Assembly (NCBI RefSeq): GCF_002090055.1
Contig: NZ_BBRH01000011.1
Location: 62,001-126,000, forward strand
DNA: 64,000 nt
Source: Demequina sp. NBRC 110051
GTDB taxonomy: Bacteria > Actinomycetota > Actinomycetes > Actinomycetales > Demequinaceae
Reading direction: 5' to 3'
A program made the position numbers and the translations under genes. Positions 1 to 64,000 of this stretch are shown here, piece after piece; the stretch's first letter is position 1; every line of letters starts with the position of its first letter. A model generated the notes under the pieces. The model made no database searches. It was not told the DNA's origin and worked only from the letters and a program-made list of their open reading frames with translations.

Positions 1-300
1 GCCGTAGTTCGGGAAGGACTCCTGCTCGTGCCAGGGGAACTCCAGGCGGTGACCGCCGCCGACCATGCGCAGTCCCCAGTTGGGAATCCATCCCTCCTCG
101 CGGGGGGTGGGCAGGCCGATCAGGTCGATCTCGCGCACGGCGCGCGGGGTGAGGCCGTCGCCACAGACCTTCTCGCGCGGGAAGCGGGACTTCTCCAGAG
201 CGATGACGTCGAAACCCTCGGAAGCCAGGTAGTACGCGGCGGCGGAGCCTCCGGGCCCTGCGCCCACCACGATGACATCGGCTGTGGATTTCACGCACAT
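1..300 (-). CDS. Geranylgeranyl reductase family flavoprotein (N-terminal part, cut by window edge)
   Basis: The minus-strand frame starts with ATG at 300 and runs off the left edge, giving about 100 N-terminal residues. It opens with the FAD-binding Rossmann segment VIVVGAGPGGSAAAYYLA, then EKSRFPREKVCGDGLTPRAV, which is characteristic of geranylgeranyl-reductase-like flavoproteins. In actinobacteria these enzymes (for example MenJ) saturate the isoprenoid chain of menaquinone or other polyprenyl lipids. The surrounding menaquinone genes favour that substrate, but this is inference. The C-terminal substrate domain lies outside the window. Confidence 0.85.
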   Translation of the reverse strand, partial: MCVKSTADVIVVGAGPGGSAAAYYLASEGFDVIALEKSRFPREKVCGDGLTPRAVREIDLIGLPTPREEGWIPNWGLRMVGGGHRLEFPWHEQESFPNYG

Positions 301-479
301 AGCCTACGGGGTGTGAGGGAGTGCGTGCGCACCTAAATGCGCCGCCTCCCGCACGAAAATGGCAACTCGAGTGTTGCAAAAATCGGGACCTTGGTCCCCC
401 GGACGTCGGTCCCGGGCACCCACGGCGATACCCGACCAACGCATCGGCCGTCGTCGCGGTTCCCCCTAGGCTGGCGAGC

Positions 480-1736
480 ATGAGCATCGGCGCCACCTGG
501 GCAGGGACCCACACCTTCCACGCGAGCGGTCATGTCGAGGCCGCCAGCATCGAGCAGGTCCAGGAGCTCCTCACGGGCAGCAACGGCCCGGTGCGCGCGC
601 TCGGCACGCGCCACAGCTTCAACGACCTCGCAGACACGGCCGGCACGCTGGTCACGGTCACCGGCATCCCTGCCGACCCCGTCCTCGACGAGGAGGCGCG
701 CACCGTCACGGTCGGCGCGGGCGTGCGCTACGGCGTGCTCGCCGCCTGGCTCCACGAGCGCGGATGGGCGCTGCACAACATGGGCTCACTGCCCCACATC
801 TCCGTGGGCGGGGCCGTCGCGACGGGCACCCACGGCTCGGGGCTCACCAACGGATGTCTGGCCGATGCGGTGGCGGCCTTGCAGTTTGTGGGCGCCCGCG
901 GCGCGCTGCGCACGGTCGCGCGCGGCCAGGACGGGTTCGAGGGGCTCGTGGTCGGCCTGGGCGCCTACGGCGTGGTGGTGCGCCTCACTTTGGATATTCA
1001 ACCCGCCTACATGGTGCGCCAGGACGTCTATCGCGGGCTGCCGTGGTCGGCGCTGCTGGAGGATCTGCCAGGTGTCATGGGGGCCGGCTACTCCGTGAGC
1101 GCCTTCACCACGTGGGACGAGGACACCGTGCAGCAGGTATGGCGCAAGACCCGCATCGGGGCGGGCGAGGCGCCCGGCTCCTCCTGGTTGGGCTCGCGGC
1201 TCGAGACCCCGGAGGAATCGGGGCTCGTGGACGCCGACCCCGCGCAGCTCACGGTGCGCGGTGGCGTGGAGGGCCCGTGGCTCGAGCGACTCCCCCACTT
1301 CCGCCTGGACCACACTCCCTCGAACGGCGACGAGATCCAGACCGAGTACTTCGTGGCTCTTGAGGACGGGGCCGATGCGTTGGTCGCCGTCCGCGCCCTG
1401 GCGGCAGACATCGCACCTCACCTCTTGGTCACCGAGCTGCGCACCCTCGCCGCGGACGAGCTGTGGCTGTCGGGCGCGTACCGCCGCGACACGCTCGCGA
1501 TCCACTTCACGTGGAAGAACCGTCCCGCCGAGGTCGCCTCACTCACGCCGCGCATCGAGGACGCGCTCGCGCCCTTCGGGGCGCGCCCGCACTGGGGCAA
1601 GGTCCACACCATGACGGCCGATGCCGTGGCCGCCGTGCATCCTCAGCTCGCCCAGGCGCGGCTGCTGTTCGAGGCGCTCGACCCGACGGGGCGGTTCGCG
1701 AACGCACACCTGAGGCGCCTGGGGATCCGCGCGTAG
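480..1736 (+). CDS. FAD-linked alditol/xylitol oxidase-like protein
   Basis: This 418-aa protein matches the usual length of actinobacterial alditol oxidases (AldO, VAO flavoenzyme family), which oxidise sugar alcohols with O2 and release H2O2. The N-terminal FAD-binding domain carries the family signature VRALGTRHSFNDLADT (about residue 40) and GTHGSGLTNG. The C-terminal part has the sugar-oxidase-type end, including HWGK and DPTGRFANAHLRRLG. The reading frame is open 53 codons further upstream, but ATG 480 gives the family's normal N-terminus and follows a non-coding-looking region. It lies just before menF but is not obviously part of menaquinone synthesis. The substrate could also be another polyol or a lactone. 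Confidence 0.85.
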   Translation: MSIGATWAGTHTFHASGHVEAASIEQVQELLTGSNGPVRALGTRHSFNDLADTAGTLVTVTGIPADPVLDEEARTVTVGAGVRYGVLAAWLHERGWALHNMGSLPHISVGGAVATGTHGSGLTNGCLADAVAALQFVGARGALRTVARGQDGFEGLVVGLGAYGVVVRLTLDIQPAYMVRQDVYRGLPWSALLEDLPGVMGAGYSVSAFTTWDEDTVQQVWRKTRIGAGEAPGSSWLGSRLETPEESGLVDADPAQLTVRGGVEGPWLERLPHFRLDHTPSNGDEIQTEYFVALEDGADALVAVRALAADIAPHLLVTELRTLAADELWLSGAYRRDTLAIHFTWKNRPAEVASLTPRIEDALAPFGARPHWGKVHTMTADAVAAVHPQLAQARLLFEALDPTGRFANAHLRRLGIRA

Positions 1737-1788
1737 GCGAGCGCGGCCGCGGTCTCTTCGCGCCATCGGCCCGGCGTAGGCTCGTCAG

Positions 1789-3051
1789 GTGAGCGTCCAA
1801 CCAGCCACCCCCGGTCCGCTGACCGTCCGCACCGTCGAGATCGACCACCCCGGCGACCTGATCTCGCGCCTGCCGGGGCCGGGCATCTCGTGGGTGAGGC
1901 GCGGCGAGGGCATGGTCGCGTGGGGCGAGGTCGCGAGGCTCGATACTGCTGGTACCTATCGGATCGACGAGGCCGATGCCTGGTGGCGCCGCGTCACCCG
2001 TCACGCGGTGGTGCGCGACGACGTTCACGCGCCCGGCACCGGGCTGATCGCGTTCGGCTCCTTCGCCTTCGCCGACTCTTCGCCCGCGGGCGGAGCGCTC
2101 ATCGTGCCGCGCTACGTGCTGGGCGTTCACGGCGACACCGCGTGGCTCACCGTCATCTCCGAGGACGGCGCCATCGACCTACCAGGGCTCGACGGGGCCA
2201 CCGCGAACGCGACCCCGGTGGCCCCGATGCCGCCCGTGACGATCGCCGACGGCGACCGCGAGGCCTGGGCGACGGCCGTCACGAGCGCCGTGGGGCGCAT
2301 CGGCGCCGGCGAACTCGACAAGGTAGTGCTGGCGCGCGCGGTTCCGGCCGCTGCCCAGACCCCCATCGACGCCAGAGCCGTGCTCGCGCGACTGGCCGAC
2401 GACTACCCCAGTTGCTGGACCTTCGCCGTCGACGGGCTCATGGGGGCCACGCCCGAGCTGCTCGCGCGGGTCGACCACGGCCTGGTCACGTCGCGCGTCC
2501 TTGCGGGCACCATCCGCCCCACCGGAGACGAAACCGCGGACCTCGCGCACGCCGCCGCACTCGCGCGCTCGTCGAAGGACCGCGAGGAGCACGAGTACGC
2601 GGTGCGCTCGGTGCGCGACGTGCTCGAGGCTCATTGCGGGTCCGTCAATGTTCCCGAGGAGCCGTCGGTGCTGCACCTGCCGAATGTGATGCACCTCGCG
2701 ACGGACGTCACGGGCGTGCTCAGCCACAACGCGTCGGCGCTCGAGCTGATTCGCGAGCTGCACCCCTCGGCCGCGGTGTGCGGCACCCCGACGCTCACGG
2801 CCGCGCGCGTGATCGACGAGCTCGAGGGGCTCGACCGCGCCCGCTACGCCGGTCCCGTGGGCTGGATCAACGCCGCGGGCGACGGCGAGTGGTGCATCGG
2901 CCTGAGGTCGGCCGAGGTGTCGGCGGCCGACCCCACCCGGCTGCGCCTGTTTGCCGGCTGCGGGATCGTCGCGGCGAGCGAACCCGACTCCGAATGGGCA
3001 GAATCGGAAGCGAAGCTCGAGCCGATGCGCCGCGCGCTCGGCGCGTCCTAG
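1789..3051 (+). CDS. menF: Isochorismate synthase MenF
   Basis: This 420-aa chorismate-binding enzyme converts chorismate to isochorismate, the first committed step to menaquinone. The C-terminal catalytic domain shows the family motifs in order: ELDKVVLARAV, ATPELLARV, RVLAGTIRPTGDE, SSKDREEHEYAV, VCGTPT, YAGPVGWINAAGDGEW and AGCGIVAASEPDSEW. The start is GTG at 1789. Salicylate- or siderophore-linked isochorismate synthases have the same fold, but menD, menC, menB, menE and menA within 10 kb fix the pathway. A methyltransferase gene starts 17 nt after its stop and may be cotranscribed. Confidence 0.95.
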   Translation: MSVQPATPGPLTVRTVEIDHPGDLISRLPGPGISWVRRGEGMVAWGEVARLDTAGTYRIDEADAWWRRVTRHAVVRDDVHAPGTGLIAFGSFAFADSSPAGGALIVPRYVLGVHGDTAWLTVISEDGAIDLPGLDGATANATPVAPMPPVTIADGDREAWATAVTSAVGRIGAGELDKVVLARAVPAAAQTPIDARAVLARLADDYPSCWTFAVDGLMGATPELLARVDHGLVTSRVLAGTIRPTGDETADLAHAAALARSSKDREEHEYAVRSVRDVLEAHCGSVNVPEEPSVLHLPNVMHLATDVTGVLSHNASALELIRELHPSAAVCGTPTLTAARVIDELEGLDRARYAGPVGWINAAGDGEWCIGLRSAEVSAADPTRLRLFAGCGIVAASEPDSEWAESEAKLEPMRRALGAS

Positions 3052-3068
3052 CCAGGGAGGGCAGCCGC

Positions 3069-3713
3069 ATGACCCACACCGACCACGCCCACGGCGACCC
3101 GATGACCGACTTCTCACGCGAGTCCTGGGAGGCCAAGTACCGCGAGCGCGAGGCGCTGTGGTCGGGCCAACCCAACGCCCCGCTGGTGGACGAGGTCGAA
3201 AACCTCGCACCGGCATCGGCCCTCGAGGTGGGCTGCGGAGAGGGCGCCGACGCCGTGTGGCTCGCGACCCAGGGCTGGACCGTGACCGGCGTGGACCTCT
3301 CTGCGACCGCGCTCGCGCGGGCGCAGGTGCATGCGGAGGCCTCCGGCGTCGCGGCGCACGTGGTCTTCACCGACGAGGACGTCGAGGCGGTCATTCGCCG
3401 CGACGGTCCCTGGGAGCTGGTGGTCTCGATGTACACGCACCCCTCGCAGGGCGGGCGCTGGCTCGTGTCGACCCTGGCAGACGCGGTAGCGCCCGGTGGG
3501 CGGCTCCTCGTTGTCGGTCACCACCCCACCGATCCGCATGCCACGGAGCATCCCGACCTGGCGCGATCCGCCTTCGCGGCCGAGGACGTCGCGGACGTGC
3601 TGGACCGCTCGGCGTGGGAGGTGTCCGCGTCGATCCACGAACGTGTGACCCTCGGCGACGGCGGGCACGAGCGCTTGTGGCGCGACGCGGTGCTCGTGGC
3701 GCGGCGGCACTAG
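3069..3713 (+). CDS. Class I SAM-dependent methyltransferase
   Basis: This 214-aa protein contains a SAM-binding Rossmann fold: ALEVGCGEGADAVWLATQG (motif I) followed by VTGVDLSATAL (acidic end of beta-2), and later VAPGGRLLVVGHH. The start ATG follows AGGGAGG-type purines and comes soon after menF, suggesting one transcript. The substrate cannot be read from the sequence. The N-terminal region (WEAKYREREALWSGQPN) resembles tellurite/thiopurine-type small-molecule methyltransferases more than UbiE/MenG, so it should not be taken as the demethylmenaquinone methyltransferase despite its position. Confidence 0.8.
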   Translation: MTHTDHAHGDPMTDFSRESWEAKYREREALWSGQPNAPLVDEVENLAPASALEVGCGEGADAVWLATQGWTVTGVDLSATALARAQVHAEASGVAAHVVFTDEDVEAVIRRDGPWELVVSMYTHPSQGGRWLVSTLADAVAPGGRLLVVGHHPTDPHATEHPDLARSAFAAEDVADVLDRSAWEVSASIHERVTLGDGGHERLWRDAVLVARRH

Positions 3714-3777
3714 CAACCGCGGCTACCCCGGCCTTCGGTCCCAGGCCGACCACGGTACGGGCCATTAGCGTCGCGCC

Positions 3778-4740
3778 ATGAGCGACGACACCACCTGGGC
3801 CTACCGCCTCATCGCCCCCTACCGGTTCGAGCGCGTCGAGGTGCCGGTGCCGTCGGCGCCGGGCCCAGGCGAGCTGCTGGTGCGCCTGACGGCCGGGGCC
3901 GTGTGCGGCTCCGACCTCCCGTTCGCGCGCGGCGCCCTGGTGCCCGAGGGTGGACCGCGCCAGCCCGGCCGCCCCATGCACGAGGTCGTGGGCGAGGTGC
4001 TCGCGAGCGCGCACGTGGACTTTGTGCCCGGCGACCGCGTGGTGGGCTGGGCGTCGAACTGGGACGCGCTGCGCGGGGTATTCGTGACGCGCGGCGACCA
4101 GGTGGCTCGCGTGCGCATGGAGGCGTCCGATGCCCTCGCGACGGTCGCGCAGTCCGTCGCGTGCCTCTTCACCGTGTTTGACCGACTGGGTCCGTTGGCG
4201 GGCCGGTCGGTGGCGATCGTGGGCGTGGGGCCATTCGGGCTCATGACGTCGGTACTGGCGAGGCGGCTGGGCGCGGGGCGGATCGTGGGCATCGACCCGC
4301 TCGACCGCGCCGCGGATGCCGACGGGCTGGGCTTCGATGCCCTGGTGCGCGCGAACTCCCGGGTGTGGGCCGCTGGTCTCGCGGAGGCGGACAGGCCCGA
4401 CATCGTGATCGAGATGGTCGGACACCAGCCCTCGACGGTGGCCGATGCGATGAACGCCGTCGCTCCCGGCGGCACCGTGGTCGCCTTCGGCGTGCCCGAC
4501 GACGACTGGTATGCCCTCCCCCTGCGCTCCTTCTTCCGCCGCCACGGCACCCTCGTGACGGGCGTCACGCGCCACCACCGCGCGATGCTCGAGCGGGCGC
4601 AGGACTTCCTCATCGCCGAGCCGTGGTTTGCCGAGCGGATGGTGACGGACGTGGTGCCGATCACCGAGGTCGAGCGCGCGTTCGCGGCGGCATGCGCGCC
4701 ACGGCCAGGCCAGCGCAAGGTGGTGCTGGAGGTCGACTAA
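3778..4740 (+). CDS. Zinc-type medium-chain dehydrogenase (alcohol dehydrogenase family)
   Basis: This 320-aa protein belongs to the medium-chain dehydrogenase/reductase superfamily. The catalytic zinc site is visible as GAVCGSDLPFARG (Cys) and PGRPMHEVVGEV (His-Glu), and the cofactor-binding Rossmann motif is VAIVGVGPFGLM. The four-cysteine structural-zinc lobe of classical alcohol dehydrogenases is absent, which is common in sugar-alcohol and threonine dehydrogenase-like branches. Its stop overlaps the stop region of menD on the opposite strand by 4 nt. The substrate is unknown; the nearby alditol oxidase hints at polyol metabolism, but this is only suggestive. Confidence 0.85.
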   Translation: MSDDTTWAYRLIAPYRFERVEVPVPSAPGPGELLVRLTAGAVCGSDLPFARGALVPEGGPRQPGRPMHEVVGEVLASAHVDFVPGDRVVGWASNWDALRGVFVTRGDQVARVRMEASDALATVAQSVACLFTVFDRLGPLAGRSVAIVGVGPFGLMTSVLARRLGAGRIVGIDPLDRAADADGLGFDALVRANSRVWAAGLAEADRPDIVIEMVGHQPSTVADAMNAVAPGGTVVAFGVPDDDWYALPLRSFFRRHGTLVTGVTRHHRAMLERAQDFLIAEPWFAERMVTDVVPITEVERAFAAACAPRPGQRKVVLEVD

Positions 4741-6404
4741 CCTCGCACGGCCGCCTCGATGAGCTCCATGCCGGTCACCTCAGCGGCAAGCGCGCGGGCG
4801 AGCGCGTCGGCGTTGGTGACGCGCGTGTACGTCACCCCGTAGGCGGCCGCGAGCGGCGCGAGGTCCACCCCGTGCGGCGTGGTGAACACGCGCTCCACGT
4901 TCGCCGCGGGCGCCGCCGCGTGCTCGAGCCCGCCAAAGATGGTCCCGCCGCCATCGTTGATGACGACGATGCGCACGCGCGGTCGGGTCTCGCGCGGGCC
5001 GATGAGCAGCCCGCCCACATCATGCAGAAACGTCACGTCGCCCATGAGTGCGCTGACCGGTCGGCGCGACGCGAGGGCCATCCCCACCGTGGTCGAGACG
5101 GTGCCGTCGATGCCCGCGAGCCCGCGGTTCGCCACGAGCACGGGGGCGTCACCCACCGCCCATGCGGGGGCCACCTGATCCACCGCGCGGATGGACCCGG
5201 AGGAGCCGAGGAGCGCGGGCTCGCCGGGGGTGAGGGAGGCCAGGAAGGCCTGTGCCACGGCCCGACGGTCCCAGGCGCTCGCCTGAGGTTCGAGGGCGCC
5301 GGCCGCATCGCGCCAGCGCGCGAGCCACGCCGAGTCCCCCAGGGCGAGGGTGCCGTCCGAGCGCTGCGTCCACGAGGCGGGCACCGCGCGCAGCACGCGC
5401 TCGGCGTGCCGGGGCGCCTCGCGCCAGCGCGCGCCGTGTCCGGCGACCATGAGGGCGGGGGCATCGGCGATCAGCCGCTGCACCTGGCGCGTGAGAGTGG
5501 GCCTACCCACCACCACGACCTGGTGGACCTGGTTCGCCAAGGTGCGTCCGGCATCGGCCGCCAGAAGGTCCAGGTACTGCGGGATGCACGCGTCGCCCTC
5601 GCGTGCGCCAGAGGTCGGCTCGGCGAGCAGCGGCCAGCCGTGGGCCTCGGCGATGAACCGCGCCGCGGGGCCAGCGCCGTCGCCCGCGATGACCAGGCCG
5701 CGCTCGACCTCGGGCACCGGCGCCGGCTCGTCGACGATGGGGATGCCATGCGAGCCCGTGGTGGGGTGAGCGTCGACCTGTGGCGGATCGTCCCATACGC
5801 CGTTGTCGGCGCTCAGCGGGTCGCGGAACTCCAGGTTGAGGTGCACGGGGCCGGGGGTGCCCGTCATGTCGTCCCGGTTCGGGTCGCCCAGCGCGACGCC
5901 CACGGCTTGGTTGGCGAGGCGGGCGGCGTGGCCGGGAGCGTCCCCCTCCGCGGGTGCGGCGACGTCGGCGCTCCAGCGCACGAAGGTGCCGAAGATGCCC
6001 ACCTGATCGGTGGTCTGATTGGCGCCCACGCCCCGGAGCTCGCCAGGTCGGTCCGCTGTGAGCAGTAGCAGGGGCAGGCCGCTGTGGTGGGCCTCCATCA
6101 CGGCGGGCAAGAGATTGCCCACGGCGGTGCCAGAGGTGGTGACGATGGCGACGGCGCGGGCCTGTCCTGTCGCAGCCGCTCCCCTCGCAAGCCCCAGCCC
6201 CAGGAACGCCGCGGAGCGCTCGTCGATGCGCACGTGCAAGTCCACGCCGGGCGCGCCGAGCGGCGGATTATCGGCGCCGGCCTCCGCGAGCGCGTGCGCG
6301 AGTGGACCCGAGCGCGAGCCGGGGCACAACACGAACTCGCGCACGCCGCGCTGCGCGAGCGACGAGACCAGCTCGCGGGCGAACGCCGCCGACGGGTAGC
6401 TCAC
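4737..6404 (-). CDS. menD: SEPHCHC synthase MenD
   Basis: This 555-aa thiamine-diphosphate enzyme adds succinic semialdehyde (from 2-oxoglutarate) to isochorismate in menaquinone synthesis. The N-terminal ThDP pyrimidine-binding domain has FVLCPGSRSGPLAHAL and the conserved glutamate in IDERSAAFLGLGLARG. The C-terminal pyrophosphate-binding domain has LMGDVTFLHDVGGLL and VINDGGGTIF, the metal-binding GD...N segment. The start ATG overlaps the stop of menC (ATGA), so the two are translationally coupled. It converges with the dehydrogenase gene with a 4-nt overlap. Confidence 0.97.
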   Translation of the reverse strand: MSYPSAAFARELVSSLAQRGVREFVLCPGSRSGPLAHALAEAGADNPPLGAPGVDLHVRIDERSAAFLGLGLARGAAATGQARAVAIVTTSGTAVGNLLPAVMEAHHSGLPLLLLTADRPGELRGVGANQTTDQVGIFGTFVRWSADVAAPAEGDAPGHAARLANQAVGVALGDPNRDDMTGTPGPVHLNLEFRDPLSADNGVWDDPPQVDAHPTTGSHGIPIVDEPAPVPEVERGLVIAGDGAGPAARFIAEAHGWPLLAEPTSGAREGDACIPQYLDLLAADAGRTLANQVHQVVVVGRPTLTRQVQRLIADAPALMVAGHGARWREAPRHAERVLRAVPASWTQRSDGTLALGDSAWLARWRDAAGALEPQASAWDRRAVAQAFLASLTPGEPALLGSSGSIRAVDQVAPAWAVGDAPVLVANRGLAGIDGTVSTTVGMALASRRPVSALMGDVTFLHDVGGLLIGPRETRPRVRIVVINDGGGTIFGGLEHAAAPAANVERVFTTPHGVDLAPLAAAYGVTYTRVTNADALARALAAEVTGMELIEAAVRG

Positions 6405-7291
6405 GCGGTCACCTCAAGTCTCGTCAGGCCGATGCGGCCGTGGGAGGGCAGCCAGGTGTGGGCCACGGTGTCTGTCGCGAGGAGCGCACCGGTGCCGAGG
6501 CCACAGGCGAGCGGCTCGCGGGGCAGCGCCAGCGCGAGGGCGACGCCCGCCGCGAGGCCCACCGAGGACTCCATCGCGGAGGACACGGTGATGGGCAGGT
6601 CGCCCACGCTGTCAGCGATCTCGAGCGCGCGGCGCACCCCGCCCAGCGGGTGGGCCTTGAGGATGATGACGTCGGCCGCGTGGGCCTTGAGGACGGCATC
6701 GGCGGAGCCGGGGATGCGCACGGACTCGTCCGCGGCGAGCGGCACGTCCGCGCGGCGGCGGAGGATCGCGAGGTCCTCGACGGACTCGACGGGCTGCTCG
6801 GCGTACTGGAGGCCGTGTGCCCCTCCTGCGCGGGCCGCGCGGTCCAGGAGCGGCAGGCAGCGGGCGGCCTCGTCGAGGTCCCAGCCGCCGTTGACGTCTA
6901 CGCGGATGGCGCCGGCGGGGCCCAGGGCGTCGGCGACGGCCTCGACGCGGGCGATGTCGGCCGCAAGGTCGGAGCCCCCGCCCACCTTGACCTTGGCGGT
7001 AGTGCAGCCGTTGCGGGTCGCGAAGTCGCGGGCCCGGTCCGGGTCGACGAGCGGGACGATGGCGTTGACGGCGACGGTGTCGCGCTGCGGGCTGGGCCAG
7101 TCCCCGCGCGCGGCCTCCATCGCGCCGCGCCACCACCGCGAGGCACGCTCGGCGTCGTAGTCGGGAAACGGGCTGTACTCGCCCCAGTGGTCCACGCCGT
7201 CCTCGTCACGCATGCGGATGAGGACGCCGGAGCGGCGGGTCGTGGCCCGAAAACGCGTCGACAACTCGACGGTGAAGGGCCGGAATTCCAT
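6401..7291 (-). CDS. menC: o-Succinylbenzoate synthase MenC
   Basis: This 296-aa enolase-superfamily protein dehydrates SHCHC to o-succinylbenzoate. The catalytic Lys pair is in TTAKVKVGGG, metal ligands appear in IRVDVNGGW, YAEQPVE and PLAADESVR, and the second catalytic Lys in VIILKAHPLGG. It is upstream of and overlaps menD, giving a menC-menD operon. A 104-bp inverted-repeat element occupies the divergent region between menC and menB, where their promoters must lie. Confidence 0.96.
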   Translation of the reverse strand: MEFRPFTVELSTRFRATTRRSGVLIRMRDEDGVDHWGEYSPFPDYDAERASRWWRGAMEAARGDWPSPQRDTVAVNAIVPLVDPDRARDFATRNGCTTAKVKVGGGSDLAADIARVEAVADALGPAGAIRVDVNGGWDLDEAARCLPLLDRAARAGGAHGLQYAEQPVESVEDLAILRRRADVPLAADESVRIPGSADAVLKAHAADVIILKAHPLGGVRRALEIADSVGDLPITVSSAMESSVGLAAGVALALALPREPLACGLGTGALLATDTVAHTWLPSHGRIGLTRLEVTA

Positions 7292-7316
7292 GGGCTCAGC
7301 CTACGGCGGCCGTCGC

Positions 7317-7420
7317 GTCGGTTTGGCCCACGGATGAGACCGGTGTGAACGCACGTGTCGCGTGCGACGTGATCACGCGCCCCACGGGCCCCTCCTGTCA
7401 CAACCGTGGGCCAAACCGAC
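7317..7420. repeat. 104-bp inverted-repeat element, copy A
   Basis: Perfect 17-bp terminal inverted repeats (GTCGGTTTGGCCCACGG at 7317-7333 and its complement at 7404-7420) flank a 70-bp interior. A second member with a shared 12-bp arm core (GGTTTGGCCCAC) and related interior (a GTGA..CGCG..GGGCCC..GTCAC pattern) lies at 44452-44549. The element lies between the divergent genes menC and menB. Size, palindromic ends and repetition suggest a MITE-like or structured intergenic repeat; regulatory function is possible but not shown. Confidence 0.8.
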
Positions 7421-7446
7421 GGCGGGGGCGCGGATACGCTGGCCGC

Positions 7447-8379
7447 ATGAGCGCCATTCCCGCCACCGTGTCCGACACCTTCGACGCCCAGCAGTGGCGC
7501 GCGATCGAGGGCTTCCCCGACGGCGACATCACGTACCACCGCTGGGTTGACCGGTCCGAGGGCGAGGAGCGGGACCTCCCCGCGGTGCGCATCGCCTTCA
7601 ACCGCCCCGAGGTGCGCAACGCCTTTAGGCCTCAGACCGTCGACGAGCTCTACCGCGCACTCGATCACGCCCGCATGACCGACGACGTCGCCGCCGTGAT
7701 CATCACGGGCAATGGGCCGGCACCCAAGGACGGCGTGTGGGCGTTCTGCTCGGGCGGCGACCAGCGCATCCGTGGGCGCGACGGCTACCTCTACGAGGGC
7801 ACGGCGGCCGATGCCCCCGCTCACGGCGGCCGCCTGCACATCCTCGAGGTGCAACGCCTCATGCGGACCATGCCGAAGGTGACGATTGCCGCGGTCAACG
7901 GCTGGGCGGCAGGTGGCGGGCACAGCCTCCACGTGGTCGCGGACTTGTCGATCGCCTCCCTCGAGCACGCGCGCTTCAAGCAGACCGATGCGAACGTGGG
8001 CTCGTTCGACGCGGGCTACGGCTCGGCGCTGCTCGCGCGCCAGGTGGGCGACAAGCGGGCCCGGGAGATTTTCTTCCTCGCACGGGAGTACTCGGCGGCC
8101 GATGCCGAGCGCTGGGGCGCGGTCAACGAGGCCGTCACGCACTCCGCACTAGAAGCGACCGCGCTCGAGTACGCGAAGACCATCGCGGCCAAGTCGCCGC
8201 AGGCCATTCGCATGCTGAAGTACGCCTTCAACCTCGCCGACGACGGCCTCGCGGGCCAGCAGGTGTTCGCCGGCGAGGCGACCCGCATGGCCTACATGAC
8301 GGACGAGGCTCAGGAGGGGCGCGACGCGTTCCTCGAGCGGCGCGAGCCCGACTGGACCAAGTTCCCGTACGCGTTCTGA
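7447..8379 (+). CDS. menB: 1,4-Dihydroxy-2-naphthoyl-CoA synthase MenB
   Basis: This 310-aa crotonase-fold enzyme cyclises o-succinylbenzoyl-CoA to DHNA-CoA. Diagnostic segments are FNRPEVRNAF near the N-terminus, FCSGGDQRIRGRDGY (the MenB disordered/active-site loop), VNGWAAGGGHSL (oxyanion hole), TDANVGSFDAGYG and the C-terminal WTKFPYAF typical of MenB. ATG 7447 was chosen because the longer upstream frame crosses the inverted-repeat element and has no family similarity. The gene is monocistronic, transcribed divergently from menC, and followed by a hairpin at 8398. Confidence 0.97.
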   Translation: MSAIPATVSDTFDAQQWRAIEGFPDGDITYHRWVDRSEGEERDLPAVRIAFNRPEVRNAFRPQTVDELYRALDHARMTDDVAAVIITGNGPAPKDGVWAFCSGGDQRIRGRDGYLYEGTAADAPAHGGRLHILEVQRLMRTMPKVTIAAVNGWAAGGGHSLHVVADLSIASLEHARFKQTDANVGSFDAGYGSALLARQVGDKRAREIFFLAREYSAADAERWGAVNEAVTHSALEATALEYAKTIAAKSPQAIRMLKYAFNLADDGLAGQQVFAGEATRMAYMTDEAQEGRDAFLERREPDWTKFPYAF

Positions 8380-8397
8380 CCGCCGGACAACGGTGGG

Positions 8398-8453
8398 CGC
8401 CCCATAGGACGCACAGATCTGCTCAGAGCGACGGTGGGCGTCCCATGGGGCGA
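8398..8453. terminator. Hairpin between convergent genes menB and DUF3048 lipoprotein
   Basis: CGCCCCATAGGACGC at 8398-8412 pairs with GCGTCCCATGGGGCG at 8439-8453 with one mismatch, leaving a 26-nt loop. It sits between two converging stops, so a bidirectional terminator is the simplest reading. There is no U-tract, as is usual in high-GC actinobacteria. Confidence 0.5.
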
Positions 8454-8484
8454 GCGCCGCGGGGCGGGGTGGGGCTGGCGCCCG

Positions 8485-9573
8485 CTACGAGATGTCGATC
8501 GACGTCGCGTTTGCGATGCCCGCGTTCGGGATGAGCTCGACCCAGGTGTTGCCGGGCAGCAGCTCGATGGGCTCGCCAGCCGGGGTCTCGATGACGAACG
8601 GGTCGAACTGGCCCGCCTTGGACCACGTGACCTCGACCATCGAGTCGCCCACCATGGCGTAGCCCTCGCCGGACTCGCCTGCGACCAACGTCTCGGGGAC
8701 CGAGGAGCCGCCGCTCGAGGACGTGTACTTCACCGTCACCCACAGGGCGATGACGTTCTGAGCGTTCAACTGCGTGCCGTCATCCTGGGTGTGAGGCGAG
8801 CCGCCCTCGGAGCGCTGCCAGACCTCGCCGTCCCAGTCCCACGAAGGCTGCGAGTATCGCGACATCGAGATGTCGATGGTGGAGACGGTCGAGCCCTCCT
8901 CCACGACGTTGGAGGTCTCGGGCTCGTAGGAATAGGCAAACTGCTGCGGCGGGGCGTCGGCATCGGTCTGCTCGAGGAAGTCCGCGGGCGTGCCGTAGAG
9001 GTTGTGGGGCGCGGCGCGGCCGGAAACGCGGTAGAAGCCGTAACCCCCCGTGTCCTGGGCGATGGCCTCCTGGCCGGAGTCGACGGTCGCGGTGATGAAC
9101 CGGCGCTGGGCGCCGGAGAAGATCAGCGGGCCCTCCATCGAGCCCATGATGTTCTTGTCCATGGGGCGCATGGAGCGCACGGGGCCCACCGAATCCGGGA
9201 TGTCCGACTGGTAGACGGCGATGAGACGCGAGATGCCAGACTCGACGTACTCCTCGAACACGATGTCCGCGTTCTGCAGGTTCTGCTGCGGGCGTGCCTG
9301 GGCGGAGTTCTCGATCTTGATGGACAGCGCCGGGTTCGCGAGAGCACCCTCGTCGGCTCCCTCGGCGTCCACGCCGGTCAGCGGCCAGACCACCTCCGGT
9401 CCCACCGGAGCGGGCGAGGGAGACGGCGGCGTGGTGCGCTCCACCGCGGTGGGCGAGGCGGTGGTGGTCACCGCGGGCGTCTCCACGACCTCCGGCGACG
9501 ACGAGCACGCGGCGGCCACCAAAGCGGTGACGGCGGCGAGGGCGGTGAGCGGCAGGGCGCGGCGGGTCCTCAT
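8485..9573 (-). CDS. DUF3048 (YerB-like) lipoprotein
   Basis: This 362-aa secreted protein begins with a lipoprotein signal peptide ending at a lipobox-type cysteine (ALVAAACSSS) and a Ser/Thr/Pro-rich linker (to about residue 60). The body matches the DUF3048 family: VWPLTGV, NPALSIKIENSAQARPQ, NADIVFEEYVE, RLIAVYQSDIP, VGPVRSMRP and FSGAQ, with the C-terminal half including NVIALWVTVKYT and GNTWVELIP. The biochemical role of the family is unknown. A much longer in-frame opening upstream is antisense to menE and is rejected; ATG 9573 begins the signal peptide. It is divergent from menE with only 36 bp between starts. Confidence 0.85.
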   Translation of the reverse strand: MRTRRALPLTALAAVTALVAAACSSSPEVVETPAVTTTASPTAVERTTPPSPSPAPVGPEVVWPLTGVDAEGADEGALANPALSIKIENSAQARPQQNLQNADIVFEEYVESGISRLIAVYQSDIPDSVGPVRSMRPMDKNIMGSMEGPLIFSGAQRRFITATVDSGQEAIAQDTGGYGFYRVSGRAAPHNLYGTPADFLEQTDADAPPQQFAYSYEPETSNVVEEGSTVSTIDISMSRYSQPSWDWDGEVWQRSEGGSPHTQDDGTQLNAQNVIALWVTVKYTSSSGGSSVPETLVAGESGEGYAMVGDSMVEVTWSKAGQFDPFVIETPAGEPIELLPGNTWVELIPNAGIANATSIDIS

Positions 9574-9609
9574 GCGGACCAGTGTAGGGGCCGCACCTAG
9601 GCTGAAGGC

Positions 9610-10629
9610 ATGAACTACACGCGGCTCGCCGACGGTCCCGAGGCAGCCGTTGCGGCTGCTCTCGCGGGCCACATCGACGGCATCGCGGCACGTACCTCCG
9701 GCTCGACCGGCGAGCCTCGCGAGGTGCTCGTGAGCGCCGCGGCGATGCGCGCCTCCAGCGAGGCGACCCTCGACCGTCTGGGCGGCCCGGGGCACTGGCT
9801 GCTGGCGGTCCCCGCCGACCGCATCGCGGGAGCCATGGTCCTGGCGCGTGCTCGGATGGCCGATGCGACGGTCACCCCGGTCATGCCCGGCACCTTCACG
9901 GCGGCGTCCTTCGCGGACGCCACGGCTGCGATGCCGCCGGGCCGGCGCTACGTGTCGCTGGTGCCGACCCAGCTGCGCCGGGTCCTTGCCGAGCGGGCTG
10001 GCCGCGAGGCTCTGGAAACCTTCGACGCCGTGCTCGTCGGCGGCGCACCTCCCGGCATGGACCTGCCCCCAAACGCCGTGGAGACCTACGGCATGACCGA
10101 GACCAGCGGGGGCTGCGTCTACGACGGCACGCCGCTGGACGGCGCCGAGGTACGCATCGCCACCGACGGCCGCATCGAGATCGCGGGCCCCATGCTCGCC
10201 GACGGCTATCGCGACGGCGACGACTCGGCGTTCGTCACGGACGCAGGACGAAGATGGTTCCGCACCTCCGACCTCGGCTCCTGGGATGGCCACACCCTCA
10301 CCGTGCACGGGCGCGCCGACCACGTCATCATCACCGGCGGCCACAACGTCCATCCCGCATCGGTCGAACGGGCGATGGCCGATGCCGGGGTCGCGGAGGC
10401 GATCGTCGTCGGCCTCCCCGACGCCGAGTGGGGCGAGCGCATGGTGGCCGTGGTGACCGAGGATGCCCCCGGGCTCGCCGACCTGCGCTCCACGCTTGCC
10501 CTGCCCCGTCACGCCCTCCCGCGTGCCCTGGTGCGCGTGGTGCAGGTACCGCGCACCGAGGCTGGCAAAATCGACCGCAGCGCCGCACGGGCACTCGCCG
10601 CGGCACAGGACCTTGAGGAGACCTCATGA
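9610..10629 (+). CDS. menE: o-Succinylbenzoate-CoA ligase MenE (short actinobacterial form)
   Basis: This 339-aa ANL-family adenylating enzyme activates o-succinylbenzoate with ATP and CoA. It starts almost at the P-loop (RTSGSTGEPREVLVS, about residue 28) and continues with LVGGAPPG, VETYGMTETSGGCVYDG (A5 motif), WFRTSDLGSWDG, VHGRADHVIITGGHNVHPASVE and the catalytic lysine in RTEAGKIDRS. It lacks the long N-terminal subdomain of the ~450-aa enzymes, as in other actinobacterial MenE. Its stop overlaps the menA start (ATGA). Confidence 0.93.
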   Translation: MNYTRLADGPEAAVAAALAGHIDGIAARTSGSTGEPREVLVSAAAMRASSEATLDRLGGPGHWLLAVPADRIAGAMVLARARMADATVTPVMPGTFTAASFADATAAMPPGRRYVSLVPTQLRRVLAERAGREALETFDAVLVGGAPPGMDLPPNAVETYGMTETSGGCVYDGTPLDGAEVRIATDGRIEIAGPMLADGYRDGDDSAFVTDAGRRWFRTSDLGSWDGHTLTVHGRADHVIITGGHNVHPASVERAMADAGVAEAIVVGLPDAEWGERMVAVVTEDAPGLADLRSTLALPRHALPRALVRVVQVPRTEAGKIDRSAARALAAAQDLEETS

Positions 10630-11495
10630 CGACGACCCAGGACTGGGTAGCTGGCGCTCGCCCCCGTACGCTCTGGACGGCCATCTCCCCCGTCGCGGTC
10701 GGCACGGGTGCCGCGGTGCTGCTCGACGAGTTCCGCCTCATCCCCGCGCTGCTCGCCCTCGCCGTCGGGCTCGCGATGCAGATCGCCGTGAACTACGCCA
10801 ACGACTACTCGGACGGCGTGCGCGGCACGGACATCGACCGCGTGGGTCCCGACCGCCTGGTCGCGACCGGGCGCGCGACGCCCACGGCGGTCCGCAACGC
10901 CGCGTTCCTGAGTTTTGGCGTCGCAGCCATTGCCGGGCTGGCGCTCGTGGTGCTCACCGAAACCTGGTGGCTCCTCGCCGTCGGCGCCGTCGCCATCGTC
11001 GCCGCGTGGGGCTATACCGGCACCTCTCGCCCCTACGGGTACTCGGGCTGGGGCGAGGCCATGGCATTCCTGTTCTTCGGACCCGTCGCTACCCTCGGCA
11101 CGCTGTACACGCAGGCCGGCACCATCACGTGGTGGGCCGTGGTCGCGTCGATCGGTGTGGGGCTCTACTCAGTAGCGCTCATGCTCGTGAACAACATCCG
11201 CGACATCGCGACCGACACGATCGCGGGCAAGCGCACGCTCCCGGTGCGCATCGGCGAGGCCCGCGCGCGCCGCCTGTTCATGTCCGTGGTGATGCTGCCC
11301 GTGCTGTGCTCGGTCATCGTGGCCTTCGTCCACCCGTGGGTGCTGATCTCGACGGTCGTCGCGCTGCCCAGCCTGCTGGTCGCCTTCGGCATGCGCGTGG
11401 GTGCCGAGAAGATCGGGATGCCGCTCATCTTCAAGGCCCTGTCGGGCATCGGCCTCGCCTACGGGCTGCTGTTCGCGTTGGGGCTGATCCTGTGA
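10626..11495 (+). CDS. menA: 1,4-Dihydroxy-2-naphthoate polyprenyltransferase MenA
   Basis: This 289-aa integral-membrane UbiA-family prenyltransferase attaches the polyprenyl chain to DHNA. The first Asp-rich Mg-PPi motif is NYANDYSDGVRGTD and the second is NNIRDIATDTIAGKRTL. About eight hydrophobic segments are visible. The start overlaps menE by 4 nt and the stop overlaps the next small gene by 4 nt, so menE-menA-small ORF form a coupled operon. Confidence 0.96.
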   Translation: MTTTQDWVAGARPRTLWTAISPVAVGTGAAVLLDEFRLIPALLALAVGLAMQIAVNYANDYSDGVRGTDIDRVGPDRLVATGRATPTAVRNAAFLSFGVAAIAGLALVVLTETWWLLAVGAVAIVAAWGYTGTSRPYGYSGWGEAMAFLFFGPVATLGTLYTQAGTITWWAVVASIGVGLYSVALMLVNNIRDIATDTIAGKRTLPVRIGEARARRLFMSVVMLPVLCSVIVAFVHPWVLISTVVALPSLLVAFGMRVGAEKIGMPLIFKALSGIGLAYGLLFALGLIL

Positions 11496-11764
11496 GCGCC
11501 TTGCCCAAGCGCTACCCCGGCATCCGCTGGATGCGTCTGGTGTGGGGACGCGACGGCAAGCCCGTGCGCCACGTGGTGTTTGGGGCGATCTTCGTGGTGC
11601 TGACGGCCATCGAGGGCCTGTACACCGCGGCCGCGTGGGACCTTCAGCAGGGCCAGCCGGCGCTGTATCTCGCGTTCACCGTCGCGCTCGCGGCGTGCGC
11701 GTGGCACCAGTTCACCGATGCGCACTTCGCCCGCAGGGTGGCGCGGGAGCAGGCCGACCTCTAG
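11492..11764 (+). CDS. Small two-helix membrane protein of unknown function
   Basis: This 90-aa protein starts with GTG overlapping the menA stop (GTGA). It has two hydrophobic segments (HVVFGAIFVVLTAIEGLYTA and LYLAFTVALAACAWH) separated by a short polar stretch. No family was recognised. Translational coupling to menA suggests expression with the quinone prenyltransferase. Its stop overlaps the stop of the convergent DUF4229 gene. Confidence 0.65.
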   Translation: MSALPKRYPGIRWMRLVWGRDGKPVRHVVFGAIFVVLTAIEGLYTAAAWDLQQGQPALYLAFTVALAACAWHQFTDAHFARRVAREQADL

Positions 11765-12051
11765 TCCAGGCGGACGGTGCCGTCGGGGTCAGGCTTGTCG
11801 TTGCTCTTGTCGGCCTCCGCGTCCTCCTCGTCATCGAGGTCGCGGATGCCCTTTTGCGAGCGGTCGATGACGCCCTCCATCTGTAGCCCCGCCTCGCGGC
11901 GCAGGCCTGGCAGCAGCAGGTAAGAGATCAGCCAGGCGAGGATGAATGCCGCAATGAAGGCGATGATGTCGAACCAGCCCACGAGGTACAGCACGCCCAC
12001 GACGGCAAGAAAGATGCCCGTGCGGGCGCCCCAATAGGCGAGGATTTTCAT
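11761..12051 (-). CDS. DUF4229 membrane protein
   Basis: This 96-aa protein matches the DUF4229 family pattern: MKILAYWGARTGIFLAVVGV, a second hydrophobic helix (IIAFIAAFILAWLISYLLLP), then a charged amphipathic region LRREAGLQMEGVIDRSQ and an acidic tail. Two transmembrane helices are predicted by eye. Function is unknown. Members often lie next to menaquinone genes in actinobacteria. It converges with the preceding small gene with a 4-nt overlap. Confidence 0.8.
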   Translation of the reverse strand: MKILAYWGARTGIFLAVVGVLYLVGWFDIIAFIAAFILAWLISYLLLPGLRREAGLQMEGVIDRSQKGIRDLDDEEDAEADKSNDKPDPDGTVRLD

Positions 12052-12160
12052 GCGTCAAGGGTACGCGGCGCCGCACCGTCTGGAGGCCCCCGACCGCGAG
12101 CCGCAGGATCGTGCTTGTGGCCGATGCCACGGGCAGGCTGCGCGTGCCTACAGTAGGAAG

Positions 12161-12439
12161 ATGCGATTCCTGCTCCTGGCCGCCCTCTACGTCGCCCTCA
12201 CCGCGTACGCGGTGACCGACGTGCTGAACAAGGGCCAGGAGTCGTATGCGGGGCTGCACCGCTCGGCGTGGATCGCGATCATCATCCTCGCGCCGTACAT
12301 CGGCGCCCTCATCTGGTTGGGACTGCAGTGGCGCAGCGGCGGCACAGCCGGTCCCCCCTCTCCGCGTGCGCCCGACGACGACCCGGACTACCTGCGCTGG
12401 CTGCGTCAGCAGGAGCGGCGCAAGGGCAACCGGGACTAG
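12161..12439 (+). CDS. PLDc_N-domain membrane protein
   Basis: This 92-aa protein has an N-terminal hydrophobic helix (FLLLAALYVALTAYAVTDVL), a loop with SAWIAIIILAPYIGALIWLG (second helix, PxxGalxWl pattern) and a short charged tail DPDYLRWLRQQER. This is the layout of the small PLDc_N family (the N-terminal region of cardiolipin-synthase-type proteins, here without the catalytic domain). The stop overlaps the end of the convergent glycosyltransferase gene. Function is unknown. Confidence 0.75.
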   Translation: MRFLLLAALYVALTAYAVTDVLNKGQESYAGLHRSAWIAIIILAPYIGALIWLGLQWRSGGTAGPPSPRAPDDDPDYLRWLRQQERRKGNRD

Positions 12440-13566
12440 GCCCCGTACAGCTCCAGGACCTGCGCGCCGACGGCCTCGACGTCGAACTGTCGCACCCGCT
12501 CGGCCTGTTCGGCGTGGAGCTCGGCGCGCAACTCACGCGCCTGGATCAGCAGCGTGAGCGCCTCCGCGAAGGCCTTCACGTCGGTGGCGTCGACGCTGAC
12601 CTCTGGCCGCGCGCCGATCACCGACAAGTAACCAGGATTGGCCCCCGCGAGCACCACGCCCGCGCCGGAGGCCATCGCCTCGACGAGCACAATTCCGAAG
12701 CTCTCTCCCCCGGTGGCGGGGAACACGGCGATGTCGGCGTCGGCGTAGAAGCCGGCCTTGTCCTCCTCGGCGACAAAGCCGGCGAAGGTCACGACGGACT
12801 CGAGCCGGTGGCGGGTCACCGACTCCTGCAACCGCCCGAGCAACGGCCCCTTGCCCCCGATCCGCACCTCGATGCGCGACAGCACCGCCGGGTCCAGCGC
12901 GCCGAGCGCACTCACCAGCTCGACGGCACCCTTGCGCTCCACGAGCCGGCCCAGGAACGCGATGACCAGGCGCCCGTCGGCACCGGGGCGGCGCGCGGAC
13001 GCGGCAGCCTCGCGCGCGAACCGCGTCACGTCCACCGGACACGGAATCACCTGCGCCGCGATCCCGAAGGACCGCGCGGCAAACTCCCGCGCGGGCGGCG
13101 AGACCGCGCAAAACGCGTCGAACTTCGCCAGATTGCGGCGCAGCCAGCGGCCCAATACTCGCGTGCCGTACTCGGACACGGCGCCGTCGGGGAGGATATG
13201 AAAGGTGCCGACGATGCGCACGGAGCGCGCCTGTACCCGCCGAGCCTCGTCCACCACGCGCGCGGCGAAGAGCGGCGAGTGGGGGATCTGCACGTGGATG
13301 ACGTCGTAGCGTTCGCGCTCCAGGAACTCCCGCAGCATGGCGCGTGAGGTGGGCAGCGGAATGCGCAGGCCGTTGCCGTTGAACGTCACGCCCACGTTGC
13401 GCGCGAGCGAGTGCACGGTCACGTCGTCACGCGACGCGTCGGAGCACACGTAGTGCACCTCGTGGCCCTGACGCTCCAGGAACGCTCCCAGGGTCAGCAC
13501 ATACTGCTGAACCCCATCGGGACGGTCGATCGAGTCGTCCAGCACCAGTGCGATCTTCACGGTCAC
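12436..13566 (-). CDS. GT4-type glycosyltransferase
   Basis: This 376-aa GT-B fold enzyme shows the N-terminal acceptor domain (IALVLDDSIDRPDGVQQYVL, HVQIPHSPLF, VGTFHILPDG) and the C-terminal nucleotide-sugar domain (IAFLGRLVERKGAVELVSAL and the EX7E motif in GGESFGIVLVEAMASG). It resembles mannosyltransferases of phosphatidyl-inositol mannoside synthesis, but donor and acceptor cannot be fixed. The chosen GTG overlaps the ccsB stop (GTGA); GTG 13560 is an alternative start two codons later. It is the last gene of the phosphatase-cytochrome-c operon. Confidence 0.88.
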   Translation of the reverse strand: MTVKIALVLDDSIDRPDGVQQYVLTLGAFLERQGHEVHYVCSDASRDDVTVHSLARNVGVTFNGNGLRIPLPTSRAMLREFLERERYDVIHVQIPHSPLFAARVVDEARRVQARSVRIVGTFHILPDGAVSEYGTRVLGRWLRRNLAKFDAFCAVSPPAREFAARSFGIAAQVIPCPVDVTRFAREAAASARRPGADGRLVIAFLGRLVERKGAVELVSALGALDPAVLSRIEVRIGGKGPLLGRLQESVTRHRLESVVTFAGFVAEEDKAGFYADADIAVFPATGGESFGIVLVEAMASGAGVVLAGANPGYLSVIGARPEVSVDATDVKAFAEALTLLIQARELRAELHAEQAERVRQFDVEAVGAQVLELYGA

Positions 13567-14537
13567 GTCCCGGAGTAGGTGTGAAGCCCCTGGAACACCA
13601 GGTTGACGACGGTGAAGTTCATGATCAGCGCCACGAAGCCGATGAGCGCCACGACGGCGCTGCGCCGTCCTGCCCAGCCCTGCGTAGTGCGGGCGTGGAG
13701 GTAGGCGGCGTAGATCACCCAGATGACGAAGGACCATACCTCCTTGGGGTCCCAGCCCCAGTAGCGGCCCCACGCGTGCTCGGCCCACACGGCGCCGGCC
13801 ATCACGGTGAAGGTCCACAGCACAAAGCCCACGGCGTGCAGGCGGAAGGCGAGCGCCTCGAGCCGCGCGGGCGACGGGGTGGCCTCGAGCCAGCGGAAGC
13901 GCTGCAGCCACGCGGTGCCGGAGTCACGATAGTCGCGCATGAGCTGCAGCACCGTTGCGGTAGCACCGACAGTGAAGATGCCCGTCGAGATGATCGCGAT
14001 CGACACGTGAATAACCAGCCAGAAGGACTGCAGCGCGGGCTGCAGGCCGGTGGACTGCGCGTAGAGCACCGTCATCGCGAGGCCCAGACCGATGGTCGCG
14101 AAGCCCGTCACGCCGGGAGCGAGGTAAGCGACGTCGCGGCGGGTCTGGACGATCAGCAGAACGACAACCGCGACCCAGGTGCCGGTGATCGTGTACTCGT
14201 ACATCGTCGACCACGGCACGTGCCCAGCCTCAATGCCGCGGGCGACCACGCCCACGCCCTGCAGGACCGCGCCCATGAGGGTGGTCGCGCGGGCGATGCC
14301 GCGCGCCTTGGAGCGCACCACCAGGCCGGCCGATGCCGTGGCCGGCTGTCCGTTCATACTCACCCCAGCGGTGGGGTCCGCGGGCACCGCCCCGGCCGCG
14401 ACGAGCTCACGCTCGCGCTTGCGGGCGACCTTGGCATCGGCCACGCGTGCGAGGTGCATCGACGAGGCGACCATGGCGATCGCGTACAGCGCCGTCGCGC
14501 CCCACAGGGCAAGCCAGCTGAGCTCCTGGGCGTTCAT
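13563..14537 (-). CDS. ccsB: Cytochrome c biogenesis protein CcsB (CcsA/ResC family)
   Basis: This 324-aa multi-spanning membrane protein has the tryptophan-rich haem-handling signature WGRYWGWDPKEVWSF with flanking histidines. With ResB it forms the system II synthase that exports haem and attaches it to apocytochrome c outside the membrane. The first helix is followed by a cytosolic linker (residues ~30-75), then about seven helices. The ATG overlaps the resB stop (ATGA). ResA, CcdA, ResB and CcsB are all present in this one operon. Confidence 0.95.
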   Translation of the reverse strand: MNAQELSWLALWGATALYAIAMVASSMHLARVADAKVARKRERELVAAGAVPADPTAGVSMNGQPATASAGLVVRSKARGIARATTLMGAVLQGVGVVARGIEAGHVPWSTMYEYTITGTWVAVVVLLIVQTRRDVAYLAPGVTGFATIGLGLAMTVLYAQSTGLQPALQSFWLVIHVSIAIISTGIFTVGATATVLQLMRDYRDSGTAWLQRFRWLEATPSPARLEALAFRLHAVGFVLWTFTVMAGAVWAEHAWGRYWGWDPKEVWSFVIWVIYAAYLHARTTQGWAGRRSAVVALIGFVALIMNFTVVNLVFQGLHTYSGT

Positions 14538-16168
14538 TCGTCGTCCTCCGGGGATGTCGAGGAAGGTCGCGGGCGCCCGGTCGCGGCGGCGAGGGCCCGT
14601 TCGCGGGTGAGCGCGGCGCCGGCGTCGTGCGGGGGCGACCACACGGCCGCGGTGACCACTGTAACCGGGCCAGCCCCGGCATCGGCCGCCACAGCCGTCA
14701 GCCACACGCGCCTGCGCGGCGCGAACAGGCTGAGGCCCAGACCCAGCAGCGTGGTGATCGCGAAGGCGAGAAGCCACGGCAGCGAGGGGTCGCGGCGCAG
14801 GTCGAAGCCGGCGAAGCGGTCGAGCGAGTCCCACGTGATGGTGCCGAGGCCGTCGGGCAGTGCGGCCGTCTCACCCGGCACGAGCTCGATCACGGCGAGT
14901 TCGCCGTCCTCGTCGCGCACGGGGCTGAGCTGGGATTCGTCGAGCGTGTAGACGTTCTGGGGGATGCCACTGTCCAGACCCAAGTCGCCGGTGTACATCT
15001 GCAGGTAGATGACGGGGTTCTCGGGGGACGGGAAGACCGAGATGGCGTCCGCACCCTCGCCCAGGGCGCTCGGCAGGAGCGTGCCGGAGAATCCCAGCTG
15101 CTCGCCCTCGGTGACGTCCGGCACCTTGATGACGCCGGTCGACGTGTAGACGTCGTCCTGGGGGATGAAGGGCACGGCGCCCTGGAACGCGACGTTGCCG
15201 GAAGAGTCGGTCACGGTGAACGAGGGGGCGTAGCCATTGCCCTGGAGGTAAATCTTGGCGCCCTCGACCTGGATGGGGCGGTTCACCTGGGCCTCGACTG
15301 CGCGCGGCTCCTGGCCGGGCTCCGTGAGCGTCGCGTAGGCGGTGAACATGGTGGGCCGACCCGTCTCGTCGAACTGCGCGTCGAGCTCGTCGAGCGTGAG
15401 GATCCACGGGTCGAGGTCGTCCTCGCTGAACAGGGAGCCGGCCTCGTAGGTGTCGTAGGCGACCACGGCGTTGGTGAAGGAGTCGCCCTCGACGATGAGC
15501 GCCTGACCGCGATACGTCAGCAGCGAGCCGGCGGCGACGGCGAGCAGGATGCCCACGAGCGAGACGTGAAAAATCAGATTCCCGAGTTCGCGCACGTGTC
15601 CGCGGTGCGCGGAGACGGCGATCTGGGCCACGCCGTCGCGCGTGGTGCGCTCGTCGACGCGCACCCGGTGTCCGGTGAGCCAGCGCCAGGGGGCCGGCCC
15701 ACGGCCGGCGATTTCCGTACGGACGGCGGCCACGGCATCGGCCGGGTTGAGCGGGCTGTCCTCGGTCACGGGCGCGTAGCGGTCCAGGCGGGTGGGCGCG
15801 GCGGGGACCTCGGCGCGCAGTTCGCGCCAATACACCGCGATGCGCGGCAGGATGCAGCCGATGAGCGACGCGAACAGCAGCAGGTAGATCGCGGTGAACC
15901 ACGCCGAGCCGAACACGTCGAGGAAGCCCAGGCGGTCGAGGAGGGGGCCCCACGTGGGGTTCTCAGCGAGGAACGCGGCGGTGTCGGAGGCGTCCTGCGG
16001 CCACTGCGGCAGGACCGAGCCGGGGATGGCCGCGAGCGCGAGCAGCAGCAGCAGGATGAGGGCGACGCGCATGGAGGTGACCTGGCGCCAGATCCAGCGC
16101 AGCCATCCACGCAGGCCCAGGCGCGGGACGTCCGCGTACGCGTAGTTGTCGAGCTTGACCCTCGCCAT
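14534..16168 (-). CDS. resB: Cytochrome c biogenesis protein ResB
   Basis: This 544-aa membrane protein is the second half of the system II cytochrome c synthase. It begins RLGLRGWLRWIWRQVTSMRVALILLLLLAL with PGSVLPQ, the usual ResB opening. Three N-terminal helices, a large extracellular domain (about residues 200-440) and a final helix (WLLAFAITTLLGLGLSLF) are visible. The conserved segment ELGNLIFHVSLVGIL carries the haem-ligand-type histidine. The start touches the ccdA stop, and an unusually long upstream in-frame opening through ccdA and tlpA is a high-GC artefact. Confidence 0.93.
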   Translation of the reverse strand: MARVKLDNYAYADVPRLGLRGWLRWIWRQVTSMRVALILLLLLALAAIPGSVLPQWPQDASDTAAFLAENPTWGPLLDRLGFLDVFGSAWFTAIYLLLFASLIGCILPRIAVYWRELRAEVPAAPTRLDRYAPVTEDSPLNPADAVAAVRTEIAGRGPAPWRWLTGHRVRVDERTTRDGVAQIAVSAHRGHVRELGNLIFHVSLVGILLAVAAGSLLTYRGQALIVEGDSFTNAVVAYDTYEAGSLFSEDDLDPWILTLDELDAQFDETGRPTMFTAYATLTEPGQEPRAVEAQVNRPIQVEGAKIYLQGNGYAPSFTVTDSSGNVAFQGAVPFIPQDDVYTSTGVIKVPDVTEGEQLGFSGTLLPSALGEGADAISVFPSPENPVIYLQMYTGDLGLDSGIPQNVYTLDESQLSPVRDEDGELAVIELVPGETAALPDGLGTITWDSLDRFAGFDLRRDPSLPWLLAFAITTLLGLGLSLFAPRRRVWLTAVAADAGAGPVTVVTAAVWSPPHDAGAALTRERALAAATGRPRPSSTSPEDDE

Positions 16169-16926
16169 CAGATCGCCACCCAGAAGCCGTCGATCCAGCC
16201 CTGCAGGTGTCCGGTGAGCGTGCCCCACAGGCCGGTGACGAGCATGACGCCCAGGATCACCAGCATCGAGCCGCCGAAGAGCTGCAGCGCGCGGCGGTGG
16301 CGGCGCAGCCAGCCCAGCACCTTGCCGGAGCGCTCGAACCAGATGGCGAGCGCGAGGAACGGCAGGCCTAGCCCCAGGCAGTAGACGACGGCGAGCAGCG
16401 CGCCGCGGCCCACCGTGCCCTCGTTGAGGCCCAGCGCGAGGACGGCGGACAGCGTGGGGCCGATGCACGGGGCCCATCCGAGTCCGAACGCGATGCCGAG
16501 CAGCGGCGCACCGGCGAGGCCGGCCTTGGGGCTCACGTGCAGGCGGCGCTCGTTTTGGAGGAAGGGCACGGCGCCCATGAACGCGAGGCCCAGCAGGATG
16601 ACCAGCACACCCAGCACGCGCGTGATGATGTCGAGCTGCTCGCGGTACTGCGCGCCCGCGGCGGAGACGATGATGCCGAGCGTCACGAAGACCGCCGTGA
16701 AGCCGGCGATGAACAGCAGCACGCCGATGATGAGCTTGGGGCGGCTGGCCTTGCCCGTGCCACCGGTGCCTGCCATGCCGGACACGTAGCCCAGGTAGCC
16801 GGGCACCAGCGGCACCACACAGGGGGACGCGAAGCTCACGAGACCCGCGAGCAGGGCGATCGGGATCGCCGCGAGCAGCGAGCCCGAGAGCACCTGCTCG
16901 GTGAACGAGGAGGCGGCGACGATCAC
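16168..16926 (-). CDS. ccdA: Thiol-disulfide electron transporter CcdA
   Basis: This 252-aa six-helix membrane protein passes electrons from cytosolic thioredoxin to extracellular ResA. The two redox cysteines lie in helix 1 (VSFASPCVVPLVPGYL) and in FGLGWAPCIGPTLSAVL, the standard CcdA pattern. The GTG start overlaps the tlpA stop (GTGA) and the stop overlaps the resB ATG. It belongs to the cytochrome c maturation operon. Confidence 0.94.
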   Translation of the reverse strand: MIVAASSFTEQVLSGSLLAAIPIALLAGLVSFASPCVVPLVPGYLGYVSGMAGTGGTGKASRPKLIIGVLLFIAGFTAVFVTLGIIVSAAGAQYREQLDIITRVLGVLVILLGLAFMGAVPFLQNERRLHVSPKAGLAGAPLLGIAFGLGWAPCIGPTLSAVLALGLNEGTVGRGALLAVVYCLGLGLPFLALAIWFERSGKVLGWLRRHRRALQLFGGSMLVILGVMLVTGLWGTLTGHLQGWIDGFWVAI

Positions 16927-17492
16927 AGGGAAGGCTCCGCGGCGGCGTCGATGAGCGCCTCGAGGGTCGAGGCCTCGACGCGGCCCACGGCGCGTGCGGC
17001 CACGCGGCCCTCGGGGTCGAGCACCAGCGTGGTGGGCACGGCGTTGATGGCGACGAGGCCCTGCAGCTGGGCGGTGGCTTTGCCGTCGCCGTCGTCGATG
17101 CTGGGGTACTCCACGGAGAAGGTGCGCTGGAAGGCCTCGGCGGTGGCGGCGTCGTCGCGCGAGTTGAGGCCGATGAGCTGGACATCGTCGCGGGCATCCA
17201 GGGCCACGAGCTCGGGCGCCTCGGCGCGGCACGGCGGGCACGCGGCGTACCAGGTGTTGATCAGCACCACCTGGCCGCGATAGTCGGCGACGTCGACGGC
17301 ATCGCCCTCGAAGGAGGTACCAGAAAGGTCGACCACCTCGCCGCGCTCGTTGGGTCCCCACTCGGTGACGGTGCCGTCACCCGAGACGTAGCCCGGGGAC
17401 TCGACGGCGTCGCCGGGGGCGCAGCCCGCGAGCCACAGCACCACGGCGAGGACGATGGCCGCGATGACCACGTACCGGGCGGACCGCCTCAC
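16923..17492 (-). CDS. ResA/TlpA-like extracellular thioredoxin, lipoprotein
   Basis: This 189-aa protein has a lipoprotein signal ending in LWLAGCAPG and a thioredoxin-fold domain with the active site NTWYAACPPCRAEAPEL (CPPC) and the cis-proline segment NAVPTTLVLD. It is expected to reduce the haem-binding cysteines of apocytochrome c, receiving electrons from CcdA encoded immediately downstream. The GTG start overlaps the phosphatase stop by 4 nt. Confidence 0.92.
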   Translation of the reverse strand: MRRSARYVVIAAIVLAVVLWLAGCAPGDAVESPGYVSGDGTVTEWGPNERGEVVDLSGTSFEGDAVDVADYRGQVVLINTWYAACPPCRAEAPELVALDARDDVQLIGLNSRDDAATAEAFQRTFSVEYPSIDDGDGKATAQLQGLVAINAVPTTLVLDPEGRVAARAVGRVEASTLEALIDAAAEPSL

Positions 17493-18124
17493 CTGGGCAC
17501 CTCGATATGCGCGGCGGGCTCGGCGTAGCTCATCGCGACGGGCTCGCCGTCGCGGAACTCGAAGCTGGTCAGCGACGCGAGGCCGCACTGGCGCGAGCGG
17601 GGGTCGTGCAGGAAGCGGCGCTTCTCGAACTCCATACGCGCCACCCAGATGGGCAGCTGGTGGCTGACCATGACCGTGTCACCGTCGGGGTTCGCGGCGG
17701 CGGCATCGCGGATCGCGGCCCACATGCGGTCGCGCTGCTCCGTGTAGGGCTCGCCCCACGACGGCCGCCACGGGTTGCGCAAGAGCCACCAGTTGCGCGG
17801 GTGCAGGAAATCCTTCGCCCCCGCCTGCAGCACGGTGCCCTCGTAGGCGTTCAGTGCCTCGATGAGCCGCTCGTCGGTGTCAATGTCCAGCCCGTAGGCC
17901 GCGGCGACGGGCTTCGCGGTCTGCTGCGCTCGCAGCAGCGGCGACGCGATCACGCGCGTGACGGGCACCTCGCGGGCGCTCAGGTCCTCGGCGACCGCGG
18001 CGGCCATGGCCTGACCCGCGTCGGACAGGCGGAACTCGGGCAGGCGCCCGTAGAGCACCTTGTCCGGGTTGTGGACATGGCCGTGGCGCAACAAATGGAC
18101 GACGGGCATGGCGTCTATTGTCAC
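17489..18124 (-). CDS. Histidine phosphatase (phosphoglycerate-mutase-like)
   Basis: This 211-aa histidine phosphatase superfamily protein shows the nucleophile motif VHLLRHGHVHNPDKVLYGR, the second arginine in IASPLLRAQQTAKP and the second histidine in MVSHQLPIWV. It opens the operon running into resA-ccdA-resB-ccsB, an arrangement also found in mycobacteria (Rv0525-Rv0529). The substrate is unknown. The start is GTG 18124 behind GAGGGTGG; ATG 18109 is an alternative. Confidence 0.88.
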   Translation of the reverse strand: MTIDAMPVVHLLRHGHVHNPDKVLYGRLPEFRLSDAGQAMAAAVAEDLSAREVPVTRVIASPLLRAQQTAKPVAAAYGLDIDTDERLIEALNAYEGTVLQAGAKDFLHPRNWWLLRNPWRPSWGEPYTEQRDRMWAAIRDAAAANPDGDTVMVSHQLPIWVARMEFEKRRFLHDPRSRQCGLASLTSFEFRDGEPVAMSYAEPAAHIEVPR

Positions 18125-18156
18125 CCACCCTCACGCGTGCGCGGCACGCGCGCCCG

Positions 18157-18405
18157 TCAGCGCCGGCGCTTGGCCTTCAGGGCCGCCTTGAGGCGGTCGG
18201 GATCGATCCTCCAAAACCCCACCACGGCATCGTCCACCGTCACCACCGGAATCTGCTCGCCGTAGCGAGAGGTGAGTGAGGCATCGGCCGAAATGTCGAT
18301 CTCCTCCCACGCGACCTTGGTGCCGCAGGTCGCGGCGACCAACGCGCGGGCGTCGTCGCAGAGGTGACAGCCCGGGCGCGAGTACAGATGAACGCGGGGT
18401 GTCAT
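18157..18405 (-). CDS. Glutaredoxin-like protein
   Basis: This 82-aa thioredoxin-fold protein has the N-terminal redox motif YSRPGCHLCDDARAL (CHLC), then WEEIDISAD and the cis-Pro segment QIPVVTVDD. This matches the DUF836/glutaredoxin-like family found next to SerB-like phosphatases in actinobacteria (compare Rv0508-type genes). It lies just upstream of the phosphatase operon on the same strand and may be cotranscribed. Confidence 0.85.
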   Translation of the reverse strand: MTPRVHLYSRPGCHLCDDARALVAATCGTKVAWEEIDISADASLTSRYGEQIPVVTVDDAVVGFWRIDPDRLKAALKAKRRR

Positions 18406-18463
18406 GGCGTCAGGATACGGCCGTGGGAGGCCTGGACCGCAGGGCCTGCGTGACTAGAGTGAT

Positions 18464-19324
18464 GTGGTGATGGCCGGCGACGCGAACGAGACGAGCACCG
18501 CAATAGTGGCGGCGTTCTTCGACGTCGACAACACCGTGATCCGCGGAGCCTCGGCCTATCACATCGCGCGTGGGCTGCAGCGGCACGGGTTCTTTCGCAA
18601 GCGCGACGTGCTGCACTTTGCCTGGGAGACCGCCAAGTATTCGATGCTGGGCGAGTCCAAGGAGCAGATCGATGACGTCCGCGACGAGGCGCTCGGCATT
18701 ATCAAGGGCTGGTCGGTCGCGGAGATGATCGCGATCGGCGAGGAGGTCTACGACGAGATCCTCGCCCTGCGGATCTTCCCCGGGACGCGCGCGCTGATCG
18801 ACTCGCACCTGGCGCAGGGTCACGAGGTGTGGTTCGTCACGGCGACGCCCGCCGAGGTGGGCACCATCATCGCCTCGCGCCTGGGCGTCACCGGCGCGCT
18901 CGGCACGGTCGCGGAGAACGTCGACGGCCTGTACACGGGGCGCCTGGTGGGGCCCATGCTGCATGACGAGGCGAAGGCCGATGCCGTGGAGGCACTCGCG
19001 GTCGAGCGCGGCTTGGACCTGTCGGCCAGTTACGCGTACGGCGACTCGATCCACGACGGTGCCATGCTGTCCGCCGTGGGCAACCCGTGCGCGATCAACC
19101 CCGACGGGCCGCTGCGCCGGCTCGCGAAGAGCCGCGGCTGGGCGATCGAGGACTTTCGCGGGCGCGGCGACGGGCGCAGGGGCATTGTGCGCTCTACCGG
19201 TGCGGGGGCGGTGTGGACCGCGATGGCGGTGGCGCGGGGTGCGCGCGCGACGGCGCGGGCCGCCGTGGGGCTGTCGCGCCGCGAGCCCGCTGCGGTCGAC
19301 GACGAGCGCGCACACGGGCTGTAG
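18464..19324 (+). CDS. HAD-IB family phosphatase (SerB-like)
   Basis: This 286-aa protein carries HAD motif I AAFFDVDNTVIRG, motif II VWFVTATPAEVG and motif III/IV SYAYGDSIHDGAMLSAVG. Subfamily IB members include phosphoserine phosphatase and lipid-linked phosphatases. The helical cap (residues ~35-105) is the longer type seen in actinobacterial SerB1-like proteins. Three in-frame start codons follow one another (GTG 18464, GTG 18467, ATG 18470), so the start is ambiguous. It is divergent from the glutaredoxin gene. Its 3' flank was the original 3' neighbour of bS22 before the element inserted. Confidence 0.87.
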   Translation: MVMAGDANETSTAIVAAFFDVDNTVIRGASAYHIARGLQRHGFFRKRDVLHFAWETAKYSMLGESKEQIDDVRDEALGIIKGWSVAEMIAIGEEVYDEILALRIFPGTRALIDSHLAQGHEVWFVTATPAEVGTIIASRLGVTGALGTVAENVDGLYTGRLVGPMLHDEAKADAVEALAVERGLDLSASYAYGDSIHDGAMLSAVGNPCAINPDGPLRRLAKSRGWAIEDFRGRGDGRRGIVRSTGAGAVWTAMAVARGARATARAAVGLSRREPAAVDDERAHGL

Positions 19325-19382
19325 CCCCAGCACACGCACGAACGCCCGCGCCACCGGAGGTGACACGGGCGTGTGACGTGCG

Positions 19383-19399
19383 GCCGGGGCGTACCCGGC
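19383..19399. terminator. Short GC hairpin before attL
   Basis: GCCGGG and CCCGGC arms enclose a 5-nt loop. It lies between the HAD gene and the attL copy of the bS22 3' end, and would have served as the shared terminator of these convergent genes before insertion. Confidence 0.45.
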
Positions 19400-19405
19400 G
19401 GAACG

Positions 19406-19458
19406 TTACTTCTTGTTGCGGCGCTGGTGGCGCGTCTTACGAAGCAGCTTGCGGTGCT
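19406..19458. repeat. attL: 53-bp copy of the bS22 3' end
   Basis: It is identical over 53 nt to 41835-41887, the 3' end (stop codon plus about 16 codons, read on the minus strand) of the bS22 gene. Sequence diverges immediately outside on both sides. This is the displaced original 3' end, now without start or 5' coding part. Confidence 0.95.
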
Positions 19459-19690
19459 CTGTTCGCAACCCTCAATCAGTCGCTGAGACAAGCGTAAGGC
19501 CAGACTTACCTGCGATTTTACTAAATCGTGATCTTTGCACGACGTAGTACCGATAGGCACCGAGTGAACCCTCGAAACGCACGCTGGCGTCACGGCGAAA
19601 CACGCCGCGAAGACCTCCCCTGCGTGTCACTCGACCGCGACCAATGTGGTGCCTCGCAACGCTTCGACGACGAGACCAAAAGGAGACCAC

Positions 19691-21139
19691 ATGGCCAACA
19701 CCGACGAGAAGGACAAGAAGCGCAGGAGTTTCGGCTGCGTTCGCAAGTTGCCGTCAGAGAACTACAGAGCGGACTACCTCGGGCCGGACCGACGACGCCA
19801 TCACGGCCCATTTACGTTTCAAGTGAAACGGCATGCCGAGAACTGGCTCGATGCGGAGAAGAAGTTGATCGAGAAGGGCAAGTGGACACCCCCGGCGGAG
19901 CGCGCCAGGAAGGCCGAACTCAAGAGGGAGCGGAAGTCTGAACGAGCCTCGATCACGCTCAGTGAATACGGGCTGGCATGGATTGAGCGCCACGATCTCG
20001 CCGATTCGACGCGCGGCCTGTGGGAACGCCAACTCGAGGCGTATGTCTACAAGAGGCTGGGTGGTGTCGCGCTCCGCGACATCCGGACTCCGGCGATCCG
20101 CGAGTGGCACGTTTGGGCCAAACGAAACGTGGCACAGCGTCCCCGCGAAGGGGCCTACACGGCGCTGAGAATCATGATGTCAGTTGCCGTGGAGGACGGC
20201 CTCATCAAGAAGAACCCTTGCACCCTCAAAAACGTGACGCAACGCGGCGCCAATAGAACCGGGAAGACCCTCACGCCCGAGCAGGTTAAGACCATTGCGC
20301 TTGCGATGGGGTCTCCGGCAGACAAGACCGCAATCCGTGCTCACGTCCGATCGGAGGTCGCAAAGGAACGCGCCCTAATCGCGCGCGACCGCTCTCTAGA
20401 CGACAAGGAGCGTCGGAGCAGGATCGCCAAAGTGAGGAAGGGCGCGAAGCGAACCGCCATGGTGGAATTCGGCATCGACCAGCCTCAATGGATCGCGCTC
20501 GTCATGCTTGGCTGCTACGGGGCTCTCCGCACTGGCGAACTACAAGCGCTTCGCCGCCGCGACGTGAGTTTGGCGGATGGCACAGTGGATATCCAGTTCG
20601 CAGCGAGGTATCTCCGACCACGCAAGAACGCCCTCTCGACCGAAAGTCAAGAAGCCGGCGAATCGCGGCTCGGACGCTGGGTCGGAGACGCCCCCGTGAA
20701 GGCAGAAGGCGAACGTCAGATTCCGATCGTGCCTCACCTCATTGAGTTGCTCCAGCAGCATCTAGACACCTATGTCGAGCCTGAACCCGATGCGCTGCTC
20801 TTTCCACCACCGTCCTGGTCGAAACTCACTGAAGAGAAGAAGGCCGCAGCGACTCCGGCACAACGGAATCAGCGACTAGCGTCAAGCACGTTCTTCGACT
20901 ACTGGAAAGCGGCGGTTAAACGAGCGGGGCTGACGGACGTCCACTTTCACGACCTTCGACACACGGGCGGCTCGCTCTACACCCAGGCTGGCGCCACGAT
21001 CAAGGAGGTCATGGAGTTTATGGGTCACCGGAGCCCTGCTACCGCCTACCTTTACCAACATGGAAATGCTGACCGACACCGGACCATTGCCGCTCGGGTG
21101 TCGCGGCTCGCGGACGAGTTCGATCAGCTGGCGGCGTAG
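19691..21139 (+). CDS. int: Tyrosine-type site-specific integrase
   Basis: This 482-aa tyrosine recombinase is encoded next to attL. An N-terminal SAM-like core-binding domain (about residues 85-185) precedes the catalytic domain with GALRTGELQ (Arg-280), HDLRHTGG (His-420, Arg-423), GHRSPATAYLYQH (His and nucleophile Tyr-455). An extra charged helical insertion lies between the two domains (around KERALIARDRSLDDKERRS). ATG 19691 follows AGGAG with 5-nt spacing; an upstream in-frame ATG lacks a ribosome site. It should catalyse integration and excision at the bS22 target. Confidence 0.96.
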   Translation: MANTDEKDKKRRSFGCVRKLPSENYRADYLGPDRRRHHGPFTFQVKRHAENWLDAEKKLIEKGKWTPPAERARKAELKRERKSERASITLSEYGLAWIERHDLADSTRGLWERQLEAYVYKRLGGVALRDIRTPAIREWHVWAKRNVAQRPREGAYTALRIMMSVAVEDGLIKKNPCTLKNVTQRGANRTGKTLTPEQVKTIALAMGSPADKTAIRAHVRSEVAKERALIARDRSLDDKERRSRIAKVRKGAKRTAMVEFGIDQPQWIALVMLGCYGALRTGELQALRRRDVSLADGTVDIQFAARYLRPRKNALSTESQEAGESRLGRWVGDAPVKAEGERQIPIVPHLIELLQQHLDTYVEPEPDALLFPPPSWSKLTEEKKAAATPAQRNQRLASSTFFDYWKAAVKRAGLTDVHFHDLRHTGGSLYTQAGATIKEVMEFMGHRSPATAYLYQHGNADRHRTIAARVSRLADEFDQLAA

Positions 21140-21153
21140 CGGACCACTACTCC

Positions 21154-21199
21154 CGAAGGGCCTCGCAGGTGAGTCGTCAGACTCCTGCGAGGCCCTTCG
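21154..21199. terminator. Strong hairpin after the integrase
   Basis: Perfect 16-bp arms (CGAAGGGCCTCGCAGG at 21154-21169, complement at 21184-21199) flank a 14-nt loop, starting 14 nt after the integrase stop. It is probably the integrase terminator. The rest of 21200-21387 is AT-richer and probably holds the promoter of the following HTH gene. Confidence 0.75.
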
Positions 21200-21387
21200 C
21201 ATTGGCGCCGGTGGACGAGACCGGAAACCGAGGTCACGCCAGCCGTCGCCCGCGTAGCGTGATAGGCATATCGGCACGCGACACGCCGAGTTACACAAAC
21301 TCGGAGGGCAACATCGCACCTGGTAGACGCGCTAATGGTCTCGTATAGTGTGGTAGAGTATTTACTTTTCCCTGTAACCATGAGATA

Positions 21388-21636
21388 ATGGATGAGATAC
21401 TTGTAGGCATGACGGTCCGTACGATCCAGAGTGCCCCATCCCTTAGACCCGCATCAGTCGAGCCAATGCTCACGATCACGGACGTCTGCGCAAGGATTCG
21501 CTTCAGCCGCCGCCGTGTGGACGCACTCATCGCCGACGGCGTCCTCCCTGCATACAAGATCCCGAAGGTGCGCGGATTCCGGTTCCACGCTGCGGACGTC
21601 GACGCGCTGTTCGAGCGGGTTCGAGTCGCTGCGTAG
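21388..21636 (+). CDS. Excisionase-like helix-turn-helix protein
   Basis: This 82-aa protein has a MerR/excisionase-type winged-helix region: LTITDVCARIRFSRRRVDALIADGVLPAYKIPKV followed by GFRFHAADVDALFERV. This is the arrangement of small DNA-binding excisionases and plasmid regulators. It lies 250 bp downstream of the integrase, supporting a role in excision or control, which is inference. ATG 21409 (seven codons later) is an alternative start; neither has a strong ribosome site. Confidence 0.65.
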   Translation: MDEILVGMTVRTIQSAPSLRPASVEPMLTITDVCARIRFSRRRVDALIADGVLPAYKIPKVRGFRFHAADVDALFERVRVAA

Positions 21637-21749
21637 GCAACCGCACGCCACCCTGCTGCAAGCAGCCGAGAGACCGACAGATCGCATGTTCGCTCACTAT
21701 CCGAGTCGAAAAGGTCCGCCCACCGCCGTCTGTACGTTGATCCAAGCCC

Positions 21750-22439
21750 TCATTCGGACTCCTCATTGTTCATTGCCGCCTCGAGCACGTCGAGGAGTTT
21801 TCTAACGTATCCCGCACGGGCGAGCACATTGCGCTCGTGTGTTTGCGTTGTGTTGTCACCTTGCTCACCAGCAGGAGATTGCACATGCAGCGCCGCTTGA
21901 CGGAGCACCGCCCTCTCGCCGATTTTCTCGGCGTGCTCCACCCAGGCCCCATCGTGCTCCCGAGCAATGCTCGCCGCATACCCAATAAGTGACCGGACCA
22001 AGTCACCAGCCGATCGGTCAAGTTCTAGCGCGACCTTGAGCGCTGCGTCGGCTTCCACTTCACTACCCTCTGGCACTGGCGCATCATCAAAAACACCAAA
22101 GAACCCCCAGGGTTCCCGGTCGTGATCGAGTCGTTCGAGAGCGCGGTCGACTCTATCCACCGCAGCAAGGACGGGTCGTGCCGTTGGCAAGTCTCGGCGC
22201 TGGGCCCATAGCCTGAGCACCAGATCTGCGACTTCGCGTTCTGCAACAGCAAGTTCTTCGCCCGCAAGTTCACCGAGCGATTCCAGCCTTTCCGCGAGAT
22301 AGTGAGCGATCCACCGGCCGAGCGTGTCGGTGTCCTGCAACTCACTCGATAGCCGCGCTCCGAGTGCGAGTACGGCCGCCGAGGTCTCTCCATCCGCGCC
22401 CAGGGGCGTAGGTGTAGACCCGGAATTGTTCTCCACCAT
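21750..22439 (-). CDS. Helical partner protein of the STAND NTPase gene, unknown family
   Basis: This 229-aa protein is predicted almost entirely alpha-helical. It contains GRWIAHYLAERLESL, ADLVLRLWAQRRDLPTARP and a long C-terminal helix ending in VRKLLDVLEAAMNNEESE. The gene overlaps the 3' end of the 2064-aa NTPase gene by 98 nt, and ATG 22439 is preceded by GAGGAGGAG, a strong ribosome site located inside the upstream gene. The overlap indicates one operon and a shared function. No catalytic motif or membrane segment is seen. It may be a regulator, sensor adaptor or assembly subunit of the NTPase; this is inference. Confidence 0.7.
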   Translation of the reverse strand: MVENNSGSTPTPLGADGETSAAVLALGARLSSELQDTDTLGRWIAHYLAERLESLGELAGEELAVAEREVADLVLRLWAQRRDLPTARPVLAAVDRVDRALERLDHDREPWGFFGVFDDAPVPEGSEVEADAALKVALELDRSAGDLVRSLIGYAASIAREHDGAWVEHAEKIGERAVLRQAALHVQSPAGEQGDNTTQTHERNVLARAGYVRKLLDVLEAAMNNEESE

Positions 22440-25400
22440 CACTGCGCTCCTCCTCGTAGTTGTTTGACCGGTATCGCGAGCGCCCACGGTCACGGCGCCT
22501 TTGCCGAGACTCAGCGATTAGTCGCACATCGAGTTTCTTGAGAAGGCCATCGAGTACGTCATTCCTGATGGACAACCGGCTACCGCACACTCCCTGGGGA
22601 TTCGAGCCCGCGCTCATCGTCGACCATGTCTCGACGCACACAACCGGTTCACCGTCACCTTGACGTACCCAAGACGTACCAGTCTCGTCTGGTTCGAGCG
22701 ACAAGGCGTCAATTACGAGAGAGGCCGGATACGGCAACTCGCGCGTTAGGTGCTGAGCGAACCGATCATGTAGATCAATGCCGCGCGCGACGTAATCCGA
22801 ATCCAACCACCCTGTGAGAACGAACGGCGGTGACCGAAGCTCGAATGTCTCGTCACCCGCGCGAGGCAGGTGGAATGATCCATCTCCTGTGCCGAGTGCC
22901 CTGAGTAGCGCATCGGAAGTCACTGGCTGAACGAGTGCGCTTGAAACAAGGGCGTCGGCCGAGCGATCATACCCAAAGCTATCCGCATCTAGGTCGACGC
23001 AAGTCCAATCCTCGGACGGCGAGAACACGCGATCCAGATCCACTTCACCGATTTCACGGCTCCACCCCTCCCTGTCCTCAGTCGGCAAGAGGGTCACCAT
23101 ATCGCCGGGAAGCGGCTGCCTGAAATCCGAGACCCACCGAAGATCAGTTCTCGCGAGGTCAAAACTAGCTAGCCAATCGTGGACCCCGAATCGTCCCGTC
23201 TCCGGATCTCGATACGCGCGCGACGTTCGTAGGAGCCGACCGGCCACCGTCATAGACGCATGACGCACAAGGTAGTAATCAAGGCTGTCTCCGTCGGGCA
23301 CCTCCGACTTGAACGCGTAGGTCTCACCGTCGGCGTAGATGCCCGCCTCTCGCCGAGGGTCGGAGTCAAGCGCGGTCACTCCGCGCCACTCCCAGTCATC
23401 GAGAATTACAGTGCTCAGACCATCGAGGACCGCTTGATGCGACACCTCGAACGCTTCCGTCAACTCTCCAACCATGTACTCATCCAGATCGGAGGGAACA
23501 CGGAAATCAGACTCTGGAGCACCGTGCGTAAAAGGCTTGGGCGTCGCAGGCCTGCTCCACGGCTCGAGGTCAATGGGCTCTTCAGAGGGTTCGGGCCACG
23601 CTCTTGCGGGCTCAGATCCAGAATCATTGGCTCCCCATAGCTGAATGCGGTTGCAATGCATCTGGATCGCTATGTGGTCGGGGTGCGTTCTGCTCATGCG
23701 ATCCGCCAACTCCATCAGTTGCGGAAACTCGTTGCCCCGGTCGCGAACAAATCTCTCGACCGCGATCAGCAGCCACTCCACCGCGTGCATCTCATAGAAC
23801 GGAAAGCGGTCGTCGGCATAGCCGGGTGACATGCCGCTTGTTGCAACCTCACACAGGGCATCAATGACATCGCTAGCCCCTAGTTCAAGGGCGGTCCTCA
23901 CTGCGTGTGCTGCTCGCCACCGAAACTCGATTCGCGGATCTGCGAGGGCACACCACACAAAGTTTGCAATCGGGGCGCACTCGGGCACCGAACTCACCTG
24001 GCGGGTCGTCGAACGCAACGGTTCGAGTTCGAGGTCTTCTTCGAAGTCCATCAAAGCTGCATCTAGCACGAATGCAGCGTCGGACGGATCTAGACCAGAC
24101 GCGACACCGGCAGCGAGTCGATAGCAGTGCTCGGCATCACGCAAGGCCTCGTCAAGAACTAGGCGATCAAGCGCAATCAGGTGCAGTTCACTCTCGGTAG
24201 ATTCCAGCACTTCGCCGGCACGAGCAAGGTTGAAGCCCACCCAGTTCCCCTGAAGGATCTCATGGCTGTGCCGTTCGATGTACGTACGTACTGCGGTCTT
24301 CAGCGCGTCAGCGAAAGCTCGCGATGCGCTCTCCCACGAAGAAACGGTGTTCAGAAACTCGGCTTTTTCCGACGGGCGGAAGTCATCACATTCGGATACC
24401 CGCGTGATAATTCTTGCCCACTGAAATTGCGACCGATCTTTCATGGCTGAGATAAACAGCGCCATGTCGTATACCGGTGCCCGATGCAAGGCCTCTGCAG
24501 CGGCACTAACGCCGGCTGTCGTCATGAGGTCGAGGCCAGCAAGGGTCTCTCGACACTCTCGGATCTCAATTTCGTGCCGTTCGGAGCGTCCGGACCAGCT
24601 GGGACCAACTTCGCGCGCTGCCGAAGGCGACGACATTGATCCAACCTGTGGCGGTCCCAAGCAAGTCTCCGTGAACTCGGCGTCGAGACGTTGGCCCAGC
24701 CGGCGCGCGACACCGTTTGCAGCCGCTAATACGTGTCGCTCTATCGGGCCTTGCTGTCCGATCCATCGTAGCGCCGCAGAAAGGTCGATGCGCTCCGAGA
24801 ACGGTGCCAATACAATCGCCCAAAGCGGGTTCTGATTGAGGCTCGCGCCATGAGGGGTGAGCCCGCTCAACTGCCATGCGAGATCACCAACGCGCCGATC
24901 ACGCCATTGGGACAGGACCTCGAGAACATCACCCCCGACCAAACAGTCAATTGCTTGCGTGAATGCTCGCTCGTCAAAGCCGTCGTACAGGAGCGGCGCA
25001 AGGGTCTCCGCAACCCGCGAAGCACGGCGTGCTAGTTCAAGGTTCAGGTCGTGTGTTGGCTGCTTGGAAACTTTGGCCAAGGCGATGATGGTGTCCAGGC
25101 GTGGCAGCGAATCGTCACCCGCCCGCGATGCCACCTCGACAGCGGACTGAAAATATGACAGCTCCTCTTCCTCGCTAAAAGCATGCAGTCCACGCGCGAT
25201 CTCAACAAGGGTGCTAGCGCGTTCGTCCGCGAAGTCGCCTCCGCGGTCTATCGATGTTCGAGCCCTGTCGGCGAGTTCTAGCGCCACCTCCCCGAACCTT
25301 GAGTCACCGCGCAAGGGAGCAATCATTGCGATCGCGGCCGCTTCAGGCGCAGACCGTGAATCGGCGTTCGCGAACTCCTCGAACGCCTGCGAAACATCGT

Positions 25401-28400
25401 TGTCAGACGACGCACACGCGAGTGGTGCGGCAACAGTCCGAGCGATCCTCCTCACGAGCGAGAATCGTTCGCGCGAATCCCAAACTGATGAGTGACCACG
25501 AAAAAGATCCCCAGTTCGATCAAGTTTGCGTGCGAGTGCCATGTCGGCCCAGCTCGCGAGCCAAGGGAGAGCGGGCGCAAGATAGCGATCGAGGTCTTCG
25601 TCGTTCGACTTGACCCGTTGGCGCTGTTCGGAAGACTCGAGCGGGCGGAAGTGTGAAATCCGCAGTTCTTCGCCCTCAAGGGCAACGCGTAGCGCAATCA
25701 CGAAAAGGATCCCCTTGCGGCCCGTGCCGTGACGATCCCCCAACCCAAACGGCGCGCCTTCTGGATAGCAACCCGCGAGGCGTTCGCAGATTGCGGCACT
25801 TGCGTCTAGGCCGTGGAAAGCGGCCATCGCAGCGAGCCATGCTGCACCACGCATCGCGATGTCCTCAGGCTCGCGCCCATTGAAATCTCGGGAGACGAGA
25901 GAAAACCGTGCTCTGCCCACACTGGCCCACGCACGTTCCGCAACGTCTCTCGGAAGGGGTAACCCGAGCCGTTGGTATGCCGATGCCGCACCGAGAGCCA
26001 CGCCTGCATGGGACGTCGCGGTGAACCAGGGAGAGACAAGTTCCTCGCCGCCACGCATTAATAGATCGCTCGCGACGCGGTAGGCGGCCTGCATCACGAA
26101 ATGGGCAGGCCGCCACCGGGACAGATAGTCGGCCGCAGCGACGCTTCCCTGCGTCAGGGCAATAGCGTGAACAACATGCGCAAGTTCGGCAACAGAGATG
26201 CGCTCATCGCGACGAGAGTCGGATTGCCTCCGCGCCCAACTCTCGATCGATTGGGCTGCCAGGCGGACGCGGCTTGCGGCGGAGGCAACTCTTTCATTCT
26301 TGACGGCAAGCATCACGGCTTCTGAACCGAGGGTTGCTCCCGGCCAAGAGGACGGCAGTTCTCGAGACGCAATGAGTTCGTGCAGAACTCTGTCGTCGAG
26401 AATGGCGCCCGCAATGTCGGGGTTATTGAGCAGGACGCGTAGCCGCCTATCGGAGCCTGCACGCATCGCACCTGCACGCAGCGCGAGTTGGACGACTCGC
26501 GCCGGCCTACGCAATGCGAGCGCGGCACGCAAGCCAAACTCAACGCGCAATTGCTCGATTTGCCGACGCTGGACCTCATTGTCACTCGGCAGGGCGTCGT
26601 GCCCTGTCGCCAATTGAAGCAAGTCGTCGAAGTGACCTGCATTCCACATGACTTCGGGTAGAGAAGCGGCCGCATATCCCGATGACGTGCTCAAAGTTCG
26701 AAGACCGTGTAGCGCAGACGCGGCAGTAGCTTCAGTCGCGCCGTGATGGTCACGGAAGTAGGTCTCCGTGGGTTCATCGAGAAACTGCACTGAGTGGTGT
26801 GCGACCACAAGCCCACGACCGACGTCTGAGACAAAACTGCGAATTGCCGTCAACGGAACACCCGACAGTTCCGACAGAATCGCAAGGGGAATGCTCGGTC
26901 GCAGAAGAGTCAACAGTTCGGCGAGTTCTTCGAGCGCGGGACGCCCTGCTCCGGCGTCTCGTAGAGTGACAGATACACGGCGCTGCAACAGTTGGTCGAG
27001 AGGCGCCTCCGTGCCGGAAGTAATCCCGGCGAGACGCCCGAGGCAAGTGCTGATGGAAGTTGTTCCTTCCATCGCGAACGCAAGTACTCGCGGATTGCCT
27101 CCGGTACGAGCGTGGCACTCAGCTACCTCACCATCGCTCGCATCAGGGAAGGCGCCCATGACCACTCGCTGGGTTTCGTCCAGCGAGAAGACGTCGAGCT
27201 CGCATCGCACGATATCTTCAGGAGCGTCGAGCAGGTGCAGACGCTCTGGCCGACACGACAGGACCAAGTGAACGCCGGGCGGAAGTGAATCGCCCAATCG
27301 CAACAAGTCCCAGGCAAATGAGTGCAGTTCCGCATTCTCGCGGGCTGCAATCTCGGCATTGTCCGCGGCGTCGACGAGAACCACGAGACGTCGTCCCCCG
27401 CGTTGCGCTAGTTCATCACGCGCGTCTTCAAGGCGTCTGACGAATGCCCGCAACAGGTCGGCTTTCGCAACGTGAGGTGCGGCGATCATTGGCAGACAGA
27501 GACCCGCTCCTGCCAGTTCGGTTGTGATCTGCACCAGCGCTTCCTTGTGCCCATGCCTTGGAGCATCGGGGCGCCTGTAGTTTCCCTGACCAAAACAGTC
27601 GTAAACAACGACTTCGGCTCGATCCGCGAGCAACTCGGGGGCAGCCCGCGCAAACGTGCTCTTTCCAGCACCTCCTTCAGCAGTGAGGAGCACCGGTCGT
27701 GAGGAATTCATGATGGCGTCGCCTAAGGCGCGGTATGGCTCGCGGATCGAGTAAGGAGCGTCATCGAACAAACTCGGGGCCGGGCGCAGGTCATCGGGCT
27801 GAGCGCCAAAGGCGGCGAGGACATCGGGCGCGCGGATCGGCCCGTGCTGTTCTGTGCTCGCACGCTGCGCTACTAGTTCGATAAGGCTCGCGGCGGTCCG
27901 TATGTCCGTATCAGGCGCGAAACCACGGGCCGCTAGATCAAGTTCTGGGCGCAAGGCACGAAGTGGCTCGACCTTCCCCACTACCTCAGTCCTCGTGCAC
28001 AATTCACGCGCGCGGGCGGAGTCTCCCCCGATCCGCTCAAGTAGGGCCTCTGCAGGGGTGCCCGGTTGAGGCGTCACCCCCGATGCGAGCACTCCCAAGG
28101 CATCAACCACGTCAACTGCTATGGGGCGGTTCGTAAGTATCGAGAACCTCAACTCCTCGCAGGAATGGCGACCTCGAAAACTTCCATCCGGCGCATCGAG
28201 GAGTGCGAACTTCGTGAGAATGCCCCCGACTTCGGCAATCCCCATATTCGAGTTGGGATGGAGGGTCGAGTGCTTGAACTGTCGAACGACGATTCTCGAG
28301 TTATGTGCGCCTTCGTCGCCGTAGAACTCAACGAGATCGATGACCTCCGAACCGGCTGGCTCGGGCTCACTAGGGCTAGTGCCGTCGCCTTCAACAGCGA

Positions 28401-28536
28401 CCTCGCGAAGCCCGGTTCTCGGATCTAGTAATCCCAGAAGTTGCGTAGCCGCCCAAACATAGTGGAAGCGGTCGCCGTCTCGCGAAGCACGCACGCCTAG
28501 TGACGCTCGAGCGCCCCCGGTCGCTGAATCTGGCAT
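22342..28536 (-). CDS. Avs-like protein: Cap4/DUF4297-type nuclease domain + STAND NTPase + long helical sensor
   Basis: This 2064-aa protein has three recognisable parts. Residues ~8-150 resemble the Cap4/DUF4297 PD-(D/E)XK nuclease: DRFHYVWAATQLLGLL, Glu-49 in LREVAVEG, Asp-67 in VIDLVEF and the QxK element VVRQFKHS (Gln-86, Lys-88). Residues ~270-560 form a STAND/NACHT-like ATPase with Walker A TAEGGAGKST (286-294), YDCFGQGNYRRP, Walker B RLVVLVDAAD (383-392) and LVLSCRPERLHLL. The remaining ~1500 residues are helical, repeat-like, with a distinct C-terminal region. This is the architecture of AVAST/Avs anti-phage STAND proteins, which sense a phage protein and then cleave DNA. ATG 28536 follows a G-rich tract; an upstream in-frame extension has basic, non-protein-like composition. 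Confidence 0.8.
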   Translation of the reverse strand: MPDSATGGARASLGVRASRDGDRFHYVWAATQLLGLLDPRTGLREVAVEGDGTSPSEPEPAGSEVIDLVEFYGDEGAHNSRIVVRQFKHSTLHPNSNMGIAEVGGILTKFALLDAPDGSFRGRHSCEELRFSILTNRPIAVDVVDALGVLASGVTPQPGTPAEALLERIGGDSARARELCTRTEVVGKVEPLRALRPELDLAARGFAPDTDIRTAASLIELVAQRASTEQHGPIRAPDVLAAFGAQPDDLRPAPSLFDDAPYSIREPYRALGDAIMNSSRPVLLTAEGGAGKSTFARAAPELLADRAEVVVYDCFGQGNYRRPDAPRHGHKEALVQITTELAGAGLCLPMIAAPHVAKADLLRAFVRRLEDARDELAQRGGRRLVVLVDAADNAEIAARENAELHSFAWDLLRLGDSLPPGVHLVLSCRPERLHLLDAPEDIVRCELDVFSLDETQRVVMGAFPDASDGEVAECHARTGGNPRVLAFAMEGTTSISTCLGRLAGITSGTEAPLDQLLQRRVSVTLRDAGAGRPALEELAELLTLLRPSIPLAILSELSGVPLTAIRSFVSDVGRGLVVAHHSVQFLDEPTETYFRDHHGATEATAASALHGLRTLSTSSGYAAASLPEVMWNAGHFDDLLQLATGHDALPSDNEVQRRQIEQLRVEFGLRAALALRRPARVVQLALRAGAMRAGSDRRLRVLLNNPDIAGAILDDRVLHELIASRELPSSWPGATLGSEAVMLAVKNERVASAASRVRLAAQSIESWARRQSDSRRDERISVAELAHVVHAIALTQGSVAAADYLSRWRPAHFVMQAAYRVASDLLMRGGEELVSPWFTATSHAGVALGAASAYQRLGLPLPRDVAERAWASVGRARFSLVSRDFNGREPEDIAMRGAAWLAAMAAFHGLDASAAICERLAGCYPEGAPFGLGDRHGTGRKGILFVIALRVALEGEELRISHFRPLESSEQRQRVKSNDEDLDRYLAPALPWLASWADMALARKLDRTGDLFRGHSSVWDSRERFSLVRRIARTVAAPLACASSDNDVSQAFEEFANADSRSAPEAAAIAMIAPLRGDSRFGEVALELADRARTSIDRGGDFADERASTLVEIARGLHAFSEEEELSYFQSAVEVASRAGDDSLPRLDTIIALAKVSKQPTHDLNLELARRASRVAETLAPLLYDGFDERAFTQAIDCLVGGDVLEVLSQWRDRRVGDLAWQLSGLTPHGASLNQNPLWAIVLAPFSERIDLSAALRWIGQQGPIERHVLAAANGVARRLGQRLDAEFTETCLGPPQVGSMSSPSAAREVGPSWSGRSERHEIEIRECRETLAGLDLMTTAGVSAAAEALHRAPVYDMALFISAMKDRSQFQWARIITRVSECDDFRPSEKAEFLNTVSSWESASRAFADALKTAVRTYIERHSHEILQGNWVGFNLARAGEVLESTESELHLIALDRLVLDEALRDAEHCYRLAAGVASGLDPSDAAFVLDAALMDFEEDLELEPLRSTTRQVSSVPECAPIANFVWCALADPRIEFRWRAAHAVRTALELGASDVIDALCEVATSGMSPGYADDRFPFYEMHAVEWLLIAVERFVRDRGNEFPQLMELADRMSRTHPDHIAIQMHCNRIQLWGANDSGSEPARAWPEPSEEPIDLEPWSRPATPKPFTHGAPESDFRVPSDLDEYMVGELTEAFEVSHQAVLDGLSTVILDDWEWRGVTALDSDPRREAGIYADGETYAFKSEVPDGDSLDYYLVRHASMTVAGRLLRTSRAYRDPETGRFGVHDWLASFDLARTDLRWVSDFRQPLPGDMVTLLPTEDREGWSREIGEVDLDRVFSPSEDWTCVDLDADSFGYDRSADALVSSALVQPVTSDALLRALGTGDGSFHLPRAGDETFELRSPPFVLTGWLDSDYVARGIDLHDRFAQHLTRELPYPASLVIDALSLEPDETGTSWVRQGDGEPVVCVETWSTMSAGSNPQGVCGSRLSIRNDVLDGLLKKLDVRLIAESRQRRRDRGRSRYRSNNYEEERSDGGEQFRVYTYAPGRGWRDLGGRTRTRSAAIE

Positions 28537-28826
28537 CGACCCCCCCGTCCCGAGCGCGTCGGGGTCGCGTTCATCCTGACGCGCCCATCTACACGCTCGG
28601 CCTCTTCTAACGCCGCGTCCGACCCTTCGTCGGAGTGCCTCATTTGACCTTAGCCTCCGTACATGGGCCCACCAAGCGAACCGCCGGAAGCGGCTCACCA
28701 ACCGTTCTCCAAATCAAAGCGCAAAGCCAGGTGTACCTGACTGAACAGTTGCGCGACAAGCTTCGCGAGCCGTGCAACGAGGTGTGTCAGTGGCTTCTTG
28801 TACACATGTGGCAGGAGGTCTTAGAC

Positions 28827-29414
28827 ATGAGTGAACATGTGCAGGGTCAGACCGTGGGGTATGCGCGGGTAAGCACCGTCGATCAGAACGAGGCGCGTCA
28901 GATTGCCGCCATCGGCGATGTCGATCGACTCTTTGTGGACAAGGCGAGTGGCAAGTCGACGGATCGTGCCGCGCTCCAGGAGATGCTGTCTTACGTAAGA
29001 GAGGGTGATGCGGTGCGCGTTCAGTCGCCGGACCGTTTGGCGCGCTCAACGACGGACTTGCTGGCGCTGATGTCTCAACTGGCAGCCAAGGGTGCGGCGG
29101 TGGAGTTCACGGATAACCCGGCCCTGAACACTTCGTCGCCTCAGGGCCAGTTCATGTTGACCGTGCTGGCTGCGGTGGGCGAGTTGGAGCGGGCAGTGAT
29201 TCGTGAACGCCAGGCAGAGGGCATCGCTTTGGCGCGGAAGCGTGGCGTGTATGACCGTGCTCCGAAGTTGTCGGCCGAGGCGGTCGCGAAGGCGCGCGCT
29301 CGCATCGACACTCATGGTGCGTCGGTTGCGCGAGTTGCACGTGACCTTGGGGTGAGCCGCACGACTCTGTACTCGGCCCTCAACGGTCGTGGTCGCTATG
29401 CCGAGAGCCGGTAG
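28827..29414 (+). CDS. Small serine recombinase (resolvase/invertase family)
   Basis: This 195-aa resolvase has the catalytic serine motif TVGYARVSTVDQNEARQ, the arginine-bearing segment VQSPDRLARSTTDLLALM, the E helix PQGQFMLTVLAAVGELERAVIRERQAEGI and a C-terminal HTH ending in GASVARVARDLGVSRTTLYSAL. This is a full-length Tn3-resolvase/Pin-type protein. ATG 28827 follows GCAGGAGG at 8 nt. No transposase accompanies it, so it more likely resolves element multimers or inverts a segment. Its target site was not identified; the tandem repeat at 29847 is a candidate. The 290 bp upstream (28537-28826) hold no gene and probably the divergent promoters. Confidence 0.93.
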   Translation: MSEHVQGQTVGYARVSTVDQNEARQIAAIGDVDRLFVDKASGKSTDRAALQEMLSYVREGDAVRVQSPDRLARSTTDLLALMSQLAAKGAAVEFTDNPALNTSSPQGQFMLTVLAAVGELERAVIRERQAEGIALARKRGVYDRAPKLSAEAVAKARARIDTHGASVARVARDLGVSRTTLYSALNGRGRYAESR

Positions 29415-29633
29415 TCACTCGACTGCAGCTTCTGCGAGCGACGCGGAGATGGCGTCGAGGGCTTCGCGGGCGCTCGTGAAGTGACCAGTGGGCGCTGGGC
29501 CCTCGGGAACCGATGGCGACCATGTTCCCGCCGCTGGCGAAATCCACGCGACCGTCTTGCCCGAGGTGTCACGTACGACCCACTGACGTCCGTGCAACTG
29601 AGCCGTCAGGTCGTCCGATGTCATCAGAATCAT
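29415..29633 (-). CDS. Small hypothetical protein
   Basis: This 72-aa reading frame converges directly on the resolvase stop with no gap. The protein (TSDDLTAQLHGRQWVVRDTSG, then WISPAAGTWSPS and a C-terminal helix REALDAISASLAEAAVE) has normal composition, but no family was recognised. The start at 29633 is uncertain; ATG 29624 is possible, and the ribosome site is weak. Confidence 0.45.
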   Translation of the reverse strand: MILMTSDDLTAQLHGRQWVVRDTSGKTVAWISPAAGTWSPSVPEGPAPTGHFTSAREALDAISASLAEAAVE

Positions 29634-29846
29634 GTGCCGAGCATCGAGCAGGCGTGTGACATTCCGTGGCCTCGTGCGAAAGCAGGATAGCCAGGGTGCG
29701 GGGCGCGTAGGCGCTCGCTTTCGGGGCAAGTCGGCGCCGAGCTCCGCGCAAAGCTCAGGATCCCGTTCACGCAAAGAGACGCGGTCCTCAGAAGCCGTCC
29801 ATGGGCTGAGGAAACAGTGTGGCCCCCGTCGGAACAAGTCCGTCGA

Positions 29847-30158
29847 GGGCCACCCCCGCATAAGCGGGGAACACTGCTACTTACGCTCGGGCACTTGCGT
29901 GTCCAAGCCCCATTGCTGGGTCACCCCCGCGATGGCGGGGAATACAACTACTAACGCTCGGGCACTTGCGTGTCCAAGCCCCATTGCTGGGTCACCCCCG
30001 CGATGGCGGGGAATACAACTACTAACGCTCGGGCACTTGCGTGTCCAAGCCCCATTGCTGGGTCACCCCCGCATAGGCGGGGAACACTACTGCTAACACC
30101 TGGCCACTCGCGTGCCCAAGTCCCGTTTCCGGGTCACCCCCGCATAAGCAGGGAACTT
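29847..30158. repeat. 71-bp tandem repeat (five units) with CRISPR-like hairpins
   Basis: A 28-nt CRISPR-type block (GGGTCACCCCCGC, 4 nt, GCGGGGAA) begins at 29847, 29918, 29989, 30060 and 30131, an exact 71-nt period. The 43-nt segments between blocks are not unique: those after blocks 2 and 3 are identical, that after block 1 differs at a few positions, and that after block 4 is about 70% similar. Each contains a second small hairpin (GGGCAC, TTGC, GTGTCC). The last block is degenerate (GCAGGG). There are no cas genes in the window. This is therefore a tandem structured repeat, or a decayed duplicated array, rather than a working CRISPR. A role as resolvase, replication or partition site is possible. 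Confidence 0.85.
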
Positions 30159-30623
30159 GCCTGAAACAACTATGACGGTTCACGGGGAGGGTCTGTGCGA
30201 GGCGAACAGGCGTGTCGTCGTGTCGCGCTCCGGACTTCGTGGCAAGGCTTTTCGATGGGTCCAACGTTTTGGCTGATCCGTGCGTAGGTTGCATCAAGAC
30301 TGCGTCACAGCCCGGGGTGCACCGTCCCCATAGGGTTCCCTGCTTTTGGGCTGCGTCTCCGTGTGCGGCTGTTTCGCCGCCGCGGAGAGCGAACCAGCCC
30401 CACACACATATGTTGTTGTCGACGGCGCGACGCGAAACGAAAACGGTCCCTGTGGTGGCGGCAGTCGGGCCCGCCTCAATCGGTGAAAACCCGGTCGAAA
30501 CCGTGTCGAATCTCGAGTTCCAGAACTATCTGATGCGAACCGCTTACATCTGACCGCGGGCGGTCGATGGGGTCAATGAGAGGGCAACCCAGGTGCCCTC
30601 CTCGACTCTGTGGAGATGATCCC
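30159..30623. other. Non-coding stretch upstream of the HTH-rep operon
   Basis: No convincing gene was found in these 465 bases. The region lies between the tandem repeat and the HTH/Rep genes and contains several short inverted motifs. It is a reasonable place for the element's replication origin or the rep promoter, but no nick-site consensus could be assigned. Confidence 0.4.
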
Positions 30624-30806
30624 GTGCCAGACCTGTTGACAGTGGACGAACTCGCGACGTTGCTTCGGAAGTCGCGCTCTTCGATCTATGACATGCGTGC
30701 CCAGGGGCGTGGCCCACGCGCTCTTCGTGAAGGCAAACGCGTCCTCTATCGGCGTAGTGACGTCGAGCAATGGTTGGAAGCCCACTTCGAAGGCACTCCC
30801 GACTAG
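30624..30806 (+). CDS. Excisionase/AlpA-like HTH protein
   Basis: This 60-aa protein consists of one MerR-like winged HTH: LLTVDELATLLRKSRSSIYDMRAQGRGPR followed by GKRVLYRRSDVEQWLEAH. GTG 30624 follows TGGAGAT at 9 nt; ATG 30576 upstream is an alternative. It lies directly before the Rep gene, as xis-like genes do in actinobacterial integrative plasmids, so it may control excision or rep expression. Confidence 0.75.
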   Translation: MPDLLTVDELATLLRKSRSSIYDMRAQGRGPRALREGKRVLYRRSDVEQWLEAHFEGTPD

Positions 30807-30911
30807 AACGCGATACCCGCGCGGGCTGCCTCCCGCGCCATAGCCCCTATTTCCCCTCTACACCTCAGAGCGCTATCAAGCGCGCCCAAAAACGCTCTGG
30901 AAGGAGCTCCC

Positions 30912-32027
30912 TTGAACCACCTCCGTCTCGTGCCGGACAACTCGCCCGCGGACGTGCACGTGAACGTTTCTCGTTCCAGGTACCAGGACACTCTTGATAC
31001 ATCCGATGAGGACAAGGGACGCCGTGCCAATGACGGTATTGGCTACCGCGCGCTCCTCCAGGAACGACTGCTGCGCATGGCTGATCTGGTAGCCCAAATG
31101 CATGGCGACGGTCGTCGGACTTGCGGCACGCAGCCGCGACACAAGCTCGGGGGAGTTCGTCTCGCCTTTCGCGACGGTCAGGCGTACTACCAGGGCCTGC
31201 ATGTGTGCGACAGCAAGACCGTGTGCCCCCGATGCGTTCGACCGCTCTATCGAGAGAGGTACCGCGATATCCGCCAGACTCTCGACGATGTCCATGCGAT
31301 CGGCGGTACTGCCGTCCTCGTGTCACTGTCGCTGAGTTTTCCCGAGAACACCGGCCTCACCGAACGCTTGGACATCCTCGCGCCGGTGTACTCGACGCTC
31401 AACAGTCGACGGCAACGTCTACGCAAGAAGTTGGGGATGCAGGGTCAGATCAAGGCGATCCACCCGCTTCATGGCTCACATGGCTGGCATGCACACCTGC
31501 ACGTGCTCTATCTCTTCGACACCAAGCTTGACGAAGCACAGGTCCAGGAACTCGATGCGTGGGAGTCCAAGACCTGGGCACGCCTCGCTCAAGCCCACGG
31601 GTGCGTTGCACGACCGTCGCTCCAGACCTACACGGTCGTCGGACCAACCGAGCAAGACCGGGAAAACGTCGCGCGCTACATCACGAAGGCCCTCGGTGAG
31701 ATCGAGAATGGTGGCCCCGACGACGAAGACCAGGACGAGGGCAAGGGCAAGGGCGACGGTGCAGGCAGAAGCAAAGAGTCGGGCCAGACGGTCGACTTCG
31801 AGTGCGACCTAGACGCCGGCAGCCAGTCCCCGTGGCAGCTCCTCGACGACGCCGCTATCGGCAGCGACGACTACGCACGCGAGCTCGTTATGGAGTGGTT
31901 CACCACGATGCGCGCCAACAGGCGCCGACACTGGTACTTCCCGTGGGAGGCGATGGCCGAATTGCACCGCCGCGCAGACGCTCGACGCGCCGCGCACCGC
32001 AGCCGACTGGTGGGCTGCGCAGCATGA
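30912..32027 (+). CDS. HUH-type rolling-circle replication initiator (Rep)
   Basis: This 371-aa protein has the HUH metal-binding motif GWHAHLHVLYLF (His-193, 195, 197) and the downstream catalytic motif VARYITKALGE (Tyr-256, Lys-259), the signature of rolling-circle Rep proteins. A cysteine-rich segment (LHVCDSKTVCPRCVRP) resembles the zinc finger seen in plasmid Rep proteins. An Asp/Gly/Lys-rich linker follows at ~265-285. The TTG start follows AAGGAG at 5 nt, a clear ribosome site. It would nick the element's origin after excision. The stop overlaps the next small gene (ATGA). Confidence 0.88.
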   Translation: MNHLRLVPDNSPADVHVNVSRSRYQDTLDTSDEDKGRRANDGIGYRALLQERLLRMADLVAQMHGDGRRTCGTQPRHKLGGVRLAFRDGQAYYQGLHVCDSKTVCPRCVRPLYRERYRDIRQTLDDVHAIGGTAVLVSLSLSFPENTGLTERLDILAPVYSTLNSRRQRLRKKLGMQGQIKAIHPLHGSHGWHAHLHVLYLFDTKLDEAQVQELDAWESKTWARLAQAHGCVARPSLQTYTVVGPTEQDRENVARYITKALGEIENGGPDDEDQDEGKGKGDGAGRSKESGQTVDFECDLDAGSQSPWQLLDDAAIGSDDYARELVMEWFTTMRANRRRHWYFPWEAMAELHRRADARRAAHRSRLVGCAA

Positions 32028-32194
32028 TGATCTCAGGCACCGCACCGTTCATCTTCACTGACTTCGAGCACGACGTCGCGCGACTCCCGCGAGTCCAAGC
32101 CCACCTCGAAGACGTCGCACGACACGCGCTCACATGGGAAGACGTACGCGACTTCTGCAGGCACCACGGCATCGGGATCGAAGATGACGAGTAG
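32024..32194 (+). CDS. Small protein coupled to rep
   Basis: This 56-aa protein starts with ATG overlapping the rep stop. Its sequence (FTDFEHDVARLPRVQAHLED, then TWEDVRDFCRHHGIGIEDDE) is acidic and helical. No family was recognised. Coupling to rep suggests a replication accessory or copy-control role, which is inference only. Confidence 0.55.
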   Translation: MMISGTAPFIFTDFEHDVARLPRVQAHLEDVARHALTWEDVRDFCRHHGIGIEDDE

Positions 32195-32315
32195 CCAGTC
32201 ATTGCAGCCCGCCGCCCGTTTCGTCGACGTGCACGCTGGCTCCGTGCTTCGGCGGGGTGCTCGCCGCGATGTCAGCGCATCGCCGTACCGTGCGACCAAC
32301 CTAGAGGAGGACGTC

Positions 32316-33131
32316 GTGCAGAACCTGGTGTGGTGGTGGATGCAGTTCGCTGAGCCCGAGTCTGACGCGCCTGGTCACTACTACTCGGGTCTCGACGGGA
32401 CCGAGTTCTGGCTCGACGACGAGGGGCTGCTGCATCGCGAGGGTGACCTGCCTGCGGTGGTTCGTGACGATGGCCTGAAGCAGTGGTACGTCCGTGGTGA
32501 CCTTCACCGGCCCGCCGGAGGTCCCGTTCACACCGCCCCTGTACCGGGGCGCGTCTATTACGTGCAGGCGGATGGTTCCGGGATGCCGCGTCGCGACAGC
32601 AGCGGAAACGTGATTCGCCGCCACCCCGATCTGCTCGACGCTTCTGTGCACGAGCAGGTGGTCGAGGAGTGGCGAACCGATGACGTCTTGCACCGCGAGG
32701 ACGGGCCGGCTCGCACCTGGGCCGATGGGGCGCAGGAGTACTGGGTGAACGGCAAGCGGCATCGGCCGCTGGAGGAGGGGCCTGCGGTCGAGTATCCGCC
32801 GGGGTACGCCGGGCGGGCATCGGGCCCTCACGAGTGGTGGGTCGATGGCGAGCTCCACCGCACTACGGGGCCTGCGCTTCAGTCTTTCGTCGACGTTGGC
32901 GGGTATCGCGTGATCCCAGGGCACTACTACCTCAACGGTGTGCGCATGGAGAACGTGTGCCGCGATTGGAGCATTCTTCGCCACCACACCGAAGAGGGGC
33001 CGCGCCGGACAATCCACGTGCACAACGTCGAGGCGTGGGACGCCCTGCTCAGCATCGGCGCCGTCAACACCAGCAGCTATTCGATCAGTCCCACGGCGCT
33101 CGAGACCGTGCTGGCCCTGAACCCCAACTGA
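32316..33131 (+). CDS. LHR/GPA-repeat protein, paralogue 1
   Basis: This 271-aa protein is built from repeats of the form W-x-DG-x-LHR-x-x-GPA: EFWLDDEGLLHREGDLPAV, QWYVRGDLHRPAGGP, DDVLHREDGPARTWADGAQ, EYWVNGKRHRPLEEGPAVEY and EWWVDGELHRTTGPAL. The repeats resemble MORN-like beta-hairpin modules found in phage and giant-virus proteins; function is unknown. GTG 32316 was chosen because GAGGAGG lies 5 nt upstream; an in-frame ATG at 32184 has no such site and would overlap the previous gene. The C-terminal part (about residues 225-271) is not repetitive. A paralogue follows. Confidence 0.75.
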   Translation: MQNLVWWWMQFAEPESDAPGHYYSGLDGTEFWLDDEGLLHREGDLPAVVRDDGLKQWYVRGDLHRPAGGPVHTAPVPGRVYYVQADGSGMPRRDSSGNVIRRHPDLLDASVHEQVVEEWRTDDVLHREDGPARTWADGAQEYWVNGKRHRPLEEGPAVEYPPGYAGRASGPHEWWVDGELHRTTGPALQSFVDVGGYRVIPGHYYLNGVRMENVCRDWSILRHHTEEGPRRTIHVHNVEAWDALLSIGAVNTSSYSISPTALETVLALNPN

Positions 33132-33206
33132 GAAACGCGACGCGGTCAGAGCGTGATCGGCGCCGTGGGGGCGCGGTACACATCACCTACACGTAAGGAG
33201 GAGTTC

Positions 33207-33989
33207 GTGTTGCATCACTTGTGGCAGCGTGGCGCCGAGACCACGGACATGGCACGCACCCTCGACGGGCTGGTGAACGAGGCCAGGTACGAGTGGTTTG
33301 GGTGCCCCCGATTCGGCCTGCACGTCTCCGACGATGACGCAGCCGCTTGCCGCCGGTGCCGTCATAGCCGCGGAGAACTCACGCGAGGCAAGGCCGGAGC
33401 GTGGCGATTCTCAGACGACCGCCATCTGCCCTACGTGGCGACGAGGCGAGCTTCGATGGAAACCACGCACGCGCGGTGGCTCGACGAGCACGGCAGGCTC
33501 CACCGTCGCGACCGCGACCGTCCTGCGCTGATTGCACCAGCACTGCGGTTGTGGGCCACCGACGGTCATGTTCGACGCGACGCGGCCGGCCTTCCATCCA
33601 TTTACAGCGACGGGGACCGTCACGCGTTCACAGACGCGGACGGACGTCTCCACCGTGGGGGCGGCCAGGCAGCGATCGTCTGGGACGGCAGCGCGGAGCA
33701 TTGGGATCACGGTGTCCTGCACCGCCCAAACGGACCAGCGATCACCTATCCACGGGGCTACACCGGCTACTACCTGCACGGCGTCAAACTCGACTCACGG
33801 CAGGATTTGTGGGCTCACTGGGTGCACGATCACGCGGGGATCGATCTGGACAACGGCGACGCCCAAAGCTTCATCGCAGCAGGCGTGGGCCTGTCCAAGG
33901 ACCCGCTTGAGGCTTTCCCCGTCCCAGATGCGGACATGGTCGCGCTGGCCCTGACACTGTGCCCAAACATGTCTGACGGTGCCTCATGA
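33207..33989 (+). CDS. LHR/GPA-repeat protein, paralogue 2
   Basis: This 260-aa protein is a paralogue of the preceding gene. It has an N-terminal cysteine-containing segment (FGCPRFGLHVSDDDAAACRRCRHS), a possible zinc-binding site absent from paralogue 1. Degenerate repeats follow: ARWLDEHGRLHRRDRDRPAL, FTDADGRLHRGGGQAAIVW and EHWDHGVLHRPNGPAITYP. The shared C-terminal pattern ends in MVALALTLCPN, compare LETVLALNPN in paralogue 1. GTG 33207 follows AAGGAGG, matching the start of paralogue 1. The stop overlaps the next gene (ATGA). Confidence 0.72.
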   Translation: MLHHLWQRGAETTDMARTLDGLVNEARYEWFGCPRFGLHVSDDDAAACRRCRHSRGELTRGKAGAWRFSDDRHLPYVATRRASMETTHARWLDEHGRLHRRDRDRPALIAPALRLWATDGHVRRDAAGLPSIYSDGDRHAFTDADGRLHRGGGQAAIVWDGSAEHWDHGVLHRPNGPAITYPRGYTGYYLHGVKLDSRQDLWAHWVHDHAGIDLDNGDAQSFIAAGVGLSKDPLEAFPVPDADMVALALTLCPNMSDGAS

Positions 33990-34789
33990 GCCTTGTCGAC
34001 GCCAAGCCCGCATGCGAACTCGCACCGCTACCGATGCCCGCGGCGTCACGGACCGTGTTTGCGGCCGCAGGATCACGACCGGGCCTGTCACCAGCAGCAC
34101 AGCTACCCGGCGCCCGCACTATGCCGATCCGCTACGACGTGGCGGCGGTGCGACGCCTGTTGGGCGTGACGGGTGTCGGCGTTTCCCCGCTTGGTCGCGT
34201 GGCGGCGTTCGACGCCCTTTGGGCGCCTGCCGAGTGGGCTCGGGATGTGGGCACGGCCCGCGACCCGTACGTGGATGCAGACATGAGCCTCGATGCCACG
34301 TCGGTCGAGTGGGCCGTGTCGTGGCCGCACCGCGGCAGTTTCGTCCTCGACGGGATGCCTGACCGGATGGGGGAGCAGGTGCGTCGCAGTCGCATGCGCG
34401 CGATCATGGCCGCGCACGCCAGCGCCTATGCACTGGGCCGCTCACACCTCGCCGACGGAGGCTTCCCCCACCTGCCGGGTCACCTCAGCCCAGACCCGAG
34501 TGTCGAGTGCGTCGTCGAGCGTGCCCTGGCCTTCGCGGCTGGCGCGATCGTGGGCGGCGTGGACGACGTCCTCGCGCGCGCATGGGCCAGCGCCATCATC
34601 GTCGCCCACGGTCTTGAACGGCCTGTGTGGGAGATCGACCCCGCCATGTATGCAAGCAAGTTCGACAGTTTCCTGTGGTCTCGCGAGACGCACCAGTCCC
34701 GCTACTACGCGCAAGCCATCAACGACCTGCGGAAGCGTGGCGACGCGACTCGCTTCATGACCTTCACGTCGAGGGCGATTCGTCCCTGA
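33986..34789 (+). CDS. Hypothetical protein
   Basis: This 267-aa protein starts by ATGA overlap with the LHR paralogue 2 gene, so it is probably in the same operon. It is rich in Ala and Arg, with a central aromatic segment (SVEWAVSWPHRGSFVLDG) and a hydrophobic helical segment (ALAFAAGAIVGGVDDVLARAW) that is probably not membrane-spanning. No domain was recognised. The 3' end overlaps the convergent wHTH gene by 26 nt. Confidence 0.6.
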   Translation: MSLVDAKPACELAPLPMPAASRTVFAAAGSRPGLSPAAQLPGARTMPIRYDVAAVRRLLGVTGVGVSPLGRVAAFDALWAPAEWARDVGTARDPYVDADMSLDATSVEWAVSWPHRGSFVLDGMPDRMGEQVRRSRMRAIMAAHASAYALGRSHLADGGFPHLPGHLSPDPSVECVVERALAFAAGAIVGGVDDVLARAWASAIIVAHGLERPVWEIDPAMYASKFDSFLWSRETHQSRYYAQAINDLRKRGDATRFMTFTSRAIRP

Positions 34790-35933
34790 CGTAGTCGGGC
34801 CACGGCTCACCCGGCATTGGATAGCGAGTGACCATATCGAGCCACGGCCGCGGGGCGCCTTTCCAGGTGAAGTAGGCGTCGCCGTTGCGTGTGCGGCGCT
34901 CGCGCACCAGGTCACGGTCCACAAGTTCCTTGAGCACTCGACGCACGCCTCGGGGGCTGTAGTTGCTGAGGCGTGCAGCATCATCAACGCTGAGTGCCGG
35001 CAGCCCCACGAGTCCATCAATCAGGTTCTGAAGTCGCCAGGAGCGGCGCGCACGCGGCACCGACTTGGCGGCCTCGCTCGCGATGCGGCCTGCCCACTCC
35101 ATCAGTGGACCTCCGGGACCTGCACCGCGCGCGACCGCGTCGAACACGAGCCTGAGGGCGTCGTCAATGACGTCGGGGTCCGGATCGCCCTCGGTCGCGA
35201 GCGCATGGGCGACTTGTCGCCAATGCTCCGGGTGGGGAATGAAACCCATCGAGATCGGCGGTGTCCGCCATGCGTCGATACCGCCGGTGATCTCGAGCAC
35301 GCGTGTGAACATCGCTCGAGCGGCAACACCGGTCGCACCGTCCTCAGGGTCCGTGGCGGCAGCGACCAACATGACGACTGCTGCGCGGACCAGGCGGGGA
35401 ACCGTGAGATCTGTAATCCACCTGCCGACGTCGTGCCCCAACGCGCGCTTCCAACGCTCCGGCACACGAGCAGTTTCGCCGAGCGCACCGCCCGGCCAGA
35501 CCTTGATCGCAGTGTCGAACCATCGGTCAAGGTCGATGGTGTCCTCGGAGCCGTCCCAGCGGCCGAGGCCCGAGCTCTGACGAATCACACTCGCGGCCAG
35601 GCCAGCGGCATTGGTGTGGTCGAAGTCGAGTGTCTCGTCACCGAACTCGCGTATGACGCTCATCCAGTGGATGTCGTCGACCGCGAGCGCCAGCGCAGCC
35701 GACGCGTAGCCTTCGCTGGACCTTGAGATGTAGCAGCCCGCGATACTCGGACCACCGGAGCGGACAGCACCCTCCATGCGCCCCAACGCTCGGCCAGCAC
35801 GCTCCAACGCGTGCAGCGTCTGGCTCGACATGGATTGCCAAGGCACCTCGGTCGGCATGGAAGGCAGGATGATGTCGACGCCAGGCCAGTCACCGTCCAG
35901 AACATCAGGGTCGACCACTACGCGCGTACCCAT
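34764..35933 (-). CDS. Winged-helix protein of unknown function
   Basis: This 389-aa protein ends in a winged-helix-like region (ALSVDDAARLSNYSPRGVRRVLKELVDRDLVRERR, then GDAYFTWKG). The N-terminal 280 residues are helical with no recognised motif. The start ATG 35933 follows GGAGG at 9 nt. It is preceded 43 nt upstream on the same strand by a small HTH gene, giving a two-gene minus-strand unit that may regulate the plus-strand rep/LHR operon. Confidence 0.6.
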   Translation of the reverse strand: MGTRVVVDPDVLDGDWPGVDIILPSMPTEVPWQSMSSQTLHALERAGRALGRMEGAVRSGGPSIAGCYISRSSEGYASAALALAVDDIHWMSVIREFGDETLDFDHTNAAGLAASVIRQSSGLGRWDGSEDTIDLDRWFDTAIKVWPGGALGETARVPERWKRALGHDVGRWITDLTVPRLVRAAVVMLVAAATDPEDGATGVAARAMFTRVLEITGGIDAWRTPPISMGFIPHPEHWRQVAHALATEGDPDPDVIDDALRLVFDAVARGAGPGGPLMEWAGRIASEAAKSVPRARRSWRLQNLIDGLVGLPALSVDDAARLSNYSPRGVRRVLKELVDRDLVRERRTRNGDAYFTWKGAPRPWLDMVTRYPMPGEPWPDYVRDESPST

Positions 35934-35976
35934 CGGGCATCACCTCCAGCCGGAATCGTGCCGATAGCCACCGACA

Positions 35977-36444
35977 TCACGCCGCTCCCGCCAGGCCGGC
36001 CTGCTCGAGCGCGACCCGGCCACCAGCGATGTAGGAAGCCTTGTAACGGGTCATGGTGTTTGTGCTCACCCCAAGCGCAGCCGCCGCAGCGACAATCGAC
36101 GTGCGCGTCTCCAGCACCTCCTCCACATAGGTCAGCACGTCGGCGACGTCAATGCCCCTCTGAGCAAACGACGGCGTCTTGCCGCGGAGCGCATTGCGGC
36201 CACCCTCAACGAACACGGCGACGAACGTCTCCGAGTCGCGGGCATCAGACGAGGCCAGGAGCGATCCCGCGAGCGCCACGAGGACCTCTTGCACCTCGGC
36301 ACTACCTGCGACAGCTGCCGTCACCGTCGGATGACGCCGCACACCACGACCCACACCACCAGCAGCCGCCGCGACGCGCCCCCCGAATACGCCGCCGTCA
36401 TGCCCGCGCCGCCACCAGCCAGTCCAACCACTGCCTCGACTCAT
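35977..36444 (-). CDS. Small HTH protein
   Basis: This 155-aa protein has a Gly/Ala-rich N-terminus, a helical middle (SAEVQEVLVALAGSLLAS) and a C-terminal segment TSIVAAAAALGVSTNTMTRYKASYIAGG with the spacing of a helix-turn-helix. ATG 36444 follows GGAGG at 5 nt, so it is preferred over ATG 36459. The 297 bp between this start and the lipoprotein start at 36742 hold no gene; they contain the first copy of a repeated leader (from 36662). Confidence 0.55.
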   Translation of the reverse strand: MSRGSGWTGWWRRGHDGGVFGGRVAAAAGGVGRGVRRHPTVTAAVAGSAEVQEVLVALAGSLLASSDARDSETFVAVFVEGGRNALRGKTPSFAQRGIDVADVLTYVEEVLETRTSIVAAAAALGVSTNTMTRYKASYIAGGRVALEQAGLAGAA

Positions 36445-36661
36445 CACAACCTCCAACATGACTCCGGCACACCACGTGCACCGCCAGGCAACCTGCCCGG
36501 GCGAAAGGTATCCAGCCGAGCAATATCGCTACGAAGCCCCGAACAGATCCTGGGCTACGTGGGCGTGGTGGAGTCGGAGGGGTGACCGGCGTTCGCAATC
36601 CCGTCGCTCGTCTCGCGTAAACCTGGGCCAAGCCCCATGACGACGCGCGGCACCCCAGAGT

Positions 36662-36741
36662 CCTGCCAAGAGGCCCCAACCCTCTACGCTCTCAGGAGCC
36701 TGGTCGACGTCGGTCGGGATTCACATGCTGAGGGGTTCCCC
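36662..36741 (+). promoter_or_regulatory. Leader repeat, copy 1 (upstream of lipoprotein 1)
   Basis: The segment CCAAGAGG, 7 nt, then CTCTACGC, CT, AGG, GCCTG precedes lipoprotein 1. Similar segments occur upstream of lipoprotein 2 (from about 37645) and, without any following gene, at 38679-38730. It may be a shared promoter or untranslated leader. The conserved CTGAGGGG just before both start codons is the ribosome site. Confidence 0.45.
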
Positions 36742-37593
36742 GTGAAGGACATCATGCGCGCGGGCGCGTGCGTTGCTGTTGTTGTCGGCTTGCTCGCTAT
36801 GGCCGGGTGCACGAGCGCCGCGTCCACTCCTAGCGCATCTTCGTCACCCGCACTGAGTCCGTCCGTCACGGCCGCGGCCTTCGGCGAGCACCTGGACATC
36901 TCTGACCCGGCTGTCGCTCCCGTCGCGGACGGTGAGTGGCCTGCACAGCAGGACGGGTACGAGTTCTCTACCGAGCCTCAAGGCGCCGCCGAGCAGTGGA
37001 TCGCCAACCACTACCCCGAGCTGTGGGCCGGTGGCGCTCGCGCGGTGACGACTGACGTGATGCGCCTAGGCCTTGGCGGGAACAGTGACATCATCCCTTC
37101 CGCGCTGGTGCAGTACTACGACGGCAAGCGGTACGAAGGGACTCTGGAGTCACCGCTGGGTTTGCGTGGTGGGCTTAACCCGGAGTCGTACAACCGTGAC
37201 ATCTTTAACTGGGCGACCGGCGGAGATGAAGTGCCTCGTACATCGCCGGGCAGGTACGCCATTACCGTGGAGAACACGGTGAGCGCCAGCGCGAACCTGA
37301 ACCAGAAGGGCAACAAGTCGACAACACCGGTTTTCAGGGTCAAGGTCACCTACCGCAGCGCTGTCGGTGATGACATTCTGAGCGATTGGGGCGGTGAGCC
37401 CACTTCCTTCAATTCGCTAGAACAGGCGGTCGATTTCTTCAAGGAAAACGGATTCCGGGCTGGTGATGGGCGACAGCTCAACATTGGCGAACTCACGATG
37501 ATCCTGATTGCTGATGCAGGTGGTCAGAGGACCGAGTCCCACGTTCTCGACCCCGAGACTTGGGAACTTGTGGACTATGCCCCGCAGCATTGA
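36742..37593 (+). CDS. Lipoprotein, paralogue 1
   Basis: This 283-aa protein has a lipoprotein signal (VVVGLLAMAGCTSAAS) and a Ser/Ala/Pro linker, then a domain beginning HLDISDPAVAPVADGEWPAQ and DGYEFSTEPQGAAEQWI. That stretch is nearly identical to the same region of paralogue 2, while the middle diverges. GTG 36742 is preferred because it reads VKD, matching MKD of paralogue 2, with the same GAGGGG ribosome site. No known domain was recognised. A surface-exposed accessory or exclusion protein of the element is possible. Confidence 0.75.
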   Translation: MKDIMRAGACVAVVVGLLAMAGCTSAASTPSASSSPALSPSVTAAAFGEHLDISDPAVAPVADGEWPAQQDGYEFSTEPQGAAEQWIANHYPELWAGGARAVTTDVMRLGLGGNSDIIPSALVQYYDGKRYEGTLESPLGLRGGLNPESYNRDIFNWATGGDEVPRTSPGRYAITVENTVSASANLNQKGNKSTTPVFRVKVTYRSAVGDDILSDWGGEPTSFNSLEQAVDFFKENGFRAGDGRQLNIGELTMILIADAGGQRTESHVLDPETWELVDYAPQH

Positions 37594-37721
37594 GTGGTGC
37601 GTCTGCGGTCAGGATGAGTCCTCCCCGCTTGGCGTGGACGGCTCAGAGCGAAATCTGCAGCGTCTATCCATTGGGCGCCTGGCCGGCAGCAACCGGGCTA
37701 CAAATACTGAGGGGATCAACC

Positions 37722-38576
37722 ATGAAGGACACCACGCGCGCCGCTGCGCACGGACTTATCACGGCTGTGGGCCTGTTCGCCCTCGTCGGATGCACGAGCG
37801 CTCCCACCGCTCCCGGCGCATCCTCAGCGCCTACAGTGACGGAGGCATTGAGCGCAGCCAACGTCAACGAAATCCTCGACATCTCCAACCCAGACGTCGC
37901 ACCCGTCGCCGACAGCGAATGGCCAGCACAACAGGATGGCTACGAGTTCTCGACGGAGCCGCAGGGCCAGGCCGAGGAGTGGATCGTCCGGCACTATCCG
38001 CAGCAGTGGATTGAAGGTGTGAGAGCGATGACGACCGCCATTCGCACGTCAGACGGAACTCAGGTTGTTCCCGGCTCTCTCGTGAGATACGTCGATGGCG
38101 CGCGCTACGACGGCGACGCCGAATCTCCGCTAGCTTTCCAGCACCCAAACTCCAGGCCAGATGTCGCTCCGCTCGACATTTACGAGCTTAAGACAACGGG
38201 CGCACAATGGCCTGAGGATGCGGACTGGTCGAGTTACTACAGCGTCTCGGTCGTGGCGTCTTCGGGCGGGGAACGCGCGGACCACAACGGCGTCACGCGG
38301 TCTGTGCCTTCTAGTACGAAAATTCGCGTGGCCGTTCACACCGAGGAAGGTTGGGTGGACGCACCCTACGGCGGCGACGCCAGTCTCTCCTTTGCATCAG
38401 TCGATGAAGCTCTCAACTACATGCAGGCCAACGGGATTCTGACTTCGACCGGCCGAACCCTCTACCCAGGAGAGATCGGCTCACTCATGACCACCGAGGA
38501 TGGCGAGGAGCTGGAGTCGTTCATGGTCAATCCCAATACATGGGAGTCGGTGCCGTACGTGCCTAACTTGGACTGA
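37722..38576 (+). CDS. Lipoprotein, paralogue 2
   Basis: This 284-aa protein is a tandem paralogue of the preceding gene: signal peptide VGLFALVGCTSAPT, then LDISNPDVAPVADSEWPAQ and DGYEFSTEPQGQAEEWI. The first ~80 mature residues are strongly conserved between the two. The rest is about one third identical by eye, sharing for example YVDGARYDG versus YYDGKRYEG. ATG 37722 follows CTGAGGGG. Function is unknown. The high-identity N-terminal block suggests recent duplication or gene conversion. Confidence 0.75.
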   Translation: MKDTTRAAAHGLITAVGLFALVGCTSAPTAPGASSAPTVTEALSAANVNEILDISNPDVAPVADSEWPAQQDGYEFSTEPQGQAEEWIVRHYPQQWIEGVRAMTTAIRTSDGTQVVPGSLVRYVDGARYDGDAESPLAFQHPNSRPDVAPLDIYELKTTGAQWPEDADWSSYYSVSVVASSGGERADHNGVTRSVPSSTKIRVAVHTEEGWVDAPYGGDASLSFASVDEALNYMQANGILTSTGRTLYPGEIGSLMTTEDGEELESFMVNPNTWESVPYVPNLD

Positions 38577-38678
38577 GTGAATGGGCACCCGTGGCAGGGT
38601 CGGTGCTACCGGTACATGAGTTTCGCGAGCGTACCTAGGTCGCAAGGGTCCTCGTTGCATCTTGCGCCACCACGCCAG

Positions 38679-38730
38679 TCCAAGAGGTCTAGACTCTCTA
38701 CGCCCTAAGGCGCCTGCACGGGTTGTCCGG
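38679..38730 (+). repeat. Leader repeat, orphan copy 3
   Basis: CCAAGAGG, CTCTACGC and GGCGCCTG occur in the same order and spacing as upstream of lipoprotein 1. Here they are followed by the 3' end of the restriction endonuclease gene instead of a lipoprotein. This may mark a third lipoprotein locus truncated when the restriction-modification genes arrived. Confidence 0.45.
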
Positions 38731-38784
38731 CGAAGACATGGTCGCCTGACGGCGCTTTGGCGTCAGGACCAAGCGCGAGTGGAA

Positions 38785-40182
38785 CTACCACTCGTGCGTG
38801 GCGATCCTTAGGCTTTCGGCGGGGTGGACGAGGGTGTACTTGGGGCGCCTCGCGGCGCCGGAAGTTTCGTCGCCTCGAGGAGCTTGGCGCCCAATCGCCG
38901 CCCCGCGGAGAACCCCGGCGGCGATAGAGGCATCGAGCGTCGCCGCATCGGGGATCCAGAAGGCATCGAGATGGAGTGGCGCGAACCCGGCTTTGCGCAA
39001 GCGTGAACGACCGCTGTTGGACCGCGCAGAATCCAAGCCTTGCTTCTCCTTGAAGTCCCGATGCCATGCGGCAAACGAGCCGTCGTGATCCATCTTTCCC
39101 CGCCCGCTGAGGACGATGAACCCGAGCCCCTGCTCTGCGACGCACTCATTGATGGCCTGTTGGTCATTCAGCATGGAGTCTCGGCGCCGTTGTATGCCGC
39201 CGGCGACGGTATCCGCTTCTGCTGTTAGCGCTTTGAGATCCCACACCCGGTCGAGCGCATAGTCGAAGACCGTGTTCCCGTACTTCACACGAGGACCCGG
39301 CAGCCGCGGCGTGAAAGCTCGGTTGAGGATGTCCCGGCCCCGTGCCTCGAAGAAGAAGCCGGGCCACTCGGTCTGGTTCTGGCCACCGTGTCCTGAGTCA
39401 CGTAGCCATGTGACGCACGAGCGACCATCCCAGGCAGTTCCGTCGAGCCCGTCGGCGAGTGCGCCCACAAGCGCGTCGGCTTCGCTTCGGGCTGAGTTGA
39501 AGTGTGAGGTCGAGCCAAGTCGGCCCAGGTGTCGTTCCGCACCAGCCAGAACGTAGTTGAGGCCCTCGAGCGAGATCGTGTAGCCGGTTGAGACGCAGGT
39601 GTCCGTCCACGGCGCTCCGAGGCTCTCGGCGATCTGTTGCGCGAGTCGTGTCTTGGACACCGACGTGTCCACCGGGAGGTGCAGCCCCTCGACCAAGTTA
39701 ACCAAGACGCGCTTGTGTTCCTTGGACCCGGGGCCGAGCCACTCGGGCCCGGAATCTGTCAGCGCGGAGATCCGATTGACCGCTTCAATCTTGGATACCG
39801 CCTGCTCGAACGCCGCCCAAGCGGCCGTCTCGAGCGCCGAATGCGAGTGACGCTTGACGCGCTTCGCGCGTCCATCGAGAAACGCGTGAGTGGCGCCCTC
39901 GAGCAGGACATTGAGGCCACTCAGACGCACCTTGTTTCGAATCTCGTATCGCGCCGGAGCCCACTCAACGTCGAGCGCGGAAGCGATGAGCCGGGCAGCC
40001 TCAGCGTTAGTCCGCTCGAGGTCGATATCTAGATCGAGCGAGTCCCTGAGCGCGACAAGTGCACGCTTCTCGCCACGTCCTCGCGCATAGGCACCGGTCA
40101 GACCGTAGATGCGGGTGATGGCCTCGTCCGTCGTAACAGCAGGGATGAAAAACTCACCCTGACGCGAGGCGTCCGCGGTCAC
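38785..40182 (-). CDS. Putative type II restriction endonuclease
   Basis: This 465-aa protein lies directly downstream of a C5 cytosine methyltransferase on the same strand, the classic type II arrangement. A PD-(D/E)XK-like active site may be formed by TEWPGFFFEARGRD and NTVFDYALDRVWDLKAL (Asp-307, then Asp-315 and Lys-317 as D-x-K). The N-terminal half contains two similar helical blocks (RLSGLNVLLEGATHAFL and SLEGLNYVLAGAERHL), suggesting an internal duplication. Recognition sequence and exact family are not readable. GTG 40182 overlaps the stop of a 33-codon upstream frame (GTGA); TTG 40209 is an alternative start. Confidence 0.7.
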   Translation of the reverse strand: MTADASRQGEFFIPAVTTDEAITRIYGLTGAYARGRGEKRALVALRDSLDLDIDLERTNAEAARLIASALDVEWAPARYEIRNKVRLSGLNVLLEGATHAFLDGRAKRVKRHSHSALETAAWAAFEQAVSKIEAVNRISALTDSGPEWLGPGSKEHKRVLVNLVEGLHLPVDTSVSKTRLAQQIAESLGAPWTDTCVSTGYTISLEGLNYVLAGAERHLGRLGSTSHFNSARSEADALVGALADGLDGTAWDGRSCVTWLRDSGHGGQNQTEWPGFFFEARGRDILNRAFTPRLPGPRVKYGNTVFDYALDRVWDLKALTAEADTVAGGIQRRRDSMLNDQQAINECVAEQGLGFIVLSGRGKMDHDGSFAAWHRDFKEKQGLDSARSNSGRSRLRKAGFAPLHLDAFWIPDAATLDASIAAGVLRGAAIGRQAPRGDETSGAARRPKYTLVHPAESLRIATHEW

Positions 40183-40280
40183 AGTTCGCCCAGTTCGTCC
40201 GGCGAGCAATCACGCTGTCCCGCATCAGTTTCGCGCAGGCATCGACCGACGTCACCCTCGCGCTTGAATTTCCACCCCAT
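40179..40280 (-). CDS. 33-aa upstream reading frame coupled to the restriction gene
   Basis: ATG 40280 opens a 33-codon frame (MGWKFKREGDVGRC start, SPDELGEL end) whose TGA overlaps the endonuclease GTG by 4 nt. It lies between the methyltransferase stop and the endonuclease. It could be a leader peptide coupling translation, a very short control protein, or chance. No family was recognised. Confidence 0.3.
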   Translation of the reverse strand: MGWKFKREGDVGRCLRETDAGQRDCSPDELGEL

Positions 40281-40338
40281 GCGGCCACTTTAGGGACTGC
40301 GTTTCGGCGGGGGCGACGGCTGGCCGAATGCTCTTCGA

Positions 40339-41631
40339 TTAAGCGACCTGGGGCTGGCTGTCCGCGTTGAGTCGATCGAGGATGCCGCTCGCACGCAAGA
40401 CATACGACACCACGCCCGCGGAGACGCCGTTGCCAAGTTGTTTGAACGAGGCGGCGTCGGGCTGGGTACCGAAAGTGAAGCTGTCGGGGAGTCCCTGCAG
40501 ACGTGCCGCTTCGCGCACGGTGATGCGGCGTCGCCGGGGCCCGATGATGCTGGTCTGGGTGATGGCCACCAACGCCGGCAGGTAGGTCGTTTTCTTGGCT
40601 CGGATTCCCGACGGCCGTAGATGCATCGCGCAGCTCCAGAGCGATGACTCATCCTGCGCTTGCCACTCAAGCTTGCGCCGTGACGCAGGCATCCACTTGA
40701 GGCCGTCGTGACGCGCCTTCCATGCATCGATGGCCTCGCGGTGCTCGACGTAGAACTGCGAGTTCTTTCGCAAGAAGTTCGCTTTCCATGCGGGCGTGGA
40801 AGCGGTGATTCTGGGCACGACGACGAACTCGTCTGCCCAGATGGGGAAGCCAGGCAACTGCACGCCCTCGCGCACCTCGAGCATCGTCGTCACGAAGTCA
40901 TCCCAAACATCAATCCAAGCAACCTCATCGTCCGAGAGGACGTGCGATCCCTTTTCGGGCACCTCGGATTCGTCAAGCAGCACGTCGCGGTCGAGGTTCC
41001 AGTCCTGCGGGTCCCAGCCGTCGAGCGGGCGACGCTCAAGGGTGGGCGTCGAGTCGGCCTCAGCCCATGCTCGTTCGCGCCCGACGTGCTCGCCGACGAT
41101 GAAGACTCGGTCGCGGACCTGTGGCGTACCGCCATGGGATTTGGGCAGCAGGTGGGGCGAGAACACGGTCGGGGTATCCGAGACGCGGTAGCCCAAATCC
41201 CGAAGGGTCCGGATGATGGTCGCCCACGTTTCGGCGTGCCGTGGCCCCGCCAAGTTGCGCACGTTCTCCAAGACGATCGCGCGGGGGCGCTTGGCCTCAA
41301 GGATCTTCGCGATGTTGAAGAAGAGAGTGCCGCGCGTCTCGTTGATGCCGTGCTGGAACCCGGACTTGGAGAACGGTTGGCAGGGGAAGCCTGCAGCGAG
41401 GACGTCGTGATCGGGAACGTGGAGGACCTCAGGATCCGTCAACGGGATGATGTCACCCTCGATCAACGGTCGGCCGCCTCGCGGCGCGATGTCGTCACCC
41501 CAGTTGAGCTCGTACACGCGTTGAGCAGCGGCATCGATCTCCGACACGAACACACATTCCCCACCGGCCTCGCTAAGCGCATGGTGGAATCCGCCGATGC
41601 CGGCGAAGAGATCGATGTACTTGAAGGCCAC
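40339..41631 (-). CDS. DNA (cytosine-5) methyltransferase
   Basis: This 430-aa enzyme contains all main C5-methyltransferase motifs: I (YIDLFAGIGGFHHAL), IV with catalytic Cys-84 (GFPCQPFSKSG), VI (VLENVRNLAGP), VIII (QVRDRVFIVG), a target-recognition region (about 190-330) and IX/X (TVREAARLQGLP and FKQLGNGVSAGVV). It should protect the host from the adjacent endonuclease. ATG 41631 is 200 bp inside attR, and its promoter lies in the intervening region. Confidence 0.96.
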   Translation of the reverse strand: MAFKYIDLFAGIGGFHHALSEAGGECVFVSEIDAAAQRVYELNWGDDIAPRGGRPLIEGDIIPLTDPEVLHVPDHDVLAAGFPCQPFSKSGFQHGINETRGTLFFNIAKILEAKRPRAIVLENVRNLAGPRHAETWATIIRTLRDLGYRVSDTPTVFSPHLLPKSHGGTPQVRDRVFIVGEHVGRERAWAEADSTPTLERRPLDGWDPQDWNLDRDVLLDESEVPEKGSHVLSDDEVAWIDVWDDFVTTMLEVREGVQLPGFPIWADEFVVVPRITASTPAWKANFLRKNSQFYVEHREAIDAWKARHDGLKWMPASRRKLEWQAQDESSLWSCAMHLRPSGIRAKKTTYLPALVAITQTSIIGPRRRRITVREAARLQGLPDSFTFGTQPDAASFKQLGNGVSAGVVSYVLRASGILDRLNADSQPQVA

Positions 41632-41680
41632 GCGGAAAGCTTACCTCGCTGGTCTGACAAAGGGGTGCAAAACGCGAAGC

Positions 41681-41715
41681 GCCCCACACCTCGGCTCACA
41701 GCGGAGGCATGGGGC
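41681..41715. terminator. Hairpin between methyltransferase promoter and attR
   Basis: GCCCCA plus CTC pairs with GAG plus TGGGGC around a short loop. It lies downstream of bS22 in the integrated state, so it may terminate bS22 transcription before it enters the element. Confidence 0.4.
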
Positions 41716-41772
41716 ACAACGACAGGCGGCGCCGTTACGGGCCACCCGGAGGCACTTGATCTAGGATCGCAA

Positions 41773-41788
41773 TTGCACGCTAGTGCAA
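41773..41788. promoter_or_regulatory. Inverted repeat TTGCAC-GCTA-GTGCAA
   Basis: Perfect 6-bp arms with a 4-bp spacer lie 142 bp upstream of the methyltransferase start and 47 bp from attR. It is a possible operator for restriction-modification expression or an integrase arm site; no direct evidence. Confidence 0.3.
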
Positions 41789-41834
41789 CGGGCCCCCAAC
41801 AGGGGATCCCAGTCCTACAACGAAATGCCTGGTA

Positions 41835-41887
41835 TTACTTCTTGTTGCGGCGCTGGTGGCGCGTCTTACGAAGCAGCTTGCGGTGCT
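41835..41887. repeat. attR: 53-bp repeat forming the 3' end of intact bS22
   Basis: It is identical to 19406-19458. Here the repeat is continuous with the 5' part of bS22, so the element supplied a replacement 3' end and left the host gene functional. Confidence 0.95.
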
Positions 41888-41933
41888 TCTTCTTCGACAT
41901 GCGCTTGCGACGCTTCTTGATGACGGATCCCAC
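41835..41933 (-). CDS. Small ribosomal protein bS22 (AURKAIP1/COX24-domain protein)
   Basis: The gene encodes 32 residues, extremely basic: [20 protein letters not shown], then [11 protein letters not shown]. It is nearly the same as the 33-aa mycobacterial bS22 (Rv0500B). The start is GTG 41933. It binds the 30S subunit in mycobacteria (established for that homologue). The last 16 codons and the stop are the attachment site of the integrative element, which restores the coding sequence. The neighbouring BldC-like gene matches the mycobacterial Rv0500A-Rv0500B order. Confidence 0.93.
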
Positions 41934-42000
41934 GGAACCTACCTCGAATCATTGACAGTGCTACGGCGTCCAGTGCGCGCTGGACGCGACAGACGAGGAC

Positions 42001-42237
42001 TTAGCCTACCGTGCCTGAGCGGCGGTCGTCACTCTCGCCGGAAAAGCCCTCGTAACCTGCCTGCTCCATGAACTGTTCGACCGCCGTGCGGGGCACGCGG
42101 TAGGAGCGTCCAAACTGGACGGCGGGGATTTCGCCGGCGTGGACCCAGCGATAGACCGTCATGCGTGAGACCCGCAGCAGCTCGGCCACCTCGGCCACCG
42201 TCAAAAAGGTGGTGCGGGCGGCGCCATTGTCAGCCAT
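42001..42237 (-). CDS. BldC-like MerR-family HTH protein
   Basis: This 78-aa DNA-binding protein reads FLTVAEVAELLRVSRMTVYRWVHAGEIPAVQFGRSYRVPRTAVEQF (shown here as the HTH followed by a basic wing). It is the short MerR-like form found next to bS22 in most actinobacteria (Rv0500A and BldC relatives). It lies 67 bp upstream of bS22 on the same strand and is probably cotranscribed. ATG 42237 is the only sensible start. Confidence 0.85.
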   Translation of the reverse strand: MADNGAARTTFLTVAEVAELLRVSRMTVYRWVHAGEIPAVQFGRSYRVPRTAVEQFMEQAGYEGFSGESDDRRSGTVG

Positions 42238-42289
42238 GCAGTCTTTCTCCCCTCAAGCGAAGTCCGGCTGCTGTATCGGCAGGACCTTC

Positions 42290-42304
42290 CCCCTACTGTA
42301 GGGG
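42290..42304. promoter_or_regulatory. Palindrome CCCCTAC-T-GTAGGGG in divergent promoter region
   Basis: Perfect 7-bp arms around a single base lie between the divergent HTH and trkH genes (42238-42410). It could be an operator for either promoter. Confidence 0.4.
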
Positions 42305-42410
42305 CTGAAGTGACTGTTGTGAAGTAAGTGAAAACTGTCGATGATGGGATGAGGGCGTGCGGCGTACCCGCACGGCACACAGGGCGCGTGGTGCGCGGCG
42401 AAGGGGATCC

Positions 42411-43784
42411 ATGGAGACGGTGCGCGGCACGAGGTCCGCGCTGAGCGAGAAGTTCTCTCGCTCCGCGCTCAGATCCCCCGCACGCTTGGCACTGGGCACG
42501 TTCGCCCTGGTCATCCTCATCTTTACGGGCCTGCTGTCCCTGCCGGCCGCCACGGCCGACGGGCACCGCGCCCCCTTTATCGACGCGCTCTTCACGGCGA
42601 CCTCCGCGGTCTGCGTGACCGGCCTCACCACCGTCGACACCGGTACCTACTGGTCGGCCTGGGGACTCGCGATCATCGCCGCGGCGATCAAGGTCGGCGG
42701 ACTGGGCATCATGACGCTCGCGTCCCTCATCGGCCTCGCCGTCTCTCGCCGCCTGGGCCTCACCCAGCGCCTCCTCGCCGCCGAGGAGGCCCGCGCCACT
42801 GGCCTGGGCGACCTCCGCTCGCTGCTGCGCACCGTCATCGTGGTGTCCTTCTCCGTCGAGATCGCCATCGCGCTGATTCTCATTCCGCGCTTCCTCACGC
42901 TGGACTACGGCATCGGCCGATCCATCGGCTACTCCTTCTTCTACGGCATCTCGGCGTTCAACAACGCGGGCTTCACGCCGGATCCGGTGGGGCTCTACCC
43001 GTATTCGCACGACTTCTGGATGCTCATCCCCATCGGCCTGGGCGTCTGGATCGGCGCCCTGGGCTACCCCGTGTACCTGAACCTGGTGCGCAACTGGCGC
43101 CGCCCACGCACGTGGTCGCTGCACACCAAGCTCACGCTGGTGATGGTCAGCTCACTCACGGTGATCTCGGCGGGCCTGCTCGCGATCTTCGAGTGGTCGA
43201 ACCCGGCCACGCTGGGGGATCACAACTCCGGTGACACGCTCGGCAACATCTTCTTCCAGTCCATCAACCAGCGCTCTGGCGGGTTCGCCTCTTTCGACAT
43301 CGGCCAGGCGCGCGAGCAAACCTGGCTGCTCGAGGACGTGCTGATGTTCATCGGCGGCGGCTCGGGTTCGACGGCAGGTGGCATCCGCGTCACGACCGTC
43401 GCGGTGCTGTTGCTCGCGATCATGGCCGAGGCTCGCGGCCGGCGCGACATGGAGGCCTTCGGCAAGCGCGTGGGGACCGAGGTGCTGCGCGGGGCGGTCG
43501 CCGTGACCGTCATCGGCATCGCGATCATCGTGATCGGCACCACCGTCTTCATGGCCCAGACCGACATCCCCTTGGACCGCGCGCTGTACGAGGTGGTCTC
43601 CGCCTACGCGACGTGCGGCCTGTCTACGGGCATCACCGGCAGCCTGCCCCCGGAGGCCAAGACCACGCTGATCGTCATGATGTACGTCGGCCGCGTGGGC
43701 TCCATGACCATCGCGGCGGCGCTAGCGTTGAACAAGCAGCGGCGCGTGATCCGCTACCCGTCAGAAAGGCCCCTCATTGGCTAA
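42411..43784 (+). CDS. TrkH/KtrB-type potassium channel subunit
   Basis: This 457-aa membrane protein has the four M1-P-M2 repeats of Trk/Ktr K+ channels, with pore-loop filters in TSAVCVTGLTTVDT, ISAFNNAGFTPDP, QSINQRSGGFASFD and VVSAYATCGLSTGITG. It also has the gating-region glycines (GGGSGSTAGGIR). Length fits KtrB/TrkG. ATG 42411 follows AAGGGGATCC; a GTG 18 codons upstream would add a basic tail. The stop overlaps the start of the regulatory subunit. Confidence 0.93.
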   Translation: METVRGTRSALSEKFSRSALRSPARLALGTFALVILIFTGLLSLPAATADGHRAPFIDALFTATSAVCVTGLTTVDTGTYWSAWGLAIIAAAIKVGGLGIMTLASLIGLAVSRRLGLTQRLLAAEEARATGLGDLRSLLRTVIVVSFSVEIAIALILIPRFLTLDYGIGRSIGYSFFYGISAFNNAGFTPDPVGLYPYSHDFWMLIPIGLGVWIGALGYPVYLNLVRNWRRPRTWSLHTKLTLVMVSSLTVISAGLLAIFEWSNPATLGDHNSGDTLGNIFFQSINQRSGGFASFDIGQAREQTWLLEDVLMFIGGGSGSTAGGIRVTTVAVLLLAIMAEARGRRDMEAFGKRVGTEVLRGAVAVTVIGIAIIVIGTTVFMAQTDIPLDRALYEVVSAYATCGLSTGITGSLPPEAKTTLIVMMYVGRVGSMTIAAALALNKQRRVIRYPSERPLIG

Positions 43785-44442
43785 CAACATGTCCACGGCA
43801 TCGGGCGTGCTGGTCATCGGCATGGGACGTTTTGGCACGGCACTGGCCGACACCCTCGACTCGATGGACGTCGAGGTCCTCGCCGTCGAGCGCGACGCCG
43901 CCCAGGTGGAGCGCCTCGCCAAGCGCCTTCCCGTTGTCGAGGCCGACGCCGCCGACCCTCGCGCGCTCGAGCAGCTCGGCGCCAAGGACTTCTCTGCAGC
44001 CGTCGTGGGCGTGGGCACGTCGCTCGAGGCATCCGTCCTCATCACCGGCAACCTGGTCGACATCGGCATCCAGGAGATCTGGGCCAAGGCCATCTCCGAG
44101 GAGCACGCGCGCATCCTGCGCCGCATCGGCGCCCACCACGTGGTGCTGCCCGAGTCTCAGGCCGGTGTGCGCGTGGCGCACTCCGTGGGCGGAAAGATGC
44201 TCGACTACATCGAGATCGATGAGGGCTTCACGATCGTCAAGATGACCCCGCCGCGCGAGACGCATAACTTCTCGCTCGCGGACCTCAACCTGCGCGGCAA
44301 GTACGGCGTCCAGGTGATCGGCGTCATGTCCCCCGGCGGCGAGTTTGAGTACGGCTCGAAGGGCACCGTCATCCACGCCGACGACCTGCTGGTGGTGGGC
44401 GGCGACGGCGACCTCGTCGAGAGGTTCGCGCAGCGGCCGTAG
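43777..44442 (+). CDS. TrkA/KtrA-type potassium uptake regulatory subunit
   Basis: This 221-aa cytosolic protein has an RCK/TrkA-N Rossmann domain (VLVIGMGRFGTALADTL, VLAVERDAAQV, VVEADAADP) and a TrkA-C domain (RGKYGVQVIGVMSPGGEF, then HADDLLVVGG). It forms the nucleotide-gated ring on the channel encoded upstream. TTG 43777 overlaps the channel gene by 8 nt and follows AGAAAGG; ATG 43789 is an alternative. Confidence 0.93.
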   Translation: MANNMSTASGVLVIGMGRFGTALADTLDSMDVEVLAVERDAAQVERLAKRLPVVEADAADPRALEQLGAKDFSAAVVGVGTSLEASVLITGNLVDIGIQEIWAKAISEEHARILRRIGAHHVVLPESQAGVRVAHSVGGKMLDYIEIDEGFTIVKMTPPRETHNFSLADLNLRGKYGVQVIGVMSPGGEFEYGSKGTVIHADDLLVVGGDGDLVERFAQRP

Positions 44443-44451
44443 TCCCGCATT

Positions 44452-44549
44452 GGTTTGGCCCACAGATGTGACGCCTGATGCGGATGTGACGCGTGGGCCC
44501 GTCACAGCCGCCTCGCCTGCCGACATCCGTCCCAAGCGTGGGCCAAACC
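44452..44549. repeat. 98-bp inverted-repeat element, copy B
   Basis: Arms GGTTTGGCCCAC (44452-44463) and its complement (44538-44549) are perfect over 12 bp. The interior shares the GTGACGCG, GGGCCC and GTCAC elements of copy A at 7317-7420. Here it lies between convergent genes (trkA and the anti-sigma gene), so a terminator function would fit, whereas copy A lies between divergent genes. Confidence 0.75.
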
Positions 44550-44582
44550 GACAGGGGCCCGGCGGCCGATGCCGTGGCTGGC

Positions 44583-45308
44583 CTACGCTCCCAGTACTCC
44601 CCTGGTGATGGATTCGCCCGAGTGGGTGGGGATGCCGTCCACGGGCTCGACCGAGATGTCGACGATGGGGAACTGCGCGATGTCCACGCCCTCGGGCAGC
44701 GTGAACACGGTGTGCTCGCCCGTGAGGTGGCCCAGGCTCACCATGCCCTCGATCTGCTCGTCGATGAGCCACACCTCGAGGTAGGCGTTCTCGGGCTGCG
44801 CAACCTCGCTCGTGTCGATGACCAGCACGCGTTCGCCGTCGTCGAGCACCTCGACGGTGGCCTCGCCCGCGGGCTGCTCGGTGGCCAGATCCGTCAGCGC
44901 CGAACTGGCCAGGACCGTGCGCACGTCCTCGCCGCCACCGCCTAGCGCGGCCACACCCACGCCTCCGATCACGACTCCAGCAGCAGCGGCGGCGCCGAGG
45001 GCCCACCAGCGCGGGCCGGAGCGCTCGCGCGTGGAGTCCGCGCGCGCGACGTCCTCGCGCGCCGCCCGGCGAGCGGCGAGGTCGTCTCGGGGCTCGGGCG
45101 TCGACACCCCTGCCGCGATCGCGTCCCAGACCCCAGCGGGCGGCTGCGTGAGCACGCCCGGCCCCATCGCGCCCAGGCGTTCGGTCAGCGCCGTGAAGGT
45201 GGCGAGCTCGGCGGCGCACTGCTCGCAGGTGGTGGCGTGCTCGAGGTCCGCAGGAATGCCGTCGCCGATCGCGATCGCGGCGAGCGCGTCATCGTCAAGA
45301 TGCGACAT
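44583..45308 (-). CDS. Anti-sigma factor with RskA C-terminal domain
   Basis: This 241-aa protein has an N-terminal zinc-finger-type anti-sigma domain (LEHATTCEQCAAELATF, a HxxxCxxC pattern), a transmembrane helix (ALGAAAAAGVVIGGVGVAALGG, about 103-125) and an extracellular RskA-type domain (PENAYLEVWLIDEQIEGM, FTLPEGVDIAQFPIVDISVEP). It should hold the SigK-like factor encoded just upstream, with which it overlaps by 14 nt, and release it after proteolysis. Confidence 0.9.
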   Translation of the reverse strand: MSHLDDDALAAIAIGDGIPADLEHATTCEQCAAELATFTALTERLGAMGPGVLTQPPAGVWDAIAAGVSTPEPRDDLAARRAAREDVARADSTRERSGPRWWALGAAAAAGVVIGGVGVAALGGGGEDVRTVLASSALTDLATEQPAGEATVEVLDDGERVLVIDTSEVAQPENAYLEVWLIDEQIEGMVSLGHLTGEHTVFTLPEGVDIAQFPIVDISVEPVDGIPTHSGESITRGVLGA

Positions 45309-45879
45309 CGGACACCTCCCATCGGTTCCTCAGTTCGATCAGGCTGCGCCTGAGATGACTCTTCACGGTGCCCAGCGGCATTCCCAGCCGCTGGGAAATC
45401 TGCTCGTGCGTCGCACCCTCGTAGTACGCGAGCGCGATGATCGTCTTGCGCGGGTCGCCCAGCGCCTCGACCTCGCAGGCGAGCAGCACCTTATCTGCAT
45501 GTTCGTCGACGGTGGTGGCGTGGATGTGCTGAACCGCCTCTTCGCGCCTGGACTCCCGTGCACGGGCCGCGAGCGCGTCTGCGATGCGGCGCTTGGCGAT
45601 GCCCACCACCCAGCCGCGCAGGTCCCCACGGTCGGGATCGTAGTTCCCGCGGCCTCGCCATGCGGAGACGAACGTCTGCTGGGTGACGTCCTCGGCATCG
45701 GCCGTGGAATCCAGCGCTCTGAGCGCGAGGCTGTAGACCAGCGACGACACGTCGCGGTAAAGCTCCTCGAGCGCAGCCTCGTCTCCGGCGGCGAACGCGC
45801 GGGCCAAGGCCCGCCCGTGGGCGCTGGTACCGAGGGTCATCGATGGCCTTTCGGTGGTCGGCAGAGTCGTGATGCTCAC
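45295..45879 (-). CDS. ECF sigma factor, SigK-like
   Basis: This 194-aa sigma-70 ECF protein has region 2 (FAAGDEAALEELYRDVSSLVYSLALRAL, DAEDVTQQTFVSAWRG) and region 4 (TIIALAYYEGATHEQISQRL, MPLGTVKSHLRRSLIELRN). GTG 45879 overlaps the sortase stop (GTGA); ATG 45840 with AAAGG upstream is an alternative start. The operon order sortase, sigma, anti-sigma suggests control of cell-surface genes, including the adjacent DUF4397 protein. Confidence 0.92.
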   Translation of the reverse strand: MSITTLPTTERPSMTLGTSAHGRALARAFAAGDEAALEELYRDVSSLVYSLALRALDSTADAEDVTQQTFVSAWRGRGNYDPDRGDLRGWVVGIAKRRIADALAARARESRREEAVQHIHATTVDEHADKVLLACEVEALGDPRKTIIALAYYEGATHEQISQRLGMPLGTVKSHLRRSLIELRNRWEVSDVAS

Positions 45880-46562
45880 GGTACGTCATCGACCGGAATC
45901 GCGGTGACAATGACGTTGTCGGCGTAGTGGCCGATGTTCGCTTGCCAGTCGCCGCCACACGTCACCATGACGAGGGAAGGCGGGCCGTCCGGCTCGAACA
46001 CGGCGGTGAGATCCACCTCATCCTTATTCGTCTGCTCGACGTCGGTGACCTCGTAGGCGATCGTCGCGCCCGACTCGGTCGTCACGTCCACCCGCTCGCC
46101 CACCTCGACGTCCAGCAAACGCGCGAAGGGCCCGAGTCCCTGTGCGTTGTCGACGTGTGCGGCGACGACGGCGTTGCCCGCGTCGTCGCCCGGCGCGGGC
46201 CCAAACTCGTACCAGCCGGCGGTAAGGGCGCCCTCGGGGATCACCATGCCTCCGGTCTCGTCGACACCCACGCGCACTACCGGCATGTCGATGTCGAGTC
46301 CCGCGACCTCGAGCCTCACCGGCTGGTCGACCGGCGCGACGTCCAGTTCCGCCGGCGACGCCGATCTCACCTCGACGTCGCCCAGCACGTGGGGCGCCGT
46401 CACCTCATCGACGGGCGGAACCACGCTGGAGGACGGGGAGGGTTGGCTGGGCATAGTGCCGAGGGTGACCCCGCTGGCGACGGGGGCCGGACCGCCCGCA
46501 CAGCCGGCGACCGTGACCGCGAGGAACGCGCAGACGACGAGCGCGCGAGGGTGCGAGAGCAT
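45876..46562 (-). CDS. Class F-type sortase, catalytic Arg apparently missing
   Basis: This 228-aa protein has a lipoprotein-like signal (FLAVTVAGCAGGPAP), a Pro/Ser linker and a sortase domain with IPEGALTAGWYEFGPAPGDD, the catalytic His in VVAAHVDNAQG and Cys in MVTCGGDWQANIG. Class F enzymes usually have Arg in the HYRDN segment after the Cys; here it reads GHYADNVIV, so the Arg is Ala. It may be inactive, use another Arg, or act differently. A DUF4397 surface protein is encoded upstream and the sigma factor overlaps downstream. Confidence 0.85.
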   Translation of the reverse strand: MLSHPRALVVCAFLAVTVAGCAGGPAPVASGVTLGTMPSQPSPSSSVVPPVDEVTAPHVLGDVEVRSASPAELDVAPVDQPVRLEVAGLDIDMPVVRVGVDETGGMVIPEGALTAGWYEFGPAPGDDAGNAVVAAHVDNAQGLGPFARLLDVEVGERVDVTTESGATIAYEVTDVEQTNKDEVDLTAVFEPDGPPSLVMVTCGGDWQANIGHYADNVIVTAIPVDDVP

Positions 46563-46582
46563 CGGCCGCCTCCACGGCTAGC

Positions 46583-46610
46583 GGAGGGGCGGGCCGGAGC
46601 CCGCCCCTCC
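46583..46610. terminator. Terminator hairpin after the DUF4397 gene
   Basis: GGAGGGGCGGG and CCCGCCCCTCC (11-bp perfect arms, 6-nt loop) lie between the DUF4397 stop and the sortase start on the minus strand. The sortase-sigma operon therefore probably has its own promoter or relies on read-through. Confidence 0.8.
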
Positions 46611-46628
46611 TGGGTGAGTGAGGGTCAG

Positions 46629-47435
46629 TTAGCGGCGGGCGTAGCGCAGGCCGATGCCGGCCGCACCGGCGAGGGCGAGGGCGCCGCCGATCAGGGCGAT
46701 GGCGGGCACGCCGCCCTGGTCCGCGTAGCCGTACGAACCGGCCTGGACCTCGCTCGGCGCGGCCGAGTGGACGTCGACGGTCTGCACGGCGAGATCAAGG
46801 TTGCCGTCCTCCGCGGAGCCCCACGCGTACACGATGGTGTTCACGCCGGCCTGGATCTCCACGTCGGTGGGCCCCAGCACGGGGTCGGTCTCGCCGGTCA
46901 GCGACACCGCGGCCCCATAGGTGGCGGCGGGGACGTCGCCCATCATCTCGTCGGGGTTGGACAGGTTCTCGAAGAGCACCTCGCCATCGGTCCAGACGTC
47001 GACGGCCGGGGCGGCCGCCGTGTGGCGGACGGTGAGGCGTCCCTCGCCGGCGGCGGTCTCCGACAGGTCGTTGCCGAACGGGGTGACGGTGGGGGCGCCG
47101 TCGGCGTCAAGGTGCGCCACCGCGGTGTAGCTCATGCCCTCCTCGACGGTGAGCTCGATGGGGCCCAGGACCGGGTCGGAGTCGTCTGCGGCATCGGTCG
47201 CGGTCAGGGCCACCTCGTAGGTACCGGGTGCGAGGTCCAGCGGGCCGGCGAGGTCGCCGGGCTGGAAGTCGTCGATGGTGTTAGCGCCGTCGACATACAC
47301 GTCGACGGGGGTGTCGGGGATGCCGTGCAGGACGGACACCTCCGCCATGCCGTCCTCGACGGCGAGGGCGGGGGCGGCAAGTCCCGCGGCGAGCAGGGTG
47401 CCGGCGGCGGCGCCGGCGATCAGTGACGTGCGCAT
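46629..47435 (-). CDS. DUF4397-domain cell-surface protein
   Basis: This 268-aa protein has a Sec signal (GTLLAAGLAAPALA), two DUF4397 units (AEVSVLHGIPDTPVDVYVDG, and GRLTVRHTAAAPAVDVWTDG) and a C-terminal hydrophobic helix ending in LRYARR, typical of a stop-transfer anchor. No LPxTG motif was seen before the helix. DUF4397 proteins are frequent neighbours of class F sortases and SigK-like factors in actinobacteria. ATG 47435 follows AGGGAG. Confidence 0.87.
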   Translation of the reverse strand: MRTSLIAGAAAGTLLAAGLAAPALAVEDGMAEVSVLHGIPDTPVDVYVDGANTIDDFQPGDLAGPLDLAPGTYEVALTATDAADDSDPVLGPIELTVEEGMSYTAVAHLDADGAPTVTPFGNDLSETAAGEGRLTVRHTAAAPAVDVWTDGEVLFENLSNPDEMMGDVPAATYGAAVSLTGETDPVLGPTDVEIQAGVNTIVYAWGSAEDGNLDLAVQTVDVHSAAPSEVQAGSYGYADQGGVPAIALIGGALALAGAAGIGLRYARR

Positions 47436-47642
47436 GATGCTTCTCCCTTGCGGTTGAAGAGGCCGCCGGGTGCGACCCCTCTCACCCCCTACTTCCGCCC
47501 GACCCTCGGGTTTGGATGCATGCACATGGAAGTTTTTTCGAGATTTGGCCAGATTGCGGCTTTACCTGCGTCGATGCCGTGACCGAACCGTGACTGAACC
47601 GCAACCACCCAACGCTTTCGGGGTGCAGGCCGTCTCCCTAGC

Positions 47643-48593
47643 ATGAGCATCATGAGGACTCGCGCTGGGGCGGGGAAGCGCCGCCTGATTGCTGGAATCG
47701 CCGTTGCCGCCGCCGTGTGGCTGCTCGCGGGCTGCTCGTCGAGCGACGGCGAGCTCTCGGGCGCGGACGCCTCGTACGACTCCGGCGGGGGATACGCGGA
47801 GGCCGATGCCGTGGCCGAGGAGTCTGCCGCCGAGGGCGGCGACGGAGCCGCCCCCCAGCAGGCCGAGAGCGACCGGGCGCTGATCGTCACGGGCTCGATG
47901 TTCATGACCGTCGACGACCCGATCACCGCGGCCAACGACGCGGCCGCCATCGTGCGCGGCGCCGGGGGCCGCATCGACGCGCGTAGCGAGACCACGCCGA
48001 GCGAGTACGACGGCGGCGCGGCGTGGATGACCCTGCGCATCCCCTCGGACAACCTCGAGCCGGTGGTCGAGGACCTGCGCGCGCTCGGCACCGTGGACGA
48101 GTTCTCCACTCAGTCGACGGATGTCACGCGAGAGGTGACGGACCTCGAGGCGGAAATCTCGACGCTTGAGGCCTCCACCGCGCGCATCGAGGCGCTGCTG
48201 CTCGAGGCCGAGGACATCGAGGACATCATCACGCTGGAAAACGAGCTCGACCGCCGCCAGGCGGAACTCGAGGGCCTCCAGGCACGCGAGCGCGGCCTGG
48301 ACGATCAGGTGTCGATGTCGACCATCGAGCTGTCCCTCACTACCGAGCCCATCGTCGAGGTCGACGACTCCCCCGGGTCGTTCCTCGACGGACTGGCCGA
48401 GGGCTGGGACGCGATGCTCGCGTTCCTCTCGGGCGCGCTGGTCGTCGCGGGCGTGCTGCTGCCGTGGGCCGCGCTGGCGGGAATCGTGGGCCTGGTGGTG
48501 TGGCTCGTGGTGCGCGCCAGCAGGCGCGGGCGAGCCCGCGCTAAGGCGAGTGAGGAGCCCCGGCCGGCCACGGCATCCGCCGACAACACCTAG
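47643..48593 (+). CDS. DUF4349 lipoprotein
   Basis: This 316-aa protein has a lipoprotein signal (VWLLAGCSSSDG), an acidic Ala/Glu linker, and the DUF4349 domain: IVTGSMFMTVDDP, RSETTPSEYDGGAAWMTLRIP and FSTQSTDVTREVTDLEAEIS. A coiled coil follows (about 165-215), then a membrane helix (ALVVAGVLLPWAALAGIVGLVVW). It is probably an envelope protein with a periplasm-like coiled coil; function is unknown. It diverges from the DUF4397 gene across a 207-bp promoter region with no other feature recognised. Confidence 0.87.
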   Translation: MSIMRTRAGAGKRRLIAGIAVAAAVWLLAGCSSSDGELSGADASYDSGGGYAEADAVAEESAAEGGDGAAPQQAESDRALIVTGSMFMTVDDPITAANDAAAIVRGAGGRIDARSETTPSEYDGGAAWMTLRIPSDNLEPVVEDLRALGTVDEFSTQSTDVTREVTDLEAEISTLEASTARIEALLLEAEDIEDIITLENELDRRQAELEGLQARERGLDDQVSMSTIELSLTTEPIVEVDDSPGSFLDGLAEGWDAMLAFLSGALVVAGVLLPWAALAGIVGLVVWLVVRASRRGRARAKASEEPRPATASADNT

Positions 48594-48640
48594 CGGGCAT
48601 ACTCCCCGGCCTTCACCGCGCTGACCGCGCCGCTGTCACG

Positions 48641-48715
48641 AAGTGACGGTGATCTAGCCACCACGCCGCGTGGAAGAGCCCGTGGAGCGGCGTGTCGCCC
48701 AGATCACCGTCACTT
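48641..48715. terminator. Nested hairpin between convergent DUF4349 and GH94 genes
   Basis: Perfect 15-bp arms AAGTGACGGTGATCT (48641-48655) and complement (48701-48715) enclose a smaller stem (CACGCCG, CGGCGTG). It sits between converging stops. Its size and nested form resemble the inverted-repeat elements at 7317 and 44452, although the sequence differs. Confidence 0.65.
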
Positions 48716-48757
48716 TGGAACAGGGGGCGGCGGAGAGGTGGCGTGGCGGCCCCGCGA

Positions 48758-51181
48758 TTAAACCGTCGCGGTGACCTCGACCGTCGAACCGGGGGCCGCG
48801 TAGGGCACCTCGTTGCCGTCGATGGGCTGGCCGTCGACGGTGAGGCTCGCGCCCTTGCCGCCCGAGTTACTCACCGTGATGACGTAGGTCGCGCCGCGGA
48901 TCTGGCGGCGCACCGTGTACTCGGAGATCTCGGCGCCGATGCACGGGTCGACGATGAGTCCGTCGTAGCCCGGGCGCACGCCCAGCAGGTGCTGGGAGAC
49001 GGCGACGAAGTTCCACGAGGCCGTGCCGGTGAGCCACGAGTTCTTCGCCTCGCCGTGCCGGGCGGCGTCCTTGCCCGCGATCATCTGGGCGTAGACGTAC
49101 GGCTCGGTGCGGTGGACCTCGGAGATCTCCTCGCGGTAGGCGGGGGCGATCTGCTTCCAGTACTCCCAGGCGTACTCGGAGCGGCCCACGACCGTCTCCG
49201 CGATGATCACCCAGGGGTTGTTGTGGCAGAAGATGCCCGCGTTCTCCTTGTAGCCCGGCGGGTAGCTCGTGACCTCGCCCAACTCCACGTGATACTCGGT
49301 GTAGGCGGGGTTCAGCAGCACGATGCCGTGCGGGGTGTTGAGGCGCTCGCGCACCGAGTCCAGCGCCTGGACCGCCTTGCCGTCCTCGACTCCCACGCCG
49401 CCCATGACGCAGTAGCCCTGGGGCTCGATCCAGATCTGGCCGTCCTGGGTCTCGTGCGTGCCGACCTTGTTGCCGTAGTAGTCGTAGGCGCGCAGGAACC
49501 ACTCGCCGTCCCAGCCGTGCTCGGTGACGGCGGCGCGCATGTCCTCGACGGCCTGCTCGGCGCGGTCCGCCTCGGCGTCGTCGCCGCGGCGACGGGCGAG
49601 GGCCGCGTACTCGGGGCCGATGGCGCAGAACATGCCCGCGATGAAGATCGACTCCGCGACGCCGCCGGTCTTGTTGCCGGTGGTCTGGAAAGACTCGCCC
49701 GGCTCGGTGGAGAAGCAGTTGAGGTTGAGGCAGTCGTTCCAGTCCGCGCGGCCGATGAGCGGCAGGCCGTGCGGCCCTGCCTTGTCGAGCGGGTGGTTGA
49801 AGGAGCGACGCAGGTGCTCCATGAGGGTCGCGGACGTCGACTCGTCGTTGTCGAACGGCACCATCTCATCGAGGATGCCGAAGTCGCCCGTCTCCTTGAC
49901 GTAGGCGGCGACGCCGAGGATGAGCCACAGTGGGTCGTCATTGAAGCCAGAGCCGAGCGTGTGGTTGCCGCGCTTGGTCAGCGGCTGGTACTGGTGATAG
50001 GCGCTGCCGTCCTCGAACTGGGTCGAGGCGATGTCGATGATGCGCTCGCGGGCGCGCTCGGGGACCAGGTGCACAAAGCCCAGGAGATCCTGCGAGGAGT
50101 CACGGAAGCCCATGCCGCGGCCCATACCGGTCTCGAAGTAGGAGGCCGAGCGGGACATGTTGTACGTCACCATGCACTGGTACTGGTTCCAGATGTTGAC
50201 CGAGCGGTCCAACTTCTCGTCACCCGAGGTCACCGTGTAGGAGCCCAGCAGGCCGTCCCAGTACTCGTTGAGTTCGGCGAAGGCGGCGTCGGCGGCCTCG
50301 TTGGTCGAGAAGCGGTCAAGCAGCTCGCGGGCACCGGACTTGTTGATGACGCCAGGGGCCTCCCACTTGTCGTCGCGGTCATTCTCGAGGTAGCCGAGCA
50401 CGAACGTGTAGGTCGTGGTCTCGCCGGGCTCAAGGTCGGCCTTCAGGTGGTGCGAGGCGATGGGGTACCAACCCGAGGCGATCGAGTCGCCGGACTGCGC
50501 AGCGTGCGGCACGGCGGCCTCGTCGAAGCCGTTGCCGAATCCGAGGAAGGTGTCGCGGTCGGTGTCGAAGCCCGCGATGGGCGCGTTCACGCCGTAGACC
50601 GCGTAGTGGTCGCGACGCTCGCGGTACTCGGTCTTGTGATAGATGGCGCCGTCCTCGACCTCCACCTCGCCGATCGAGAGATTGCGCTGGTAGTTGGTCT
50701 GGTCGTCCTCCGCGTTCCACAGGCAGAACTCGAGGAAGCTGAACAGCGAGACCGACTTGTCCTGGTCCGACGTGTTGGTCAGCGTGACCTGGTGGATCTC
50801 GGCGTTGGTGTCGACGGGCACGAAGAACAGCACCGAAGCCTCGAGGCCGTTCCGCTCTCCGGTGATGCGGGTGTAGCCCATGCCGTGGCGGGTCTCGAAG
50901 CGGTCCAGCTCGGTCTTGTAGGGGCGGAAGCCGGGGCTCCACACGTCGCCGCCGTCGTTGATGGTGAAGTAGCGGCCGCCGTCATCGACCGGCACGTTGT
51001 TGTACCGGTAGCGCGTGAGGCGGCGCAGCTTGGCGTCACGGTAGAACGAATACCCGCCACCGGTGTGGGAGATGAGACCGAAGAAGTCCTGCGCACCCAA
51101 GTAGTTGATCCAGGGGTACGGCGTGTGCGGCGTGGTGATGACGTACTCACGCGCTTCGTCGTCGAAGTGTCCAAACTGCAT
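48758..51181 (-). CDS. Cellobiose phosphorylase (GH94)
   Basis: This 807-aa protein closely resembles Cellulomonas cellobiose phosphorylase over its full length: [19 protein letters not shown] at the N-terminus, [56 protein letters not shown], the catalytic acid in [15 protein letters not shown] (Asp-483) and [17 protein letters not shown]. It cleaves cytosolic cellobiose with phosphate to glucose 1-phosphate and glucose. The gene stands alone, without sugar transporter genes, but has two LacI-type operator motifs upstream. Confidence 0.96.
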
Positions 51182-51233
51182 GGGGCAGGCCTTCCGGTGT
51201 CAGGGGTATCCGCGCCCATCGTAATGCGCTTGT

Positions 51234-51267
51234 CGAAACGTTGCGAGTCGGTGCGCGAAACGTTTCG
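51234..51267. promoter_or_regulatory. Tandem LacI-type operators upstream of cellobiose phosphorylase
   Basis: The perfect 12-bp palindrome CGAAACGTTTCG is at 51256-51267. A near-copy, CGAAACGTTGCG, is at 51234-51245. Centres are 22 bp apart, about two helical turns. They lie 53-86 bp upstream of the GH94 ATG. LacI-family repressors typically bind such GAAACGTTTC sites; no lacI-type gene is in the window. Confidence 0.7.
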
Positions 51268-51337
51268 ATTTCGTGACCTGCGGCGGCCGATGCCGTGGTC
51301 GCGTCCGCTTCACTCGTGCGGGGGCTAGATTGGCCCC

Positions 51338-51910
51338 ATGCTGCTCAGCGACCGAGACATCCGCGCCGAGATCGAGGCCGGCCGCGTGGCCCTTGACCCG
51401 TGGGACCCCGACATGATTCAGCCGTCGTCGGTGGACGTCCGGCTCGACCGCTACTTCCGCGTGTTCGACAACCACAAGTACGCGGCCATCGACCCGTCCG
51501 TCGACCAGCCCGAGCTCACCCGCCTGGTCGACATCACCGAGGGGCCGTTCGTCCTCCACCCCGGCGAGTTTGTGCTGGGCTCGACCTACGAGTCGGTCAC
51601 GTTGCCTGATGACGTTGCCGCGCGACTCGAGGGAAAGTCCTCGCTGGGGCGCCTGGGCCTCCTCACCCACTCGACCGCAGGCTTCATCGACCCCGGCTTC
51701 GAGGGCAACGTCACGCTTGAGCTGTCCAACACCGCGACACTGCCCATCAACCTGTGGCCCGGCATGAAGATCGGCCAGCTGTGCTTCTTCCGCCTGTCCT
51801 CCCCCGCCGAGCACCCCTACGGCTCCGAAAAGTACGGCTCGCGCTACCGCGGCCAGCGCGGGCCCACGGCGTCGAAGAGCTTCCAGAACTTCCACCGCAT
51901 CGACGTGTAG
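51338..51910 (+). CDS. dcd: dCTP deaminase
   Basis: This 190-aa enzyme deaminates dCTP in dTMP synthesis. Diagnostic segments are [76 protein letters not shown] with the catalytic Glu, [17 protein letters not shown], and the C-terminal [13 protein letters not shown]. The region is typical of the mono- or bifunctional actinobacterial form; bifunctional dUTPase activity is not decidable here. Confidence 0.97.
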
Positions 51911-51960
51911 CAGGCCGGTTCCTCACCCCGTCGCCCGGCGCTATGCTGGCCGGACACGAC

Positions 51961-52080
51961 AGGGGAGCGCTTCCCGGGAGCCGGTCGCAGCATCGGCCGC
52001 CGAGACAAGAGCGCTGAGAGTGCGGAACCGCCGCAGACCCTCGAACCTGATCCGGGTGATACCGGCGTAGGGAGTCGAGA
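51961..52080 (+). ncRNA. TPP riboswitch (THI box)
   Basis: The conserved thi-box elements are present in order: GGGGAGCGC (P1 side), GCTGAGAGTGCGG, ACCGCAGACCCTCGAACCTG, ATCCGGGTGATACCGGCGTA and GGGAGTCGAG. It lies 30 bp upstream of thiB. Thiamine pyrophosphate binding should reduce expression of the transporter, probably by occluding the GGGAGG ribosome site or by termination. The variable arm contains one copy of the chromosomal 9-mer (51990). Confidence 0.93.
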
Positions 52081-52111
52081 CTCGATCCCCTCCTAGCAAT
52101 GGGAGGCATTC

Positions 52112-53242
52112 ATGCGCATGTTGCGCGCCACCACCTTCGGGGCCATCGCCCTGACCACCCTTACCCTCGCCGCGTGCTCGGCGGGCGACGTCGACACCCC
52201 GGAAGGCGACCCGACCGCGAGCGCCACCGGCGCCGCCCAGGCGCCCACGGCATCGGCCAGCGCCAGTGCCACGGACACCACGGACCTCGAGGGCCAGACC
52301 GTCACGGTTGTCACCCACGACTCGTTCGCGGTGCCCGACGACGTCCTCGCCGCCTTCGAAGACGAGACCGGCCTCACCGTCGAGTTCACCGCCCCCGGCG
52401 ACGCGGGCGCCCTGGTCAATCAGCTGGTCCTCACCAAGGACGCGCCGCTGGGCGACGTGGTCTACGGCGTCGACAACACCTTCGCCAGCCGCGCGATCGA
52501 CGAGGGCGTCTTCGCGGACTACGAGTCCACCGCACCGGCCGCCGCCGACGCCGCCGAGTACGCCATCGCCGGTTCCGACGCCCTCACCGCCATCGACTAC
52601 TCCGACGTGTGCCTCAACTACGACATCGCGTGGTTCGAGGACAACGGCGTGCCCGTCCCGACCGGCCTGGGCGACCTCACCGACCCGCAGTACGCGGGCC
52701 TCCTCTCGGTCACCAACCCCGCGACCTCCTCCCCCGGCCTCGCGCTGCTGCTCGCGACCGTCGATGAGTTCGGGGACGGCTGGACCGACTACTGGGCCGG
52801 CCTGCGCGAGAACGACGTGCGCGTGACCCCGTCCTGGTCCGACACGTACTTCGTGGACTTCTCGGTGCCCAACTACGGCGGCGACTACCCGCTGGTGCTG
52901 TCCTACGCCTCGTCCCCGCCGTCCGAGGTGATCGACGGCGAGCCCACCTCGGCCGCCCTGCTCGACACGTGCTTCCGCCAGGTCGAGTACGCCGGCGTGC
53001 TTGAGGGAGCCGAGAACCCTGCAGCCGGCCAGGCCGTCATCGACTGGATGCTCTCCGACGAGTTCCAGGCAAGCGTGCCGGACAACATGTACGTCTACCC
53101 CGTCTCGTCGTCCGTCGACGTGCCCGAGGCCTGGGCCGAGTACGCCCCCCTTGCGGACGAGCCCCACACCATGGACCCCGCCGAGATCTCCGCGCACCGC
53201 GACGACTACATCGCCGACTGGACCGCGACGGTCCTCGACTGA
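52112..53242 (+). CDS. thiB: Thiamine ABC transporter substrate-binding lipoprotein
   Basis: This 376-aa protein has a lipoprotein signal (LTTLTLAACSAG), an Ala/Ser/Thr linker and a TbpA/ThiB-type periplasmic-binding fold: VTVVTHDSFAVPDDVLAAFE, DVVYGVDNTFASRAIDEG, DYSDVCLNYDIAWFED and NYGGDYPLVLSYASSPPSE. ATG 52112 follows GGGAGG. The TPP riboswitch upstream and ThiP/ThiQ downstream make thiamine (or a thiamine precursor) the likely ligand. Confidence 0.93.
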   Translation: MRMLRATTFGAIALTTLTLAACSAGDVDTPEGDPTASATGAAQAPTASASASATDTTDLEGQTVTVVTHDSFAVPDDVLAAFEDETGLTVEFTAPGDAGALVNQLVLTKDAPLGDVVYGVDNTFASRAIDEGVFADYESTAPAAADAAEYAIAGSDALTAIDYSDVCLNYDIAWFEDNGVPVPTGLGDLTDPQYAGLLSVTNPATSSPGLALLLATVDEFGDGWTDYWAGLRENDVRVTPSWSDTYFVDFSVPNYGGDYPLVLSYASSPPSEVIDGEPTSAALLDTCFRQVEYAGVLEGAENPAAGQAVIDWMLSDEFQASVPDNMYVYPVSSSVDVPEAWAEYAPLADEPHTMDPAEISAHRDDYIADWTATVLD

Positions 53243-53263
53243 TCCCAGGCCGAGGAACGCGAG

Positions 53264-54901
53264 ATGAGCCTGGCCGCGCGCCGCAGCCTCGGCTGGTGGC
53301 TGCTGGCCGCCGTGCCGCTCGCGTTCCTCGGCCTGTTCTTCCTGTGGCCGCTCGCGTCGGTCCTGGTACACGGTCTCTTCGACGGCGGCTTTGACGCCGC
53401 GGGCACCTGGGCGGTGGTCACGTCTTCCCGCACGGCCGATGCCGTGGTCACCACCCTCGGGCTCGCCCTCGCGGGCACTGTGGGTTCGCTCGCGCTGGGC
53501 GTCCCCGGTGCGTACGTGCTCTACCGGTTGCGCTGGCGCGGGCAGCGGACGGTGCGCTCGCTCGTGGCGGTGCCGTTCGTCCTGCCGACGGTGGTCGTCG
53601 CCGCCGCGTTCTCCGCGCTGTTGGGACGCTCGGGGCCGCTGGGGTTCCTTGAGCTCGACCAGTCCGTCGTCGCGATCGTCGCGGCGCTGGTGTTCTACAA
53701 CGTCTCCGTCGTGGTGCGCGTGGTGGGCGGCGCGTGGGCGGGGCTGGACCCGTCGCTCGGGGCAGCAGCCGCGACGCTGGGCGCCGACCGCCGGCGAGTG
53801 TTCGCCCACGTGACGGTGCCGGCGCTCATGCCAGCCCTCGCATCGGCCGCCTCCGTGGTCTTCTTGTTCTGCGCGACCGCCTTCGGGGTGGTGTTGGTGC
53901 TGGGTGGCACGCGGGTGCGCACGCTGGAGACCGAGATCTACCTGCAGGTCAACCAGTTCCTCGACCTGCGCGCGGCCGCGGTGCTGTCGGTCCTCCAGAT
54001 GGTGTTCGTCGCGCTCGCACTGTGGCTCTCCGCGGCGGCGAGGCGCCGGCGCGAACGCGTGGCCGGCGGGCGCGCCCTCGACGGCACACGCCCCTTCCGG
54101 CCGGCCGATGCATGGGTCGCCCTTCCCACCCTTGTGACCCTGGGTCTTTTGCTGGCCCTCCCGTTGTACTCGCTGGTGGAGAGGTCGCTGAGGACCATCG
54201 ACGGCCATGGGGTCGACCACTATGTGGCGCTGTTCTCCGAGCCTGGTCGCACCGTGCTGCCGGTGTCGGTGGCGCAGGCCGCCGTGAACTCCCTGGTGAC
54301 GGCGGCGATCGCCGCGGCCGTCGCATGCGTGGTGGGGCAGGTGGTGGCGACGTTGCTGACGCGGCGCACGCGACGCTCCGGCGCGCTCGATGCCGTGGTG
54401 ATGCTGCCGCTGGGGGTCTCGGCGGTCGTGGTGGGACTCGGCATGCTGCTGACCCTCAACCGCCCGGTGCTCGGGGTCGACCTGCGCGGCTCGTGGTGGC
54501 TGGTGCCCATGGCACAGGCGGTGGTGGCGCTACCGCTGGTGGTGCGCACGCTGGTGCCCGCGGCACACGCGATCGACCCGCGGCTGCGGGCGGCGGCGGC
54601 GACGCTCGGGGCGTCCCCGTGGCGGGTGTGGGCGGCGGTCGACTGGCCGCTGCTGCGCCGGGCCTTCGGGCTGGCCGTGGGTTTCGCGTTCGCGATCGCG
54701 TTGGGTGAGTTCGGCGCCACGACGTTCGTGGCGCGACCCGACCGACCCACGCTGCCCACCGCCATCTATCGGCTCCTGGGGAGGCCCGGCATCGAGAACA
54801 TCGGCATGGCCTTCGCCGCGGCGGTGGTGCTGGCCCTCATGACGGCGGCCATCATGATGGTGTCCGAGCGCATGCGCACGCAGGTGGGAGCTGATCTATG
54901 A
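53264..54901 (+). CDS. thiP: Thiamine ABC transporter permease, two fused permease units
   Basis: This 545-aa membrane protein carries two binding-protein-dependent permease domains. The EAA-type loops are in GLDPSLGAAAATLGADRRRVFAHVTVP (first half) and DPRLRAAAATLGASPWRVWAAVDWP (second half). About twelve helices are visible, the usual ThiP/FbpB duplicated form. ATG 53264 lies 21 nt after thiB, and the stop overlaps thiQ by 4 nt (ATGA). Confidence 0.93.
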   Translation: MSLAARRSLGWWLLAAVPLAFLGLFFLWPLASVLVHGLFDGGFDAAGTWAVVTSSRTADAVVTTLGLALAGTVGSLALGVPGAYVLYRLRWRGQRTVRSLVAVPFVLPTVVVAAAFSALLGRSGPLGFLELDQSVVAIVAALVFYNVSVVVRVVGGAWAGLDPSLGAAAATLGADRRRVFAHVTVPALMPALASAASVVFLFCATAFGVVLVLGGTRVRTLETEIYLQVNQFLDLRAAAVLSVLQMVFVALALWLSAAARRRRERVAGGRALDGTRPFRPADAWVALPTLVTLGLLLALPLYSLVERSLRTIDGHGVDHYVALFSEPGRTVLPVSVAQAAVNSLVTAAIAAAVACVVGQVVATLLTRRTRRSGALDAVVMLPLGVSAVVVGLGMLLTLNRPVLGVDLRGSWWLVPMAQAVVALPLVVRTLVPAAHAIDPRLRAAAATLGASPWRVWAAVDWPLLRRAFGLAVGFAFAIALGEFGATTFVARPDRPTLPTAIYRLLGRPGIENIGMAFAAAVVLALMTAAIMMVSERMRTQVGADL

Positions 54902-55548
54902 GCGGGCTGACGGTCGAGGACCTCAGGGTCGAGTACCCGGGCAAGCCTCCTGTCGTTGCGGTCGAGGGCGCTTCCCTGTCGGTCGCGCCCGGTGAGACGG
55001 TGGCGTTGCTGGGCCCCTCGGGATGCGGCAAGTCCTCACTGCTGAGCGCGATCGTGGGGATCGTCGAGCCTGCCGGTGGGCGTGTGATGTGGGACGGCGC
55101 CGACGTGACGGACGTGCCCGTGCACCGGCGCGGCTTCGGGCTCGTGTTCCAAGACGGACAGCTCTTCCCCCACCGTTCGGTGGCACGCAACGTGGCCTTT
55201 GGGCTCGAGATGGCAGGGGTGGCGCGCGACGAGCGCCGCGAGCGCGTCGAGGAGCTGCTCGAGATCGTGGGCCTGACCGGTTACGGCGAGCGTGCCATCA
55301 CGGAGCTGTCGGGCGGGCAGCGCCAGCGCGTCGCGCTCGCGCGATCGCTCGCTCCGCGGCCCCGCCTGCTGGCGCTCGACGAGCCGCTGTCCTCGCTCGA
55401 CGCAGACCTGCGCGCGCGGCTCGCCGTGGAGGTCCGCGACATTCTCGCGGCCACCGGCACCGCGGCGTTGGTGGTCACGCACGACCCTGCCGAGGCCCAG
55501 GTCATGGCGTCGCGCGTGCTGCGGATGAGCGCCGGCCGCCTCCAGTAG
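54898..55548 (+). CDS. thiQ: Thiamine ABC transporter ATPase
   Basis: This 216-aa ABC ATPase has Walker A LLGPSGCGKSS (about 38-47), the Q-loop in FQDGQLFPHRSVARNVAFGL, signature ELSGGQRQRVALARSL, Walker B LLALDEPLSSLD and H-loop VVTHDPAEA. It is the compact form without a C-terminal regulatory domain, typical of ThiQ. It powers import through ThiP. Confidence 0.92.
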   Translation: MSGLTVEDLRVEYPGKPPVVAVEGASLSVAPGETVALLGPSGCGKSSLLSAIVGIVEPAGGRVMWDGADVTDVPVHRRGFGLVFQDGQLFPHRSVARNVAFGLEMAGVARDERRERVEELLEIVGLTGYGERAITELSGGQRQRVALARSLAPRPRLLALDEPLSSLDADLRARLAVEVRDILAATGTAALVVTHDPAEAQVMASRVLRMSAGRLQ

Positions 55549-55564
55549 CGCAGCTGCCGCCCCA

Positions 55565-55615
55565 GGAGCCATTCAGTGCCCGCTTTCGCGCGAAACCGGG
55601 CACTCAGCGGCTCCC
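55565..55615. terminator. Hairpin between convergent thiQ and rhodanese genes
   Basis: GGAGCC, 4 nt, AGTGCCCG pairs with CGGGCACT, 4 nt, GGCTCC, with a central TTTCGCGCGAAA palindrome that extends the stem. It lies 17 nt after the thiQ stop. Confidence 0.7.
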
Positions 55616-55640
55616 AGGACGCGCACCGGAACGGGCGGGC

Positions 55641-56114
55641 TCAGCAGGCGCAGGCGATCGCCTCACCCGTCGACGACAGCGGCGCCGTCAGCGGGTCCGG
55701 CGCCCGCGTCGCGTCGATCGTGACCTCGCGGCCCTCCGCGTCAACCGTCACGGCGTCCACCGGCAACCCCTCGCGCGCCCAGTACTCGAAGCCGCCGATC
55801 ATCTTCTTCACCTCATAACCAAGCTCGGAGATGATCAATCCGGCGCGGGTCGCGCCGTTGCAGCCGGGGCCCCAGCAGTACACGACGAACCGCGTTCCCG
55901 TCGGGTACGCGGGAATGCGCGAAGCCATGAGGGGCTTGGGCATATGGACGGCCCCGCGGGCGTGCCCCTGGCGCCAGGCGCGCTCGTCGCGGCTGTCAAT
56001 GAGCACAAAATCGCCGGAGGCGACCGCGGGCGCCACGTCGGACGGGTCCGTCTCGAACGCGAGCTTCGCGCGAAAGTGTGCGGCGGCGGCGGAGGTGTCG
56101 GGGGCATCGGCCAT
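55641..56114 (-). CDS. Rhodanese-domain protein
   Basis: This 157-aa single rhodanese domain has FVLIDSRDERAWRQGHARGAVHMP and the catalytic-loop cysteine in VVYCWGPGCNGATRAG, followed by YEVKKMIGGFEYW. The loop is longer than the classical CRxGxR and carries two Cys. A tail with CAC at the C-terminus follows. Substrate is unknown; sulfur transfer or cyanide/thiosulfate metabolism are possible. Confidence 0.87.
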   Translation of the reverse strand: MADAPDTSAAAAHFRAKLAFETDPSDVAPAVASGDFVLIDSRDERAWRQGHARGAVHMPKPLMASRIPAYPTGTRFVVYCWGPGCNGATRAGLIISELGYEVKKMIGGFEYWAREGLPVDAVTVDAEGREVTIDATRAPDPLTAPLSSTGEAIACAC

Positions 56115-56196
56115 GGCGCCAACCTAGCCCCGCACCCTGGTGCCTGTCAGCGAGAAACCGGCGCCGGCATCGGCCGCAGCGAAGCAAACCGCAAGA

Positions 56197-56217
56197 GTTG
56201 AGCAGAGTTCACTCAAC
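56197..56217. promoter_or_regulatory. HAIR operator 1 (HspR binding site)
   Basis: GTTGAGC, 7 nt, ACTCAAC matches the HAIR consensus CTTGAGT-N7-ACTCAAG with changes only at arm ends. It is 150 bp upstream of dnaK. The hspR gene is the last in the operon, so the repressor should feed back here. Confidence 0.85.
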
Positions 56218-56232
56218 TTTTGCCGAGCCGGC

Positions 56233-56260
56233 TTGACATCTACGACGCCGCGAGGATACT
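56233..56260 (+). promoter_or_regulatory. dnaK promoter
   Basis: TTGACA (56233-56238) and GATACT (56255-56260) are separated by 16 bp. The second HAIR site begins at the -10 element, so HspR binding would block RNA polymerase. Confidence 0.75.
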
Positions 56261-56279
56261 TGAGCGTAGGCGGCTCAAC
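56259..56279. promoter_or_regulatory. HAIR operator 2 (HspR binding site)
   Basis: CTTGAGC, 7 nt, GCTCAAC resembles HAIR and overlaps the -10/+1 region of the dnaK promoter. Centre-to-centre distance from operator 1 is 62 bp. Confidence 0.82.
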
Positions 56280-56346
56280 TTCGATAGAGCCGGCGACAAC
56301 TCAGGCCAGGGCCCCGGTCCCGGCCGCATCACAAGGAGGACATCTC

Positions 56347-58206
56347 ATGGCACGAGCAGTCGGTATCGACCTCGGCACCACCAACTCGGTGGTGACCGTC
56401 CTGGAGGGCGGCGAGCCCACCGTCATCGCGAACGCCGAGGGCGCCCGCACCACCCCGTCGGTGGTCGCGTTCTCGAAGACCGGCGAGGTCCTGGTGGGCG
56501 AGATCGCCAAGCGCCAGGCCGTCACCAACGTCGACCGCACCATCACCTCGGTCAAGCGCCACATGGGCACCGACTGGGCGACGGAGATCGACGACAAGAA
56601 GTACACGGCGCAGGAGATCTCGGCCCGCATCCTGGGCAAGCTCAAGCGCGACGCCGAGGAGTACCTGGGCGAGAAGGTGACCGAGGCGGTCATCACGGTC
56701 CCCGCGTACTTCAACGACGCCGAGCGCCAGGCGACCAAGGACGCCGGCGAGATCGCGGGCCTCAAGGTCCAGCGCATCGTCAACGAGCCCACCGCCGCGG
56801 CCCTCGCCTACGGCCTGGACAAGGGTAAGGAAGACGAGCTCATCCTGGTCTTCGACCTGGGTGGCGGCACGTTCGACGTCTCGCTGCTCGAGGTCGGTAA
56901 GGACGAGGACGACTTCTCCACCATCCAGGTGCGCGCCACGGCCGGTGACAACCGCCTGGGCGGCGACGACTGGGACCAGCGCATCGTCGACCACCTCATC
57001 AAGGAGGTCAAGAACACCGAGGGCGTGGACCTGTCGAAGGACAAGGCCGCGGTCCAGCGTCTGCGCGAGGCCTCGGAGCAGGCCAAGAAGGAGCTGTCGA
57101 GCGCGACGAGCACCAACATCTCGCTGCAGTACCTCAGCATCGGCGAGAACGGCCCGGTCCACCTGGACACGCGCCTCACCCGTGCGCAGTTCCAGCAGAT
57201 GACCTCGGACCTCATCGAGCGCACCAAGGCGCCGTTCCACCAGGTCATCAAGGACGCCGGCATTCAGCTGTCGCAGATCGACCACGTGGTCCTCGTTGGC
57301 GGCTCGACCCGCATGCCCGCGGTCACGGACGTCGTCAAGGAGCTCACGGGCGGCCGCGAGCCCAACAAGGGTGTGAACCCGGACGAGGTCGTCGCCGTCG
57401 GCGCCGCCCTGCAGGCCGGTGTCATCTCGGGTGAGCGCAAGGACGTGCTGCTCATCGATGTCACCCCGCTAAGCCTCGGCATCGAGACCAAGGGCGGCGT
57501 GATGACCACGCTGATCGAGCGCAACACCGCGATCCCCACCAAGTCGTCGGAGGTCTTCTCGACCGCCGAGGACAACCAGCCCTCCGTGCTGGTGCAGGTC
57601 TACCAGGGTGAGCGTCAGTTTGCCCGCGACAACAAGCTGCTGGGCACCTTCGAGCTGGGCGGCATCGCGCCGGCCCCGCGCGGCGTGCCGCAGATCGAGG
57701 TCACGTTCGACATCGACGCCAACGGCATTGTGCACGTGGGCGCCAAGGACCGTGGCACCGGCAAGGAGCAGTCCATCACCGTCACCGGTGGATCGGCCCT
57801 GTCCAAGGACGACATCGAGCAGATGATCAAGGACGCCGAGGAGCACGAGGCCGAGGACAAGAAGCGTCGCGAGGACCAGGACACCCGCAACAACGCGGAG
57901 ACCTTCGCCTACTCGACCGAGAAGATCCTGTCGGAGAACGAGGACAAGGTTCCCGCCGAGGTGGCCGACGACGTCAAGACCGCGATCGCCGACGTGAAGA
58001 CGGCGCTCGAGGGCGACGACGTGGACGACATCAAGGCCAAGCACGACGTGCTGGTCGAGAAGGCGCAGAAGATCGGCGAGGCCGTCTACGCCGCCCAGGC
58101 CGCCGAGGCCGAGGCGGGCGACGCCCCCGCCGACGACGCCGCCGAGTCGCAGGACGACGACGTGGTGGATGCCGAGATCGTCGACGACGAGAACGACAAG
58201 AAGTAG
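56347..58206 (+). CDS. dnaK: Chaperone DnaK (Hsp70)
   Basis: This 619-aa Hsp70 has the ATPase domain ([35 protein letters not shown]), the EEVN-like linker region replaced by [16 protein letters not shown], the substrate domain ([15 protein letters not shown]) and an acidic C-terminal tail. ATG 56347 follows AAGGAGG. It is the first gene of dnaK-grpE-dnaJ-hspR and folds nascent and stressed proteins in the cytosol. Confidence 0.98.
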
Positions 58207-58218
58207 CGAATCCCGTAG

Positions 58219-58250
58219 GCGGGCGACTGGCCGATGCGCCGGTCGCCCGC
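58219..58250 (+). promoter_or_regulatory. Intercistronic hairpin between dnaK and grpE
   Basis: GCGGGCGAC and GTCGCCCGC form a perfect 9-bp stem with a 14-nt loop that contains the 9-mer GGCCGATGC. It may attenuate transcription or stabilise dnaK mRNA so that DnaK is made in excess over GrpE and DnaJ. Confidence 0.55.
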
Positions 58251-58275
58251 CGCGGTCGCTCACGGAAGGCGTGAC

Positions 58276-58845
58276 ATGACTGACACCACCCCCCAGCCCG
58301 ACCCCGACGACCGCGACCCGCTCGCCGAGGCAGAGTCGATCATCAACGACGAGGCCGCCCGCGCCGAGTCGGAGACGGCCGAGACCGACGCCGAGGGCGA
58401 CGAGTTCGACACCGACCTCGCCCGCGCCGAGGCCCGCGCGGAGGAAAACTTCGCCGACCTCCAGCGCCTGCAGGCGGAGTTCGTCAACTACCGCAAGCGT
58501 GTGGAGCGCGACCGCGAGGCCGCGGCGACCCAGCACACCGCGAAGGTGGTCGAGCAGCTCATCCCCGTGCTCGACGACATCGCCGCGGCGCGCGAGCACG
58601 GCGACCTGTCCGAGGGCCCGTTCGCGTCCATCGCCGTGAAGCTCGAGGAGTCCCTGGGACGCCTGGGCTGGTCGAGCTATGGCGCCGTGGGCGACGAGTT
58701 CGACCCTCAGCTGCACGAGGCCCTCACCTCGCAGCCCTCGGCCGAGGTGACCGTGCCGACGGTCCAGGTGGTGGCTCAGCCCGGCCACCGCATCGGCGAG
58801 CGCGTGGTGCGTCCCGCCCGCGTCGTGGTCGCCCAGCCCGAATAA
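58276..58845 (+). CDS. grpE: Nucleotide exchange factor GrpE
   Basis: This 189-aa protein has an acidic N-terminus, a long helix (RAEENFADLQRLQAEFVNYRKR is its core) and the C-terminal beta domain with GWSSYGAVGDEFDPQLHEAL and VAQPGHRIGERVVRPARVVV. It releases ADP from DnaK. ATG 58276 follows GGAAGG. Confidence 0.95.
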   Translation: MTDTTPQPDPDDRDPLAEAESIINDEAARAESETAETDAEGDEFDTDLARAEARAEENFADLQRLQAEFVNYRKRVERDREAAATQHTAKVVEQLIPVLDDIAAAREHGDLSEGPFASIAVKLEESLGRLGWSSYGAVGDEFDPQLHEALTSQPSAEVTVPTVQVVAQPGHRIGERVVRPARVVVAQPE

Positions 58846-58869
58846 CCCCACTCCAGGAAGGAGACGCCC

Positions 58870-59835
58870 GTGTCCAGTCAGGACTGGTTCACCAAAGACT
58901 TCTACGCGACGCTCGGCGTCTCCAAGGACGCCTCGCCCGAGGACGTCAAGAAGGCGTACCGGCGGCTCGCCCGCGACCTGCACCCCGACCGCAACCCCGG
59001 CGACGCCAGCGCCGAGCGGCGGTTCAAGGACGTGGGCGAGGCGTACGGCGTGCTGTCCGACAAGGAGCAGCGCCAGCAGTACGACGCGATCCGCGCGATG
59101 GGTGGTGGCGGCCCGCGCTTCCAAGCGGGAGCCGGCGGCGCCGGCAACGGCGGCTTCGAGGACGTGTTCTCCTCGATGTTCGGTGGCGGCGGCGCGAACC
59201 GCGCGGGCGGTCAGCAGTACCGCGCGCAGGGATTCGAGGACGTGCTGTCGAACATGTTCGGCGGCGGTGGCTTCCAGCGCGGACCTCAGAAGGGCTCCGA
59301 CGTGGCCGCGGCCACCGAGGTGTCGTTCCGCCAGGCGGCATTCGGCGACACCATCACGCTGCGCACCTCGACCGGCACGGTCAAGACCCGCCTGCCCGCC
59401 GGCGTCACCGACGGCCAAAAGATCCGCATCGCGGGTAAGGGCCGCCAAGGAACGAACGGCGGTCCGTCGGGCGACCTCATCCTCACCGTGCGTGTGGGCA
59501 AGCACCCGGTGTTCACGGCCGACGGCAAGAACCTGCGCATGAACCTTCCCGTCAGCTTCGACGAGGCCGCGCTGGGCGCGACCGTCGAGGTCCCCACGCT
59601 CGACGGCGACCGCGTCAAGGTCAAGGTCGCGTCCGGCACTAACTCCGGAACCACCCTGCGCGTCAAGGGTCGGGGCATTGCGACCAAGCAGGGCACCGGC
59701 GACCTGCTGGTCACGGTCCAGGTGTCGGTGCCGAACAAGCTCAGCCGCAAGGCCAAGGAGGCGCTGCAGGCCTTTGCACTGGCCGATGCCTCATACGACC
59801 CGCGCGCCAGCCTCTACGACGACGCGGCCAAGTAG
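58870..59835 (+). CDS. dnaJ: DnaJ-family co-chaperone without zinc finger
   Basis: This 321-aa protein has the J domain with HPD ([31 protein letters not shown]), a Gly/Phe-rich linker containing two near-identical copies ([14 protein letters not shown] and [14 protein letters not shown]), and the two beta-barrel client domains ([36 protein letters not shown]). The CxxCxGxG zinc-finger domain of type I DnaJ is missing, so it is CbpA/type II-like although in the dnaK operon. GTG 58870 follows AGGAAGGAG. Confidence 0.93.
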
Positions 59836-59872
59836 CGAGAGACTCTTACCTCAGAGCCCGAAAGGAGGACGT

Positions 59873-60289
59873 ATGGAACGCCCCGATGTGGACGAGCCCG
59901 TCTTCCTCATTTCCGCGGCCGCCGAGCTCGCCGGCATGCACGCACAGACACTGCGTCAATACGACCGCCTGGGCCTCGTGGTGCCACGGCGCCGGCCCGG
60001 CGGAGGGCGCCGCTACTCACTGCGTGACGTCGCGACGCTGCGCGAGATTCAGCGCATGAGCCAGGACGAGGGCATCAACCTCGCCGGCATCAAGCGCATC
60101 CTGTCGCTCCAGAATCGTGTGGACCGGCTCGAGGCCGAGGTGGAGAAGCTCCGCCCACGCGCCGACGTGGGCTCGCGCATCTTCACCACGGGGCCCACCG
60201 GCTCCGTGGTCATCGTGGAGCGAGGACGTCGCGCCTCGCGTGACGAGGGCCGCTCCTTGGTCCTGTGGCGCGGCGGCTTCGGCGAATAG
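59873..60289 (+). CDS. hspR: Heat-shock repressor HspR
   Basis: This 138-aa MerR-family protein reads FLISAAAELAGMHAQTLRQYDRLGLVVPRR, then GRRYSLRDVATLREIQRM and a C-terminal coiled coil (NRVDRLEAEVEKLRP). It represses the dnaK operon at HAIR sites, usually with DnaK as co-repressor. Two HAIR sites are present upstream of dnaK. ATG 59873 follows AAAGGAGG. Confidence 0.95.
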   Translation: MERPDVDEPVFLISAAAELAGMHAQTLRQYDRLGLVVPRRRPGGGRRYSLRDVATLREIQRMSQDEGINLAGIKRILSLQNRVDRLEAEVEKLRPRADVGSRIFTTGPTGSVVIVERGRRASRDEGRSLVLWRGGFGE

Positions 60290-60345
60290 ACGGCCGATGC
60301 CGTGGCCGGGTTTCGCTCGCGTGGACGGGTTGCGTGGGGAAAAGC

Positions 60346-60382
60346 GGGGCCCGGTACCGCCCTCAGCTCGGTACCGGGCCCC
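60346..60382. terminator. Strong terminator after hspR
   Basis: Perfect 14-bp arms (GGGGCCCGGTACCG at 60346-60359, complement at 60369-60382) with a 9-nt loop lie between the convergent hspR and GGDEF-like genes. It is probably bidirectional. Confidence 0.85.
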
Positions 60383-60398
60383 ATCCCCCTGCTTCCCC

Positions 60399-61166
60399 TC
60401 AGCGTTGGAGTGAATCCACCAACTCCCGGGCATACTCGTGGGTGGCCGGAAGCGATTCCACCCACAAGCGCGCCGGCTGGCGCGTGAGATTGCCGACCCG
60501 CGTCGCCACGGATCGCTGAATGATGTGGTCGCGCAGCATCGCGAGCGACTGACCCAGCTGGGCGTCGCGGATGATGAGCACCGCGTAGAGTCCGTCGCCC
60601 AGGCGGGCGATCGGGTGGCCGGGACCGTAGGCCGAGCGCAGGGCCTCGCCGATGGTGGCGTTGCGCGCCATCCGCTGCCACGGGTCGTCGCAGTCGAGGC
60701 TCACGTCGACCATCACGAGCGCGTGCGTGCGGGTCACGGTCGTCCCCAGGCGGATCGCGTCCCCGTACACCTCCGCGAGACGCTGGGTCAGGTACTCGGG
60801 GGTGCCGAGCCCGGACTCCGCATCCGTGATCGCGGGCGCGGCATTGGCGACCGAGGCACCCTCGGTCCACCCCTCACACAGCGCGCGCAGGGTGCGGATG
60901 GGTGCGGACGCGAAACCGGCGGCCTTGAACAGCACCGCCATGTCATCGATCGCCTCGGTGATGCCCACGCCGGCCGCGGAACGCGCCTGGCCCAGCCGGA
61001 ACGCGGCGGCCGCGGTGTCGAGCCGCGCATCGAGGGCCTCGACGAGGGCCTCGGTCGCGGGCGTGTACCAGTCACCCGGCCGGCGCCACACGGTCTGCAC
61101 GCTCGTGGATTGCCACGAGCGCAGCAGCGCCGCGGCGGGGGCGCTGGGGGTGCTGATGTCGGTCAT
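60399..61166 (-). CDS. Degenerate GGDEF-like protein
   Basis: This 255-aa protein has a helical N-terminal half and a C-terminal half that follows the GGDEF-domain layout: LGTPEYLTQRLAEVYGDAIR at the usual TGLxNRxxL position, HALVMVDVSLD and PIARLGDGLYAVLI. The catalytic GGDEF sequence itself is absent, so diguanylate cyclase activity is unlikely. A signalling or protein-interaction role is possible. It converges with hspR and is divergent from the sigma-fusion gene. Confidence 0.55.
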   Translation of the reverse strand: MTDISTPSAPAAALLRSWQSTSVQTVWRRPGDWYTPATEALVEALDARLDTAAAAFRLGQARSAAGVGITEAIDDMAVLFKAAGFASAPIRTLRALCEGWTEGASVANAAPAITDAESGLGTPEYLTQRLAEVYGDAIRLGTTVTRTHALVMVDVSLDCDDPWQRMARNATIGEALRSAYGPGHPIARLGDGLYAVLIIRDAQLGQSLAMLRDHIIQRSVATRVGNLTRQPARLWVESLPATHEYARELVDSLQR

Positions 61167-61339
61167 GCCCCATGAGAGGGGTGCGACGCGGCTTCATGAC
61201 GCGGATTCGGAAGAAATTTCTAGGCGATCCTCAAGGCCGGGCCGATGCAGGGTGTGACGGGCACAACTTTGCGCTTGCTTTTGACCACTGGTCACAGGGA
61301 CGATAGGGGCCACTATCGCCATGAACGGGACTGAGGGCC

Positions 61340-64000
61340 ATGACAACTGAGGCGATCGCGCTATGGACGGAAACGTCCAGCGATCCGGAGCTGATCGCCG
61401 GCGTGCGCGCCGGTGACCCGGCCGCCTTCGGTGTGCTCTACGAGCGTCACGTCGACGCCGCCCGCAAGGTCGCGTTTCAGTACACGAACTCGGTGTCCGA
61501 CATCGACGACGTGGTCTCGGAGTCCTTCTCCCGGGTCCTGCGCGCGCTCCAGCGCGGTGACGGCCCCGACCTCGCCTTCCGCGCGTACCTCTTCACCATT
61601 GTGCGGCGCACCGGCATGGACGTCATCGAGAAGGGCAACCGCACCCGCCCGCGCGACGACATGGAACCGTACGAGGCGGCGCTGGGCTACGAGGCGTCCT
61701 CCGATGAACCCGCGCTTCAGGGCTTCGAGCAGGGCATGGTAGCCGACGCCTACCGGTCGCTTCCCGAACGCTGGCAAGCGGTGCTGTGGTACACCGAGAT
61801 CGAGAAGAAGAGCCCCAAGGACATCGCGCCTCTGCTGGGGCTGAGCGCCAACGGCGTGGCCGCGCTCGCCTATCGCGCACGCGAGGCGCTGCGCCAGGCC
61901 TACCTCCAGCAGCACCTGTCCTCGTCGGTCGAGGTCAGCTGCATGGAGGCCAATGCGCAACTCGGATCGTATGTACGCGGGGGCCTGTCCAAGCGCGAGC
62001 ACACCCGCATCGACGGGCATGTGAAGGGTTGCGAGCGCTGCACCGCGCTGGTGCTGGAGCTCGAGGACGTCAACCGCGGACTGCGCGGCATCATCGCTCC
62101 CCTGTTCATGGGTGCGCTGGGGGTGGGAGCGCTCGAGGGCGGCCTGCCCATCGGCGGCGCCCTGGGCCCCGCGGGCGCGACCGGGGCCGCGGGTGCCGGT
62201 GGTGCCGGCAGCGCCGCGGCAGGTGCCGGCGCGACGACCGCGAGCGGGGTAGCCGGGGCCGCGGGGACCGGAATCCTCGGGGGCCTCGGGACGCTCGGTG
62301 CCGTGGGGTTGCTGACCAAGGTGGCCGTGCCCGCCGCGGCGGCGCTCGGCGCCGTCGCGCTCACCGTCGCAGGCGTCAATTTCATCGGGAACCTGTTCCC
62401 TGGCGAGGACCCAGCCGATGCTCAGGGCACCGGCGGCGTCGCGTCGCCGCGGGACAGCGAGCCCGGGGCGGGTTCGACGGATGCCGATTCCGGTGTCGAC
62501 TCAGGTGTCGACGACGACGCCGATCAGCCTGCGGCCGGCACCCCCGGCTCCGTGGACGAGTCCGACGACGCCACCGGCCCGATCTACTCGGCCCAGACTG
62601 GCAGCTCGCCTTCCTCCGTCGCCCCGGTGACGGCACCCGGCGCGGGCACCGCACCGGCCGGCAGCGGCACGGCTCAGACCACTCCCGCGATCGTGGTCGA
62701 CCCTGGCGCGACGAGCGATGACGGATCGACCTCCGGCGGTTCCGCTGGGGCATCGGGCACGGACGGAACGGGCACCGCGGACGACACGTCCGGGGGAACT
62801 ACCTCGGGCGACACGGGAAACAACACCGGCTCTGGTAGCGGAACAGATACTGGCTCCGACAGCGGGACCGATAGCGGAACCGACTCAGGCATCGGCACCG
62901 GCGGCGACAGCGAGACGCCAGGAGACGGCACCGGTGAGGAACCCGGCACGGATACCGGGACGGATACGGGTACGGATTCCGGCTCGGGCACCGGGACCGA
63001 TAGCGGAACCGACTCGGGCACCGACACCGACACCGGAACGTCGGGCACCAGCAAGCTGAGCATCGCCCAGTCCCCCACGTCGTACCTTGCTCTCACGCGC
63101 TCGGACCCCGAGGTGACACTCGCCCTCAGCAACGACGGCGACGGCGCCGCGGCGGACGTCACGGCGTCTATTGCGCTTCCGGCGGGGCTCACGTTTGCGG
63201 CGCCCGGCGGCACCGCGGGCTTCGCAGCCCCACAGGAGGACGTGTGGAGCCAGCAGATGGCTCGCGTCACCCAGGAGCCGTTCACACTCGACGGCTGGGA
63301 GTGCACCCTTAGCGCGAACGCCCGCGTCCTGACCTGCGCCATCGACTCCGTCGGCGCGGGCAGCGATGCCAGCTTCGACATGGACGTCACGCTCCTGACG
63401 GACCGCCTCGCGGACGACGCGACGACGACCTTTACGGTCGACGCCGGCGCACAGCATGTTTCTTACTCCGTCGCCACCGGCATCACGGACCTGCCGACCG
63501 GCTACGGCGCCACGGGCGGGGCGGGAGCCACGCAGGTGGGCGCGACCCTCATGGGGTGCTCCGAAATCTTTGACCCGCACCGATACTGCAAGAACGTCAT
63601 GGACCAGACGGCGAACGGCGATCAACTCAAGTACAACAACAACGCCTACGCGATGGTGCCGCTGAACGACGCGGGCGGCGAGAACAACTCGGGCACCACC
63701 ACTGTCGACCTGCCCGCGGGCGCGACGGTGACAAGCGCCACGCTCGAGTGGTCGGCGAACCGCCCGGTCCTGACCCACTGGTCAGGTGACACGGGATCCG
63801 CTCGCCTTCGCGTTCCCGGCGGCCACTACGTGGAGGTCACCGCGGACACGACCCGCTCGTTCACTCGCTCACTGTGGCACTACTACCTGTCACGGGCGGA
63901 CGTCACGGACCTCGTCACCGGCGAGGGCACGTACGGCGTCGCCGACATCGCACTCGCTCAGTCCCCTGGTACGAATCTCTACGGCGGGTTCACGCTGACC
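61340..64000 (+). CDS. ECF sigma factor fused to anti-sigma zinc finger, membrane helix and long extracellular region (incomplete)
   Basis: ATG 61340 opens a frame with no stop for 887 codons to the window edge. Residues ~15-95 are sigma region 2 (AGVRAGDPAAFGVLYERHVDAA, DIDDVVSESFSRVLRAL) and ~140-195 region 4 (RWQAVLWYTEIEKKSPKDIA, GLSANGVAALAYRAREALRQ). Residues ~200-245 form a zf-HC2-like anti-sigma element (REHTRIDGHVKGCERC). An Ala/Gly stretch and membrane helix follow (~325-355, VPAAAALGAVALTVAGVNFIG), then ~215 residues of Asp/Ser/Thr/Gly repeats (TDSGTDSGTD type). From ~570 come DUF11-like and surface beta domains (SRADVTDLVTGEGTYGVADI). A sigma factor tethered in cis to its own sensor is implied. 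Confidence 0.85.
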   Translation, partial: MTTEAIALWTETSSDPELIAGVRAGDPAAFGVLYERHVDAARKVAFQYTNSVSDIDDVVSESFSRVLRALQRGDGPDLAFRAYLFTIVRRTGMDVIEKGNRTRPRDDMEPYEAALGYEASSDEPALQGFEQGMVADAYRSLPERWQAVLWYTEIEKKSPKDIAPLLGLSANGVAALAYRAREALRQAYLQQHLSSSVEVSCMEANAQLGSYVRGGLSKREHTRIDGHVKGCERCTALVLELEDVNRGLRGIIAPLFMGALGVGALEGGLPIGGALGPAGATGAAGAGGAGSAAAGAGATTASGVAGAAGTGILGGLGTLGAVGLLTKVAVPAAAALGAVALTVAGVNFIGNLFPGEDPADAQGTGGVASPRDSEPGAGSTDADSGVDSGVDDDADQPAAGTPGSVDESDDATGPIYSAQTGSSPSSVAPVTAPGAGTAPAGSGTAQTTPAIVVDPGATSDDGSTSGGSAGASGTDGTGTADDTSGGTTSGDTGNNTGSGSGTDTGSDSGTDSGTDSGIGTGGDSETPGDGTGEEPGTDTGTDTGTDSGSGTGTDSGTDSGTDTDTGTSGTSKLSIAQSPTSYLALTRSDPEVTLALSNDGDGAAADVTASIALPAGLTFAAPGGTAGFAAPQEDVWSQQMARVTQEPFTLDGWECTLSANARVLTCAIDSVGAGSDASFDMDVTLLTDRLADDATTTFTVDAGAQHVSYSVATGITDLPTGYGATGGAGATQVGATLMGCSEIFDPHRYCKNVMDQTANGDQLKYNNNAYAMVPLNDAGGENNSGTTTVDLPAGATVTSATLEWSANRPVLTHWSGDTGSARLRVPGGHYVEVTADTTRSFTRSLWHYYLSRADVTDLVTGEGTYGVADIALAQSPGTNLYGGFTLT

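Follow-up and report, generated by a model that had tools for sequence, protein, structure and literature searches.

DNA uptake sequences have been described from only two proteobacterial families, according to PMC12616744. In the Neisseriaceae, the DUS is reported as a motif of 10 to 13 bases that occurs between 943 and 5918 times per genome, with dialects that run along the tree and with five genomes of the family lacking an obvious DUS (PMC3630211), and it goes together with pili and Com machinery (PMC3630211, PMC12616744). The USS of the Pasteurellaceae is described as having two spelling types and a core of nine bases, followed downstream by weaker, spaced positions (PMC12616744); its frequency in H. 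influenzae is given as roughly one per 1,000 bases (PMC7811141). Among actinobacteria, Micrococcus luteus has com genes and takes up DNA, and its transformation is titled as Flp-pilus dependent; the openings of the abstracts name no uptake sequence in it. More generally, titles and abstract openings in the literature yielded no mention of an uptake sequence in Actinobacteria, and text matches to three 9- or 10-mers were, among the matches listed, unrelated by title.

Here, we describe a 9-mer, GGCCGATGC, in Demequina sp. NBRC 110051 (Actinomycetota) that is probably the core of a Demequina DNA uptake sequence, i.e., a self-DNA tag in natural transformation, a reading to which we give a probability of about two in three. 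It resembles the DUS in its copy number, its dialects, the existence of related genomes that lack it, and the accompanying pilus and com genes, and it resembles the USS in having a 9-base core followed by weaker downstream positions. In contrast to both, it has another sequence and belongs to another phylum. Its footprint of about 25 positions sets it further apart from the DUS, for which a ComP-type receptor is known; its downstream positions are mixed (TGGtcGgcTt), unlike the AT-rich tails of the USS.

The window, i.e., the whole stretch of 64,000 nucleotides analyzed, contains 42 exact copies of GGCCGATGC or its complement, 41 of them outside an integrative element and one inside (Table 1). 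This makes it the top-ranking 9-mer of the window, the next non-overlapping 9-mer having 24 copies. An earlier sequence-only reading of this DNA had listed 39 copies. All 39 places were right, with 1617 corrected to 1616, and three further copies, at 2894 (-), 16458 (+), and 32759 (-), had been overlooked. Its estimate that about ten copies extend to a longer form agrees with the ten occurrences of the 14-mer GGCCGATGCCGTGG, and copies do lie both in genes and between genes, as it had stated, as well as in a TPP riboswitch. In the draft genome (2,754,137 bases), we counted 1687 copies, dispersed over the chromosome and divided evenly between the strands (849 and 838), versus 87 for the word read backwards as a control. 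Compared with an order-3 Markov background, which the same reading had proposed as a check, 341,500 sampled bases contained 216 copies against 19.2 expected, i.e., far more than expected.

Table 1. Copies of GGCCGATGC and features of the integrative element in the window
Feature	Position	Strand	Context	Remark
GGCCGATGC copy	441..449	-	intergenic	
GGCCGATGC copy	860..868	+	genic	
GGCCGATGC copy	1370..1378	+	genic	
GGCCGATGC copy	1616..1624	+	genic	full 14-mer GGCCGATGCCGTGG, unchanged in L002 and L003
GGCCGATGC copy	1971..1979	+	genic	
GGCCGATGC copy	2894..2902	-	genic	not in earlier list
GGCCGATGC copy	3213..3221	-	genic	
GGCCGATGC copy	4440..4448	+	genic	
GGCCGATGC copy	5551..5559	-	within menD	
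GGCCGATGC copy	6427..6435	+	genic	
GGCCGATGC copy	7806..7814	+	genic	
GGCCGATGC copy	8097..8105	+	genic	
GGCCGATGC copy	9858..9866	+	within menE-like gene	
GGCCGATGC copy	10377..10385	+	within menE-like gene	
GGCCGATGC copy	11446..11454	-	genic	
GGCCGATGC copy	12119..12127	+	intergenic	
GGCCGATGC copy	14328..14336	+	genic	full 14-mer
GGCCGATGC copy	14434..14442	-	genic	
GGCCGATGC copy	14679..14687	-	genic	9-mer conserved in L001, L002, and L003
GGCCGATGC copy	15735..15743	-	genic	full 14-mer
GGCCGATGC copy	16458..16466	+	genic	not in earlier list
GGCCGATGC copy	18281..18289	-	within predicted gene	
GGCCGATGC copy	18976..18984	+	genic	full 14-mer
Integrative element	19459..41834			limits as in the sequence-only reading
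Phage-type integrase	19646-21139		in element	
Large protein, weak AAA match	22342-28701		in element	
GGCCGATGC copy	32759..32767	-	in element	sole copy in element; not in earlier list
C5 DNA methylase	40339-41517		in element	
GGCCGATGC copy	42910..42918	-	genic	
GGCCGATGC copy	44564..44572	+	intergenic	full 14-mer
GGCCGATGC copy	45695..45703	-	genic	
GGCCGATGC copy	46559..46567	-	scored intergenic	overlaps edge of predicted gene
GGCCGATGC copy	46649..46657	+	genic	
GGCCGATGC copy	47801..47809	+	genic	full 14-mer
GGCCGATGC copy	51285..51293	+	intergenic	full 14-mer
GGCCGATGC copy	51990..51998	-	in TPP riboswitch span 51951-52090	
GGCCGATGC copy	52250..52258	-	genic	full 14-mer
GGCCGATGC copy	53434..53442	+	within ABC permease gene	full 14-mer
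GGCCGATGC copy	53840..53848	-	within ABC permease gene	
GGCCGATGC copy	54103..54111	+	within ABC permease gene	
GGCCGATGC copy	56104..56112	-	within predicted gene	
GGCCGATGC copy	56167..56175	-	scored intergenic	close to dnaK start
GGCCGATGC copy	58229..58237	+	intergenic, downstream of dnaK	
GGCCGATGC copy	59781..59789	+	genic	
GGCCGATGC copy	60292..60300	+	intergenic	full 14-mer
GGCCGATGC copy	61240..61248	+	intergenic	

The signal belongs to the DNA rather than to the codons, as had been proposed from the sequence. Sampled genes contain 160 copies, compared with 23.2 +/- 3.6 (maximum, 33) in 50 synonymous shuffles, and the density is about twice as high between genes (1.22/kb) as within them (0.54/kb). 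Asp codons of the sampled genes are GAC in 5587 of 6465 cases, and yet Ala-Asp-Ala with GCC as its first codon uses GAT in 116 cases and GAC in 51, again as claimed earlier. In five other genomes (G015, G034, G009, G017, and G003), the core likewise exceeds synonymous shuffles, and in four of them it is also denser between genes, the exception being G003 (0.27/kb intergenic, 0.37/kb genic). Between genes, the motif widens to about tt...aacGGCCGATGCcgTGGtcGgcTt, and this extended form is strongest where it is free of coding constraint.

The integrative element carries one copy where the genome rate predicts 13.7 (Poisson P = 1.6e-5; element versus flanks, binomial P = 3e-7). The absence claimed earlier is thus corrected to a single copy. 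As the element's own composition predicts 0.60 copies, it is at background rather than purged of the word. GGCCGATGC is scarce in recently acquired DNA, as seen in this one element.

At orthologous sites, copies are retained above the level of other 9-mers in three near relatives (10 of 14 versus 0.30, 10 of 18 versus 0.21, and 9 of 19 versus 0.175). The check on orthologous conservation suggested earlier thus came out positive in these near relatives. L016 is more distant and has ten own copies, and none of the 11 window copies that can be aligned is retained there. Among 37 GGACGATGC sites in L004, L005, and L008, three (one in each) align to a window copy of GGCCGATGC.

Relatives spell the word otherwise (GGCCGATGCG, GGACGATGCG, and GCCCGACGCTG), and these dialects emerged de novo from samples that ranged from 20 to 340 kb. 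One of three cores is present at 584 to 2018 copies in 34 of the 44 Demequina genomes, and the other 10 have no clear dialect. Whole-genome counts of GGACGATGC fall into two groups, 929 to 1864 in 16 genomes and 49 to 275 in the remaining 28, and GCCCGACGCT reaches 908 in G009 and 254 in G012, with at most 52 in each of the other 42. On a six-protein tree that takes in 20 of the 44 genomes, the spellings mostly match the branching, and one clade has G as base +10 in 94/105, 40/45, 10/11, and 4/4 sampled copies; the +10 base of G008 and G035 is based on five and three copies, respectively. The exceptions are G004/G001, G035, and G021. The GGACGATGC genomes do not all group together, with G004 placed away from G017 and G022, and G001 is without the motif although 1550 copies of GGACGATGC were counted in G004, to which it is closely related.

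In the other families of the order, G349 is the sole genome to reach such numbers, with 1681 copies, and some further genomes of the order lie several-fold above the reversed control (e.g., 227 versus 22 in G070). An Agrococcus locus of 21.7 kb (L015) holds a different candidate word, GGATGCGGTG, observed nine times against 0.2 expected; among 159 genomes of the order, which may include no Agrococcus, the highest count read was 106, in a 9.4-Mb genome with 70 copies of the reversed word. Self-recognizing uptake may thus have had more than a single origin within the order.

The pilus and competence genes whose co-occurrence the sequence-only reading had proposed to check are nearly universal in Demequina: PilT was found in 44 of 44 genomes, ComEC in 43, ComEA above the cut-off in 43, and DprA at E <= 1e-3 in all 44 (above the cut-off in 38). 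The genome studied here has a pilus gene cluster. Most of the 10 genomes without a clear dialect keep these genes too; as motif-rich and motif-poor genomes have the machinery alike, it does not predict the motif. The pilins of the cluster vary in type and do not sort by dialect, and a receptor search among cluster pilins and an orphan pilin (nine proteins tested) gave no candidate that held up. Acidic residues outnumber basic ones in each of nine orphan pilin sequences. Of the nine proteins tested, this pilin alone fell below 0.05 (uncorrected) when 9 genomes were used (partial r = 0.46, p = 0.019). It was dropped at 13 genomes, where the association was not significant, both against dialect (partial r = 0.22, p = 0.074) and against the 9-base core (partial r = -0.10, p = 0.68). 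In six motif-rich genomes, it had no match outside the pilus cluster better than E 1.9e-10. Since a receptor is not among the support for an uptake sequence, the search leaves the odds of that reading unmoved.

The resemblance to DNA uptake sequences raised in the sequence-only reading is supported by the copy number, the balanced strands, the extended motif, the dialects, and the pilus and com genes. By analogy with the roles of Com, Pil, and DprA proteins in other bacteria, we hypothesize that the motif would be bound during uptake by a protein of the cell surface, probably one that belongs to the type IV pilus, that the pilus would be retracted via PilT, that one strand would be brought in by ComEA and ComEC, and that DprA and RecA would recombine it. 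Because tagged fragments would enter the cell and recombine more frequently, copies could accumulate and persist in shared DNA, a drive that would maintain the motif, and newly arrived elements would be without the tag. If the preference of the receptor shifted in a lineage, the tag would follow, giving rise to dialects. By a narrow margin, we favor the view that self-recognizing uptake arose independently in these high-GC Gram-positive bacteria and that the at least four spellings partly restrict exchange among species. If so, Demequina would provide a third, unrelated case in which the tag is independent of outer-membrane passage, and how uptake specificity originates and drifts could be tested over some forty species and several dialects. 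The motif would also be a possible genome-readable marker of competence in Actinomycetota and would suggest a route to the genetic tractability of Demequina.

The alternative that survives best, although we consider it unlikely, is a HIP-like word made and maintained by methylation-coupled biased repair or mutation, with no role in uptake. HIP1 and the alternate HIPs of cyanobacteria are likewise reported as very frequent short words, for which some genomes substitute a different word, that are tied to matching methylases and are palindromic (PMC4390886). Consistent with such a process, GGCCGACGC, one transition away from GGCCGATGC, is depleted in genes (13 versus 52.7 in shuffles). However, neither GGCCGATGC nor any other spelling is palindromic, and the GGCC, GGAC, and GCCC spellings have no palindrome in common, so that the resemblance to HIP1 noted earlier does not extend to palindromy. 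Usual methylase sites are also shorter than the footprint of the motif. Simple deamination of GGCCGACGC is rejected as the source, as all expected genic GGCCGACGC (53) plus the expected motif (23) would give only about 76 of the 160 copies seen.

Less probable still is a signal for chromosome maintenance, e.g., a Chi site, an FtsK-orienting site, or a binding site of a nucleoid protein. The dense, dispersed copies, the background level in one foreign element, and the lineage-specific spelling would all fit. Nevertheless, the density outside the element ranges from 0.20 to 1.19 per kb across 17 stretches with no evident focus, and strand bias, which speaks to the polar forms, is absent from five genomes (heterogeneity p = 0.79, 0.81, 0.47, 0.78, and 0.95). 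In the 2.76-Mb contig of G034, each of nine stretches has copies on both strands and none is one-sided. Strand-polar signals are thus rejected, and the resemblance to Chi/KOPS-type sites suggested earlier does not extend to polarity.

That the motif sits on relics of a mobile repeat (REP or MITE) dispersed over the genome is highly improbable in our view: some intergenic copies have a longer tail in common and pair as hairpins, but the flanks of the 54 intergenic copies differ past about 25 positions, and 160 of the 216 copies are genic, 155 of those spread across three frames. Codon or codon-pair bias around Ala-Asp-Ala has next to no chance of accounting for the motif, for even though 91 of the 160 genic copies read in the sense-strand Ala-Asp-Ala frame, it is rejected by the synonymous shuffles, the doubled intergenic density, the 66 antisense genic copies, and the excess of GCC-GAT-GCC (77) over GCC-GAC-GCC (33).

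Paired DUS and USS copies are said to work as terminators (PMC12616744). In this genome, only five convergent pairs within 60 bases occur among the 216 sites. When four inverted pairs were folded, two formed very stable hairpins and two formed weaker ones (z = -4.1 and -1.4).

The 9-mer GGCCGATGC occurs 849 and 838 times on the two strands of the window's genome (2,754,137 bases in 25 contigs), compared with 87 occurrences of the same word read backwards. The host is taken as a Demequina species: among 34 named loci retrieved with its MenD, every one of the nine at or above 60% identity (60-94%) carries that genus name. In a sample of 341,500 bases, made up of 15 segments of 20 kb each, most from the starts of contigs, and the window without its integrative element, 216 copies were observed against 19 expected from order-3 composition, and the enrichment noticed in the sequence-only reading is upheld against background. 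The window itself holds 42 exact copies on both strands, 41 of them outside the element; the 39 positions reported in that reading were all correct within one base, and copies at 2894, 16458, and 32759 had been overlooked. Among the options raised earlier, a DNA uptake sequence (DUS) fits the features better than the other known kinds considered, and we infer that the motif acts in uptake. A study of Neisseriaceae DUS (PMC3630211) describes counts, dialects along the tree, and some genomes without an obvious DUS; for Actinobacteria, no uptake sequence appears in the titles and abstract beginnings among the matches listed, a scope made up mostly of papers outside subscription journals.

The copies are balanced between strands: stretch-wise tests gave no bias in any of five genomes (p from 0.47 to 0.95), and there was none along a 2.76-Mb contig of G034, another Demequina genome, and Chi-type or FtsK-orienting sites, which had been offered as a further option (Chi/KOPS type), are therefore a poor fit. 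Codon bias as the cause is ruled out, and the signal lies in the DNA as originally proposed, since the 160 genic copies compare with 23.2 +/- 3.6 (maximum, 33) in 50 rounds of synonymous-codon shuffling of those genes and density in the sample is higher between genes (1.22 per kb) than within them (0.54 per kb), genes being predicted with a simple GC-by-codon-position method of our own that leaves their edges rough. GGCCGACGC, which takes the usual codon for Asp and leaves the peptide unchanged, occurs 13 times in genes, under its shuffle mean of 52.7. The synonymous test also holds in G015, G034, G009, G017, and G003, although no intergenic excess of its word was found in G003.

Weaker positions flank the 216 copies on either side, with a codon-phase effect accounting for part, and they sharpen to tt...aacGGCCGATGCcgTGGtcGgcTt among the 54 copies that lie between genes and have complete flanks. 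One-mismatch words are mostly close to expectation; the few exceptions are the depleted GGCCGACGC (14 versus 36 expected), the excesses of CGCCGATGC (61 versus 28), AGCCGATGC (20 versus 8), and GGCCGATGT (20 versus 10), and a few further deviations, all small. Five convergent pairs lie no more than 60 bases apart among the 216 sites; when four were folded, two gave very stable hairpins (z -11.0 and -10.2), one a weaker hairpin (z -4.1), and one nothing unusual (z -1.4).

The integrative element (62.7% GC) had been described as free of the motif; this single element carries one copy, at 32759, far under the 13.7 predicted by the genome rate, its own composition predicting 0.6. Five of its eight proteins scanned had no Pfam match, and it is possibly a defence island.

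Coordinates and gene content of the features discussed
Feature	Location	Content
Integrative element	window 19459-41834	phage-type integrase; 2119-residue protein with weak AAA match; C5 cytosine DNA methylase
Pilus cluster, window's genome		pilB, pilT, pilC, three prepilin-motif genes, pilX-like (label from gene position only), pilD, pilM
Orphan prepilin gene	locus L221 1295-1783	
Adjoining acetyltransferase-like gene	locus L221 1897-2328	
comEC of Demequina genome G009	G009:C1:2039413-2040200	split over two frames

Conservation at orthologous positions was followed for 20 window copies in 16.4 kb against loci of four named relatives. At alignable sites the exact 9-mer was retained in 10 of 14 cases in L001, 10 of 18 in L002, and 9 of 19 in L003, above the rates for any 9-mer (0.30, 0.21, and 0.175), and in 0 of 11 in L016 (0.07), where ten copies lie at positions other than the window's. 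Judging by this difference in retention, motif copies outlast ordinary sequence among near kin and turn over at greater distance. In three loci with another spelling, 3 of 37 GGACGATGC sites, one from each, line up with a window copy of GGCCGATGC.

Nearly all of the 44 Demequina genomes encode uptake machinery (ComEC in 43, ComEA over cut-off in 43, PilT in 44, and DprA in 44 at E <= 1e-3, 38 of them over cut-off), so uptake is possible; being near universal, the machinery does not show that the motif serves it. Split comEC genes, found in G009 and likewise in G026 and G060, may in G009 reflect a true break or a sequencing error, and G009 still has a strong dialect. As a receptor candidate we considered a prepilin gene lying apart from the pilus cluster in eight of nine genomes searched; searched with a profile of these eight, 30 of 44 genomes show strong hits (E <= 1.2e-42) either well away from the cluster or on a separate contig, with G029 uncertain owing to its fragmentation. 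Across nine genomes its distances seemed to track dialect (partial r 0.46, uncorrected p 0.019), where eight other proteins gave p 0.095 to 0.94; with all 13 the association was not significant (partial r 0.22, p 0.074). Its acidic residues outnumber the basic ones, spellings are intermixed on its tree, and six motif-rich genomes (G011, G019, G020, G036, G061, and G062) have no outside-cluster match better than E 1.9e-10; for these reasons, we do not claim it as the receptor. By our own sequence reading, an acetyltransferase-like gene adjoins it in seven of eight genomes read.

De novo word counts and logos, made from 20 to 340 kb of sequence for each of 15 species, show related spellings of a single motif: G000 has GGCCGATGCC(GTGG), as does G015, there with C or G at +10; GGCCGATGCG in G034, G014, and G033; GGACGATGCG in G017, G022, and G004; GCCCGACGCTG(TGG) in G009; and a weak GGCCGACGC in G003. 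No clear word was found in the samples of G001, G012, and G027, and that of G018 contains a long repeat unrelated to the motif, a dispersed repeat of a different kind around GCGAGCGGGGGTGATCCC (loci L071 and L141-L145; 20 copies with common flanks in 120 kb). Among the 44 whole genomes, 16 hold 929-1864 copies of GGACGATGC, 17 others hold 584-2018 copies of GGCCGATGC, and G009 holds 908 of GCCCGACGCT; in ten (G001, G003, G005, G007, G012, G013, G018, G027, G032, and G060, with completeness of 85% in G005 and 50% in G060), each word reaches at most 472, G060 being counted for GGACGATGC and GCCCGACGCT only. Both the GGACGATGC and GGCCGATGC spellings occur in G022 and G026. A tree built from six concatenated proteins of 20 of the 44 genomes shows spellings largely following clades. 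In one clade, G stands at +10 in 94/105, 40/45, 10/11, and 4/4 of the copies sampled; in its sister clade this base is mixed, with C or T leading. Exceptions are G035 and G021, which spell GGCC yet sit on the GGAC side, and the close pair of motif-rich G004 and motif-poor G001. These near relatives (1550 versus 245 GGACGATGC) suggest that the tag was recently lost or gained.

In a count of GGCCGATGC across 396 genomes of the order, 34 of them Demequina, with the table read by eye, the sole other genome with Demequina-like numbers was G349 of genus g11 in family f11 (1681 versus 177 reversed); the next highest had 564 in 9.4 Mb (307 reversed), and the other g11 genomes drawn had 181 to 391. In 60 kb of G349, GCCGATGCCG occurs 16 times against 1.7 expected. 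The high count of GGCCGATGC in this genome (loci L259-L261) may stem from a transfer of the tag or from its having come into use there separately. Many genomes of the order lie close to the reversed control, and several-fold excesses occur in some, such as G070 (227 versus 22) and G276 (332 versus 49); G192, from another genus of the window's family, has 127 versus 27. In Agrococcus sp. Marseille-P2731 (locus L015), GGATGCGGTG occurs nine times in 21.7 kb, with 0.2 expected, and is a candidate word of another genus.
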